Source of the DNA: Neonectria sp. B-13
Taxonomy: Eukaryota; Ascomycota; Sordariomycetes; Hypocreales; Nectriaceae
Length of the DNA: 64,000 nucleotides
Direction: 5' to 3'
NCBI GenBank assembly: GCA_002682825.1
Contig: NOKP01000041.1
Coordinates: 62,001-126,000 of the forward strand
The notes under the pieces are model-generated. The model was not told the DNA's origin. It made no database searches and was given only the letters and a program-made list of their open reading frames with translations. Below are positions 1-64,000 of the stretch, one piece after another. The position numbers and the translations under genes were made by a program. How positions within the stretch are numbered: position 1 is the first letter of the stretch; each line of letters starts with the position of its first letter.

Positions 1-919
1 TTCAGGAGTAAACGAAAACGAAAGTAAGTTGCGTCCTGCTGGCTGAAAACCGAAAGCTTGTCACCATTTATGCGCAACGTCACCAGGAAATACGGAGTAC
101 TTGGAAATTGCAGACCGGGTTTAATGATGAATGCCTCTACCCCTCGTATGGTGTTGGTCCAAAGTTGTCTTGTTCCAGGAAGACAAATTACCAGACGAAG
201 TTCATTAAAGCCCTCACGAGCTCATGTACTGGGGAGTGGCACGGTTTTCAAGCAGGTGTCACCTCACGCACAGTCTGCCAAGATTTAAGCATGCCACGAT
301 GCGAATGCGTCGCCAGGATAGCCAAGAGCCCGGCATCTATCGTCGACTCTCCGGTGTTGCATCTGCTCCTGGGACATTCTAGCCAAGCAACATGGATCGC
401 GGCAATGAGATGCACATCAGACACCAAGAACTTGGCGCTTCTTTAGACTGTTACTCAATCGCCCACGATCGTCTCAAAGCCCGAACCTCTCGTTACGTCG
501 CAAAATTGCCCTGACCCCACAAACGGTGGCGATCTGCGGGGGAGTTGGGATTGTCCATTTGGCCCGGACCCTGAGTCCCCGGGGTAGTTCGGGACTTCCA
601 TGCATGTCGGGTGGTTATTAGCTAAGAGACTCCTGTTCGGCCTCGGTTCACTCGTTTCTGGCGTGGACTCTCGGGGATCTGAGCAATCCATTACGCCGAC
701 GTGCAGTCCAAACCCGGATGATTATCTTGGTCCTTTCCTTTCTCTACTTGCCTATGGCTGGACACCATGTGGAGCGAGAGCGCCGATGCGGGGCTGTCTG
801 GGGTAACACTCTATTTGCTCTCCGTGACCGCTCAACAGTTAGGTAACTATTACCTAAAATCCTTTTTGCTGGGAGTAAAAATCTCTTCTTCTAAATGACC
901 ATGAAAAGAGTCGCCCGAG

Positions 920-926
920 TATATAA
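920..926 (+). promoter_or_regulatory. TATA box candidate of the acetate permease gene
   Basis: TATATAA lies 83 bp before the ATG at 1003, a usual distance for a fungal core promoter. The mirrored copy is at 34396-34402. Positions 1-919 contain only short incoherent frames and nothing I recognise. Confidence 0.45.
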
Positions 927-1002
927 GAATGGAAGCCAACTACTCGAGAGAGTATTCAAACCCGGTCAGCTACCGTGATTGTCAGCAAATCTCCACCTGA
1001 AA

Positions 1003-2006
1003 ATGTCGTCAAAGCGTGATGAAGAATGCATGTCCATGCCCATCTCAACGACTTCGAGTCTGGGGCATCGAATCGGAAACCCTGTAAGAGATCCACCACG
1101 TTCCTTATCTCTAGTCCTCAGCCAAGATGGTCATCGCTTACTCTGTTTCAATGTGTAAAGTCACCACTAGCCATGGGGGGTTTTGCCACCACCCTTCTGA
1201 CCCTGTCACTGGCCATGATGGGCTTTCGGGGCGTGGAAACTCAAACTGTTTTTATTGCCAATCTTTGCTTCGCCGCTGGCATAGGCATGCTCATCTCTGC
1301 TCAATGGGAGATGGTTAGAGGCAATACGTTTGGTTACACGTCGCTTAGCGCCTTTGGTCCGTCTTCTTCGAGGTCCAATGTCTCGTTTTGCTGAATATCA
1401 TGGTCGATGTTTCTCATCGCCATGGAATTACTCAGCTTTACTGCCAAAACTTGACTAACTGTTCTTTGTAGCGCTCTTCTACGGCGGATACGGTGTTATC
1501 CTAGCCCCGTCCTTGGGTGTTCTTGAATCGTACGGTGGTGCAACTGCCGAGTATCACAATGCCATGGGATTCTTCATTCTCAGTAATTACTTTCGGCGTC
1601 TATCAGCTCCATCAAAAATAACTAACAAATTTTCTACAGTCTGGGCAGTCTTGGATATTTTCTTCATGATCGGGTCCTTACCCATGTAAGTGTTATACGG
1701 TTCCGCCCGTCGTCTTCATCGTTTGCTAACTGGCATGTCCCCCTCTCCAGTAACCTGGTTTCATTTGGTATCTTTACTACCATTGAACTTTGCTTTTCTC
1801 TTGACGCTGCGTCGAACTTTGCTCTTGCCGATGGCAAGGAGGAGGTTGCAAGGGCATTGATGAAAGCTGCTGGAGCTTTCGGTTTTATCTCTGGGCTGCT
1901 TGGTTACTACAGCTGTGCCGCTTCCATGTGCCAGGATGCGCTGCCCTTCTCACTTCCAGTTGGAGACACGTCCCGGTTCTTCCAGAAATATCGCAAGAGC
2001 GCATGA
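1003..2006 (+). CDS. GPR1/FUN34/YaaH family acetate transporter
   Basis: Plasma-membrane acetate/proton symporter or acetate-sensing protein of the AceTr family (yeast Ady2, Aspergillus AcpA). Five exons join in frame to 229 aa: 1003-1083, 1161-1356, 1472-1582, 1640-1685 and 1751-2006. Joining exons 1 and 2 recreates the family signature NPSPLAMGGF (NPxPLG-type motif). The conserved stretch QWEMVRGNTFGYT follows, then several hydrophobic segments (about six expected) with LFYGGYGV and IWAVLDIFF. The N-terminal tail of about 27 residues is short and cytosolic-like. The intron at 1357-1471 has a clear TTGACTAAC branch site. The gene is convergent with the MFS carrier that follows. Family assignment is firm; the substrate (acetate, other short acids or ammonium) is inferred. 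The mirrored copy is identical. Confidence 0.9.
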
Positions 2007-2433
2007 AACTTGATATCACACATACGGTTGAACCCAGTCGGTGAATGGAGGAAAACAGCATCTATATCAGGTCCAGGGCACAGAGATGGATTCAGACGTC
2101 ATGTATCTAGTTGATCTTGGCTATATGAAAATGATGACTTTCAACGACGCGTTGTTTGAGCAGGGGGAGCTCGGTAACCTATTGAACCCTCAGCTACAAA
2201 CCCAAGGTTACATGGCGTGCACAAGGAGCAAGGCTGGCGAAGTTTCCAGAGTATTCGAAGTATCTGATAAGGGGTGGCTAAGACTGAGCTTGGTCACAAT
2301 TGTTCCATTGTGCGCTGAAAATTCGCCTTCGAAGGTAACGGGTTTTGGAACACAAGATGGTAACGTGTTGTCTTGATCTGTAGTACTAGGTACTAAAGGC
2401 TATAGAAATAGAAGAGCGTATCGTAGTATAAAG

Positions 2434-4155
2434 TTAGATAGGATAAATGAAGAAAGGGTTTTCCAAGTCAGTCAAGTCCAACATCGCAATGTCAACCTTT
2501 CTGCGAACTAAAACCCCGGCTTCATCGCGCTGCTCCACCTCTCCAAATTGATGGTCTCGCTTTTCCTCCTCACTCAGCCCAGACGCCCAGGCCTTGCGGA
2601 TGGCATTTCGCTTCTTCAGAATGAACTGGATCCAAAACAGAATCAAAGGGGTACCGATCCAGCTGATAACAATTTGCGAAATCCAAGCCCCGTAATAGCG
2701 TGGCGCATCTCTGGGAACCCAGATCTGAGGCGATATCAGATTCGCGACACTGTATCCAATCATGAACATGACGTTGCGTGTGAGCTTCTTCGTATAACCC
2801 GCCGAAGAAGACGTGGCCCATCCCAGTGCGATGATGTAGGTGTTACCGTACGTGTGACCGGCGAGAAGTAGGCATGCTAACATGCCAGTCTTTTCGTTCC
2901 AGTCTATAGTCACCATACCAATGCCACCTGCAACGGCAGGTAGACACCAAACCAAGCCGTGGAGGGCAAGATTCTTAGGCCACCACTTGAGAGCAAAGGT
3001 ACCAGCGAGGCAGACAACAATGCCGAATCCGCCACCTGCTGCAGCCACGAGAGTCGAGCCTAAGCTGGTGACGCCAAGCGCTTTAGTGATCAAGTTTTGT
3101 TGTCCGTACGTCAGGTTGTTTGACATCATGAGCGTAAATGCCTGTAGGGTGAACAGCCACGAAACAGGATCTTTGAGAGTCTCGACGCATTGAGACTTCT
3201 TGAAATGCTTCTGCTCGATGGAGCTCTGGCTAGATTCATGAACACGTTGGATGACGTGGACTTTCTCCTCCAAAGTCAGAAACCTTGCTTCGGCAGGGTT
3301 GTTTGGGTAGTAGAACCACACAACGATGGAAAGCAGTACGGAGACACCACCAGTGACGATCATGAAGAGCTTCCAGGGCAGAATGTAACTGTGACTCCAA
3401 AGCAAGCCGTACGATATGAAGGCTGCACAGACAGGCGCGGCCGCGGCGGTTGCCCACAGGAAGGGTTGAAGAAATGACTGCTCATGACGATTGAAGAACA
3501 TGCCGATAGTCATTTCCATGGCTGGGACAACAACAGACTCGCTTGCACCTAGAAGTAGTCGGAGTACTACGAGACCTGCGTACGTTGTCGCCGCGCAGTG
3601 TAGGAGAACAGTGGCACCCCACATAAAGATGAGGCCAGCCACAAATTTGCCAAACGGCAGTCTTTGCATGGCATAGTGCCCAGGCCATTGCGCAGCGAGA
3701 TATCCTAACAGCACGGGAAACTGTGAGATCGCGTCTTGCAAGAACACAGCACTTGGATTTCGAGTAGGCATTACTTACCGACGTAAAAGAAGGTTCCAAG
3801 ATTGTTATATTGGCCTTTGTCGATGCCCGTCTCCTCAAACAGTCCCAAGATAGCAGCGTATCCGAGAGTTGATTTGTCGATCTAACAATGTCAACAGGAG
3901 CTTCTTTCATGGATAGAAGTGTAATTAACTTACGAAAAGAAGCAAGTTTATGGCCGAAAGAAGACCCATGACATTGATGTATAGTTTTCGTCGTAGTCGT
4001 TTCTCCTTTTCGGGAGTCAATGGGCCAAAGTCCCCTCCATGATCCTCGATAATCCGTAATGTGACATCGGCATACTTTTCAGCGACGACAGTCGTTTCGC
4101 CCGGAGTGTCCTGGCCGCCCTCGACCTTGACCTTTATGTCGTTGCTAGCACCCAT
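2434..4155 (-). CDS. MFS transporter, allantoate permease (Dal5)-like anion:cation symporter
   Basis: Membrane carrier of the ACS/Dal5 branch of the major facilitator superfamily, which imports organic anions such as allantoate, ureidosuccinate or vitamin-like acids. Three exons (3934-4155, 3779-3881, 2434-3704) give 531 aa. Exon 1 is a cytosolic N-terminus rich in charged residues plus the start of the first membrane segment. Exon 2 encodes [14 protein letters not shown] and LGTFFYVG. Exon 3 carries [11 protein letters not shown], the [11 protein letters not shown] segment and the [14 protein letters not shown] segment typical of this group, a central charged loop (about 215-260), then the second six-helix bundle. 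The C-terminus [13 protein letters not shown] fits the usual Dal5-like ending. Intron donors are GTAAGT. A single TGATAA (GATA-factor type) lies near 4234 upstream, too weak alone to claim nitrogen control. Substrate unknown. Confidence 0.92.
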
Positions 4156-7100
4156 CTCCAGTCTCTAGACGGCTGTCTGAATGACACAGAAGAGGTTCGT
4201 TGAAGTGAGAGGTGAAAGACGAATATGCTTGGCTGATAAAACTGATCCAAATCTGTCCCAGTTAATTTAGCACCGTGGTTCATGCAGCTTTAATACGGCG
4301 GGCCACTGAGCAGCATGAGCCCATTGTCACGCCAGGAAATGTGGACTTGACGGATTAGCTTTTAAGAGCACTGCGTGGCAAAATTTCTTCCTGGATTTCT
4401 CATTGGCTTTGCTCGCTTTTTTCGTGTAGTTGCAGTTCATGGTGACAGTGGGTGGACCTCTTGCGTGATTGCAGAGAATTAGCACTCAACGTGGTTTCTG
4501 GGATATTGGCCCACTATAGCACTCATGGATCTCAGCCGACTGGCTCCGAGTCATCGCCATCCCCTGCACTTGGGGGAACGTGCCCGAACGGGCGTCTTAG
4601 CAGGGTCCAGATGATGCCATATCAAAGAATGGAGTAGGGAACTCGTGAATGCGCTCGTGTCATGCAATCCGTGAGAATTTCGCTCACTGCTCAAGAACAG
4701 CGGTTCCACTTGGCTCGGTGACTATACGGCGATTAATCTCGAGTGTCAGCGCTTGTGATTCGTAATCGATTGCGCTTGATGTTAACTAGTTAACTGTACT
4801 GGGAAGCCGAAGTCGGATAAGTCTTTCAATATTCAATCACATTATGGATTCTGAGATGCTACAAGTCAGCCATCTGGAACTCGTGTCACGAATTCATAGC
4901 CCATACCTTTTGTTAGCTAGCAATCACTTTCGGTAGTCGGGGGTGATCTAGAGAAGGTCAATGGGAGGTTCAACTTCGTAACACAATCTCATGACGAAGT
5001 TGCTGTAAGGCCTTGGCCTTCATCAGAGAATAGGAGACGATGACGGGGTAGTTTTGGTTCGAACACTGCTTGATAGCCATGAATTTCTTTGTAAGAACAG
5101 GTGTTTCCCTACGCAATCGCACATCGCGTTGAAGAGGAAAAGGTTGACATTGATCTCAGCTACATAGCCATTCTTTTGGAATCATGTACTAGTTGACTTG
5201 ATTGGGGTGACTTTGCGGTCGTACATGTTAGAGCGACGACGGAAGCGGAATTTTGCATCGAGCGCATCCATATCGAGAAACGAACTGGGTACTTTGATAT
5301 TGCGCGACGGGAACTATGAAATAGCTCAGTCATACGAAAAATCTCCGGGCGACCCCATCTCCTGTAACATCTCTGGGCCACAGGCTTGCTGGTTATTCGC
5401 GATGGGCAAGACTAGAAGAAAACATCATGACAAGTTATCAACTTAACGACCAATTAGTGCCTGGCTTGAACCAGTTTTGTACGTTCATGTGTTCTGTGAC
5501 TACGCCAGGAGCATGGTGTTCAGTTTACATTCTTCAGTCGCGTGGCCAGATATTACACAACGCACATGTCCCGGAAATAACTATCCGCGACCTAGTGACA
5601 ACACGGTTTGTACGTAGGATGAAGGAGCATACGAGACAAAGGACACAATAGATCAACGACAACGGAATCAGGAAGAGAAGGAAGGACATGTCCTGGCGAT
5701 GGAATACGATTCATAGACCTCTGTTCGAGTATTAGACAGTTCTATTCCTGTTCGAGTGGTTAGTTCATATCTTAGTGGAAACGAGTTCAAAGGGTGATCT
5801 GCGAGACACCAATACAAGCAGAAGACGTAAGGTTGATGTTGTGTTGTTTGACGCCGGCAGGTTCTAGTAGGATAAAAGGCGCCTATCTAACTACCTACAT
5901 CTCTATTGTAAAATTCCGTCAAAGTCTAGACAAAATAGGAACGGCAGGTATGAAAGGAAATGAGATTAGGTTCTATCGCTTTGTCATATGTTATACATAC
6001 GTAAACGGGGGAAGTAAAAAGTTGAGGTGTAGGGTAGGTTACCCACGTTGAACAGGAGGTCTTTCAGGGGTCCGGGAGAAGACAGACAGATCAAAAGATA
6101 GGAAAAGGTCGAGAAAACGAGGTAGTGAGCTAAACTAGCTACGGGGTGAATCTTCCCTTATGTACACAGTGATATTATTCTTTTCCTTCCTATCCATTTC
6201 CATGATTGCGTTGGCATAGCTGTTGTCATGCCGAATGCTTGCTTGCAAGATGTCTGCTGCCGCGACCGGCACGTGACATCTTTGGCGGATGCCTTCAACA
6301 CACGTGGACAATATCTAGTGGGATTTGTGATCACACGTAAGACGTAAGGTAAAGGATGGAAAGAGATTGCTACTGAGATTGGCATTGAGTAAGAATTCTG
6401 GACACAGATGCCCTCCATGCTCACGCTAGCAAGCTTATCCAACGTGGTGCAAAACGATAGGTAGAAATCTTAGCAATAATTAGGCGCCAATGGATGGTCT
6501 GTGGAGCGATCTGGTCTGGTGAAGTGATGAAAGGAGTACGCTCATCTTAGAAATCTTCCTCGACGACTCCGGCGCATTCCTGGTTAACTCTAATAACTAC
6601 TCTGCAAACGAGATACTGAAGTGACGTCGTGTATATTCAGATTAAATCCGATTCACGTCGGCAGCTCTCTTAGCCCCGTGGTCGTTGCTCGATGGCCGCT
6701 GATGTCAGTTCTAATGCGATAAACTAATAAGTGATCCTTTGTGACTTGTGAGGCGGGCTTAGTTCGGAGATCTTCTTCGCACTAATTATGACAAACTTTG
6801 GAGTACTGTATTGTCTTTCACAAGAGGAAGCGAGAGGGTTAAGAAGTTGGATTACAAACAAACCAGGCATTAACGAATTGAAACTTGGTTCGCAAGGTGG
6901 CGCAGCGATCGACGATGGATCAACCCGAGGCGCCCGGACTAAGCTTGAACAAGACGCAGTCGTTTCAGCTCAGCTTTATGCATATTCATCTCACAAGTTT
7001 CCACATGCATGAGAGACGTGCTACTGAAACTTCCGACCTCACAAAGAGACAAGAAGAGTACGGAAAATGGATCTAGGTGGCCACTAGGCACTTGTTCACC

Positions 7101-8018
7101 TTTTATGTGATTGTTCTTGGACCCAGTTTCCATCTCATTCTAAGAAACTTGCTTTGAACTCCAATGCAACGGTCGTGGTGTAGTGTACTTCGTACGCGGC
7201 GTGATTATCCCTCTTAGGAGCATCCATGTTCCTTTGACGGAAAAACTGTTCTGTTCGAGCCGTACAGCGACCAATCTCGTTTCCAGGAGTACCACAGGGC
7301 TCTGATGGACTAAGGTGAAGTGTTATAGGTCGATCATTTGGTGCAGGCATTGACATGAAACTTGAAATGGAGTCTATGTTACAAATCATTTGCATATTAT
7401 TCGGCGAGGGGATGTAGTTGCGGGGACTGTTTCGAGTGGGAACTATGCCAAGGACAAGGATGTCATTTGCAGCGACAGCCCGGGACACGCCATTGGCGGG
7501 CTTAATAAACAAGGACGACCAGGTTTATCTGAAACGAAGCAGTGATACGGTAAAGACGCTTGGATTAAAAATCTCCTTGGTGGGACAATCCACGACTCCT
7601 AGTCTAGTTCCACCAACCCCGGCTTATCTGTGTGCATCCCTTGATATTAAGGAAGCTTACTTCTCTAGGTCCGATGCACTGCGCTGGGATATGTCAAGCT
7701 ATGTTGTTTCGGAGCTTCCGAATCCTCTAAGGGGGATGTCAACCACAAGGGCAAGTGCAAGGGAGCGAGGACGCATATAACGTCTACAAGAGCCGCGTCG
7801 TTACAAACTCTTCCATCGAACATTGAGTCGCATCTTGACTGCATTCTTTCACTTCTGAGTCGCCGCGAGTACGGTGTTTTTCCTTCGTTTGTTCCCTTTC
7901 TGACCCTGGTGGTCGTTCATTCTCTATTTGCATACATTCATTTTGACTCCGAGCCGTTCTTTCACCCGCTTCTCGTTCAAGTACTCGACCATTCATTCAA
8001 CTCGAAGCAATCTCAACC
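4156..8018 (+). other. 3.9-kb gene-poor region between MFS carrier and cellobiose dehydrogenase
   Basis: The longest open frames here are 120-125 codons, lack family resemblance and overlap each other on opposite strands. I see no tRNA, transposon ends, tandem repeats or conserved protein. The part near 4156-4300 is the MFS promoter, and the part near 7750-8018 is the cellobiose dehydrogenase promoter and 5-prime UTR (a CATATAA occurs near 7773). The rest could hold distal regulatory DNA or a noncoding transcript, but the sequence alone does not show it. Confidence 0.5.
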
Positions 8019-10430
8019 ATGCGTTGCACACTCTCTGGGGCAGCAGCCCTGCTCGGCTTGGTTGGAAAAGCCACAGCGGCGCTTGCGACTACAGCCTACA
8101 ATGACCCTCTGACGGGCATCGACTTCCAGCGGTATCAGTCCGCCGGATACAGCTTTGGCATTGCGGTGCCAGAGACTGTCGGCTCTGACTTTATCGGTCA
8201 GATGGTGGTCCCACTCACCGACGCTGGAGGATGGGGTGCTGTTTCGCTCAAGGGAGGCATGTTGAACGGCCTCCTCTTTGTGACCTGGGCAGACGGCGAC
8301 GACATCATTACCTCGTTCCGACTTGCTGGATCGTATGCCAACCCGGACGTCTACTCGGACACGGAAGTTAGCGCACTGCCAATCGCCAACGGCACCTTTG
8401 TCAACAGCACTCACTTGTCGTACACCTTCCTCTGCGAGGGCTGCATCATTGCCAACAAGACGAGCTTCGCCAACACGAACCCTATCCTCGGATGGGCCAT
8501 TTCTGCTGAGGACCCTACCACCGTTTCGGACCCTGAAAGCGCCCTGTCCTACCATGCTGCCGGCTTTGGCCAGTTCGGTCTCGACTTGGCTTCGGCCAAG
8601 TCTGCTGAGTACGCTCAGTGGGCTTCGTGGGCCGCTGCCACTACGCCCGGGACAGGATCTGGAGGCAACACCACTGTGCCCGGTGGAAACAGTACTATTC
8701 CTGTGCCTACCGTCTCCAACTTAACCTACGACGTCATCGTGGTAGGCGGCGGCCCTGCCGGTATCATTGCCGCCGAGCGCCTTGCTGAGTCCGGCGCAAG
8801 TGTCCTCCTCATTGAGAGAGGTCCGGCGAACACGGTCGCCCTGGGTTCTGCTCAGGCCTTGCCCTGGAACGATACCTTGACCCCGTACGACATCCCCAGT
8901 CTCGGCAGCAGCATGACCAGCGTCGCGGGCACCAAGTTCTGCAGCGACACTGCTTCCACTGCTGGCTGCCTCTTGGGCGGATCAAGCTCCATCAACGGCC
9001 TGAACTTCATCCACCCCCCGGAGCGTGACTGGCAAGGTTGGCCTGCGGGATGGAAATGGGCCGACGTGTCAGGGGCAGCTGATCGCCTCTACGAGCGCAA
9101 CCCTGGCACGACAGCTCCCTCTGACGACGGCAAGTACTATGACGACCGTACCTTCAAGGTCTTGTCTTCGTTGCTCGATTCCAAGGGTTGGGCCGAGGTT
9201 GACTCGATTGAATCACCCAACGAGAAGCACATGGCCTACTCTCGCCCCTCTTGGTCTATCAAGGACAACCTTCGTGCCGGGCCTGCTCGGTCATACATGC
9301 CTTTTGCTGAGAAGTTGCCCAACTTCACCTTGAAGCTCAACACCAAGGTCATCCAAACCATCCGCACCGGCAGCACCATCACCGGAGTCCTCACTCTTGC
9401 AGAGAATGGTAGCACACAAATCATCAATGTCAAGACAGGTGGCAAGGTCGTCCTCGCCGCCGGTGCCATGTCGACGCCGCGACTTCTCTGGAACTCCGGC
9501 ATCGGTCGGGCTGATGCCTTGGCCATCGTCGAGAGCGGATCGGCCAAGACTGGCGTGACTCTCCCCGCAGAAGACGACTGGATTGATCTCCCTGTTGGCC
9601 ATCACCTCCAGGACCACGCACAGGTTATGCTGCAGTTTACGTCCACGACCAACTTTACCGCATACAACTTCAACGGCATCGCTGTGGACCCCGTCGCGGC
9701 CGATCTGGACCTGTACTACCAAGGCTCCGGCCCCATCACCCAGGCGGCACAGCGCATGCACCTGTGGACATCGGTAGAGGGTGCCGATGGGCGTACTCGT
9801 TATCTCCAGGGCACCGCGAGCGCCATGGCGTCGGGTATCGTTACTGTGCGCACCTTCTTGACCCACGGCACCAGCACAGTCGGTGAGCTGGGCATCTCGG
9901 CGTCCGGAAACACTCTCCTCAACACCAAGCCGTGGCTGATTGACGAAAACGACCGCAAGGCCATGTCCGGCTTTGTTCAGTGGTGGCTCGATCTCACTGG
10001 CAGCAACAACTCGACGCTGAAGTACATCACCCCCAACGCCACAGTTGAAGACATCATCTCTTCCAAGATGATCAGCGGTGACCACTGGGTTGGTAGCGCC
10101 AAGATGGGTGGTGATGATGGACGAAACGCCAACGGCTCCAGCGTCGTCGACTTGAACACCAAGGTGTATGGCACGGATAACTTGTTCGTTGTTGACGCGT
10201 CTATTCACCCTGAGCTGCCCACTGGTAACACCCAGTCCATCATTATGATCACGGCCGAGCACGCCGCCAAGAAGATTGCCAGCTTCAACGTCAGCGACTC
10301 TGGTTCCGGCTCCAGCTCCGGTTCCGGCTCAACGGGTGCTTCCAAGTGCCGCAGAGGACTCAGAGCCCACAACCACGCCAGGAGGGGATTCCACTGGAAG
10401 AGCGGCGCACGAATTAGGAGCGGATATTAG
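8019..10430 (+). CDS. cdh: Cellobiose dehydrogenase (secreted haem-flavin enzyme), no CBM1
   Basis: Extracellular flavocytochrome that oxidises cellobiose and other beta-linked sugars to lactones and passes electrons to lytic polysaccharide monooxygenases or quinones. One uninterrupted 803-codon frame. Residues 1-21 are a signal peptide. About 22-205 form the cytochrome domain, with likely haem ligands Met81 (in GGMLNG) and His179 (in SYHAAGFG). A Gly/Thr/Asn/Pro-rich linker covers about 207-233. The GMC flavodehydrogenase starts with the FAD dinucleotide fold VIVVGGGPAG (240-249) and ends near 767. Catalytic His is about 689 (DHWVGSAKMG) and Asn about 737 (ELPTGNTQ). A Ser/Gly stretch and a basic tail end the protein, with no carbohydrate-binding module. 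The start ATG follows CAACC and precedes the signal peptide directly. An AATAAA lies about 100 bp after the stop. No introns, unlike its neighbours. Confidence 0.95.
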   Translation: MRCTLSGAAALLGLVGKATAALATTAYNDPLTGIDFQRYQSAGYSFGIAVPETVGSDFIGQMVVPLTDAGGWGAVSLKGGMLNGLLFVTWADGDDIITSFRLAGSYANPDVYSDTEVSALPIANGTFVNSTHLSYTFLCEGCIIANKTSFANTNPILGWAISAEDPTTVSDPESALSYHAAGFGQFGLDLASAKSAEYAQWASWAAATTPGTGSGGNTTVPGGNSTIPVPTVSNLTYDVIVVGGGPAGIIAAERLAESGASVLLIERGPANTVALGSAQALPWNDTLTPYDIPSLGSSMTSVAGTKFCSDTASTAGCLLGGSSSINGLNFIHPPERDWQGWPAGWKWADVSGAADRLYERNPGTTAPSDDGKYYDDRTFKVLSSLLDSKGWAEVDSIESPNEKHMAYSRPSWSIKDNLRAGPARSYMPFAEKLPNFTLKLNTKVIQTIRTGSTITGVLTLAENGSTQIINVKTGGKVVLAAGAMSTPRLLWNSGIGRADALAIVESGSAKTGVTLPAEDDWIDLPVGHHLQDHAQVMLQFTSTTNFTAYNFNGIAVDPVAADLDLYYQGSGPITQAAQRMHLWTSVEGADGRTRYLQGTASAMASGIVTVRTFLTHGTSTVGELGISASGNTLLNTKPWLIDENDRKAMSGFVQWWLDLTGSNNSTLKYITPNATVEDIISSKMISGDHWVGSAKMGGDDGRNANGSSVVDLNTKVYGTDNLFVVDASIHPELPTGNTQSIIMITAEHAAKKIASFNVSDSGSGSSSGSGSTGASKCRRGLRAHNHARRGFHWKSGARIRSGY

Positions 10431-11143
10431 ATGCCGTCAATGGCACTAGCTTAGCTGATGCTACGGTTGTCTCTTTAGGCCATCTTGAAGCATGCCTTCC
10501 ATTCTCGACATGTATAAATTTTAGTCTGGTAAATAAATCATCAAGACCTTCCATCGTTGTCCAAAACATCAATATAGCCCGCAGCCCCTTCTAGAGCATT
10601 TAAAGATCCGAAGTTGAGCATGGACCCTGAAATCTGGAAAAGGAACATCAACTCCGCAACAGAGTGGCCTACTTCTACTCTAACCGCTAAAGGATGACCA
10701 AAGTCCGCATCATCTCCACAGACGGACATTTGCTAAGCGTGTCAAGTCTGCTGTTCACACTGTAGATCCAACTGCGCAACTCCGCAGAGTGACTCCGCCG
10801 ACCGGAATCCCTGCGTGAATCTATTAGGCCCATCACTGGCATTCATGGACGAATAATTAGGCGAAAGTTGCGGAGAAGCCTCAGACTCCGCACTCTAACC
10901 TAGCAATAACGTTGTTTACGTTGCATTCCCTTGCCTCGAATGATTCACTTCTTTGGTGATCCATGGTGGTGCTACTGGGGTCTTCAAAATGCTCAGTCGA
11001 TAGAGTTTGGGTGATGCTTATAAGTAGCTAGAAACCTCCGCAAGTACAGTTGCATCATATTCGCACACCCAGCCTATTCCATCCCATCGTGCTTCACAAC
11101 AGCTGGGACTTCGGGAGGCAAAGGCAACCTTCGCCCAGCAGCC
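10431..11143 (+). other. Intergenic region, cdh 3-prime end and GST promoter
   Basis: Contains the probable polyadenylation region of the cellobiose dehydrogenase gene (AATAAA at 10532-10537) and the upstream region of the glutathione transferase gene. The motif CTCCGCA recurs several times in either orientation between about 10650 and 10900; its meaning is unknown. No coding sequence recognised. Confidence 0.5.
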
Positions 11144-11981
11144 ATGGCGCTTTCCCCGAAAATAGTCCTATACACAAGCCGCCAGTGCCCCTGTATGTCA
11201 AGTCCATAATGGCAACTTTGCCATGACCAAAATCTGACTAGGAAGCCCAGATGCACATCGTGTCCATATCGCCCTCGCCGAACTCGGTCTCGATTATGAG
11301 GAGGAGGCGATTGACCTCGACGTTCCTCGTACAGATGCTTACCTAATGATAAATTCACGGGGCAAGGTGCCATCTCTCAGCTATAATGGTCAAGTCATCA
11401 CCGAATCTGCTATCATCGCGCAATTTCTTGCAGACGCACATCCGTCGCATCTGGTCCTCCCGTCTGGCTCCGAGAAAGGTGCATTTCAGCGCGCTCGCAT
11501 TAACGCCTTCGTCGATTCCTACATGACACAGGTCCAGCCTCTTCTTTACAAAGTGTTCAGGACTAAGACAGACGATGAAGTCGAGAGCGTCGCTAGAACT
11601 ATAGTGCAGACCATTGCCAACGAGTTGGAGCCACTTCTCATAGGCTGTGCGCCTTACTTTGGAGGAAGTGAGAACATTACGTTGGCTGAGGCAAGTCGTT
11701 CCTAATATATTCAGCTCAACTTCCGCGGTTATGTTGGAGTTCAAACTGACAGAAACGCACAGGTGCTCACGGCGTCGTTTATCCTCCGACTCTACTCGTC
11801 GGCCAACTTTGGGATTCTGCCCAAGAGCCTCATTGATGACCTTTCTTTGCAAGCCCCAAACTTCTCCCGCTGGGTGGAAAGTATCCAGAAGGTCCCAAGC
11901 ATTTTCGCGATATATGATGAGAGCGTTTGGGTGGCTAAGTTTGGTGAGAAGATTGCACAGTACCGGAGCACGATTTCTTGA
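11144..11981 (+). CDS. Glutathione S-transferase, omega-like (CPYAHR active site)
   Basis: Cytosolic thiol transferase or dehydroascorbate reductase-type GST for detoxification or redox repair. Three exons, 11144-11192, 11251-11690 and 11763-11981, give 235 aa. Splicing the first intron (GTATGT donor, CAG acceptor) restores the CPYAHR motif with the presumed catalytic Cys15, as in omega-class fungal GSTs. The thioredoxin-fold N-domain runs on through ALAELGLDYEEEAIDL, with the glutathione-binding signature GKVPSLSYNGQVITESAII. The alpha-helical C-domain begins near residue 95. The second intron appears to use a GC donor (GAG|GCAAGT) and the acceptor CACAG; this is the only junction that keeps LAEVLTASF in frame. 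The length is normal for the family. Confidence 0.85.
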
Positions 11982-12208
11982 AAGGGGCAGCATAGGAAGC
12001 ATTCAGACCGAAGATTGTTAGTTCTCATCGATTATAAGTATCATGTTACCTCCATCGGTGCTTGCCACATATGCAATACTCTATTTCTAGCTTCTATTTC
12101 ATGGCAGATTGTGAAAGCTGCATCAAGAAGTTGTACACTGCTGTCACCGTAGACTGACCATTGCAAGTCCTGTACGTGTTCCAGTACGAATATCAGACCG
12201 GCGATGAA

Positions 12209-12641
12209 CTAATCCACGGTTGTTACGGCCCAGAGAACGGCGTTAACTGACTGGTAAGTGTTGGCTTGGTCGGTTTCTTCTCCACCGCCAAACGCTTCGA
12301 CGGTTCCGAGAATCTTTCGGTCATGCAGTCTATCCCCACTAAGGGAAGAGGAGCACTGGACTCTGCCAATATAACGCATCGTGCCAGACTTTCTGATGAC
12401 AGGTTCAGCCAATCCGTATCGGCGAAAGATCTCCATGGACCTCTGATTCAAATAATGCGCCTTTGGCAACTTGGACGTTCCGGCATGGCGCTCAAAGACG
12501 ATATGGTCCACGCCTTGCTCGGACAGGAAACTCGAAAGCGTAAATCCACATCCTCAACCCTCTTGTCAGCCGCAAACCAGTAAATGGCTTCATGCTCGTC
12601 AGCTACATACCACCGCCGCCTACAACAAGGACGTCCGCGCT
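12209..12641 (-). pseudogene. Truncated remnant of an aromatic-ring FAD monooxygenase
   Basis: Reads as the first 120-odd residues of a class A flavin monooxygenase (phenol hydroxylase/TetX-like) and then stops. Exon 12611-12641 encodes the FAD-fold start ADVLVVGGG. A 58-nt GTATGT-AG intron follows, and 12209-12552 continues with GCGFTLSSFLSEQGVDHIVF and RSMEIFRRYGLAEPV, ending in-frame after DQANTYQ plus unrelated residues. No ATG is visible before the dinucleotide fold, and the DG and GD motifs and about 300 C-terminal residues are missing. A 12-nt direct repeat (12568-12579 and 12682-12693) flanks the first exon. It lies 182 bp beyond the start-distal end of the peptidase gene on the same strand. 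It is related in fold, but not closely, to the two intact monooxygenases near 50-63 kb. Confidence 0.7.
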
Positions 12642-12822
12642 AGGAGGTTGACGCCAACGTGTAGTACTCACCACTCTCACGAGCCGCAAACCAATATATA
12701 TATCTATATAAGTCAACAAACGTAGTTTTATTCACAATTCTAGCACCTACAATAGCGCATATGATTTTGCTTAGATTTCTATTTGGACCTCAAACAACAA
12801 AGTTATGCGCAATTTATTTTTC

Positions 12823-15195
12823 TCATGCCAGACCAAGCTCCTCGTGAAAAGGTTTCGTCTCGGGTTTCCGACCTAGAAACTCGGTCAAGGTCACCATCTC
12901 ATCTTGGCTTCCTCCTTTCTCGAGGAGAGCTTGTCGGTATCTTATTCCTTCCTTGCGGTCCATTGGGTCTCCTCCGAAGACAGTGTAGAACAGGTCAGTC
13001 GCAAATACCTTGGAGCTGAACGAATGATCCAACTATTAATAACCCAGGGGGTTTGTGTGCAAGGCAGCCATGGTAGGTAATGTAACTTACAACAAGTAGG
13101 CGTAATATCCTGCATCGTACTCTCCCATTAGATGAGTCAACCGCGCCTGGGTGTGGCCCCATTGTTCGCCTAGCCCTGCCGTTTCAGGGCTGTCCAGTGG
13201 AAGGATATCATTCCGAATTTTATTAAATGCTGCAGAAATGCTCAACTCCTCAATTGCCACATGGGTCTCAGGCGTATGGATGGCCATGTCGAAAATACCA
13301 ATGCAGAGCTGATTCAAGTAGGCGCTTGCCTCATTGACGCGCTTTGCTTCAACAAGGCTATCAACCAAATGATCGGGGATCTGCTCCGGTGGCGGTATAG
13401 CTTCTGCACCGTTTTTGTTACGCCAAAATGCCAAGTGTTCCTCGGACACCGACGAATAATGTTTGCTCAGGGCCTTCAGCTGAGAAGGTAACCAACACCA
13501 ATATTCAAGCATCTGGCTCGGAGCTTCACCAAAATCTACCACGGTCTCAGTGCCGTGAAAGCAAGCATAATTGACCTTTGCTACTAGATCATGTATGGCA
13601 TGGCCCAGCTCGTGAAAAAGAGTAACCACTTCGTCGTGCATCAATAGACTCGGGCTTTCAGAGGAAGGCTCCGGAAAGTTGCATACTAATGCTGTAGTAG
13701 GGTATTGACGGGTGCCATCCTCCTTGACGAAGCCCTGTTGAGTTTGTTAGCTTGCAATTGCCACGGAGGTATAATGCGCTAAGGATCCTACCGGAACCAC
13801 ATTGAAGTTTGCCGCATTCGCAATCTTCCCATCACGGGAAAAGAGATCCAAGTATAGGTAGCCCACAAAGTTGCCCCCGAGTTCCTTGCTGTTCCAGGTG
13901 CTAAATACCTGAACATCTGCATGCCATGTATTTCTCCCGTCGACATGTAATCGACGGAACTGCAGACCAAACAAATGCTGAACAATCTTGAATATGCCGG
14001 TAACAGTTGTCTGCACCGGGAAATATTCCGAAATCTTCTGATGGTCAACCGAGTATTGCTTCTCGAGCATGAGGCGGTGGTAGTACGAATTGTCCCAAAC
14101 ATAAATCCGTTCATCAAAAGTCTGTCCGCGGGATTGGACGTCTTTCTTTTTAAGTTCCTTCAACTTGCCAACCTCCTGGCGACCGCCCTCTTCTAATCGA
14201 AGCTGAAGGTCTTTCAAAAACTCATCCACGACCTCGGGTGTCTTAGCCATCTTATCTTCGATGCGGAATGCTGCATGGTTAGAGTACCCCAGTAGCCGAG
14301 CAGCTTCGTCACGAAGAATCACTGCTTCCCTGAAAACAGGGACATTCTGGTTGCATTGATTATCGTTGGAAATGAAGAGATGCCGTCGAGTCTGCTCAGA
14401 ATTTGCGTGTCTCATAACTGGATAGAAGTCGGGGGATCTAAACGTGACCCGAAGCTTGCCCTGGTTCTCACCCTGTCCTTTTTCAAACCTGGACAAGGCA
14501 CTTTCGGGGACCCCTTCAAGCTCTTCAGGAGAGAACCACACAGCGCCAATTTCAGCCAGGTTTTCTCGAAACTCGGTGGTGAGCTGGCTCAAGCGACTTT
14601 GAATCGTTTTGAAACGATCTCGCAGCGGACCGATGGGTAACTTGAGGCCGTTTTTAATACTAAAGCTTCCAGCTTAGTGACGTTCCGCGATTTCCGGAAG
14701 TACATGAGACGTAATAACGGCCACCTTGAGACAGTTCGGTACTTGAATTGCTCATTCCAAGAAAAAGCTTGACATTACTCACTGGGTTTTGTATTTTTTC
14801 TTCAAAAAATAGAGGGACTCTGGGTCAAGCTCCTCGTGGTTTTCAATCACGGCATGAACCAGTATGAACAAACCCTCATCCATCGCTATATCGACAGAGA
14901 ATTCATCTAAGAGGTTTTGGGCCTTCCTAGATGCTTCTCGCAGCTCTGGGTCTGTCGAAACAAACCTATAAAACAAGAGAACATGGCTTTCTACAGCCGT
15001 AGCGTTCTCCGAGTGGGCCAGAGGCAGAAGGACGTTGGAAAAGGTGGCGGAGCTAGGCTCGACATTCTCCAAGATCTGACGCTGGACCTCGCGAGACTGC
15101 TCAATCAGACGCCTGGTATCCTCGATAATTGAGCTCGGGGTTGCCGTGAAGACAGAGGGTGGCTGAGGCGGGTTTTGCGACTCATCAAGGGACAT
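12823..15195 (-). CDS. M3 family zinc metallopeptidase (thimet oligopeptidase/saccharolysin type)
   Basis: Cytosolic or intermembrane-space oligopeptidase that trims short peptides. Four exons (14783-15195, 13792-14659, 13091-13734, 12823-13015) give 705 aa, the usual length for yeast Prd1-like enzymes. The helical N-domain spans about 1-300. The zinc site is HELGH at 468-472 followed by Glu497 in DFGEAPSQMLEYW, matching the family pattern HEXXH-X24/25-E. The C-terminus contains YDAGYYAYLFSKVFATDLF, which needs the acceptor CAG just before exon 4; an upstream TAG would break the frame. No mitochondrial presequence is evident: the start MSLDESQNPPQPP is acidic and proline-rich. Start chosen as the first ATG of a frame that aligns from its N-terminus. 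Confidence 0.94.
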
Positions 15196-16046
15196 AATGT
15201 GCGATCGTACGTGGCAAGGTGCTCAAGGCTCGAACGTGGAAACAAGATGGCGGCAGGTAGACCAAAACACGACAAGACATCTAATAAGCGTCTTTGCAAC
15301 CCTTACCTCATTTGCAACCTTACAGCGAGGTTCATTTATGATTGCATAATACCGCACGAAGGGAGCATTTCGTGCGGGGTAGAATACTGATAAAGGGAAC
15401 CAACAGCTTATTAGTCTTACCTAAGAATTTCCCACAACTAACATAGCAGATAGCCTTTGGATTACGTTGTTCTCGAAGCAAAAAGAATTACTGTATTTTC
15501 AATAGCATGACTGGCTGTCTTGCAATTCCTATTGCGGATCACGTCAGATCTACTCTACAGTTGGCGAGGGGAACCAACCAGAAGAACAGCCAGCAAAGTG
15601 GCCTAAAACTAAAGCCATTCACCATGCCCATGCAGTATGTAATGGATGGAGTTTTCTACGGTTCTTACGTTTTCGTATCTTTGTACTGGTTTTGCAGTTT
15701 CGGTTAAGACTTATTACCAGCATCAATTTTCAATCATAATTACATGATAGCGTTCCTGCTAATGATCGCTTTTCATGAAATAGTCGCATCTAAAAGCCCT
15801 GTCCATGTAAGAACTATCCAGAAATTGCTATTATCTATGTCGAAAGCTTTCATTAGACCGGTTCCTTATTATGAAACACTGAACGGGTCTAGATGCAGGC
15901 CAGGGAGCTAGTAAGCTTCATCTTAAGCATCACCATCACTGCTGACCAATGACTGGCCATCTGATCTAGCAGCAAATGACTACTGATAAAGAAGAATGGT
16001 GGCCTGCTTCGGTATGTTAAGATATCTCAATCTCCAATGTGCCTTT
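15196..16046 (-). other. Intergenic region between peptidase and ML-domain genes
   Basis: About 850 bp. It contains the promoter of the peptidase gene near 15196-15400 and the 3-prime flank of the ML-domain gene. Only frames under 72 codons are present, with no family resemblance. Confidence 0.5.
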
Positions 16047-16840
16047 CTACCTCGGCCACGAGCAATCCCTCCACGCACTTGGCGGATAACGCTTGTTCTT
16101 CTCCTCATCTTCCCACCGCAAACATACTTCACTTTGTAAGCAATAGATTCTTTCGCCCTCTGCAGTTTTTGCGTCAACAGTGAAGTTGTACCAGCCCTAC
16201 TCTCGTAAGTAATCATCACTTTCAATGTTCAAGTATACAGAATATCTGGTACAAGGACAAGAAGCAGGGCAAATACTCACAGGAACGCTGAGGAACATAG
16301 GCCAGATATATCCCCCTGAGTTGATCATTGCATGCCCCTCTATGGGTGGACATTTTCCCTTCTTGCCAGGTGAAGGCTGCTCAATCTCGCTCATCTCGCA
16401 AAAGTCAAGCGTGAAAGTCTCACCCGCTGAGTCGTCTGGGGCGCCATATTCTTCGCAGTGAGAGCCGCAATTTACATTCACATCGAGTGTTGCATTTGGC
16501 TTGAAGGGTTTTCTAAAGTTTCCAAGGATTTGAACGATGAAGAAATCATCACTTTTCATAATCAGCACGCTATTACGAACCAGAGTTCCAAAAAGTTGAC
16601 TTAAGTTAGAGATTGAATTGCTTACATGTATATGGGTTCCTTGTTGAGCTGAATAGATGCAATGTCCAAGAGATCTGTTGAGCGAGACACTGGACAGAGG
16701 CTAAAGGGTGAGCCACCAGGCACATACTCTGCTTTCAAAGATGGCGAATAGTGGGAAGATGCCTGGGTTAAGATCGGCTTTTGAAGTCCTAAAGATAATG
16801 ACAATGCTCGCACCACGTCTTCTAGAATACGAGTCTGCAT
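16047..16840 (-). CDS. ML-domain (MD-2/NPC2-related) lipid-binding protein
   Basis: Beta-sandwich lipid carrier related to fungal phosphatidylglycerol/phosphatidylinositol transfer proteins and NPC2, which bind sterols or phospholipids in a hydrophobic pocket. Three exons (16626-16840, 16281-16569, 16047-16196) give 217 aa. The ML fold starts about residue 45 with VPGGSPFSLCP and continues with the TLDFCEM and KGKCPP cysteines. It ends with GWYNFTVDAKTAEGERIYCL, the most diagnostic block, created by joining exons 2 and 3. A Trp/charged tail follows. Most relatives are secreted, but the N-terminus here (MQTRILEDVVRALSLSLGL) is a poor signal peptide, and an in-frame stop lies five codons upstream of the ATG. 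An unseen upstream exon could supply one. Substrate unknown. Confidence 0.8.
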
Positions 16841-17511
16841 GTCTAATTTTTTTCAATCGGGGTTGCTTGAAAGAGTAGGCGATTGGGTTCAAGGCCAAGA
16901 TCTACTAAGTAGGTAGATTATGAAATATATAAAGGAGCATTGGCGTGTGACTGTCGATCTAACGCAAAGGCGGCGACCACCTTAGCGGCTAGAGGGCACG
17001 TGACTATGAGCGGATTATTTTGTAGTGCTTACATATATATTAATAAGTAAGCAAAGGAAGGGATGCGTACAGAAATAGAAGTAAGAAGTGGCATGTCGTA
17101 TCCGGCTCGATATTTCTTCATTCCGACTGAGCCATCATCAAGAAACCCTTTCTGGGAAGGAAGTGCTAGCAACAGATGGACATCGAGCGCCAGATCTATA
17201 AACGCCTAGGGCCGCACCCGTACTTCACAAAGCTGGTCTTTTGCTGGCCGCTGACGTTCTCTGGCAAACAATGCAGCCCCAAGTTCTTGTGAGACACGTC
17301 ACATGTGGCTGTGATACCCCCGCAATCCGCCCACCTGGGCGGGTATTTTGAGTTCCGGTGCTCATCATTGGTTGGAGAATCACCTGTTTATCCTGCTGGC
17401 TGACATTCTGTGGAGCAAGCCGTTGCATCTATTTGGGTGAGGTTTGGCATGACAGTGTGGACGCTGCAGTCGAGTAAGTAACACTCCGCGTGAAATATTC
17501 TTAGATCCTTT
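16841..17511 (-). other. Arm-end region up to the assembly gap
   Basis: Upstream region of the ML-domain gene, then AT-rich sequence with several TATATATTAA-like stretches near 17033-17044. Short overlapping frames of 67-82 codons with some cysteines reach the gap but do not form a convincing protein. Nothing else recognised. Confidence 0.4.
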
Positions 17512-17611
17512 NNNNNNNNNNNNNNNNNNNNNNNNNNNNNNNNNNNNNNNNNNNNNNNNNNNNNNNNNNNNNNNNNNNNNNNNNNNNNNNNNNNNNNNNN
17601 NNNNNNNNNNN
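17512..17611. other. Assembly gap (100 N)
   Basis: Exactly 100 undetermined bases, the usual placeholder for a scaffold join of unknown length. It sits between the two arms of the inverted repeat, so the join is the weakest point of the window. Confidence 0.99.
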
Positions 17612-17810
17612 AACCCTTTGCCTCTCACTCTTTCCCTCTCTCTCTCCCTCTCTCTTCCCTCTCTCTCTTTCCTTCTCTCTTTCTCTCTTTTCCCCTCTCT
17701 CTGTGTGTTTCAGCTACTGCATGCTTTCTCTCGTCAGTGGCTTACCACATCTTCTTACGATTCCCCATGAGGCCATGTATAAAGATAACACTGAAAATCA
17801 GTCAGTCTTC
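17612..17810 (+). other. Single-copy spacer between gap and right arm
   Basis: These 199 bases have no mirrored partner in the left arm. They start the contig that continues rightwards and therefore show that this contig reaches 199 bp beyond the point where the left contig ends. The first 95 bases or so are pyrimidine-rich; the rest is ordinary sequence with no recognised gene. Confidence 0.8.
17620..17702 (+). repeat. Polypyrimidine (CT)n low-complexity tract
   Basis: About 83 bases made almost only of C and T, built from CT, CCT and TTTC units, followed by TGTGTG. Such tracts often end assemblies and sit here directly at the contig edge. Confidence 0.9.
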
Positions 17811-18481
17811 AAAGGATCTAAGAATATTTCACGCGGAGTGTTACTTACTCGACTGCAGCGTCCACACTGTCATGCCAAACCTCACCCAAATAGATGCAAC
17901 GGCTTGCTCCACAGAATGTCAGCCAGCAGGATAAACAGGTGATTCTCCAACCAATGATGAGCACCGGAACTCAAAATACCCGCCCAGGTGGGCGGATTGC
18001 GGGGGTATCACAGCCACATGTGACGTGTCTCACAAGAACTTGGGGCTGCATTGTTTGCCAGAGAACGTCAGCGGCCAGCAAAAGACCAGCTTTGTGAAGT
18101 ACGGGTGCGGCCCTAGGCGTTTATAGATCTGGCGCTCGATGTCCATCTGTTGCTAGCACTTCCTTCCCAGAAAGGGTTTCTTGATGATGGCTCAGTCGGA
18201 ATGAAGAAATATCGAGCCGGATACGACATGCCACTTCTTACTTCTATTTCTGTACGCATCCCTTCCTTTGCTTACTTATTAATATATATGTAAGCACTAC
18301 AAAATAATCCGCTCATAGTCACGTGCCCTCTAGCCGCTAAGGTGGTCGCCGCCTTTGCGTTAGATCGACAGTCACACGCCAATGCTCCTTTATATATTTC
18401 ATAATCTACCTACTTAGTAGATCTTGGCCTTGAACCCAATCGCCTACTCTTTCAAGCAACCCCGATTGAAAAAAATTAGAC

Positions 18482-19275
18482 ATGCAGACTCGTATTCTAG
18501 AAGACGTGGTGCGAGCATTGTCATTATCTTTAGGACTTCAAAAGCCGATCTTAACCCAGGCATCTTCCCACTATTCGCCATCTTTGAAAGCAGAGTATGT
18601 GCCTGGTGGCTCACCCTTTAGCCTCTGTCCAGTGTCTCGCTCAACAGATCTCTTGGACATTGCATCTATTCAGCTCAACAAGGAACCCATATACATGTAA
18701 GCAATTCAATCTCTAACTTAAGTCAACTTTTTGGAACTCTGGTTCGTAATAGCGTGCTGATTATGAAAAGTGATGATTTCTTCATCGTTCAAATCCTTGG
18801 AAACTTTAGAAAACCCTTCAAGCCAAATGCAACACTCGATGTGAATGTAAATTGCGGCTCTCACTGCGAAGAATATGGCGCCCCAGACGACTCAGCGGGT
18901 GAGACTTTCACGCTTGACTTTTGCGAGATGAGCGAGATTGAGCAGCCTTCACCTGGCAAGAAGGGAAAATGTCCACCCATAGAGGGGCATGCAATGATCA
19001 ACTCAGGGGGATATATCTGGCCTATGTTCCTCAGCGTTCCTGTGAGTATTTGCCCTGCTTCTTGTCCTTGTACCAGATATTCTGTATACTTGAACATTGA
19101 AAGTGATGATTACTTACGAGAGTAGGGCTGGTACAACTTCACTGTTGACGCAAAAACTGCAGAGGGCGAAAGAATCTATTGCTTACAAAGTGAAGTATGT
19201 TTGCGGTGGGAAGATGAGGAGAAGAACAAGCGTTATCCGCCAAGTGCGTGGAGGGATTGCTCGTGGCCGAGGTAG
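18482..19275 (+). CDS. ML-domain lipid-binding protein (mirror copy)
   Basis: Identical to the gene at 16047-16840. Exons 18482-18696, 18753-19041 and 19126-19275 code for 217 aa. Donors are GTAAGC and GTGAGT. An in-frame TGA lies five codons before the ATG at 18482, which fixes the start unless an upstream exon exists. Confidence 0.8.
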
Positions 19276-20126
19276 AAAGGCACATTGGAGATTGAGATAT
19301 CTTAACATACCGAAGCAGGCCACCATTCTTCTTTATCAGTAGTCATTTGCTGCTAGATCAGATGGCCAGTCATTGGTCAGCAGTGATGGTGATGCTTAAG
19401 ATGAAGCTTACTAGCTCCCTGGCCTGCATCTAGACCCGTTCAGTGTTTCATAATAAGGAACCGGTCTAATGAAAGCTTTCGACATAGATAATAGCAATTT
19501 CTGGATAGTTCTTACATGGACAGGGCTTTTAGATGCGACTATTTCATGAAAAGCGATCATTAGCAGGAACGCTATCATGTAATTATGATTGAAAATTGAT
19601 GCTGGTAATAAGTCTTAACCGAAACTGCAAAACCAGTACAAAGATACGAAAACGTAAGAACCGTAGAAAACTCCATCCATTACATACTGCATGGGCATGG
19701 TGAATGGCTTTAGTTTTAGGCCACTTTGCTGGCTGTTCTTCTGGTTGGTTCCCCTCGCCAACTGTAGAGTAGATCTGACGTGATCCGCAATAGGAATTGC
19801 AAGACAGCCAGTCATGCTATTGAAAATACAGTAATTCTTTTTGCTTCGAGAACAACGTAATCCAAAGGCTATCTGCTATGTTAGTTGTGGGAAATTCTTA
19901 GGTAAGACTAATAAGCTGTTGGTTCCCTTTATCAGTATTCTACCCCGCACGAAATGCTCCCTTCGTGCGGTATTATGCAATCATAAATGAACCTCGCTGT
20001 AAGGTTGCAAATGAGGTAAGGGTTGCAAAGACGCTTATTAGATGTCTTGTCGTGTTTTGGTCTACCTGCCGCCATCTTGTTTCCACGTTCGAGCCTTGAG
20101 CACCTTGCCACGTACGATCGCACATT

Positions 20127-22499
20127 ATGTCCCTTGATGAGTCGCAAAACCCGCCTCAGCCACCCTCTGTCTTCACGGCAACCCCGAGCTCAATTATCGA
20201 GGATACCAGGCGTCTGATTGAGCAGTCTCGCGAGGTCCAGCGTCAGATCTTGGAGAATGTCGAGCCTAGCTCCGCCACCTTTTCCAACGTCCTTCTGCCT
20301 CTGGCCCACTCGGAGAACGCTACGGCTGTAGAAAGCCATGTTCTCTTGTTTTATAGGTTTGTTTCGACAGACCCAGAGCTGCGAGAAGCATCTAGGAAGG
20401 CCCAAAACCTCTTAGATGAATTCTCTGTCGATATAGCGATGGATGAGGGTTTGTTCATACTGGTTCATGCCGTGATTGAAAACCACGAGGAGCTTGACCC
20501 AGAGTCCCTCTATTTTTTGAAGAAAAAATACAAAACCCAGTGAGTAATGTCAAGCTTTTTCTTGGAATGAGCAATTCAAGTACCGAACTGTCTCAAGGTG
20601 GCCGTTATTACGTCTCATGTACTTCCGGAAATCGCGGAACGTCACTAAGCTGGAAGCTTTAGTATTAAAAACGGCCTCAAGTTACCCATCGGTCCGCTGC
20701 GAGATCGTTTCAAAACGATTCAAAGTCGCTTGAGCCAGCTCACCACCGAGTTTCGAGAAAACCTGGCTGAAATTGGCGCTGTGTGGTTCTCTCCTGAAGA
20801 GCTTGAAGGGGTCCCCGAAAGTGCCTTGTCCAGGTTTGAAAAAGGACAGGGTGAGAACCAGGGCAAGCTTCGGGTCACGTTTAGATCCCCCGACTTCTAT
20901 CCAGTTATGAGACACGCAAATTCTGAGCAGACTCGACGGCATCTCTTCATTTCCAACGATAATCAATGCAACCAGAATGTCCCTGTTTTCAGGGAAGCAG
21001 TGATTCTTCGTGACGAAGCTGCTCGGCTACTGGGGTACTCTAACCATGCAGCATTCCGCATCGAAGATAAGATGGCTAAGACACCCGAGGTCGTGGATGA
21101 GTTTTTGAAAGACCTTCAGCTTCGATTAGAAGAGGGCGGTCGCCAGGAGGTTGGCAAGTTGAAGGAACTTAAAAAGAAAGACGTCCAATCCCGCGGACAG
21201 ACTTTTGATGAACGGATTTATGTTTGGGACAATTCGTACTACCACCGCCTCATGCTCGAGAAGCAATACTCGGTTGACCATCAGAAGATTTCGGAATATT
21301 TCCCGGTGCAGACAACTGTTACCGGCATATTCAAGATTGTTCAGCATTTGTTTGGTCTGCAGTTCCGTCGATTACATGTCGACGGGAGAAATACATGGCA
21401 TGCAGATGTTCAGGTATTTAGCACCTGGAACAGCAAGGAACTCGGGGGCAACTTTGTGGGCTACCTATACTTGGATCTCTTTTCCCGTGATGGGAAGATT
21501 GCGAATGCGGCAAACTTCAATGTGGTTCCGGTAGGATCCTTAGCGCATTATACCTCCGTGGCAATTGCAAGCTAACAAACTCAACAGGGCTTCGTCAAGG
21601 AGGATGGCACCCGTCAATACCCTACTACAGCATTAGTATGCAACTTTCCGGAGCCTTCCTCTGAAAGCCCGAGTCTATTGATGCACGACGAAGTGGTTAC
21701 TCTTTTTCACGAGCTGGGCCATGCCATACATGATCTAGTAGCAAAGGTCAATTATGCTTGCTTTCACGGCACTGAGACCGTGGTAGATTTTGGTGAAGCT
21801 CCGAGCCAGATGCTTGAATATTGGTGTTGGTTACCTTCTCAGCTGAAGGCCCTGAGCAAACATTATTCGTCGGTGTCCGAGGAACACTTGGCATTTTGGC
21901 GTAACAAAAACGGTGCAGAAGCTATACCGCCACCGGAGCAGATCCCCGATCATTTGGTTGATAGCCTTGTTGAAGCAAAGCGCGTCAATGAGGCAAGCGC
22001 CTACTTGAATCAGCTCTGCATTGGTATTTTCGACATGGCCATCCATACGCCTGAGACCCATGTGGCAATTGAGGAGTTGAGCATTTCTGCAGCATTTAAT
22101 AAAATTCGGAATGATATCCTTCCACTGGACAGCCCTGAAACGGCAGGGCTAGGCGAACAATGGGGCCACACCCAGGCGCGGTTGACTCATCTAATGGGAG
22201 AGTACGATGCAGGATATTACGCCTACTTGTTGTAAGTTACATTACCTACCATGGCTGCCTTGCACACAAACCCCCTGGGTTATTAATAGTTGGATCATTC
22301 GTTCAGCTCCAAGGTATTTGCGACTGACCTGTTCTACACTGTCTTCGGAGGAGACCCAATGGACCGCAAGGAAGGAATAAGATACCGACAAGCTCTCCTC
22401 GAGAAAGGAGGAAGCCAAGATGAGATGGTGACCTTGACCGAGTTTCTAGGTCGGAAACCCGAGACGAAACCTTTTCACGAGGAGCTTGGTCTGGCATGA
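20127..22499 (+). CDS. M3 zinc metallopeptidase (mirror copy)
   Basis: Identical to the gene at 12823-15195. Exons 20127-20539, 20663-21530, 21588-22231 and 22307-22499 code for 705 aa. The HELGH zinc motif is in exon 3. The last junction uses the CAG at 22304-22306, since an earlier TAG at 22287-22289 would shift the frame. Confidence 0.94.
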
Positions 22500-22680
22500 G
22501 AAAAATAAATTGCGCATAACTTTGTTGTTTGAGGTCCAAATAGAAATCTAAGCAAAATCATATGCGCTATTGTAGGTGCTAGAATTGTGAATAAAACTAC
22601 GTTTGTTGACTTATATAGATATATATATTGGTTTGCGGCTCGTGAGAGTGGTGAGTACTACACGTTGGCGTCAACCTCCT

Positions 22681-23113
22681 AGCGCGGACGTCCTTGTTGT
22701 AGGCGGCGGTGGTATGTAGCTGACGAGCATGAAGCCATTTACTGGTTTGCGGCTGACAAGAGGGTTGAGGATGTGGATTTACGCTTTCGAGTTTCCTGTC
22801 CGAGCAAGGCGTGGACCATATCGTCTTTGAGCGCCATGCCGGAACGTCCAAGTTGCCAAAGGCGCATTATTTGAATCAGAGGTCCATGGAGATCTTTCGC
22901 CGATACGGATTGGCTGAACCTGTCATCAGAAAGTCTGGCACGATGCGTTATATTGGCAGAGTCCAGTGCTCCTCTTCCCTTAGTGGGGATAGACTGCATG
23001 ACCGAAAGATTCTCGGAACCGTCGAAGCGTTTGGCGGTGGAGAAGAAACCGACCAAGCCAACACTTACCAGTCAGTTAACGCCGTTCTCTGGGCCGTAAC
23101 AACCGTGGATTAG
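22681..23113 (+). pseudogene. Truncated FAD monooxygenase remnant (mirror copy)
   Basis: Same remnant as at 12209-12641. Coding pieces are 22681-22711 and 22770-23113, with a 58-nt intron between. No initiating ATG and no C-terminal two thirds are present. The 12-nt direct repeat lies at 22629-22640 and 22743-22754. Confidence 0.7.
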
Positions 23114-23340
23114 TTCATCGCCGGTCTGATATTCGTACTGGAACACGTACAGGACTTGCAATGGTCAGTCTACGGTGACAGCAGTGTACAACTTCTTGAT
23201 GCAGCTTTCACAATCTGCCATGAAATAGAAGCTAGAAATAGAGTATTGCATATGTGGCAAGCACCGATGGAGGTAACATGATACTTATAATCGATGAGAA
23301 CTAACAATCTTCGGTCTGAATGCTTCCTATGCTGCCCCTT

Positions 23341-24178
23341 TCAAGAAATCGTGCTCCGGTACTGTGCAATCTTCTCACCAAACTTAGCCACCCAAACGCT
23401 CTCATCATATATCGCGAAAATGCTTGGGACCTTCTGGATACTTTCCACCCAGCGGGAGAAGTTTGGGGCTTGCAAAGAAAGGTCATCAATGAGGCTCTTG
23501 GGCAGAATCCCAAAGTTGGCCGACGAGTAGAGTCGGAGGATAAACGACGCCGTGAGCACCTGTGCGTTTCTGTCAGTTTGAACTCCAACATAACCGCGGA
23601 AGTTGAGCTGAATATATTAGGAACGACTTGCCTCAGCCAACGTAATGTTCTCACTTCCTCCAAAGTAAGGCGCACAGCCTATGAGAAGTGGCTCCAACTC
23701 GTTGGCAATGGTCTGCACTATAGTTCTAGCGACGCTCTCGACTTCATCGTCTGTCTTAGTCCTGAACACTTTGTAAAGAAGAGGCTGGACCTGTGTCATG
23801 TAGGAATCGACGAAGGCGTTAATGCGAGCGCGCTGAAATGCACCTTTCTCGGAGCCAGACGGGAGGACCAGATGCGACGGATGTGCGTCTGCAAGAAATT
23901 GCGCGATGATAGCAGATTCGGTGATGACTTGACCATTATAGCTGAGAGATGGCACCTTGCCCCGTGAATTTATCATTAGGTAAGCATCTGTACGAGGAAC
24001 GTCGAGGTCAATCGCCTCCTCCTCATAATCGAGACCGAGTTCGGCGAGGGCGATATGGACACGATGTGCATCTGGGCTTCCTAGTCAGATTTTGGTCATG
24101 GCAAAGTTGCCATTATGGACTTGACATACAGGGGCACTGGCGGCTTGTGTATAGGACTATTTTCGGGGAAAGCGCCAT
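23341..24178 (-). CDS. Omega-like glutathione S-transferase (mirror copy)
   Basis: Identical to the gene at 11144-11981. Exons 24130-24178, 23632-24071 and 23341-23559 code for 235 aa. The second intron again needs the GC donor, since the arms are identical. Confidence 0.85.
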
Positions 24179-24891
24179 GGCTGCTGGGCGAAGGTTGCCT
24201 TTGCCTCCCGAAGTCCCAGCTGTTGTGAAGCACGATGGGATGGAATAGGCTGGGTGTGCGAATATGATGCAACTGTACTTGCGGAGGTTTCTAGCTACTT
24301 ATAAGCATCACCCAAACTCTATCGACTGAGCATTTTGAAGACCCCAGTAGCACCACCATGGATCACCAAAGAAGTGAATCATTCGAGGCAAGGGAATGCA
24401 ACGTAAACAACGTTATTGCTAGGTTAGAGTGCGGAGTCTGAGGCTTCTCCGCAACTTTCGCCTAATTATTCGTCCATGAATGCCAGTGATGGGCCTAATA
24501 GATTCACGCAGGGATTCCGGTCGGCGGAGTCACTCTGCGGAGTTGCGCAGTTGGATCTACAGTGTGAACAGCAGACTTGACACGCTTAGCAAATGTCCGT
24601 CTGTGGAGATGATGCGGACTTTGGTCATCCTTTAGCGGTTAGAGTAGAAGTAGGCCACTCTGTTGCGGAGTTGATGTTCCTTTTCCAGATTTCAGGGTCC
24701 ATGCTCAACTTCGGATCTTTAAATGCTCTAGAAGGGGCTGCGGGCTATATTGATGTTTTGGACAACGATGGAAGGTCTTGATGATTTATTTACCAGACTA
24801 AAATTTATACATGTCGAGAATGGAAGGCATGCTTCAAGATGGCCTAAAGAGACAACCGTAGCATCAGCTAAGCTAGTGCCATTGACGGCAT

Positions 24892-27303
24892 CTAATATCC
24901 GCTCCTAATTCGTGCGCCGCTCTTCCAGTGGAATCCCCTCCTGGCGTGGTTGTGGGCTCTGAGTCCTCTGCGGCACTTGGAAGCACCCGTTGAGCCGGAA
25001 CCGGAGCTGGAGCCGGAACCAGAGTCGCTGACGTTGAAGCTGGCAATCTTCTTGGCGGCGTGCTCGGCCGTGATCATAATGATGGACTGGGTGTTACCAG
25101 TGGGCAGCTCAGGGTGAATAGACGCGTCAACAACGAACAAGTTATCCGTGCCATACACCTTGGTGTTCAAGTCGACGACGCTGGAGCCGTTGGCGTTTCG
25201 TCCATCATCACCACCCATCTTGGCGCTACCAACCCAGTGGTCACCGCTGATCATCTTGGAAGAGATGATGTCTTCAACTGTGGCGTTGGGGGTGATGTAC
25301 TTCAGCGTCGAGTTGTTGCTGCCAGTGAGATCGAGCCACCACTGAACAAAGCCGGACATGGCCTTGCGGTCGTTTTCGTCAATCAGCCACGGCTTGGTGT
25401 TGAGGAGAGTGTTTCCGGACGCCGAGATGCCCAGCTCACCGACTGTGCTGGTGCCGTGGGTCAAGAAGGTGCGCACAGTAACGATACCCGACGCCATGGC
25501 GCTCGCGGTGCCCTGGAGATAACGAGTACGCCCATCGGCACCCTCTACCGATGTCCACAGGTGCATGCGCTGTGCCGCCTGGGTGATGGGGCCGGAGCCT
25601 TGGTAGTACAGGTCCAGATCGGCCGCGACGGGGTCCACAGCGATGCCGTTGAAGTTGTATGCGGTAAAGTTGGTCGTGGACGTAAACTGCAGCATAACCT
25701 GTGCGTGGTCCTGGAGGTGATGGCCAACAGGGAGATCAATCCAGTCGTCTTCTGCGGGGAGAGTCACGCCAGTCTTGGCCGATCCGCTCTCGACGATGGC
25801 CAAGGCATCAGCCCGACCGATGCCGGAGTTCCAGAGAAGTCGCGGCGTCGACATGGCACCGGCGGCGAGGACGACCTTGCCACCTGTCTTGACATTGATG
25901 ATTTGTGTGCTACCATTCTCTGCAAGAGTGAGGACTCCGGTGATGGTGCTGCCGGTGCGGATGGTTTGGATGACCTTGGTGTTGAGCTTCAAGGTGAAGT
26001 TGGGCAACTTCTCAGCAAAAGGCATGTATGACCGAGCAGGCCCGGCACGAAGGTTGTCCTTGATAGACCAAGAGGGGCGAGAGTAGGCCATGTGCTTCTC
26101 GTTGGGTGATTCAATCGAGTCAACCTCGGCCCAACCCTTGGAATCGAGCAACGAAGACAAGACCTTGAAGGTACGGTCGTCATAGTACTTGCCGTCGTCA
26201 GAGGGAGCTGTCGTGCCAGGGTTGCGCTCGTAGAGGCGATCAGCTGCCCCTGACACGTCGGCCCATTTCCATCCCGCAGGCCAACCTTGCCAGTCACGCT
26301 CCGGGGGGTGGATGAAGTTCAGGCCGTTGATGGAGCTTGATCCGCCCAAGAGGCAGCCAGCAGTGGAAGCAGTGTCGCTGCAGAACTTGGTGCCCGCGAC
26401 GCTGGTCATGCTGCTGCCGAGACTGGGGATGTCGTACGGGGTCAAGGTATCGTTCCAGGGCAAGGCCTGAGCAGAACCCAGGGCGACCGTGTTCGCCGGA
26501 CCTCTCTCAATGAGGAGGACACTTGCGCCGGACTCAGCAAGGCGCTCGGCGGCAATGATACCGGCAGGGCCGCCGCCTACCACGATGACGTCGTAGGTTA
26601 AGTTGGAGACGGTAGGCACAGGAATAGTACTGTTTCCACCGGGCACAGTGGTGTTGCCTCCAGATCCTGTCCCGGGCGTAGTGGCAGCGGCCCACGAAGC
26701 CCACTGAGCGTACTCAGCAGACTTGGCCGAAGCCAAGTCGAGACCGAACTGGCCAAAGCCGGCAGCATGGTAGGACAGGGCGCTTTCAGGGTCCGAAACG
26801 GTGGTAGGGTCCTCAGCAGAAATGGCCCATCCGAGGATAGGGTTCGTGTTGGCGAAGCTCGTCTTGTTGGCAATGATGCAGCCCTCGCAGAGGAAGGTGT
26901 ACGACAAGTGAGTGCTGTTGACAAAGGTGCCGTTGGCGATTGGCAGTGCGCTAACTTCCGTGTCCGAGTAGACGTCCGGGTTGGCATACGATCCAGCAAG
27001 TCGGAACGAGGTAATGATGTCGTCGCCGTCTGCCCAGGTCACAAAGAGGAGGCCGTTCAACATGCCTCCCTTGAGCGAAACAGCACCCCATCCTCCAGCG
27101 TCGGTGAGTGGGACCACCATCTGACCGATAAAGTCAGAGCCGACAGTCTCTGGCACCGCAATGCCAAAGCTGTATCCGGCGGACTGATACCGCTGGAAGT
27201 CGATGCCCGTCAGAGGGTCATTGTAGGCTGTAGTCGCAAGCGCCGCTGTGGCTTTTCCAACCAAGCCGAGCAGGGCTGCTGCCCCAGAGAGTGTGCAACG
27301 CAT
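24892..27303 (-). CDS. cdh: Cellobiose dehydrogenase (mirror copy)
   Basis: Identical 803-aa frame to that at 8019-10430, including signal peptide, haem domain, linker and GMC domain. No silent or coding difference from the left copy is visible, so a count of two cellobiose dehydrogenase genes should not be drawn from this window. Confidence 0.95.
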   Translation of the reverse strand: MRCTLSGAAALLGLVGKATAALATTAYNDPLTGIDFQRYQSAGYSFGIAVPETVGSDFIGQMVVPLTDAGGWGAVSLKGGMLNGLLFVTWADGDDIITSFRLAGSYANPDVYSDTEVSALPIANGTFVNSTHLSYTFLCEGCIIANKTSFANTNPILGWAISAEDPTTVSDPESALSYHAAGFGQFGLDLASAKSAEYAQWASWAAATTPGTGSGGNTTVPGGNSTIPVPTVSNLTYDVIVVGGGPAGIIAAERLAESGASVLLIERGPANTVALGSAQALPWNDTLTPYDIPSLGSSMTSVAGTKFCSDTASTAGCLLGGSSSINGLNFIHPPERDWQGWPAGWKWADVSGAADRLYERNPGTTAPSDDGKYYDDRTFKVLSSLLDSKGWAEVDSIESPNEKHMAYSRPSWSIKDNLRAGPARSYMPFAEKLPNFTLKLNTKVIQTIRTGSTITGVLTLAENGSTQIINVKTGGKVVLAAGAMSTPRLLWNSGIGRADALAIVESGSAKTGVTLPAEDDWIDLPVGHHLQDHAQVMLQFTSTTNFTAYNFNGIAVDPVAADLDLYYQGSGPITQAAQRMHLWTSVEGADGRTRYLQGTASAMASGIVTVRTFLTHGTSTVGELGISASGNTLLNTKPWLIDENDRKAMSGFVQWWLDLTGSNNSTLKYITPNATVEDIISSKMISGDHWVGSAKMGGDDGRNANGSSVVDLNTKVYGTDNLFVVDASIHPELPTGNTQSIIMITAEHAAKKIASFNVSDSGSGSSSGSGSTGASKCRRGLRAHNHARRGFHWKSGARIRSGY

Positions 27304-30300
27304 GGTTGAGATTGCTTCGAGTTGAATGAATGGTCGAGTACTTGAACGAGAAGCGGGTGAAAGAACGGCTCGGAGTCAAAATGAATGTATGCAAATAGAG
27401 AATGAACGACCACCAGGGTCAGAAAGGGAACAAACGAAGGAAAAACACCGTACTCGCGGCGACTCAGAAGTGAAAGAATGCAGTCAAGATGCGACTCAAT
27501 GTTCGATGGAAGAGTTTGTAACGACGCGGCTCTTGTAGACGTTATATGCGTCCTCGCTCCCTTGCACTTGCCCTTGTGGTTGACATCCCCCTTAGAGGAT
27601 TCGGAAGCTCCGAAACAACATAGCTTGACATATCCCAGCGCAGTGCATCGGACCTAGAGAAGTAAGCTTCCTTAATATCAAGGGATGCACACAGATAAGC
27701 CGGGGTTGGTGGAACTAGACTAGGAGTCGTGGATTGTCCCACCAAGGAGATTTTTAATCCAAGCGTCTTTACCGTATCACTGCTTCGTTTCAGATAAACC
27801 TGGTCGTCCTTGTTTATTAAGCCCGCCAATGGCGTGTCCCGGGCTGTCGCTGCAAATGACATCCTTGTCCTTGGCATAGTTCCCACTCGAAACAGTCCCC
27901 GCAACTACATCCCCTCGCCGAATAATATGCAAATGATTTGTAACATAGACTCCATTTCAAGTTTCATGTCAATGCCTGCACCAAATGATCGACCTATAAC
28001 ACTTCACCTTAGTCCATCAGAGCCCTGTGGTACTCCTGGAAACGAGATTGGTCGCTGTACGGCTCGAACAGAACAGTTTTTCCGTCAAAGGAACATGGAT
28101 GCTCCTAAGAGGGATAATCACGCCGCGTACGAAGTACACTACACCACGACCGTTGCATTGGAGTTCAAAGCAAGTTTCTTAGAATGAGATGGAAACTGGG
28201 TCCAAGAACAATCACATAAAAGGTGAACAAGTGCCTAGTGGCCACCTAGATCCATTTTCCGTACTCTTCTTGTCTCTTTGTGAGGTCGGAAGTTTCAGTA
28301 GCACGTCTCTCATGCATGTGGAAACTTGTGAGATGAATATGCATAAAGCTGAGCTGAAACGACTGCGTCTTGTTCAAGCTTAGTCCGGGCGCCTCGGGTT
28401 GATCCATCGTCGATCGCTGCGCCACCTTGCGAACCAAGTTTCAATTCGTTAATGCCTGGTTTGTTTGTAATCCAACTTCTTAACCCTCTCGCTTCCTCTT
28501 GTGAAAGACAATACAGTACTCCAAAGTTTGTCATAATTAGTGCGAAGAAGATCTCCGAACTAAGCCCGCCTCACAAGTCACAAAGGATCACTTATTAGTT
28601 TATCGCATTAGAACTGACATCAGCGGCCATCGAGCAACGACCACGGGGCTAAGAGAGCTGCCGACGTGAATCGGATTTAATCTGAATATACACGACGTCA
28701 CTTCAGTATCTCGTTTGCAGAGTAGTTATTAGAGTTAACCAGGAATGCGCCGGAGTCGTCGAGGAAGATTTCTAAGATGAGCGTACTCCTTTCATCACTT
28801 CACCAGACCAGATCGCTCCACAGACCATCCATTGGCGCCTAATTATTGCTAAGATTTCTACCTATCGTTTTGCACCACGTTGGATAAGCTTGCTAGCGTG
28901 AGCATGGAGGGCATCTGTGTCCAGAATTCTTACTCAATGCCAATCTCAGTAGCAATCTCTTTCCATCCTTTACCTTACGTCTTACGTGTGATCACAAATC
29001 CCACTAGATATTGTCCACGTGTGTTGAAGGCATCCGCCAAAGATGTCACGTGCCGGTCGCGGCAGCAGACATCTTGCAAGCAAGCATTCGGCATGACAAC
29101 AGCTATGCCAACGCAATCATGGAAATGGATAGGAAGGAAAAGAATAATATCACTGTGTACATAAGGGAAGATTCACCCCGTAGCTAGTTTAGCTCACTAC
29201 CTCGTTTTCTCGACCTTTTCCTATCTTTTGATCTGTCTGTCTTCTCCCGGACCCCTGAAAGACCTCCTGTTCAACGTGGGTAACCTACCCTACACCTCAA
29301 CTTTTTACTTCCCCCGTTTACGTATGTATAACATATGACAAAGCGATAGAACCTAATCTCATTTCCTTTCATACCTGCCGTTCCTATTTTGTCTAGACTT
29401 TGACGGAATTTTACAATAGAGATGTAGGTAGTTAGATAGGCGCCTTTTATCCTACTAGAACCTGCCGGCGTCAAACAACACAACATCAACCTTACGTCTT
29501 CTGCTTGTATTGGTGTCTCGCAGATCACCCTTTGAACTCGTTTCCACTAAGATATGAACTAACCACTCGAACAGGAATAGAACTGTCTAATACTCGAACA
29601 GAGGTCTATGAATCGTATTCCATCGCCAGGACATGTCCTTCCTTCTCTTCCTGATTCCGTTGTCGTTGATCTATTGTGTCCTTTGTCTCGTATGCTCCTT
29701 CATCCTACGTACAAACCGTGTTGTCACTAGGTCGCGGATAGTTATTTCCGGGACATGTGCGTTGTGTAATATCTGGCCACGCGACTGAAGAATGTAAACT
29801 GAACACCATGCTCCTGGCGTAGTCACAGAACACATGAACGTACAAAACTGGTTCAAGCCAGGCACTAATTGGTCGTTAAGTTGATAACTTGTCATGATGT
29901 TTTCTTCTAGTCTTGCCCATCGCGAATAACCAGCAAGCCTGTGGCCCAGAGATGTTACAGGAGATGGGGTCGCCCGGAGATTTTTCGTATGACTGAGCTA
30001 TTTCATAGTTCCCGTCGCGCAATATCAAAGTACCCAGTTCGTTTCTCGATATGGATGCGCTCGATGCAAAATTCCGCTTCCGTCGTCGCTCTAACATGTA
30101 CGACCGCAAAGTCACCCCAATCAAGTCAACTAGTACATGATTCCAAAAGAATGGCTATGTAGCTGAGATCAATGTCAACCTTTTCCTCTTCAACGCGATG
30201 TGCGATTGCGTAGGGAAACACCTGTTCTTACAAAGAAATTCATGGCTATCAAGCAGTGTTCGAACCAAAACTACCCCGTCATCGTCTCCTATTCTCTGAT

Positions 30301-31166
30301 GAAGGCCAAGGCCTTACAGCAACTTCGTCATGAGATTGTGTTACGAAGTTGAACCTCCCATTGACCTTCTCTAGATCACCCCCGACTACCGAAAGTGATT
30401 GCTAGCTAACAAAAGGTATGGGCTATGAATTCGTGACACGAGTTCCAGATGGCTGACTTGTAGCATCTCAGAATCCATAATGTGATTGAATATTGAAAGA
30501 CTTATCCGACTTCGGCTTCCCAGTACAGTTAACTAGTTAACATCAAGCGCAATCGATTACGAATCACAAGCGCTGACACTCGAGATTAATCGCCGTATAG
30601 TCACCGAGCCAAGTGGAACCGCTGTTCTTGAGCAGTGAGCGAAATTCTCACGGATTGCATGACACGAGCGCATTCACGAGTTCCCTACTCCATTCTTTGA
30701 TATGGCATCATCTGGACCCTGCTAAGACGCCCGTTCGGGCACGTTCCCCCAAGTGCAGGGGATGGCGATGACTCGGAGCCAGTCGGCTGAGATCCATGAG
30801 TGCTATAGTGGGCCAATATCCCAGAAACCACGTTGAGTGCTAATTCTCTGCAATCACGCAAGAGGTCCACCCACTGTCACCATGAACTGCAACTACACGA
30901 AAAAAGCGAGCAAAGCCAATGAGAAATCCAGGAAGAAATTTTGCCACGCAGTGCTCTTAAAAGCTAATCCGTCAAGTCCACATTTCCTGGCGTGACAATG
31001 GGCTCATGCTGCTCAGTGGCCCGCCGTATTAAAGCTGCATGAACCACGGTGCTAAATTAACTGGGACAGATTTGGATCAGTTTTATCAGCCAAGCATATT
31101 CGTCTTTCACCTCTCACTTCAACGAACCTCTTCTGTGTCATTCAGACAGCCGTCTAGAGACTGGAG
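27304..31166 (-). other. Gene-poor region (mirror of 4156-8018)
   Basis: Reverse complement of the left-arm gene-poor block. No gene, RNA or mobile element recognised beyond the two flanking promoters. Confidence 0.5.
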
Positions 31167-32888
31167 ATGGGTGCTAGCAACGACATAAAGGTCAAGGTCG
31201 AGGGCGGCCAGGACACTCCGGGCGAAACGACTGTCGTCGCTGAAAAGTATGCCGATGTCACATTACGGATTATCGAGGATCATGGAGGGGACTTTGGCCC
31301 ATTGACTCCCGAAAAGGAGAAACGACTACGACGAAAACTATACATCAATGTCATGGGTCTTCTTTCGGCCATAAACTTGCTTCTTTTCGTAAGTTAATTA
31401 CACTTCTATCCATGAAAGAAGCTCCTGTTGACATTGTTAGATCGACAAATCAACTCTCGGATACGCTGCTATCTTGGGACTGTTTGAGGAGACGGGCATC
31501 GACAAAGGCCAATATAACAATCTTGGAACCTTCTTTTACGTCGGTAAGTAATGCCTACTCGAAATCCAAGTGCTGTGTTCTTGCAAGACGCGATCTCACA
31601 GTTTCCCGTGCTGTTAGGATATCTCGCTGCGCAATGGCCTGGGCACTATGCCATGCAAAGACTGCCGTTTGGCAAATTTGTGGCTGGCCTCATCTTTATG
31701 TGGGGTGCCACTGTTCTCCTACACTGCGCGGCGACAACGTACGCAGGTCTCGTAGTACTCCGACTACTTCTAGGTGCAAGCGAGTCTGTTGTTGTCCCAG
31801 CCATGGAAATGACTATCGGCATGTTCTTCAATCGTCATGAGCAGTCATTTCTTCAACCCTTCCTGTGGGCAACCGCCGCGGCCGCGCCTGTCTGTGCAGC
31901 CTTCATATCGTACGGCTTGCTTTGGAGTCACAGTTACATTCTGCCCTGGAAGCTCTTCATGATCGTCACTGGTGGTGTCTCCGTACTGCTTTCCATCGTT
32001 GTGTGGTTCTACTACCCAAACAACCCTGCCGAAGCAAGGTTTCTGACTTTGGAGGAGAAAGTCCACGTCATCCAACGTGTTCATGAATCTAGCCAGAGCT
32101 CCATCGAGCAGAAGCATTTCAAGAAGTCTCAATGCGTCGAGACTCTCAAAGATCCTGTTTCGTGGCTGTTCACCCTACAGGCATTTACGCTCATGATGTC
32201 AAACAACCTGACGTACGGACAACAAAACTTGATCACTAAAGCGCTTGGCGTCACCAGCTTAGGCTCGACTCTCGTGGCTGCAGCAGGTGGCGGATTCGGC
32301 ATTGTTGTCTGCCTCGCTGGTACCTTTGCTCTCAAGTGGTGGCCTAAGAATCTTGCCCTCCACGGCTTGGTTTGGTGTCTACCTGCCGTTGCAGGTGGCA
32401 TTGGTATGGTGACTATAGACTGGAACGAAAAGACTGGCATGTTAGCATGCCTACTTCTCGCCGGTCACACGTACGGTAACACCTACATCATCGCACTGGG
32501 ATGGGCCACGTCTTCTTCGGCGGGTTATACGAAGAAGCTCACACGCAACGTCATGTTCATGATTGGATACAGTGTCGCGAATCTGATATCGCCTCAGATC
32601 TGGGTTCCCAGAGATGCGCCACGCTATTACGGGGCTTGGATTTCGCAAATTGTTATCAGCTGGATCGGTACCCCTTTGATTCTGTTTTGGATCCAGTTCA
32701 TTCTGAAGAAGCGAAATGCCATCCGCAAGGCCTGGGCGTCTGGGCTGAGTGAGGAGGAAAAGCGAGACCATCAATTTGGAGAGGTGGAGCAGCGCGATGA
32801 AGCCGGGGTTTTAGTTCGCAGAAAGGTTGACATTGCGATGTTGGACTTGACTGACTTGGAAAACCCTTTCTTCATTTATCCTATCTAA
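31167..32888 (+). CDS. Dal5-like MFS transporter (mirror copy)
   Basis: Identical to the gene at 2434-4155. Exons 31167-31388, 31441-31543 and 31618-32888 code for 531 aa. Donors are GTAAGT at both introns, and the acceptors TTAG precede exons 2 and 3. Confidence 0.92.
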
Positions 32889-33315
32889 CTTTATACTACG
32901 ATACGCTCTTCTATTTCTATAGCCTTTAGTACCTAGTACTACAGATCAAGACAACACGTTACCATCTTGTGTTCCAAAACCCGTTACCTTCGAAGGCGAA
33001 TTTTCAGCGCACAATGGAACAATTGTGACCAAGCTCAGTCTTAGCCACCCCTTATCAGATACTTCGAATACTCTGGAAACTTCGCCAGCCTTGCTCCTTG
33101 TGCACGCCATGTAACCTTGGGTTTGTAGCTGAGGGTTCAATAGGTTACCGAGCTCCCCCTGCTCAAACAACGCGTCGTTGAAAGTCATCATTTTCATATA
33201 GCCAAGATCAACTAGATACATGACGTCTGAATCCATCTCTGTGCCCTGGACCTGATATAGATGCTGTTTTCCTCCATTCACCGACTGGGTTCAACCGTAT
33301 GTGTGATATCAAGTT

Positions 33316-34319
33316 TCATGCGCTCTTGCGATATTTCTGGAAGAACCGGGACGTGTCTCCAACTGGAAGTGAGAAGGGCAGCGCATCCTGGCACATGGAA
33401 GCGGCACAGCTGTAGTAACCAAGCAGCCCAGAGATAAAACCGAAAGCTCCAGCAGCTTTCATCAATGCCCTTGCAACCTCCTCCTTGCCATCGGCAAGAG
33501 CAAAGTTCGACGCAGCGTCAAGAGAAAAGCAAAGTTCAATGGTAGTAAAGATACCAAATGAAACCAGGTTACTGGAGAGGGGGACATGCCAGTTAGCAAA
33601 CGATGAAGACGACGGGCGGAACCGTATAACACTTACATGGGTAAGGACCCGATCATGAAGAAAATATCCAAGACTGCCCAGACTGTAGAAAATTTGTTAG
33701 TTATTTTTGATGGAGCTGATAGACGCCGAAAGTAATTACTGAGAATGAAGAATCCCATGGCATTGTGATACTCGGCAGTTGCACCACCGTACGATTCAAG
33801 AACACCCAAGGACGGGGCTAGGATAACACCGTATCCGCCGTAGAAGAGCGCTACAAAGAACAGTTAGTCAAGTTTTGGCAGTAAAGCTGAGTAATTCCAT
33901 GGCGATGAGAAACATCGACCATGATATTCAGCAAAACGAGACATTGGACCTCGAAGAAGACGGACCAAAGGCGCTAAGCGACGTGTAACCAAACGTATTG
34001 CCTCTAACCATCTCCCATTGAGCAGAGATGAGCATGCCTATGCCAGCGGCGAAGCAAAGATTGGCAATAAAAACAGTTTGAGTTTCCACGCCCCGAAAGC
34101 CCATCATGGCCAGTGACAGGGTCAGAAGGGTGGTGGCAAAACCCCCCATGGCTAGTGGTGACTTTACACATTGAAACAGAGTAAGCGATGACCATCTTGG
34201 CTGAGGACTAGAGATAAGGAACGTGGTGGATCTCTTACAGGGTTTCCGATTCGATGCCCCAGACTCGAAGTCGTTGAGATGGGCATGGACATGCATTCTT
34301 CATCACGCTTTGACGACAT
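33316..34319 (-). CDS. GPR1/FUN34/YaaH acetate transporter (mirror copy)
   Basis: Identical to the gene at 1003-2006. Exons 34239-34319, 33966-34161, 33740-33850, 33637-33682 and 33316-33571 code for 229 aa. From here to the arm end at 35321 only the promoter region (TATA candidate at 34396-34402) is seen. Confidence 0.9.
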
Positions 34320-35321
34320 TTTCAGGTGGAGATTTGCTGACAATCACGGTAGCTGACCGGGTTTGAATACTCTCTCGAGTAGTTGGCTTCCATTCTTATA
34401 TACTCGGGCGACTCTTTTCATGGTCATTTAGAAGAAGAGATTTTTACTCCCAGCAAAAAGGATTTTAGGTAATAGTTACCTAACTGTTGAGCGGTCACGG
34501 AGAGCAAATAGAGTGTTACCCCAGACAGCCCCGCATCGGCGCTCTCGCTCCACATGGTGTCCAGCCATAGGCAAGTAGAGAAAGGAAAGGACCAAGATAA
34601 TCATCCGGGTTTGGACTGCACGTCGGCGTAATGGATTGCTCAGATCCCCGAGAGTCCACGCCAGAAACGAGTGAACCGAGGCCGAACAGGAGTCTCTTAG
34701 CTAATAACCACCCGACATGCATGGAAGTCCCGAACTACCCCGGGGACTCAGGGTCCGGGCCAAATGGACAATCCCAACTCCCCCGCAGATCGCCACCGTT
34801 TGTGGGGTCAGGGCAATTTTGCGACGTAACGAGAGGTTCGGGCTTTGAGACGATCGTGGGCGATTGAGTAACAGTCTAAAGAAGCGCCAAGTTCTTGGTG
34901 TCTGATGTGCATCTCATTGCCGCGATCCATGTTGCTTGGCTAGAATGTCCCAGGAGCAGATGCAACACCGGAGAGTCGACGATAGATGCCGGGCTCTTGG
35001 CTATCCTGGCGACGCATTCGCATCGTGGCATGCTTAAATCTTGGCAGACTGTGCGTGAGGTGACACCTGCTTGAAAACCGTGCCACTCCCCAGTACATGA
35101 GCTCGTGAGGGCTTTAATGAACTTCGTCTGGTAATTTGTCTTCCTGGAACAAGACAACTTTGGACCAACACCATACGAGGGGTAGAGGCATTCATCATTA
35201 AACCCGGTCTGCAATTTCCAAGTACTCCGTATTTCCTGGTGACGTTGCGCATAAATGGTGACAAGCTTTCGGTTTTCAGCCAGCAGGACGCAACTTACTT
35301 TCGTTTTCGTTTACTCCTGAA

Positions 35322-35810
35322 GCACTACTGCGATTTTCTATCAAGGCCTTTCAATCACACCAAGCAAATGCACCCGACTCCGCCATCCTGTTGTGCTTCT
35401 TGGTGCCAGCCAGCCAGCTTCTGCAGCTTCTCAGCCATCCCGGGATGCCTGTCCAGGCTCTGCCCGGTTGCTGGGATGAGGCGTGCTCTCCGGCATGTTG
35501 GCCCGTTGTGGGCGCACAAAGATGTCATCGTATGCTCAGTGGGTGGTGACGCCATCGTCGGCGAAGATGCATTCCTTCTCGGCAACAGCCTCTTTGATGA
35601 CACACCTATTCATCGACTAGCTGGCGTGCATGGCGCACTGTCTCGAATCTCTATTGGGATCGCCTTGTTTGCTGGTGAGCGATGCGGCCGACAAGCCTCA
35701 AAGGGGTACATAATTCAGGATCACGGGATTTCTAATGCCCATTATGAGTGTGTTCATTCCTTCTTATAGTCCGAATGCTGTTTAATGCACGTAGCGTTTC
35801 CCTTGTATTT
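35322..35810 (+). other. First single-copy sequence after the repeat
   Basis: A 176-codon frame (35239-35769) runs across the repeat boundary but has no family resemblance and a composition unlike the real genes. Otherwise this is the 3-prime flank of the F-box gene. Confidence 0.4.
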
Positions 35811-37307
35811 CTACTGGCGCTCCCGGACTGCTCCCAGCAGAGTCTTGAGTGCCCGGTTGTCGCCCTCCACAGTTGCTTCGGCGCGATTCACGACTCCTGT
35901 GTAAACATGGCCATGAAGCTCGCCCATTTCATTGTTAGTGCCGGGATGACCAAAATCAACTTCGCCGATATCTACAGTGGACCTGTCTGCCTCAACCCAT
36001 GGGCTGGGCAAAAGCCCCCATTCAAACGTAATGTATCGAACTGGTGATAGCTCGGTATTCACCGTCTCTGCGCGACAGAAGTGAGCTTCTACTCTGTCGT
36101 AGCTGCAACAGAAGACGCCGAGCTTGGGAAGTCTTGTACGGATGCCGTCAAACACAGTTTCCCACGTCCCCGAAAAGGTGTAGACCGCGTCATGGTCCCC
36201 CTCGTGACCATACGAGCCCGGAGCGCAACGCTGCCAATCGTGCTTCCGTACTTCCTCCACCAACGGCATTTCGATGGATAAATGCGACACAATAAAGCAC
36301 CTGTTCAGGCGCAGAGACTCCAGCGAGGCGTGAGCCAAAACCCAGTCGATCTGATCGTGGTGCCCAATAATATAGTTGCCCAAAGCCAAGTTTTTCAGAT
36401 TTGGGAAGAGGAGGCCTTGGCCATCAAAGTAGCCAGGAGTGATACCCCAGCACTCCCGGAAACACAGCGTGAGTGAAGTGAGCTGGCCCGACAGAGGTGG
36501 AAGCAGCTCGTGTTGCAGGTAAGGTTCGTACTGTTTGCGCTCGATGCAGTAGATGTCACCATCGGGGCCGCCATCGGTGCATTCCTCGGTTATCAAAAGG
36601 TGCAACCGGTCGATGTCCTTAGTGACAGCCTTGAAGAGACTGGACGAGGCGAACTCCGGTATTGGAAGATTTTGTAAGTTCACAATCCCCAGGGACCGAA
36701 TAGTGCTATTGCCGCTCTGTTTATGATCTGCGCGCTGATGGATGGCGTTAAAGACAGCCTTGAGGGTGTGCAAGCGCGTCGATATGACTTCGACATCGTC
36801 GTCCCAGTCCGTTTCGCAGTCCACGCCTTGACATGCCTCGCCGAAGCGCAGTCGAAGCGCCTTGATATTCGGTAGTTCGGTGATGCGGTCAATAGCAGAT
36901 ACGAATGCGGGATAGTGGCCGCTTTCTTCCCATTCGCTCCAGGTGTCGTAGTCGCGGTTTTTGAGAAGGTCTTCCGGCCCGCTGTGGATGACAACACTCT
37001 GGGCAGCCCGTCGGATGGCCTCGTTGTCAAGCAGGTTGTTCCATGGCTTGAATTCACCATCCGCCGTATGTACTAGCGTCAAGGAACAAAAGAGATGCCC
37101 GATGGCAAGCGTGTTCCATTGGCGGCAGACGAGCCGGGCGTTGCAGATGTCTTTGATGTTTTCGGGTTCATCTGCCTTCTCCACGATGAGGTGGCAAATT
37201 ATGAGGCTAAGGATTTCTGCTGGTGTGTGTTTAAGCTCCATCACTGTGGAAATAAATGGTGAGACTTGGGTTGACCGAGACAATCTCCAGTGGAAGGCTC
37301 CGTCCAT
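35811..37307 (-). CDS. F-box-like protein
   Basis: Single exon, 498 aa. The N-terminus has an F-box-like helix set, MELKHTPAEILSLIICHL followed by CNARLVCRQWNTLAIGHLF, the pattern L-P-x-E-I-L-x-x-I and the conserved Arg-x-Val-Cys-x-x-Trp. Such proteins act as substrate receptors of SCF ubiquitin ligases. The remaining 430 residues have weak leucine-rich features (LTSLTLCF, LKNLALGN, LESLRLNRC) that resemble the LRR-like tails of many fungal F-box proteins of unknown target. The start may be the first ATG at 37307 or the ATG at 37241 (Met23), which lies directly before the F-box; the second is attractive because residues 1-22 look unstructured. Divergence of this family in fungi is rapid, so the target cannot be guessed. 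Confidence 0.75.
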   Translation of the reverse strand: MDGAFHWRLSRSTQVSPFISTVMELKHTPAEILSLIICHLIVEKADEPENIKDICNARLVCRQWNTLAIGHLFCSLTLVHTADGEFKPWNNLLDNEAIRRAAQSVVIHSGPEDLLKNRDYDTWSEWEESGHYPAFVSAIDRITELPNIKALRLRFGEACQGVDCETDWDDDVEVISTRLHTLKAVFNAIHQRADHKQSGNSTIRSLGIVNLQNLPIPEFASSSLFKAVTKDIDRLHLLITEECTDGGPDGDIYCIERKQYEPYLQHELLPPLSGQLTSLTLCFRECWGITPGYFDGQGLLFPNLKNLALGNYIIGHHDQIDWVLAHASLESLRLNRCFIVSHLSIEMPLVEEVRKHDWQRCAPGSYGHEGDHDAVYTFSGTWETVFDGIRTRLPKLGVFCCSYDRVEAHFCRAETVNTELSPVRYITFEWGLLPSPWVEADRSTVDIGEVDFGHPGTNNEMGELHGHVYTGVVNRAEATVEGDNRALKTLLGAVRERQ

Positions 37308-37712
37308 TTGTGGCGAAGTGATGTTACCGGTCTCGCTTACGCAGCCTCATACGTGCTAGTCTAATATTTAATATTGCATGTAGTGTTACGACCTTTACTC
37401 CGTACGTAGACCGGGGTTAGGTAGCGTCCTGTGCACCTCTGGGTAAGCGCTTGTGAGGTAGTGCGATCCTTCACTGCCACGTAGTGCCTGAAATGCAATC
37501 GACAAGTCATGTGTCGCAGAAAGAGAGAAGCTGTACCATACAAAGACGTAGGGCAAAAGGAAAGTCAGCCAGTTACCATAACTAAGATGTAGGGAAACGG
37601 AGGGAAATATGAGAAGGTAAGACGGATAATAAAGTGACAACTCCGCGAAGGCCAGATTATCATCATGACGTCACGCTTCCCTCAGCATGAGCACTCATGC
37701 TACCCTAAACAA
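37308..37712. other. Intergenic region between F-box and NLR genes
   Basis: Promoter of the F-box gene on one side and 3-prime flank of the NLR gene on the other. Short frames only. Confidence 0.5.
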
Positions 37713-40700
37713 TCATGAGGAATCATCCATAGCGCTGAGAACAACCGCCTTCTTTTCTGCCTCACGCAGAGCAGACAGCGAGGCTTCCGCGAGTGGAAGC
37801 GAGCGGAAGCCTCTTTCCCGCTGTCGACGACTCTCCATAGTAGACGCAGCCACTGCCGTTGGGAGCCTGCCGTCGCTGTCGGGTGCCATTACGTTCGATC
37901 CATGCCTAAGCAGCTCCTGTACAGAGACAAAGTCGCCCAACTTGCCGGCAAGATGCAGCGGGGTTCCAAGGTCTTGATGAAGAATCCTGGTGTTTGCTCC
38001 GTGTTCGAGCAACTTTGTCACTATGTCGGATTGTTGGACCGCTAGAGCGGCGAACAATGCGTGCTCGAAATATCCGCCCGTCTCGTTAACGTTGGCCCCT
38101 TTGCCAAGCATTCGTTGCACGAGTGTCTTGCTTCCGAGAAGACATGCGAGATGCAACGGCGGACCAAAGGCCCCGGGCTCGCTCCCCAGGCCAGCCCCAT
38201 TATCCAACAAAATGTCCACGATCTCCTCGCATCCGTTGAGACGAGGAATACCAATCGACGGAACCCGAAAACAGCCACCTGGTGCCCATTTTACTCTCCT
38301 CCGCATTTGAAGCATGGTTGCCAGTTTCTTCGCCGCCTCAAAATTTAAGAACACGAGCCGAGGCACTGCGCATGATATCAGAGCCAGCATGAGAGGCGTT
38401 CCAAACTCCTTGTCAATGCTGTTCAAATCTGCTCCGCGATCAATCAATAGACGAACAGTGACCGGCCGGAGATGAAAGGCCGAAACGCACAGTGGATAGT
38501 CCCCTTGGTCCCCCAGGACGTTGGGACTCGTGCCTTGCTCCAGCATCTGCTTCACAAACGGCGTGAATCCCGCAGTACAAGCTTGGAAGAAATGCCTCTG
38601 GGTGGCAGGGACATAATCCAGCAGGACCCCTATCATTTTGAAGTTGTGGGTCTTAATGGCTTCGTTGAATGCTTCATCGATGACGAGCTCTGGATAATCA
38701 GTGCTTAGTGTGGCCTCCAGCAAACGCTGCATGGTACCAGTATTCTCCAACCCCCCACAAGCATAGACGAGAGCGTTGGGAATCTTGGGTGGCTCTGCTA
38801 CCGTAGCACCAACAGCTAGCAAGTCTTCAACAATCTGGTGGTGTCCTCTCTCGGCGGCAGATGACAAGGCACTGCTAGACCCGGTGATATAGTTGACATT
38901 GGCCTTCGCCTCGATTAAGAGCAGTGCGAGGTCTCTGTTCCCGCTTCTTGCCGCAATAACAAGCGCCGAGAGGCCTCCGTTGATCGTCTTGTCCACGTTT
39001 GCGCCACTGGCTAAGAGAATTTCGACCACATCGGGATGTTTGGCTGCCACAGCTGCATGTAATGGACTCGCATGCTCATCTTGGAAACTGGCGTACCCAG
39101 TTGGCTTTTTCCCCGCCACGTTCACGGGAGCCCCTGCATTGAGCAAAGCGCGGGTTATAGCAACGTTTCCTTGCTGAGAACTAAGAATCAACGGGTGGTG
39201 ATCGACCTCATCAACCGGCGTCTCTGAGTCTTTCCCAAACACGTCTGCTCCGGCCGCCAGGATCGCCTGCACAAGACCGAGTTTCTCAGTCCTGACCGCT
39301 AATTGTAAACTAGTGGGAAATTCTGCTTCCGTTTCTCGGCCGTTGGAAGCCACCCTGTCAGTCTTGAGAGGCAGTTGGATATCTGCGCTTTGGCTGAGAA
39401 GAATGTGAACGACTTGTTCGTGACCACCGACGATCGCAGCTCGTAGTGCTGTTTGCCATCGACCTTGAACAAAATTGATGTTGGCGCCTGCTTGAAGCAA
39501 CCGCGTCACCATCTTCCCATGCCCACTTCGCGAAGCAGCCTGCAGAGCTGTGCCGTAGTGATAACCGGAAGCATTGACGTCGATGCCCCGCGAGATGAGC
39601 ATGTCAACAAAGGCGTACTCGTTGAGAAAGGCAGCCATTTGCAGGACAAGTCCATATCTCACATCAAACGCCTTTAGTTGAGGAAATATTGACGTCAATA
39701 TCCGGAGGACGGCTCCAGGGCCATACTTGAAGACGTATTCAAGTGAGGGTGCAGACAAAAAGTGACCGTCGGGGTCGCCCGCGTACTGATCAAACTGATC
39801 CCTAGAAACTTGACCAACGAAGTATCTCAATGCTTGATCACGAAGTGCTTGTATGTCGGCTTTGCCACTTGGAATATCTGCGCCTTCTTCCAAGAGCATT
39901 CGAAAGACATCAGAAGCCATCTGCTCTCGCCCTGCCGCTCTGAAGATGCCCGATCCTGCCCTGCCAGTCAGGTTGAGGTCAGCGCCGGCTTCGATCAGCA
40001 GTTTTACCAAGCGTGTGGGGCAGAGTTCTGCAGCTGCTTGGATAGGATATAAACGCTGGCCCCCTAGATCATTTGGGTCGGCTCCATTATCGAGGAGGAT
40101 CTTGACAACTGACTCATGATGATACCCATGTTTCTTCTCGATGTCGTATGGGATCTCATATCCGTCCATGTCCTCCGTGGGACTAAATGCTCGGATTGCA
40201 GCCTGTAGTGGCGAGATGTAGGACGGAGGAGACTCAGAGGCCAGGCTGAAGGAATCGGACTCGGACTCGGACTCGGACTCGGAACTGGAACTATCACTTT
40301 CGTGGTACCTTGGCCGTTGCTGTCTCCGCAGTACTGACTCGAGTGGCATGTCAATCGTGATTTCGTTGACATTTGCCGACAGTTCCTGAATCAAGTAGCG
40401 GACAATGTTCTCTTTGCCCGCTTGACAAGAATGAAGCAACATGAGGCCGATGAGATTGGAACCGAAGAGCCTCTCCTGGCAGTGGCGGATGAGGAGCCTG
40501 AGGATCTTCAAGTGACCCTGCGCAGCTGCACCAACAAGAGAACCATCAGAGATGGCGACTCCTCCCTCTAGAATGTCAGAACTCAAGAGGAGCCGTGCCA
40601 GTTTTGTGTGACCATTCATAGCACATAGCTGAAGACCTTCGTCTAAGTCATCCGGCTCCAATTTTGTGAAGTGGCTGGACTCAACGATAGCAGTTGTCAA

Positions 40701-43700
40701 GTCCAGTCTCCCGTGCTCACATGAGCCTAAAAAGTCCTTTACCACATTTCGAGCATCGATGTCGTCGGCTTGCTTGTACATCTGGACATCTGTGAGGTCC
40801 AGAACTCTTAGCCGACCAACTTGATCGGCGGAGCAATACCGATTCGCAATGGTCAAGACAATTTGAGCGACATGAGAATTGCCATCTCGACCAAGCAGAG
40901 TTCTCATGACTGATTCAAAGCACGACTCAACGGGTACTCTAGTAGCAAGGTGTTCCAGGAGCACCTCGACAACCAGTGCGTGACCACCCTGAGCTGCTAG
41001 TCTAGTCGCTTCCGTAATACTGTCATGGCGAATGTCCAGAATATCCAGTTCACCCAGCAGTGCCACAACCACGTCCTTGTGCCCAAAAAGTGCGGCTACC
41101 TCGAGAGGATAGATGTCGTAGTCTGAATCGTATACGCCAGGCCCATTGATGGAAGAGTAATAGTCCGACTTAACGTAGTATGACGGGCCGGGGACTGGAG
41201 TATCGCAATCTGAATCGTCGCAGTCTGAACCATCATAGTCTGAGGAGGCGATCTGGCTGGCATTCGCCTTCTCTAGTAGTGAAGAGGTAGTCTGTAGACA
41301 AGAATTCCTGTAAATCCCAAAGATGGTATCAAGCTCTATGGTGGGCTCGAAGGCTGGAACCTGATCCGGATTGGGATTGCGGAGACTGCGTACATCGCTA
41401 ATGCGCATAGGAGACGCATCCCGCAGCAGGCCTCTGTATCTCGATGGCGATGCTGACCGAGCACCACAACAACTGCGCCAGGCCTTGTCGCAAAGACTAA
41501 AGGTGTAGCCTTTTGCCAACATCAGCTTGATAATGTCCATATGTCCTCGTTCAATTGCCGCGAAGAATGCATCTTCGGAACATTCTTCATGTTTCATCTT
41601 TGCCCCCGCGTTGATCAGGAGCTTTACCGCTCTGAGACGGCCGAGGTATGCCGCCGCTCGCAAGGCAGTTCTATAAAACCCAGTCTTCTGGTTGACATTG
41701 GCACCCGCTTGGATGAGAAGCTTGATAATACTCCGGTGGCCTTTTGCTGCCGCCATGTGGAGTGCCGTGCCGGTTTTCCCGCTTGCATTGACGTGTGCCC
41801 CACGTCGAACAAGCAACAAGACGAGGGCTTGGTGATTTAGCAAGCTCGCTGTTACTAGAGGCGATCCAGTTTCGCCCTCGGCCTCTATGTTCAGGCCCTT
41901 ATCCAGTAAAAGTTGGATCAGATCCGTGTGACCGAATAGCACCGCGATGGCGATTGCGTCCTCAGGGAGAATATCGGAAGGGGTCATCGTTTCTTGAAGA
42001 CATGAGCGGATGGTGTTAATGTGACCGCTTTCGATAGCCTTCCTGGTGATTGCCTTCATTTGATCCCTTCCCTCAGCCAAGGTTGCCAGGATATAAAAAT
42101 CTGGCTGTTCAAGTTGTTGGAGCTCTCCATGGCCTGCAAAACAAGCGGCGTGTAGAGGTCCATCATGTCTCCCAAATCGACGGTCCGTGATTGTTTCCAT
42201 TTCTTGACCACCTTCACGGACGGTGACGCTAATGATTTCGGTTGGAGCCAATACCGAGACTAGATGATCGTCATAGCTACTGGAAATGAAAATCTTCACC
42301 ACATTGCCTGAGTGAGTAACAATGTGTTTCAAGCCAGCAAGCAGGGTGTGACGCTCTTTTTCTCTGACATGGTCAATCGCATCGATTACAATTGTCAATG
42401 ATTCCTGCTCAGACAACTCCAGGATTAGCTGGATGCAATCTCGACTCACCAACTTGGCAAGGCCAAACTGACTTGCTCCAGCCAGAGCCGAGCGACGTTC
42501 GTAGTGAGACCAGAAGAAGTGACGAAGCTTTGTCTTCCGGGTTCGGTCAAAGGCCAGTTGTTCTAGAATGGTGCTCATAACGTCGTCCGTTGAAGGTTGC
42601 CCCTGTTTCGACTTGGGACTTGCGCAATATACGTAGGCAAAAGGAGCCGCAGCCGGGTTGTTCGCAAAAGTTGCGATCAAATCATCTACTACTAACGAAG
42701 ACAGAGCCGCTTTGCCACAGCCTACTCCACCTTGAAGTAGCAAGAGTGACGAAGAGCTCGATGTACGCCATGTTTTGTACCGGACGTCGTCCAGTAACCA
42801 ACTTCCGAAGCCTGGCATCTTGGACTCTGAAATAAACTGGTGGTACTGGCAGTAGGGTAGCGGGGATAGCCACTCAAGCATTCTTTCGTGATTTTTCTCG
42901 GTCAATAGATACCAAGACGCAGATTTTTGACAAGAAAGTCTGAAAACTGGGGGTTCAAGGACTTGCAATATCAGGTTATCCGTCATATTGGCGAGTCGAA
43001 GTACATTGCTTGCAGAGCTGAGTAACTTTTCGGAGGATTTGACATATTGCTCCACTTGCGAGGGATCTTTCATCGGGGAGGCCACTATTGCCATGGTCAG
43101 GTTTTGTGATCTGAGTATCCATATATGGACTAAGGAGAACCATGGGCCAAATTTCAACATACCTAGCCCGTTCATCTTGAAACTGCTCGCCATGATACCA
43201 AGTTGGGCGAGAAGTTCTGCATAGAGGTGCGTCACAGCTTTTGCCAGGCACTCGGGTGTTGATGAGCTTGTCGACTCCATGTGCTGATGCTCAAACTCGT
43301 GGAATCTAGTAATGAGGCGAGAAATGATTTCCTGTAGTAGAAAATGAGTGTTAATTCAGATACCCATAGAAGTGATGTGTAGTCGTTAGTAGGCGGAGAT
43401 GAGATGAGTCGTACCAATTGATAGACTCTGGTCCCAAACTCCCGAGTGTCACTGACATTAGCTCGAAGGATAAATCGAATGGCAGCCCAAGGAAACGAAG
43501 AATTTAGCACGTCAGGATGCACTGTGATACTGCCGTTATCCTTGAACTGGTGGACCGAGCCAGCAATCTTTTCCAACAGGTCGTGTATAATGATTTCTTC
43601 GCCACTTTCTTTCTTGAATTTCCACCCCTTCCGGATGCACTCTTGTTTTCGGTCACTGACGGCTTGTAGTAATGCTGGCTGGAGACACCATCAGTGGCGT

Positions 43701-43881
43701 CAAGCGATGTGATGTGGACCGAAACTTGGAAACCACTCACCAGGATATTCCGATTTTGTATTTTAACAGCCTTCTTCAGAGTCAATTGAAGGTTCTCATC
43801 TAGTATCAATTCGAAAGCTTTTCCCCATGTGCTTCCCCCACGTGTCGGGACCGTCCGTGCTGTGCCAATATGCAGCGCCAT
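37713..43881 (-). CDS. NLR-like STAND protein: NACHT_N-type domain, P-loop NTPase, ankyrin repeats
   Basis: Three exons (43741-43881, 43415-43678, 37713-43331) give 2007 aa; the last exon is 5.6 kb. The N-terminal 130 residues (STWGKAFELIL, EEIIIHDLLEKIAG, SSFPWAAIRFIL) resemble the NACHT_N domain that begins many fungal NLRs. The NTPase core has a P-loop GGVGCGKAA at 336-344, a Walker B-like LTIVIDAID near 447, and a winding sensor region to about 500. From about 525 nearly to the end there are roughly two dozen ankyrin repeats with the usual TALHMAAAKGH and LLIQAGANVN pattern. They are broken by an acidic insert near the middle and a Ser/Glu stretch encoded by the TCGGAC repeat at 40255. 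Such proteins act as intracellular non-self sensors or in heterokaryon incompatibility. The Walker A Ser/Thr after Lys342 is Ala here, so nucleotide handling may be altered. Confidence 0.88.
40255..40284 (+). repeat. In-frame hexanucleotide tandem repeat (TCGGAC)n
   Basis: Five consecutive near-identical 6-nt units inside the NLR gene. On the coding strand they read as alternating Ser and Glu codons within the low-complexity linker SSSSESESESESDS between ankyrin blocks. The unit length of six keeps the frame open when copy number changes. Confidence 0.85.
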
Positions 43882-44548
43882 TGTGGTAGTGACGAAGATG
43901 ACGGCTGGGTTTGCTGGCAGACGTTGGCAAAAGGAGAAAGAATTTTAAAGATCACAGATCGGTTTGTACTCGTAACATCTAACCTCGGCATTTAGCTTAT
44001 CCGACCCCGAACTTGAAAACACAGGCTCAGCAAGGTCAGCATGTTGGGAATTTATTAATCTTAAGACTTGTTGGTTGGTCGACACACGACTTGTGCACGG
44101 GATATGCACGTTGTATGACTCAAGGAAACTGCGCCACTCTGGCCTCTCCGTAGCTTAATTTCGCAATTCTCCAAGGGCCAAAAGAGTGCATGGCGTGCTG
44201 TTGTCTAATACGCCCATTTGGATCAAAAAACAGTGGTCATACACGGAAGCCAACAATGGTATTGTCCCCACCGCGTCTGTTTGAGGTTTTATGCAGTATG
44301 AGGACCCTTCACCAACCCATAAACTGAGTTCCTTCCAACGACAATTGGTAACTTCTGCCAATCCACATGTTGAGTAAAACTCAGCTCAAGATTTCGATTC
44401 TTGTTGTGCTTAGTCTGGAGCGCATTGAGACAATGACTAAAAATGGGAAACTTCAAGTTTTACTTCATGTCCCATAGTCTTATGCACTATGAACCTTGCC
44501 AATTGAAAGCACAGCCTACTGAAAGCAGACAAGAGAAAATAATATAGT
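43882..44548 (-). other. NLR promoter region and flank of the GNAT gene
   Basis: About 670 bp upstream of the NLR start and downstream of nothing recognised on the plus strand; the GNAT gene ends at 44549. Only short frames, with no conserved domain. Confidence 0.4.
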
Positions 44549-45343
44549 CTAGCTGCCGGTGTGACGAATCATACAAGCCTCTGCCTCCCTCACGCCTTCA
44601 AATTTGCGACCCAGATTCTCGTTCCCCTTAATTCCCAAGCTTATTTCGCGGTTCACAATCTCCTGCGCCCAATAACCATTATCGATTGTCCACATTCCAA
44701 GATCCTCAAAGCCTGACTTCAAGTAGAGACCATGAGACATTGCAGAGGAAACAATTAATGTTGGCACTCCCACAGCATCGGCTTTTTCTATGACAGCGTT
44801 GAGAAGTTTGCTCCCGATACCTTTACGCTGATAGTTTGGATGTATGTTGAGATGCCAAATATCTAACGGTATGAGTAATAGAACCAGATTATAGAGATGG
44901 TGACGACACAGTAGGGGAAACTTACAGAAATGGCGCTGTCCCTTGATTGCGTCTTCCTTGCACGCATCCATCTCTGCGTCTCTCCTGTTAAACCGTTCCC
45001 ATATCTCTTCGAGGTGATCCTTCGGTGCAACGAGCGCAGGGAGTGAAGAGCTGGTTTTCGCCGTTTGAACATCACCAGCCAGGCCCTTCTCGGGCTTCTT
45101 GTCTTTCGCCTCAACAATGCTGTAGCGTATGAACCCAACGACAGATCCCTCCAATTCTGCAACAAGAAACACAAATGCAGGGTTCTTCATCGCTCTTTCT
45201 GTCAAGATGGGTAGCAAATCCCTGGGATGTGAGCTAAAAAGAGCAGCGTAGAACTCATGATACAGCGTTAGAGCTTCATAGTGGATGTAACAGATAGTGT
45301 CCTTGTCAGCGAGGGTCGCTGGTCGAATCTTTGCAAAGCTCAT
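44549..45343 (-). CDS. GNAT family N-acetyltransferase
   Basis: Acetyl-CoA-dependent transferase of unknown acceptor. Two exons (44926-45343, 44549-44862) give 243 aa. The start is the ATG at 45343 (MSFAKIRPATLADKDTI), the usual GNAT N-terminus; an open frame runs 90 codons further upstream but includes hydrophobic noise and is rejected. Splicing the 63-nt intron joins GQRHF to YIWHLNIHP. The acetyl-CoA binding motif is HPNYQRKGIGSKLL (R/Q-x-x-G-x-G/A), followed by ADAVGVPTLIVSSAMSHGLYLKSGF. A charged insertion of about 60 residues (KDKKPEKG to NRRDAEMD) separates the first half from the motif, as in many fungal GNATs of this type. A 12-base A run lies just upstream near 45377. Confidence 0.85.
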   Translation of the reverse strand: MSFAKIRPATLADKDTICYIHYEALTLYHEFYAALFSSHPRDLLPILTERAMKNPAFVFLVAELEGSVVGFIRYSIVEAKDKKPEKGLAGDVQTAKTSSSLPALVAPKDHLEEIWERFNRRDAEMDACKEDAIKGQRHFCKFPLLCRHHLYNLVLLLIPLDIWHLNIHPNYQRKGIGSKLLNAVIEKADAVGVPTLIVSSAMSHGLYLKSGFEDLGMWTIDNGYWAQEIVNREISLGIKGNENLGRKFEGVREAEACMIRHTGS

Positions 45344-46770
45344 GGTTGGCAAATCTAGTTGTTTTCTTTGATTTAAAAAAAAAAAAGACTCAATCCCGTC
45401 CCAGGATAGAGAAATTTGTGCCCATTTATTCGAGTAATTCAGATGCCAAAACCCAAAAAGGAAGGTGGTTAGATAGGACTGAGTCATGCCGAAACCTGAC
45501 GAGCGGGCTAGCCAGTCAAGTCTCCATTCCACATGATAAAAAAGCCCATAGGAAGCTATCTGAAGATTGAACAAAATAAGAACGGGAAAACTTAGACCAC
45601 GCTGTTCCGACAAGGTAAAGGCCTTGTTTCATCCGTGCCGTAAGATGACAAGTGGGGGAACGGTGAGCATGCTCAAGTGTACTCGTCATGTGCGTCATAC
45701 GACGTAATACCTTCACTGGAAGGATTCGTGCTACGCTAATCCACATAGTCCCACTGGAGATCCTGCGCATCGTATGTTCAAGCCCAGGCCTCCGATGATC
45801 GGCTCGCAACTTTTGTAGTCGATGTGTGCATTAACCATGCGAGCGGTTAAGGTGGCTTCCAACCCCATTGCTGCCGTGGCAAATTATTGGACGTCACAGG
45901 CGCGGCGCCTGGGTGCACTATTTAGGTGATCTCCAACGGTTCGGCAAGTTTATGCGCGCTTTTTCCATATTCGGAATACACGGAGGAGGAGCTAGCTTTT
46001 CAAAAGGACTCCCGAAGTACTTTGGTAGATTGGGGGCCGTTGTCTGGATTGGGTTGACTTGAGTGACGTGTGGTTACAGCCAGTACGGGGTATACCCGGC
46101 ACTAAGATGAGCAGATCTATCAAGAACGGGACTGAAGGCCCGGCTTTTTCTTGGACTTTCAAAGTCTTTGCCTGATTGGAGCGGGGTGACGTCTGAGGGC
46201 CTATGGAAGGATCCGAGGTGTGGTATCCGGGGAAGTGGCAATGGCAGCCACTGCGTAGATCATAAACTGTTGGTGGATTAGTCTCCGATCCTGTCAGCCT
46301 TGTGTCTCACACACGCCGCGGGCTAAATGATCCGCTCCCAACGTCAGCTTCACGTCGCAGCACAAACAGAGGGCAGGGGGCAAGGGAGCTTAACCTCCAG
46401 TACCTTAATGGTAACCTTAACGATCAAGACTAGTCGGACGAGTTGGCCCCGCTCTATTCTAATACATTGTAGATCGCTTCACCTGCCCAGTTTGCAAAGT
46501 TTTAGGAGTTTGACCATGACGCCATTCCATGAGAATACCTTCCTCAAGTTGGAAAAGAGTCACAGGCTGTGTGATGTCAGTATAGATTGGGCGAGCTGTA
46601 GATTTCTATATAAATGATTGTCTTTGTCTCTTCGAGCGGTCCTTCCTCACTCCCACAATCATCACAGCATCAACAACTACAACAACAGCAAGACATCACC
46701 TCCTTGGTACTATTCACGACCTCCCTCTTCGTCGGCTGCAATCCAAACCCTTCTTTCTTCAATATTCAAA
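45344..46770 (+). other. Intergenic region upstream of the secreted cysteine-rich gene
   Basis: No convincing gene. It contains a short perfect palindrome GGGTATACCC at about 46088-46097 inside a G/C-rich patch, and the promoter of the following gene. Short frames between 46300 and 46620 show no resemblance to known families. Confidence 0.45.
46607..46615 (+). promoter_or_regulatory. TATA box candidate of the secreted cysteine-rich gene
   Basis: TATATAAAT lies about 155 bp before the ATG. This would give a CA-rich 5-prime UTR of roughly 120 bp, including CAACAACTACAACAACAGC-like sequence, which is common for highly expressed fungal genes. Confidence 0.5.
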
Positions 46771-47534
46771 ATGCAAAGTTTTCTCGCTGTAGTTTTCGCC
46801 CTTGCTGGTGTCTCCAACGCCATGCCAAACCCGCAAAACTATGTCTCCAACGGGCAATGCCCCGCTGGCTGCGATACAATCATCTCAGAGAATGAGAACC
46901 CTGATCCGCATCAGGCCTACTTTCTCGAGCAGATGACAGTAAGTTATCTCCAACAGATACGGATCCCCCAAAATTAACATTTTCACCAGACCAACCACCA
47001 GTGTGGCAATGAAGGATGTGAAATTTCCAAGAGTGAGGTCCAAGGCCAGACTGTCAGTGTACACGCAGACGTCAGTGCTGGTGGCTGGATCTCAGCGGGC
47101 TTCGAGGTATCGGAGTACGAGGAGTCGGGTGAAGTGCAAACCTGCTACGGTGAGGCAGGAGACACCATCTGCGTGTTCTGGCGGACTGCGAACACTGCAT
47201 ACACGGTGAACATCCAGAGCAACGAATGCTGTCGTGCTGGAGATAAGTCACCAATGGTCATCACGTCGCCCAACAAGAACGAATTGGGCTCCGGCAGTGT
47301 GTGTGGCCGCAATGAGCAGTGTCACAGCAAGGGTCACTCTTACTGGAACAACAGTATGTGCCCTCACTCAATTATCTCATCATCGGTATTTGGCTAATGT
47401 GAAAATCTACAGTGGAGCGACAGAACGGCGGGGTTACTGTGGTTGGTGGTCCCCAAGAGTGGCCCTTTGGCAACGACTACGCCGGCATCGTTCCCGACTT
47501 GGATGAGCTCCCGCCCCCGCCGGCGGCCAAATAA
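46771..47534 (+). CDS. Secreted cysteine-rich protein of unknown family
   Basis: Three exons (46771-46938, 46990-47353, 47413-47534) give 217 aa. Residues 1-17 (MQSFLAVVFALAGVSNA) are a clear signal peptide. The mature part has ten cysteines in pairs or near pairs: QCPAGC, QCGNEGC, TCYGE with TICVFW, NECCRAG, and VCGRNEQC. Five disulfides are therefore possible. The middle section (GGWISAGFEVSEYEE, CVFWRTANTAYTVNI) looks beta-rich. The C-terminus contains EWPFGNDYAGIVPDLDELP and a proline run. I do not recognise the family. Size, secretion and even cysteine number fit effector-like or cell-wall-associated proteins, but nothing proves such a role. Confidence 0.8.
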
Positions 47535-48854
47535 GCGCTGAACCATGTACTGGGCCCTTGAAGAGCCGTTTGGATTCCGGTTATATATATGATGATGCTA
47601 CAGATGAGTACATGTGTTGGGGACGAGGTGGCTGATGGAAGTGGATGGGGCTTGCTTGATAGTTCACTTTGTCTCTTTCCTCTCCTTTTTCAGATACGTC
47701 TTTTGACCTGACCATTAAAAACCTTTAAAAACAAATACGACTGAGTCTTGTTAATTCGAGCTTTAAAAAGGAGATGCCACATACGCTAATGCAGGTAGTC
47801 ATCACTTTCAAGCTGTGTAATGAATAAGATAATAGTCGAGACCAAGAGCAATCATAAAACAGCTCGCTCCCATATTGAATATTCTAACATATCTAAAATA
47901 TTAGTATTCTAGTAAGAGCTCCATTTATGTTTGTTTTTAGAAACAGTCAAGGAAGCCCTTCTTTTATCTTATCTAGAAAAGGAATCCTGTCTTGAACGAT
48001 TGGTTACCTGTTAGTATTGCTGCTACCGTGGTAGTTAGGGCCGATTGGGAACCGATTGCGGCCACACGTTGTGCAAAACAACAATAGTCCATTCTAGAAC
48101 CACGGAAGCTGTCCCAAAGAGATTGGACCTAGCCCGAGGCTTTGAAACGCAGCAAGAAGTTCGATTGATTGAATTACGGGCCGCCAAAATATCAGGGCTC
48201 TTGTACTCTCACGCCATCTTCATAAAGAATACATGGCCGCGCTCGTGAATCACGAGGCTTGTGGGGGCGGTGGTCTTTTCTTTCATAGGACCTGGGCGCC
48301 AGGGATGATGCCCGTTTGCTTGGATTTATAACCAGAGAAATATTGCAAGTTCTTGAATGAAGAACCATTTATCGTGAACCGTTCACTGTAAGCTTTTCAT
48401 GCTACATTCCATCCTTAACACATGCTGTTCCTATCTGAGCACTGCAGAGAATGGGCTGGTTTGGCGCTTCCTGATCCTAGCAGCGACACTGCACGCTAGA
48501 ATCAATGCAGTTATAGTTGGAAATCATAAATCATTTCAGACCCTGTTATTTAAGGTTCTAAAGAACAGTGATATGACGCAATTCTTGTGGAATATCGCCC
48601 ATATAGTCGCTTATGAGACTTTATGAGAATGCAAGGGTAAGATAGCTATGAGTTTTTGCCGCATCAATAGCAACACGGCAATCTCGGTAGGCCTAGCCCG
48701 AACTAGTCATCAAGCCGTGAGAGCAGAACTTTTGTGGAACTGATGATTTATATATTAATTACCCCAAGGAATGACCTAGAGAGCTCCATCCCACTCAAGT
48801 TTGGTTTCTTCTCACTTTCTATCATTGCCATAATTCATTCGCCGTCTCCTCACA
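47535..48854 (+). other. Intergenic, AT-rich in parts
   Basis: Contains the 3-prime flank of the cysteine-rich gene and the promoter of the DUF1961 gene, with a TATA-like TTATATATTA at about 48748-48757. Frames up to 75 codons are present without resemblance to known proteins. The part 47700-48000 is AT-rich. Confidence 0.45.
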
Positions 48855-49565
48855 ATGCGTGTGTTCTCGCTCTCCTCTCTTGTTTTTCTATCAGCTTCAT
48901 TGATGGAGGCAGCGGCTGAGAAGCTGCTCTATAGAAACAACTTTACCAGCAGTGATGATATCGCTGGCTGGGTTCCCGAAGGTCCCGTCCGTGCGACTAT
49001 CAGCAACAACACCTTGGAATTGAGCGGCGCGGGAGGGATTGACGACCACTTTGTCTACTGGGTTCCCGAGGTTTTCCCTGACCGCATCCGCATTACGTGG
49101 GAGTTTTCTCCTGTTCAGGAGCCCGGTCTTGCCATGTTCTTCTTTGGTGCGCAAGCAGTGGATGGTGGTAGCATCTTCGACAAGGACCTTGCACCACGCA
49201 ATGGTTCATATCCTCAGTATCACTCGGGCGACATCCGGACCCTGCACGCATCTTACTTCCGCCGCCGATGGCCTGAAGAACGCGCATTTCATCTAGCGAA
49301 CCTGCGAAAGTCGCCGGGTTTCCATCTCGTTTCGCAAGGCGCCGATCCTCTCCCGCCTGTCCCGGATGCAAAGGGTGCCTTTTATAAAGTCGAGGTTGTC
49401 AAGGACAAGCGTGATGTTCAGTTTTCTATCAATGGGTTGCTTCTTTTCTCGTGGGAGGACGTCGATCGCTCGACAGGTCCGGTAGTCCGAGCTGGCCGGA
49501 TTGGCTTGCGCCAAATGAACCCACTCGTGGCACGGTATCGCAACCTGGAAGTATGGAAGCTCTGA
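48855..49565 (+). CDS. Secreted DUF1961 family protein (YesU-like beta-sandwich)
   Basis: Single exon, 236 aa. Signal peptide 1-21 (MRVFSLSSLVFLSASLMEAAA). The mature protein follows DUF1961 closely: an N-terminal LLYRNNFTSSDDIAGWVPEG, then HFVYWVPEVFPDRIRITWEF, AMFFFGAQAVDGGSIFD, a QYHSGDIRTLHASYF block, LRKSPGFHLVSQG, and the C-terminal GRIGLRQMNPLVARYRNLEV. The fold is a concanavalin-like jelly roll. In bacteria the relative YesU lies in rhamnogalacturonan-utilisation loci, which suggests a role in sugar or polysaccharide binding or cleavage; activity in fungi is not established to my knowledge. N-glycosylation sequons (NFT, NNT, NGS) are present. The ATG at 48855 directly begins the signal peptide. 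Confidence 0.85.
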   Translation: MRVFSLSSLVFLSASLMEAAAEKLLYRNNFTSSDDIAGWVPEGPVRATISNNTLELSGAGGIDDHFVYWVPEVFPDRIRITWEFSPVQEPGLAMFFFGAQAVDGGSIFDKDLAPRNGSYPQYHSGDIRTLHASYFRRRWPEERAFHLANLRKSPGFHLVSQGADPLPPVPDAKGAFYKVEVVKDKRDVQFSINGLLLFSWEDVDRSTGPVVRAGRIGLRQMNPLVARYRNLEVWKL

Positions 49566-50629
49566 GATTTGCACATGAAACACTGATAGTACATAAGTAT
49601 GCAAGGCGATATTTGAGAAAGGAGATACCTCCGATGTCGTGAACGGTCGGGTAGATGGTTGAACAATGACACCCGTACTGATCACTGGAGGATCTACTTC
49701 AGTGTTAGCAAGAGTAGCAATAAATACGACGCATAAGTCTTACAATATCTCAGTCACTTTTGGGTGATGTTTCCATACTAACTCCGCGCTTCTCTTCCGG
49801 ATTATGTCGGGTGTGAGGTGGAATCGACTCCCAGTAAATTGAAATCCTTACTTTGAAGAGTTAGAACTAGTGCTGCTGAGGTCAACCATCAATTAACGTG
49901 AATTAGCGGAATTAGCGGACCAAAACCTGCTTGTATGTCTTTCACCACGTGCCAAGGATTGTGTGCTTGGCCCAGAGGGTGGCGCGGTACAAAGGCTCCG
50001 GACAAGCTTGCCAGCTTGGATAAAATGAAGAGTCTGTAAACAAAGCTTTACTAAGCTAGAATGAGTTTAAAAAACTTATTAGGTAAGGCGAGAAATTCTA
50101 TTACTGGTAAAAGACAAAGCGCAGGTCTTTATCAGCGCACCTTCACCATCGCCGTTGACGTTAGACAGACCAGCATACAGTGATGTTTCCATCCTTTGTT
50201 TCCCCGGTCCGTATGGCCTAGTAGCTGCGAGTAAACCGAGTGGTAATTAATAAGCTTCTGAGGGTTATTAATATCGTGACAGCCAGCCATTCCAAGGTTC
50301 CTACGCTCACTACCAGACCATCTGAATAACAAAACAACGCACTCTTTGCTTATTTTGAGGAAGGTATTCTCATATCTATACCTGTTTCCCAGGATCCACT
50401 AAAAAGAACCCAGGGAAACGCTTGCGAGATATATAAGAATAAAAAACGCCCAGTTGGCAGGGTCAATACAGTCATGAGAAAATTTAAACAGGATTGAGAG
50501 AGAGGGAGGCGAGTGAAGAAAAGGAAAGCATCTTATTCTTTGATACTAATATTTGAAAAGGTTTGCAGGACATTTACCTTGGAATTTACCTGATAAATAC
50601 AAGAATGGGTTTGAATATGAACGCCCGAG
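49566..50629. other. Intergenic region between DUF1961 and monooxygenase genes
   Basis: About 1.06 kb between convergent genes, AT-rich. No gene, RNA or repeat recognised. Confidence 0.5.
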
Positions 50630-52799
50630 TCAGCCAGTGACTACATCACCCCGCTCACCAATAACAACGGTGATTTGTCGAGTATCACTCTCAGTTATCT
50701 CGTCTCTATGCTGATCCAGGAAAGCAACAGCAATGTCGGCATTAGCAAAGTCAAACGCCTCGACAGCCTTGTAATGATGCCATGATCCGCCAGAGAACTG
50801 AGTATCCTTGAAGAAGAAGTCCAAGTTCTTGGGCGTCATGTCCTGCCAAAGGACATATTCCAGTACATTTTCGTCAGCAGCTGCAATGCCAAACAGAGCA
50901 TTAGCTCGCCTTTTAAGCCACTTCTGGGAGTATTCGTCGTTGGCGGCGTTCCTTTTATGGAACAACAAGACCCGAGTGATGGTACCTTGATTGTCTTTCT
51001 CGCCCGCAACCCTCGAAAACTTTGCCACTTGCTTAGCAAGACAACCCTGCTGATCAAGCCGACAAAATATATGCGCACCAGCCGTGGCAAGGTATCCAGG
51101 ATCTTGGAATCCGGCATGGACTATGAACAAGTTGGGAAACGTAAGACAGGTAACGTAGTTCCACTCTGGCCGCAATGCGCCTTGCACAGTCTTGTTTGAG
51201 TTCGACAGCTGGATGTATCGTCGCAGCTGGGAGCCATGTTTCTTTCCTTGTCTAGTCATGCCAGCATGGACGGTCTTGTACTCGTGTATGAACTTTTCCA
51301 TATCCCACCCATCGGGCTTGGTGACTGAGATGAACCAGGTCACCTCGTGGTAGGTATCAAACTTGGTATCTGACGTAGAGGTGAGCGCAAAGTCTGGAAG
51401 GCTGACTTGTAGCGTGGTGGCTAAGTCCTTCGGGTCGCTCAGATTCTTGAAGAATTCTTCTCTTTTCTTGATGTCTTCCGGCTTCTCCGACATTAATCTC
51501 AGCAAGTTTGTCGTCGTGATAGGGTCGGTGCGTTGACGGAATATTCTCTGTCTTGTCTCGGCGTAGGATATGAGCGACTCTGTACTGGCTCCTTCGTTCA
51601 GAACTTGATGCAAGCTCCTGGCAAGATGCGCAGCATCGAGTAGACCGGTGGTGAGACTAAGTCCGCCGACAGGATTATTAAGCTGCGAACTGACATTAGC
51701 AGGCTGCAAAAACAAGAGTGCGAACGCATTGATGCGCACAATAGGTGATAAGGAACAAGAATACTGACATGAGCAGCATCTCCGGCTAATAGGACATTTC
51801 CCTGAATAAAGCTAGAGGCACAACGCTGGTGAACAACGTATGGTGCCATCGCTCCATACTCGATTCTGTTTGTATCTCCAGGGAGCAAGCGGCACAGCCG
51901 ATCTTTGACCACCTTGACTGTCGCTTCATCGAGGGTATTCGGTTCCGAGGCAGACAATTTCCGAACTCCGGTTGCCATTCGCCAGCTCGTTCCTTTACCG
52001 CGCTTGACGATGATGCCCCAGTCTTTACGGTCGACAATGAAGTTGGCCGCTTTCCAACCAAGCTCGCTTAGGCCGTACTGAAAGTTGACGGCAACAAACA
52101 AGAGAGATTCCCAGGTGTAGCCTTCGAGTTTAATGCCCAGACTTTGCCTGACGGTGCTTCGACCACCATCTGCTCCGACGAAGTACCGAGACCTGCCTTG
52201 CACTTGACGATTTCTGGCTTCGTCTTTGGCCCAGTATTCAACGAACCCGTCATGTTGTTGGAGGCGCTGAAAGGTGTGGTTGAAATGGACCTGGGCGTTT
52301 CCAGTCTGTATGAGGGCGTCCAAAGCAACTTGGCAGAATTCTGGCTGAGATAGCGAAACAGCGTAGTGAGGGTTGTCTGGAGGTGGACTAATTCCAATGA
52401 GGATGTTCCCGTCCTTGTCCTTCCAGTCGCACCCATCCTGGTTCTTCTCTCCAGCGGCAATGACGGCCTCTAAGATTCCAGCTTTCGAGAATTCCTCAAG
52501 GACTGCCGGAAAATATCTATGCCGACGGTCAGCTGAAAACCAGGCCAGGAGCTGTGGGAAGAAGAACTCACGCGACGGCCCTTGGGGATTGACTTATTCC
52601 GGCTCCCGTCTCATACACAATGACCTTTATGCCTGCCTGTGCGACCAGCAGTGCAGTAAAAAGACCAACAGGACCGGCGCCAATGACGACGACGGGGTGT
52701 ATTTGATCAAGCTGTGATCGCAGTCACATCAGTCCCAAATCTTGTGAAATATAACAGAAACCAGAGGCCTACCATGTTTTCGGAAGATTTCGAGCTCAT
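50630..52799 (-). CDS. FAD-dependent monooxygenase fused to two EthD-like domains
   Basis: Four exons (52773-52799, 52572-52711, 51769-52516, 50630-51682) give 655 aa. Residues 1-410 are a class A flavin hydroxylase of the p-hydroxybenzoate/phenol hydroxylase fold: dinucleotide fold VVVIGAGPVGLFTALL near 17, the DG motif GADGGRSTVRQSLG, and the GD motif LLAGDAAHLNNPVGGLSLTTG, which is formed across the exon 3/4 junction at residue 305. From about 418 a second module begins (TWFISVTKPDGWDMEKFIHEY, KHGSQLRRYIQL) and from about 539 a similar unit (TITRVLLFHKRN to VAFLDQHRDEI). Both look like EthD-type dimeric alpha/beta-barrel domains. The enzyme should hydroxylate an aromatic ring with NAD(P)H and oxygen; the added domains may act as decarboxylase, cyclase or binding modules. 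The first exon of nine codons is the least certain part. Confidence 0.87.
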
Positions 52800-53713
52800 A
52801 AAATGACGGTGTTGTACGGTTGTGGAACTGAAGGAGGTAAAATGCCCTTGGAAAGGATAACCTATACGTAAGAGGCTGGAGCGTAAGAGTATTTAGATAT
52901 AACGGACACACGCTTTTAGAATGGATTCTTTCGCCTCGTAAAATGCATCCCGGCAAGTCGGTGTCCCGGCGAGTTGATGGGGGCGGCGCCACGGTCTTCA
53001 GCAATCCGTACCCAACCGGGACTTAACTACCGGACCTAGGGTAGGGTATGCCGGGCGTCCTCCGGCACCCCGCACAGCCTGCTCCTAGCACACGCAGACG
53101 ATGATTTAAACAGCCTCGAGAAAGCGGGCCTGTGCCACTGTACTCGTAGACCAACTCAATGCCTTGAACTAACTGAGGGAGCTCACTAAACTAATCTTGG
53201 GTTCGGCAGTTTGCGTTTTTCCGAAACGCCGAGTCATCGCCTCCACCACGGCATTTGAGGAACACCGTGGTTGCCCGGGCCCACAGGAACGAGCAGGATT
53301 GGATGCAGATCCCCTGAAGCGAACTGGCCAAGGCCAATTGCATTAGCGGGAGGGAATTGGTACGTACTGTAACTTCCTCCTCGGTATCCGTACCTCTCCC
53401 CGCAAAAAGCTGGGGGCGGCTGTGCATGCAGCCGGCAACGCAGAGAGAGAGAGATCTAGGCTTACCGTAGCCTGCCAACCTGCCCTTGGCGAGGTGGCAC
53501 CAATCGGAAGATGACTTGGAGTCACCAAAGTTCAGGTTCGGTTCTTGACTTGTTGTTGCTGACACAAACCCCGCAAAGGCCTGATCTGGTCACGCGCGTT
53601 GATCCCTGAGGACCGGAGGTTCCTTTGCTCATGGACTTTGTGGAGGCCGTCCAGGACACTTTCTCTCTGCCCACTCTCTCACCATTACCTTCGACCTCTA
53701 ACTCCACTCCCTG
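52800..53713. promoter_or_regulatory. Divergent promoter region with CGG/CCG inverted motifs
   Basis: Shared upstream region of the monooxygenase (minus strand, from 52799) and the zinc-cluster regulator (plus strand, from 53714). It holds two inverted CGG/CCG arrangements of the kind bound by Zn2Cys6 dimers: CGG-N10-CCG at 53017-53032, and GCCGG-N7-CCGGC at 53050-53066. This makes self-regulation and control of the monooxygenase plausible. Not proven; such triplets are frequent in GC-rich DNA. Confidence 0.4.
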
Positions 53714-56226
53714 ATGGACTCTGTCGCAGTCGCCCTTGACAGGACCTTCACCCACCAACCGCACACTGCGCAAAATGACTCGGATCGTACGACTCCGCGC
53801 GAGACGTGGAAGGGCCATCGCGCCTGTTTCGAATGCAGACGGCATGTGAATCGTGATTATGTTCCTCTCATCTCTCTTTGGCGCTTCTTTCCGTCCCAAC
53901 TGCACTGTTGTTGATCTGTGTGCCGACCGTCTTGCTGACGTCCGCTCTCCATTATCTACAGAAAGAAAACAAAATGTAAGTAGGCCTAGCCTGTACTTGA
54001 TACCCATCACATAGGACCATACTGACCGGCTTTATGTAATCACGGTAGGCGATATGAGACAGCCGTCTTGTGGACTTTGCAAGAGAACCGGAGGATCTTG
54101 CACGTTTCCCACCAAAAGAAAGGCACCCGAACTGCGCCGACCGTCAGCCAGCCGCCAGAACAATCACAGAATCGATTCACGGAAGCTTGGTAATTTCTAT
54201 TCTCCCGTGACACTTGCTTGAGGATCTTGGGCATTAATTGTTGAGCTAGAACGCCTCGTTGATCTGCTCGAGTCGCAACTCAGTGATGGACAAGATGTCG
54301 ACGTGCTGGCGCAGCAGCTGTCTCAGACGGAGCATTTAATGGGTCGTCCCAGAGACAATGACTTGCATACGCCGGCCTCTCTCGATTATAGGGGGCGAGA
54401 TCAACAGATAAGAGACGTTAGCACTGATGAATCTGGGTCCACGACCAGAACCCCAATCAGTGCCTTGGACAGTGCCTTGGATAACCACAACGCCGACGAC
54501 TGGACCTCTCCGGCCCTATCTATTCGCTCCATGAGAGATGAACATGCAGATGGAGATGAAGATACTGGCTGGTGGCTGGCTGCCCCTGAACAAGTTCTTA
54601 CTGATCTTGTTCATCAGTTTTTTGACAAGATTCAAGCCTGGCTCCCGCTTCTCCATCGACCGAGGTTCTTCGATCGCTACATGAAGAACGGCGTCTTCGA
54701 CAAAAGAAGCTCGCAGTCGTTCTCCGACACTGAGTCACTCCTTCTCTGCGGCGTGTTTGCCCTGGCCGCTCGACACTCGTCAAGCCCATGGTTCCAGGAC
54801 ATTCCGGCACCAGACCGTGGACAGCGTTTCGCAGACGACGCCAACAGGTATTATGAGATGCCTCGTCCATCCGATCAAGGGCCAACGCTCGAGTACTTGC
54901 AAGGCTGTATCTTACTGGCTTTCTACCAGTACGCTTCCGGCCCTTCCTACCGCGCCTGGATTCTTTCTGGCGTCTGCGTTCGACTCGCCTACGACCTGAA
55001 CTTGTGCAACATGGACGAGCAACAAGACAACTGGAAGGACTCAAAAGACTGGCCGTATTTAGAGGAGAAACGAAGAGCGTTCTGGCTTGTTTGGGAAGTC
55101 GATTCTTTTGGTTCCGTCATGTCCAGACGCCCAAGCTCTATTAACCGTTCCATGATGGCCGTACGGCTGCCCGTTGGCGACGCGGCCTGGTTCGCCGACA
55201 AGCCGGTCAAGTCTCCGGTCATTGACCCAAGGCCGTCCGAGGTCTGGAAGATTCTACTCGACTCACCGAATCAGGACGAGCGAGCATGGTTCCTTGTGGC
55301 CAACCTCCTTATGAGTATTGCGAGTGAATTCGCCGCCGGTCGGCACACTTGTCAGCGTGATAAGGATGAGCTCGTCGAAGCCATCACGTGTTTCTCTCTC
55401 ATCATATCGCAACGCTTCAACCTGGAAACCCTGGAATTCTCGGGTCCTTCAAACGATGCTGCAAGACACAACTGGATCATCGGCATGCACCTGATGCTGA
55501 CGTGTGCTCGCGCTACCATACAGGCCAGCTTCATAGCCCAACGCCCGGGAGTGCTGAGCTTGCCACGACACATGTCGCACATCGTTTACCAATGGCATCC
55601 AGAGTATATCGCTTTGAGCCAGCCGTTTCTTGCATGCTGCCTGCTATCAGATCGAGCATACCCATCCGAAGAGACGGCGCAAGGTCCAAATACGTCCTAC
55701 CACAGCATTGAAATCGTGAATCTAGTATTGTCTCAATATGCTTCGATCTGGAAGCTTGCTTCGGTTTTACTAGGTATGTTCGTTTCACCCTTGAATGCTT
55801 CATCGGCTGTACTGAGACGTAATATTCATAGACTTGAGAGCGTCCTTGATCCGTCGTGACCATATTTCCGCCGGCGCCTCGTTTGAAACCCGGTTTGCCT
55901 TATACTTCCCCCGTGTCTCCCCCGGGCGCTCCAAGAACCACAAAGATGGCCAGTCTAGTTTGATGAGAGGGAGTGCTGGAGAGGAAACGGAAGACGACAA
56001 CAGAGTTGTCGTCGAGAACGGCTCCGGCCATGTTGGACCACAACAGCTTTCCCAACCTTCCGGGGACCTAGAGGATGCAGAGGCGGCAATGGTTGAACTT
56101 GCTAATATGCCTGGCCGAGAGTTGCCCAAGTTCGTACACTTGGATGGTCAAAATGATTGGAATTCACGGCTCTTGCTCGATTACATCTGTGACGATAACC
56201 AGCAATTCAACTACCTACAGTTGTAA
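53714..56226 (+). CDS. Zn2Cys6 transcription factor with fungal-specific TF domain
   Basis: Pathway-type regulator. Five exons (53714-53841, 53962-53975, 54049-54189, 54250-55773, 55832-56226) give 733 aa. The zinc cluster emerges only after splicing: Cys38, 41, 48, 55, 58 and 65 in the exact pattern C-X2-C-X6-C-X6-C-X2-C-X6-C, with RACFEC, KKTKCDM and PSCGLC. This requires a GC donor (GCATGT) after exon 1 and a 14-nt second exon. A coiled-coil linker KLERLVDLLESQL follows. The fungal-specific middle homology domain spans about 210-480 (FFDKIQAWLPLLHRPRFF, GCILLAFYQYASG, RAFWLVWEVDSFGSVMSRRPS). The acidic C-terminal stretch may activate transcription. The gene is divergent from the EthD-fused monooxygenase and convergent with the MFS pump. 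An alternative model without the zinc cluster would start at about 54303 and lose DNA binding. Confidence 0.85.
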
Positions 56227-57111
56227 GGAAGCTGGACATGGCTGGAAATACGCCTTGGTCAACGCTGCGACAAACTATTTGCACCAATGTGCACTTGCGT
56301 TGACGATGAGAAGAAGCCAAGACAACGACGACTTGTTTATCGGTATGCTCTGTCTCTGTCTTGCAAGGTTCACATAGATAGGCATTATCATAAAGAGTCT
56401 AATTGAAATCCACGTATAGTGTTAATCTTTGGCCTTGGTAAAGCTGGCGATGCAATCTGTTGTAATACCAACGACAACAAGGAGTGGTATTGCGACGACC
56501 ACGATCGCAACGGACGCAGAACCACGGCCATGAACGGTGTTATCGACAGTCCGATGCGGCAGACTTGTTTCCAACCCATTTCATGGGCGTCCATCGTGTG
56601 CGTCGCCTCCATTTCTTAGAAGGGTGCCATATCTCACCATTACCAACAGGCTCGTCAGTAGTCGATGCTTGGAGAGTCTCGCCGGCGCTGCAGATCGTGT
56701 GCCTGGTGTGTTTTTCCAACGACAGTCTCGCTACCAACCACACTAGAATCCCACTTAGTGTTTTCAATGATGGACTACTTTGTCCGATACCTCGTGGTCA
56801 CTGATGGTATTCTCATCGATGCTTGGGATTTTCATGCGTTGTTGCCCGGCTATACACAATGTTGTTCAACCAACCTTTGGAATAAAAACAATGTCAGCCA
56901 GTCAATCTCACGTTCACATCAAGCCCATCTTTCCGAAGGAAAAGTCATAGTTCTCTTCTTAACTCTCACATTCTCTCGAGTGAGCGGTCTGGAAAGATAC
57001 AGTAAAACCAGGTGCTGCGATGCGGGTAAAGGTATGGTAGGACCTCAAGCTCTTAGCTGCATACCACTTCCTCCAGATAACCAAACTGTCTCGTCGAATT
57101 ACAACCATCAG
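56227..57111. other. Region between convergent regulator and pump genes
   Basis: A 229-codon frame (56665-57354, plus strand) crosses into the antisense of the pump gene. It shows no family resemblance and is probably chance. The short stretch 56300-56420 is AT-rich. No other feature seen. Confidence 0.45.
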
Positions 57112-58980
57112 CTAAAGTTGGACGCTTTCTTCATGATTCACTTCTGCCTTTGTGTTACCATGATTATCGACAGACACCCGCATATTGGCGGGCGACAAAC
57201 TTTGATTCCCTTCCAAGCTGACCAACCCAGCCTCAACAGGTGCATCAATGCGCTTGTCAAAGTCGGCTCTTTGTTCTTTGATGAAACAAGAAGCTGTTTT
57301 GGTAAGAATGCATGTCAATACAAATGGTGGGAGGGAACACTTACATATGACTAGGAGACTACAAAAAGCGGCTGAAACAATCCAGGCGTTCCTGAAAGCA
57401 ACCAAATATGCTCTTTTCATCGCTTCAACCGCAGCCTGAGCAATTTCAGACGAAACACCAGGCACAGTAGCAACGTCTCCCCTGTTTTGTGAAGCCAGAG
57501 CATCAATCAGCGCAGGCAAAGATGAGAGAGGTAGTCCCAGTGAAAGCGCTGCTGCACCTATTCTCTTGGGGAGTTCCTTTTCCAAGGTACTGTTGAGGAC
57601 GGCATTGTTGATCGCTAGACCAATTGTGCCTCCCAAGCTCCTGACTGCGGTCATCAACGCTGATGTCAGAGTGATTAGCTCTGGGGTTGTTGCCAACTGA
57701 GCAGAGACCATGGAGAGTGGCACGATGGAAACGAGAGCAATGCCAGAGAGGACTGGAAATATCCAGAAAGCATAGCGAGGAGTGTCTATCTTGACCGTTG
57801 CCAGTAGGACAAAGAACACCAGAAGGAGGACAGAACCGAGGACGAGTGGTGGCCGAATGGATTTGCGCTTCGAAGACCACAATCCAAACACAGGAGATAA
57901 CACCAGACCTGTCAAAAACATGATGGCGAAGTTTGCGCCGGCTGAAAGAATGTCGGCATCGTAGATGAGAGAGAGTTCAAAGGCAAAGTAGGAATTAGCT
58001 GCAAAGAAGGCAATTCCTTCAACAAATATGACGAACAGGGAGATGGCGAAGTTCCGGTGGTGCCAGAGTTCATGGTGAAGCATGCCGTCCTTCTTGAAGT
58101 GCCACTCATAAACGACGAAGAGGATCATGGCGACAACGCCGATGATGAATGGCCCAAGGATGTTGGCACTACTCCAAGAATATGGATTGTCGGACCATGA
58201 CAGGGCCATAGAGAAAAGGACGAGCCCCGGAGCGAAAAGTGAGTATCCGACCCAGTCGAGACGCTTCAGCTTTTGAGATATGTTGAGAGATACTTGTAGT
58301 TCCCGAGGTGGAGGATTGTATCCTACAAAGCAGCCCACAGTTGCGAGCGCGTACAGACCGGCCTCAACATACCAGTAGATGCGATAGTTTGAGAGATTCC
58401 CATCTTGGAGTAATCCACCACCCATCAAGAGCCCAAGAGCTGCTCCAAGACTGGCTGCTATGCTGCCAGATGCTTGACCCATAGGCCTATAACGGCGGGG
58501 AAGAACTTCAGATATGACAGCCAGGAGGACTGACTGGCATCCAAAATTGAGGGCCAGGATGGAGAAGCCGGCGATGAGAGCGCCAGAGCTCTGGGCCCTG
58601 GACACAATGATGGAGCCGACAACACCGGCCAGAGGCAATACGACGAGGATGGGTTTCCGACCCCAGTAATCGGCGGCCTGGCCGATGGGCGGATTCAAGA
58701 CAGCTGTCGTGATGGTAATACAGGACGAATACCAGACGGTTTTCCCTGTACCACCGACAACTTGGGACATTGTTTGTGCCAAGAAGCCCGATCCAATGAT
58801 GGAGCTGAGCTGTGCCACATATATGAAGTTGACGGCCTAGAGAGAGGTATGGTGAGTTTGAAGCTGACTAGCACGAGCAGAGGGCAAACCAACCACAAGA
58901 CAGATAATTGTTTTGGAATGAATCCGGTTTGTTACTTCTCCAAGTGCCGAAGGCGCATCAAAGGAAGAGTGTGAAGCCAT
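57112..58980 (-). CDS. MFS efflux pump, TRI12-like (14-helix type)
   Basis: Plasma-membrane drug:proton antiporter of the group that includes trichothecene efflux pumps and siderophore carriers. Three exons (58894-58980, 57345-58836, 57112-57293) give 586 aa. The N-terminus carries NFIYVAQLSSIIGSG, then AADYWGRKPILVV (the MFS motif A variant after helix 2), SVLLAVISEVLPRRYRPMGQ, and ASLGAALGLLMGGGLLQ. The second half includes MTAVRSLGGTIGLAINNAVL. Exon 1 ends with a GTTGGT donor, weaker than the others in the window. The last intron is only 51 nt and leaves the frame open, so a retained form would add 17 residues. The gene is divergent from the hydrolase. Its place among monooxygenases and a zinc-cluster regulator fits export of a toxic aromatic substrate or product. 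Confidence 0.9.
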
Positions 58981-59921
58981 GGTGGCAGATGAGAGTTTCA
59001 GTGATTACTGACAAACGTTTTGCAAATATAGGTGCTTCGATACTTGAAGAAGGAGATTGTGAAACTTGAGCTTGACTATATGTGTTTTGAGTGTGTTTTG
59101 AGTGTGATGAAGCTGCATGCAAAGGCGAGCCGTCCTCAACTGCCGGCGGCTGGGAAATTGAGGCTCATGTGATCCGGTATACGGTATTCGAGCCAAAGGT
59201 GGCTTAGTAGAAGGGGGGAGACAGACAGTGTGCGGGTGCGTGTCGAGGCATGTCTTTAGCCGAGGCTTACTGTAAACAAGGCAGCGTTTGCCCCCAACTT
59301 TACCCCAGTTCCTCAGGTCTTTCAGATTCAGGTCAACATCTGGGAGACTGTCGACAGGCCTCCTCCGCGTCCCCAATGTCCACCCACACTCCGCATTCTA
59401 AGGCGGTGGGGTTGGGGTCGGGGTCCACGGCTACCGGGGGCTCGGGTTCCTCCCCGGCATTGTATCAGTTTAGTATTGGGCAGTGCAGACCGGTCTTCCG
59501 GCAGAGTCGTTCTACCGTTCGTTCCAGGATGGAGAAGTGTAACATTCTGGCCTGGAAAGTTTCTGTGCCCGATAGTTCATTAAATGACAAATGGGCCCAA
59601 GAAAGGTGTCGGTTGGTCAGCAAACGCCTTGCTGAGGCCCAAACACGGCCAACCTCGGTGACCGGGCCCACGAGTCGCCGGTCGCCGGTCGCGGGGCGTA
59701 GCCCCTTTCCGACACGCGAAGTTAAACTATGCCACTCGAAGCTTAGAATATACGGAGCTGGACAGCTTAGTCTTCTTATTTAATCCATCCAAGCTACAAT
59801 TGAAGGTTAGGCTGTCCCTTATGACTTGGTTAGAATGACAGTCTTAAGCTAGCGAGGTAGCCTTAACCCTGATCTAGCAACTCATTGAGCAACACGTTCC
59901 TCCCACTCGCAACATACAAGC
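58981..59921. promoter_or_regulatory. Divergent promoter region of pump and hydrolase
   Basis: Shared upstream region. Near 59434-59457 lies an inverted repeat CCGGGG-N12-CCCCGG within a G-rich segment, again containing CGG and CCG triplets, and direct repeats CGCCGGT occur near 59681-59695. A 177-codon frame here (59250-59783) does not resemble a protein. A link to the zinc-cluster regulator is only a guess. Confidence 0.35.
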
Positions 59922-61229
59922 ATGGCACCCAGCTCTGAAATCCTTGAGACTGCTCGGCCTGATCCTGACTTTGAGCAGGCATGTGCCCTTCCCCGACTTG
60001 GCCCATGTTCACCATGAGTCAGCATGACAACTAACGTACCCTTCGAAACTGCAGATCGCGAAAACCGCAGGCCCCCCACCGCTGCCCAGCAATGTCGACA
60101 TACCAACGCTTCGAAGTTTGACAAACGGGCTCAAAGCCGAGGCACGCGAGGCACTCGGAGGCCCTCCTCCAAACTTGACGGAGCGAGACATCGAAATACC
60201 TGTTCGCGACGGCAGTAGCATCCTCGCCTACGTCTATGCTCCCTCAAAGTACACCTCAACAGATGAATTGCCAATCCTGCTCTTTTTCCACGGAGGCGGA
60301 TTCTGCATCGGCACGCGTCATGACGATTTGGAGTCCAACAGGGCCTTAACTACTAAGGCTGGTGTTATTGTTGTCAGCCTCGAATACCGTCTTGCTCCAG
60401 AGCACCCTTTCCCTCAGGCCATTCATGACGGACTTGATGCCTTACATTGGGTATGTACCAACGGCATGATTACGTATTTAAAGGGCTCCCCGGTCGATGG
60501 TAGCTCATTCCATTCCTGAGCTATATCACTGACAACTCTTCTGTCATTAGATTGCCGAGAATCCGGGTCAAGTTCACCCATCTGCATCCCCATCGGCAGG
60601 CCTTGTCATTGGCGGCGCCTCTGCCGGGGCGAGTATTGCTAATGCTGTTGTGTATCTGAACCGCGATTTCGGGTCTCCTGTCAAGGTGGCCGGACAGTTT
60701 CTGAGTGTTGCACCTCTTCTTCCACCTCCTCTGGTCCCAGAGAAGTACAAAGACGACTGCGTCAGCCATGAGCAGAACAAAAATGTCTCCATACCCTCAA
60801 AAGATATGACTCGGTTACTCCTGGGTGAGATAATCCACGACACCTGTACTCATTCTGTAGCTGACACAAGTCCCGCCATCCGCAGCTGCTTATCAGCCGG
60901 ATAAAAACTCGCCGCTCTCAGTGCCCGCTATTCATCCGTCAGGTCACACTGGAATTCCTCCAACTTATTTGCAAGTCTGCGGGCTTGATGGTCTACGCGA
61001 CGAAAGTCTCATCTACGAGCGGATACTCCGGCAAGAAAATGGTATTGCTACGCGACTGGATCTGTATCCAGGACTGCCCCATCATTTCTGGGAATTCTTC
61101 CCTCAATTGACCAAGCATGTTGAGAAAAGGACAAACGATACCGTGGAAGGGATTCAGTGGTTGTTGAAAGTACCCAGGAATTATGTGGTTATTGCATGTC
61201 AAGAGGAGGTAGGGCGGCTTAGATCGTGA
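59922..61229 (+). CDS. Alpha/beta hydrolase fold-3 (HSL/arylacetamide deacetylase-like esterase)
   Basis: Serine hydrolase for ester or lactone bonds, 356 aa in four exons (59922-59978, 60055-60450, 60551-60824, 60886-61229). The oxyanion-hole motif HGGGF is at 98-102. The nucleophile elbow GASAG gives Ser175; the acid is the Asp of CGLDGLRDE near 277, and the base is His in LPHHFWE near 308. No signal peptide, so probably cytosolic. The first intron fits best with a GC donor (CAG|GCATGT), a CTAAC branch site and the CTGCAG acceptor, giving DFEQIAKTAGPPPLP. A GT-AG alternative that skips to the later GCAG is possible and shortens the protein by a few residues. It lies divergent from the pump and upstream of the second monooxygenase on the same strand. 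Confidence 0.88.
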
Positions 61230-62157
61230 CGACAGTTTAAGTCTCTCTCCCCAATTTATCTTGCTATCAATCGAACATGGGTATTTACACACTTGGAACT
61301 TGAATTTACTGTGATAAAGAGTTGCGATAAAGAGTCCAGCGCGTGGGGGCCAGGTTTGGGATACTCTGCGGGGCTTTCTTGATGAACGCCCATCTTCTGG
61401 TGACTGAGGGGCGCAGATGACGAGTCTGCGGCTAGTCGGGATCATGAGATGAAAGGAAAGGAGACGTGAGGGGAGAGTCGTCGTGACGGAATATAGATCG
61501 CCATTGGTGACTTTAGCCATTAGGTTCTAAGAGTAATGAGGGATGATTGTCGTGTTTCTGCTCATATCCTAACAATAAACCGGTTAGTGATAGATACGTC
61601 ATAATTGTTAATCCCAGACCCATCATGGACGGTTTCTTTTGGGTCTTTCATATCCACTCAAGCGACAGATTTCAGGCGCGTCATCTTGGTATTCAATTGC
61701 TTATGTAAAACCTACGGGCCAAGCGGCGGCATTATGACGGCAACTGACTTAGTTAAAGCAGAAGGATCGTGATACATACCACCTAGGTAGTATATAGTGG
61801 CAGGCTGGCTCCGGCGAACGTGGAGGCTCGGCAACGGCTTGGTCATTCGGTGGAGACGGCATTCCGTGGATTGCCGGCTTGACCGTTGTCCGCTGTCCGT
61901 CGTCCGTCGTCCGTCGTCCGTCGTCCGTCGTCCGTCGTCCGTCGTCCGCCGTCCCCCAGTCGGCCCCGTGTGACGCCGAAACCTCCGGATCAACTTAAAG
62001 CACTAAGAACCAAGACGCTACCAATGAGCCACCATATAAAGCCCTGCATAGCCACTGGCTGTACAATTAGCCACCATAAATTCAACCACCATCGGCCCCT
62101 TCTGCCGACAGCTTTCTTTCAGGCTCTGCGATCACAACATCGCAAAACTTTTGCAGT
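61230..62157 (+). other. Promoter region of the second monooxygenase, with tandem heptamer
   Basis: Contains the hydrolase 3-prime flank, an AT-richer middle part and a GC-rich repeat about 215-270 bp before the monooxygenase start. No gene recognised. Confidence 0.5.
61888..61950 (+). repeat. Heptanucleotide tandem repeat (GTCCGTC)9
   Basis: Seven perfect copies of GTCCGTC (61895-61943) flanked by one variant unit on each side (GTCCGCT and GTCCGCC). The reverse strand reads GACGGAC. The unit contains one CCG triplet, so the array holds regularly spaced CCG in one orientation with a 7-bp period, upstream of the second monooxygenase gene. Confidence 0.95.
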
Positions 62158-63542
62158 ATGACCAACTCAGCAATGGCCAATAAAAGCGTGATAGTCATTG
62201 GCGCCGGTCCTGTCGGTCTTTTTACTGCAATGCTTCTTGCACAAAACGGAATCAAGGTAACCGTGTTCGAGGCAGATGAGGGCGTTTCTCGCAGTCCGAG
62301 GGCCGCCGTGTGAGTTCTCCCATCACGTTCTGTTGACGATCATTGTTTCCCGTTTCGCTGATGTTGCCAATACCTAGACAACTTCCCACGGCTATTCTCG
62401 AGTTTGCCAAGGCCGGAGTACTCCAAGATGTTTTGGATTACGGCCACAGGTCCGACGATGGAGTCTGTTGGCGAGACGGAAACGACACAACAAAGATCCT
62501 GGCTGATCTAACTCCGCCACCGGCGGAGAATCCGAACATGTGTGCTGCAATGCTGGGTCAACACGAACTCTGCCAAATCTTTCTGAAGCACTTGCACAAT
62601 ACGAGGAATGGAGATGTCGTCTTCAATCACGTCTTCACCCGTGCTGAGGACCATGGCGACTCAGTTACTGTTCACGTCAGGCGTATACTTGACGACGAAG
62701 AGTTGAGCTTCGACTGTCGGTATCTGATCGGAGCCGACGGCGGTCGCAGTTCTGTCAGGAAGCAATTGGGTCTGTCCCTCGAGGGATATACTTGGCGGAA
62801 CATACGGCTCGTTGCTGTCAATATTCTGTATGACCTCGACAAGTATGGCTGGAAAGCAGGCAACTTCATTGTTCATCCAGACGACTGGGCAATAGTTGTC
62901 AAACGTGGAAAAGGGTCACAGTGGAGGATTGCTACCAGTGTGCCTTTTGTCGAAGGCCCTGATGGAGAACCCATTGTCGACAAGACTGTTCTTCCTATCA
63001 TCAAAGAGAGAGTAGCCAGGCTGCTACCAGGCAACACGGACGAAGTGATCTACCTTCAAGCTGCTCCGTATACAATCCATCAGCGATGTGTGTCTCAATA
63101 CCGCGTCAAGAATACTCTCCTCGCTGGAGATGCTGCTCATGTAAGTTTTTATGGAACCATTTCTGGCCAGCCGCTCACTGAATCCGCTCTCTAGTTAAAC
63201 AATCCTGTCGGCGGCTTAGGGCTTACGACTGGAATATTGGATGCCGCGCATCTGGCAAAAGCTTTACTCAAGGTTCTCACCGACAATGCTTCCGACACTG
63301 TACTTGATGAGTATGCCAAGGTAAGGCGTGATACTTTTACCAAGTTGACGGATACCTTATCGACTGCAAACCTCCTGAGGCTCAGCTCGACTGCTCCTGC
63401 GGATGTCGCGGCGCGGGAGGGTTTCTTCAACGTCTTAAATGACCCAACTAACAAACGGGGCCAATTTGGAATTATTTCAAAGGAAATGGGGCTCTCGACT
63501 ACCTTGGATCCAACAGAGTTAGGGCTGCCGCCGCAGTTATAG
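62158..63542 (+). CDS. FAD-dependent monooxygenase, class A (paralogue without EthD domains)
   Basis: Three exons (62158-62309, 62378-63140, 63195-63542) give 420 aa. Motifs: dinucleotide fold VIVIGAGPVGLFTAMLLAQ, the SPRA block after the first beta-alpha-beta unit, the DG motif GADGGRSSVRKQLG, and the GD motif LLAGDAAHLNNPVGGLGLTTG. It is closely related to the enzyme at 50630-52799: both have exactly 305 codons before the last splice junction, the same intron phases at SPRA and GDAAH, and shared segments such as LGWKA/YGWKAG-NFIV and VKRGKG. It ends just where the relative starts its EthD domains. It should hydroxylate or oxidise an aromatic or quinone-like compound using NAD(P)H. Cytosolic, with no targeting signal. 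Confidence 0.9.
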
Positions 63543-64000
63543 TATTCCAGGCACTCCTCAGCCATAGATTAGCATGATGACTAAAATTTAGAAATCTGTT
63601 AGAATGCTAGACACCACAGAGTTCAAAGAATTATGTACAACAAGCTCATCTATCAGATGATGGGGACTTCGGTATTTCTCTGTTCGTCTGGGAGAGTCAG
63701 TGCTTGCCTCAGCTACTTGCCTAAACCTCTAAATGTACTTATATTAGTTAATCAATCTTACAACTCAGTCTATCATGCTCGTTATAGGAGCGTAAAAGTA
63801 ATATTGTTGTCATCGACGAGCCTGGTATTAATTAACACTTCACACGATTTTGTTCTTAAACCCGTGGAATAATATAATTAAATAATCAAGGCCGACAGAG
63901 TTAATTAGAGAAGGGAAACAGCTGATATAGAAAGAAGAAACCGGCAAGAAAATTATAACTGTTCTTAATAACTTAATGTAAGAAGATGTTAAGAGTGAAA
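63543..64000 (+). other. AT-rich flank at the window end
   Basis: Becomes strongly AT-rich after about 63730, with TTAATTAA-like stretches. No gene recognised; a further cluster gene may follow outside the window. Confidence 0.5.

What the first reader, a model, noticed from the sequence alone, without database searches (positions are those of the whole stretch)
1..35321. Giant palindrome: two 17.5-kb arms identical in reverse complement
Position x equals the complement of position 35322-x over at least 17511 bp, with no indel and with all mirrored reading frames identical. A 100-N gap sits at the centre. Either this is a scaffolding artefact (one contig contained in another, placed inverted) or a very young chromosomal palindrome. 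The artefact is far more likely, and all seven arm genes would then be counted twice.
Basis: partly seen in the sequence, partly recalled or inferred. Interest (0 to 1): 0.75.

Follow-up and report, generated by a model that had tools for sequence, protein, structure and literature searches.

The report
Assembly artefact: scaffold mirrored on itself

Summary
The mirror repeat is in the file and exact: window 1-17511 is the perfect reverse complement of 17811-35321. But it is not a palindrome with 17.5-kb arms. The window is cut from a 263,685-base scaffold (C63) of a 60.9-Mb fungal assembly. Each arm is 79,511 bases and takes in all of window 35322-64000 too, whose partner lies outside the window. 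The rest of C63 is a second mirrored pair of 51,982 bases. All 24 mirror centres that I read, on 23 contigs, show the same join: exactly 100 N beside exactly 199 unpaired bases. For 12 of them the centre was predicted from equal-scoring gene pairs first, and 12 of 12 had it. Real palindromes at unrelated loci would not share a fixed spacer. 199 is K-1 for a K=200 graph assembler. One small difference between arms that I resolved, in C114, is a poly-G length, as expected from a graph bubble at a homopolymer. Best explanation: an assembler of the DISCOVAR kind joined a graph edge to its own reverse complement over a 100-N gap. No raw reads were available.

The parts
1..17511 (+). Left copy, inner 17,511 bases of a 79,511-base arm (C63 62001-79511); lacks the last 199 bases next to the gap
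17512..17611 (.). 100 N, gap placeholder
   Evidence: same length at 24 of 24 centres read
17612..17810 (.). 199 unpaired bases, CT-rich: the end of the edge that is kept only in the copy after the gap (K-1 for K=200)
   Evidence: 199 at 24 of 24 centres
17811..35321 (-). Right copy of the arm as far as its partner lies inside the window
35322..64000 (-). Continuation of the right copy; its mirror image is C63 33322-62000, outside the window
   Evidence: two 2.5-kb pieces tested; the rest not read
8019..10430 (+). Cellobiose dehydrogenase gene (cytochrome domain plus GMC oxidoreductase), copy 1
24892..27303 (-). The same cellobiose dehydrogenase gene, duplicate made by the assembly
   Evidence: identical 803-aa product
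2434..3771 (-). MFS transporter ORF, copy 1 (duplicate 31551-32888 +)
13087..14592 (-). Peptidase M3 gene in two ORF pieces 13087-13644 and 13747-14592 (duplicates 21678-22235 and 20730-21575 +)

Best explanation
Assembly artefact. A short-read graph assembler of the DISCOVAR de novo / w2rap kind (K=200) holds every edge together with its reverse complement. At the end of an edge that runs into a CT-rich stretch or a dispersed repeat, a gap edge was laid between the edge and its own reverse complement. The path edge - gap - reverse complement was then printed as one record: the first copy without its last K-1 = 199 bases, then 100 N, then the second copy in full. A later scaffolder strung such records together; in C63 the pair A/A' and the pair B/B' stand in a row across a 101-N gap. 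Shown: exact mirror, 100 N + 199 bases, recurrence on 23 contigs, contig breaks in a shared repeat, a poly-G length difference between arms of C114. Inferred: the identity of the program, the read-pair cause of the self-join, and that the organism holds one copy.
For: 24 of 24 mirror centres read on 23 contigs have exactly 100 N next to exactly 199 unpaired bases, with 0 mismatches in the 227 to 4,850 flanking bases compared at 22 of them and in the arms of C63. The 199 bases are right of the gap in 23 and left in 1 (C93). 12 of 12 centres predicted from equal-scoring gene pairs had the join, 10 of them at the exact predicted axis. Axis sum equals contig length + 1 in C47, C20, C55, C68, C117, C27, C36, C38, C41, C59, C72, C74, C95; it is off by exactly 199 in C54 and C69. 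Among 150 Zn-cluster matches, 29 equal-score pairs lie on one contig on opposite strands against 1 on the same strand. All 14 full-length 100% copies (197 bases or more) of a dispersed repeat found lie at a mirror centre (9) or a contig end (5). A' and B overlap by exactly 118 bases, less than 199, across their 101-N gap. C114 arms differ by 9 G in a poly-G run. PMC5411770 (section 7 read, passages; [quoted passage not shown]
Against: No reads, depth or assembly log were available, so a single-copy state was not measured. K=200 for DISCOVAR de novo is recalled; PMC5411770 itself gives k=48 for overlaps in Supernova and 200 only for joining paths. Why edges were joined to their own complement is not shown. 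Arms are not identical everywhere: axis shifts of 1 (C60) and 46 (C105) bases were seen and not resolved. Two of 12 loci with the repeat had no gap or mirror (C73, C51, both at contig ends).
Confidence: 0.97

Rival explanations
1. A real, very young chromosomal palindrome (inverted duplication of about 79.5 kb) that by chance ends at a sequencing gap.
For: The arms are exact reverse complements; inverted duplications exist in fungi (general knowledge).
Against: The identical 100 N + 199 layout at 24 of 24 centres read; arms that end exactly at contig ends in 13 contigs; a second mirrored pair in the same scaffold; and RIP-like base composition in the B half of C63, which suggests that duplicated DNA is mutated in this lineage, so dozens of spotless duplications are unlikely.
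Confidence: 0.01
2. Two identical haplotypes or nuclei assembled apart and laid head to head by a Hi-C or reference-based scaffolder.
For: Whole contigs are doubled; such scaffolders also insert 100 N (PMC8290116, passages: MEDUSA, 100 Ns).
Against: Zero mismatches over 50,832 + 51,982 pairs read leaves no haplotype difference; doubled copies were always opposite-strand and adjacent, and always one shorter by exactly 199 bases, which a haplotype would not give.
Confidence: 0.015
3. A linear replicon with inverted or hairpin ends (C63 reads as X followed by its complement, circularly permuted).
For: A', B, B', A in a circle equals X and its reverse complement, with the 118-base overlap at both A/B contacts.
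Against: The same join occurs on 23 contigs up to 5.6 Mb long, some with ordinary unmirrored remainder (C1, C50); no three-fold TTAGGG repeat in C63.
Confidence: 0.005

Closest known systems
Reverse-complement edges and 100-N gap edges of DISCOVAR-type assembly graphs (PMC5411770: section 7 and passages read)
   Same: 100 N gaps, both strands held as edges, k-1 overlap, uncertain homopolymer lengths
   Different: Overlap here is 199 (K=200), where that paper's program uses k=48; its scaffold styles are said to drop reverse-complement edges, here they were not dropped
Palindromic contigs from assembly error in Mycobacterium bovis genomes (PMC9455707: one passage read)
   Same: Contigs mirrored on themselves, identical genes annotated twice, inflated gene counts
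   Different: Bacterial genomes; the passage gives no gap or spacer signature
Artificial palindromes by erroneous scaffolding (PMC7953838: passages read)
   Same: States that erroneous scaffolding can generate artificial palindromes in published assemblies
   Different: Animals; a caveat of method, no mechanism with a fixed 199-base spacer in the passages seen

Membership tests
Self-joined record of a K=200 graph assembler | Second copy is the exact reverse complement of the first | tested here: met
   0 mismatches in 50,832 and 51,982 pairs read
Self-joined record of a K=200 graph assembler | Gap of fixed 100 N | tested here: met
   24 of 24 centres
Self-joined record of a K=200 graph assembler | One copy shorter by K-1 = 199 bases at the gap | tested here: met
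   24 of 24 centres; that K=200 is DISCOVAR's value is recalled
Self-joined record of a K=200 graph assembler | Breaks at repeats or hard sequence; arms differ only at bubbles such as homopolymers | tested here: inconclusive
   9 of 14 full repeat copies at centres, 5 at contig ends; one poly-G difference resolved; shifts in C60 and C105 not resolved
Self-joined record of a K=200 graph assembler | Program named in the assembly record; reads place once | not testable with these tools
Real chromosomal palindrome | Centre and spacer particular to the locus; arm limits independent of contig limits | tested here: not met
   same 100 N + 199 everywhere; axis sum = contig length + 1 in 13 contigs
Real chromosomal palindrome | Spanning reads or PCR product across the centre | not testable with these tools
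   no reads

The most novel reading that the evidence does not exclude
Most novel reading not excluded: some mirrored scaffolds rest on true inverted DNA, for example inverted repeats or fold-back fragments at the contig ends that gave real read pairs linking an edge to its own complement, so that part of this fungus's break points are genuine small palindromes.
Probability: 0.03. Interest if true: 0.45.

Novelty: not a real feature. Interest (0 to 1): 0.06.

Why it matters
As biology it does not. As a warning it does: 18 contigs that look mirrored end to end sum to 12.7 Mb, so about 6.4 Mb (10% of the assembly) would be surplus (inferred from axes, lengths and ends, not read through). Gene counts, family expansions, segmental-duplication and RIP studies of this genome would be wrong, and the signature (100 N + 199 bases, axis = length + 1) is an easy screen for other assemblies made the same way.

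Tried and rejected
Rejected: a 17.5-kb palindrome (the arm goes on beyond the window); haplotype duplication (no differences); linear replicon with hairpin ends (the same join on 23 contigs). My own error, corrected: the tool placed the window on the minus strand at C63 33322-97321; because of the mirror this is ambiguous, and searches show that it is C63 62001-126000, plus strand. So C63 33322-62000 was filled with inferred letters, and the gap of pair A stood on the wrong side; one search repeats the count without them.

Led nowhere: long queries of 14.7 and 14 kb did not list their own place, though they did show other mirrored pairs (C105, C54, C45); paper searches for the organism and its assembler and for false duplications gave no paper on this genome that I could recognise. 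Not tested: equal-score pairs on C35 (open frames of 266 and 608 aa, so probably a chance tie), a second C1 pair and three C39 tRNA pairs (probably chance ties), a second C105 axis (728209) and a C45 pair.

Full report
What is in the sequence. Window 1-17511 and 17811-35321 are exact reverse complements, 17,511 of 17,511 positions (the only inverted repeat of that size). Between them are 100 N (17512-17611) and 199 unpaired bases (17612-17810), 75% C+T and 86% in the first 130. The 199 bases match only themselves in the assembly (that search skips simple repeats).

Where the window lies. The window belongs to contig C63 (263,685 bases) of an unnamed 60.9-Mb, 123-contig assembly. The tool gave the minus strand; searches show that it is C63 62001-126000, plus strand (the mirror makes the placing ambiguous). 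Genes point to a filamentous ascomycete: cellobiose dehydrogenase with CDH-cyt and GMC domains, Fungal_trans, TRI12. The nearest named relatives of the cellobiose dehydrogenase among the 120 of 659 hits listed are from Thelonectria (79%), Ilyonectria and Cylindrodendrum (78% each); an unnamed one has 93%. That suggests Nectriaceae, no more.

The whole scaffold. C63 = A 1-79511, 100 N, A' 79612-159321 (199 bases, then the reverse complement of A), 101 N, B 159423-211404, 100 N, B' 211505-263685 (199 bases, then the reverse complement of B). Of the A pairs 50,832 of 79,511 were read on both sides, of the B pairs 51,982 of 51,982: 0 mismatches. C63 33322-62000 was not read; two 2,501-base queries match there at 100%. 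A' end and B start overlap by exactly 118 bases, so they are probably true neighbours that a K=200 graph could not join; the 132-kb unit would then be about 131,773 bases (inferred).

Not a single case. An MFS search scored 9 of 1,076 candidates and already showed two equal-score opposite-strand pairs, on C47 and C50. C47 runs mirrored from base 1 to its last base, 690559: the ends are complementary over the 1,560 bases compared, and the centre has 100 N + 199. C50 is mirrored from base 1 (2,024 bases compared) around 912012. I then looked at 10 loci that carry a dispersed repeat found at such centres: 8 had a gap, and all 8 were mirrored with 199 bases; C73 and C51 were contig ends without a gap. 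These loci were chosen for the repeat, so for a sample chosen without it I used 150 scored Zn-cluster matches (of 849 candidates) and 56 tRNA matches (63 of 1,967 candidates scored). Among the Zn-cluster matches 29 equal-score pairs are on one contig on opposite strands and 1 on the same strand; one of the 29 (C35) is probably a chance tie, and 27 of the other 28 lie about a centre that I read. From 12 contigs with such pairs I predicted the centre and fetched 799 bases: 12 of 12 had 100 N and 199 unpaired bases, 10 at the exact axis, C60 off by 1 and C105 by 46. Together that makes 24 centres on 23 contigs, 199 bases right of the gap in 23 and left in 1 (C93).

Not everything is mirrored: C39 (6.28 Mb) has many Zn-cluster matches and no Zn-cluster pair, and C1 is mirrored only in its first 489,703 of 5,582,916 bases by its axis.

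What the numbers say. A fixed 199 at unrelated centres is a program's constant. It fits K-1 with K=200. [quoted passage not shown] There k is 48 for the overlap and 200 for joining paths. That DISCOVAR de novo and w2rap use K=200 is my recall; PMC8290116 (passages) says that w2rap extends DISCOVAR de novo. C54 and C69 are short by exactly 199 at one end, again K-1. In C114 the axis shifts by 9 bases; the cause is a poly-G run of 68 in one arm and 59 in the other, the kind of bubble that such a program leaves. Smaller open points: the shifts in C60 and C105.

Why the edges end there. All 14 full-length (197 bases or more) 100% copies of the dispersed repeat listed (40 of 81 candidates scored) sit at a mirror centre (9) or a contig end (5). 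The C63 window centre instead ends in CT-rich sequence. So edges end where short reads fail, and a gap was then bridged to the wrong partner, the edge's own complement. The read-pair cause is inferred.

RIP. The B half of C63 has G+C 0.33, TpA/ApT 1.38 and (CpA+TpG)/(ApC+GpT) 0.75, against 0.50, 0.76 and 1.22 in A'. By recalled thresholds this is RIP-like. It speaks mildly against large untouched duplications.

Extent. 18 contigs with an axis that spans the contig (C63 with its two pairs; C60, C114, C54, C69 with the small offsets named) sum to 12,731,628 bases, so about 6.37 Mb, 10.4% of the assembly, would be surplus. This is inferred from axes and lengths; arms other than those of C63 were not read through.

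Literature. Palindromic contigs as assembly errors are in print: PMC9455707 (one passage) and the caution in PMC7953838 (passages). In ten searches I saw no description of the 100 N + 199 signature, but I read few of the listed papers.

Verdict. Artefact, ordinary in kind, systematic in this assembly. Confidence 0.97 for the artefact; about 0.75 that the program was DISCOVAR de novo or w2rap.

Noticed in passing
C63:211506-211703; C83:1-200; C65:1-197; C50:911963-912159 and others: A dispersed repeat of about 197 bases, 100% identical in 14 places, each at a mirror centre or contig end; diverged copies (81-91%) elsewhere. Perhaps the edge of a young transposable element; not identified.
   Followed up: partly
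C63:159322-159422: 101 N, not 100, between A' and B although the two ends overlap by exactly 118 bases: a missed join, probably by a second scaffolding step.
   Followed up: partly
C63:159423-211404: The B half is AT-rich (G+C 0.33) with RIP-like dinucleotide ratios and diverged internal repeats (84-91% alike); the A half is not.
   Followed up: partly
window 37713-43280 (-): A single 1,855-aa ORF with a nephrocystin-3-type NTPase domain and a long row of ankyrin repeats, as in fungal NLR-like proteins.
   Followed up: no
window 48855-49565 (+): ORF that matches DUF1961 over its whole length (353 bits).
   Followed up: no
C114:527640-528040 and 1048155-1048560: Poly-G run of 68 in one arm and 59 in the other, the cause of a 9-base axis shift.
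   Followed up: yes
C105 (axes 728209 and 2539826/2539872) and C45 (axis 1140120): Further equal-score opposite-strand pairs that point to more mirrored records; the centres 728209 of C105 and that of C45 were not read.
   Followed up: no
G000: C61, C62, C66, C75, C90 starts: These contigs begin with N in the first 1,290 to 2,000 bases fetched; withheld or unassembled, left alone.
   Followed up: no
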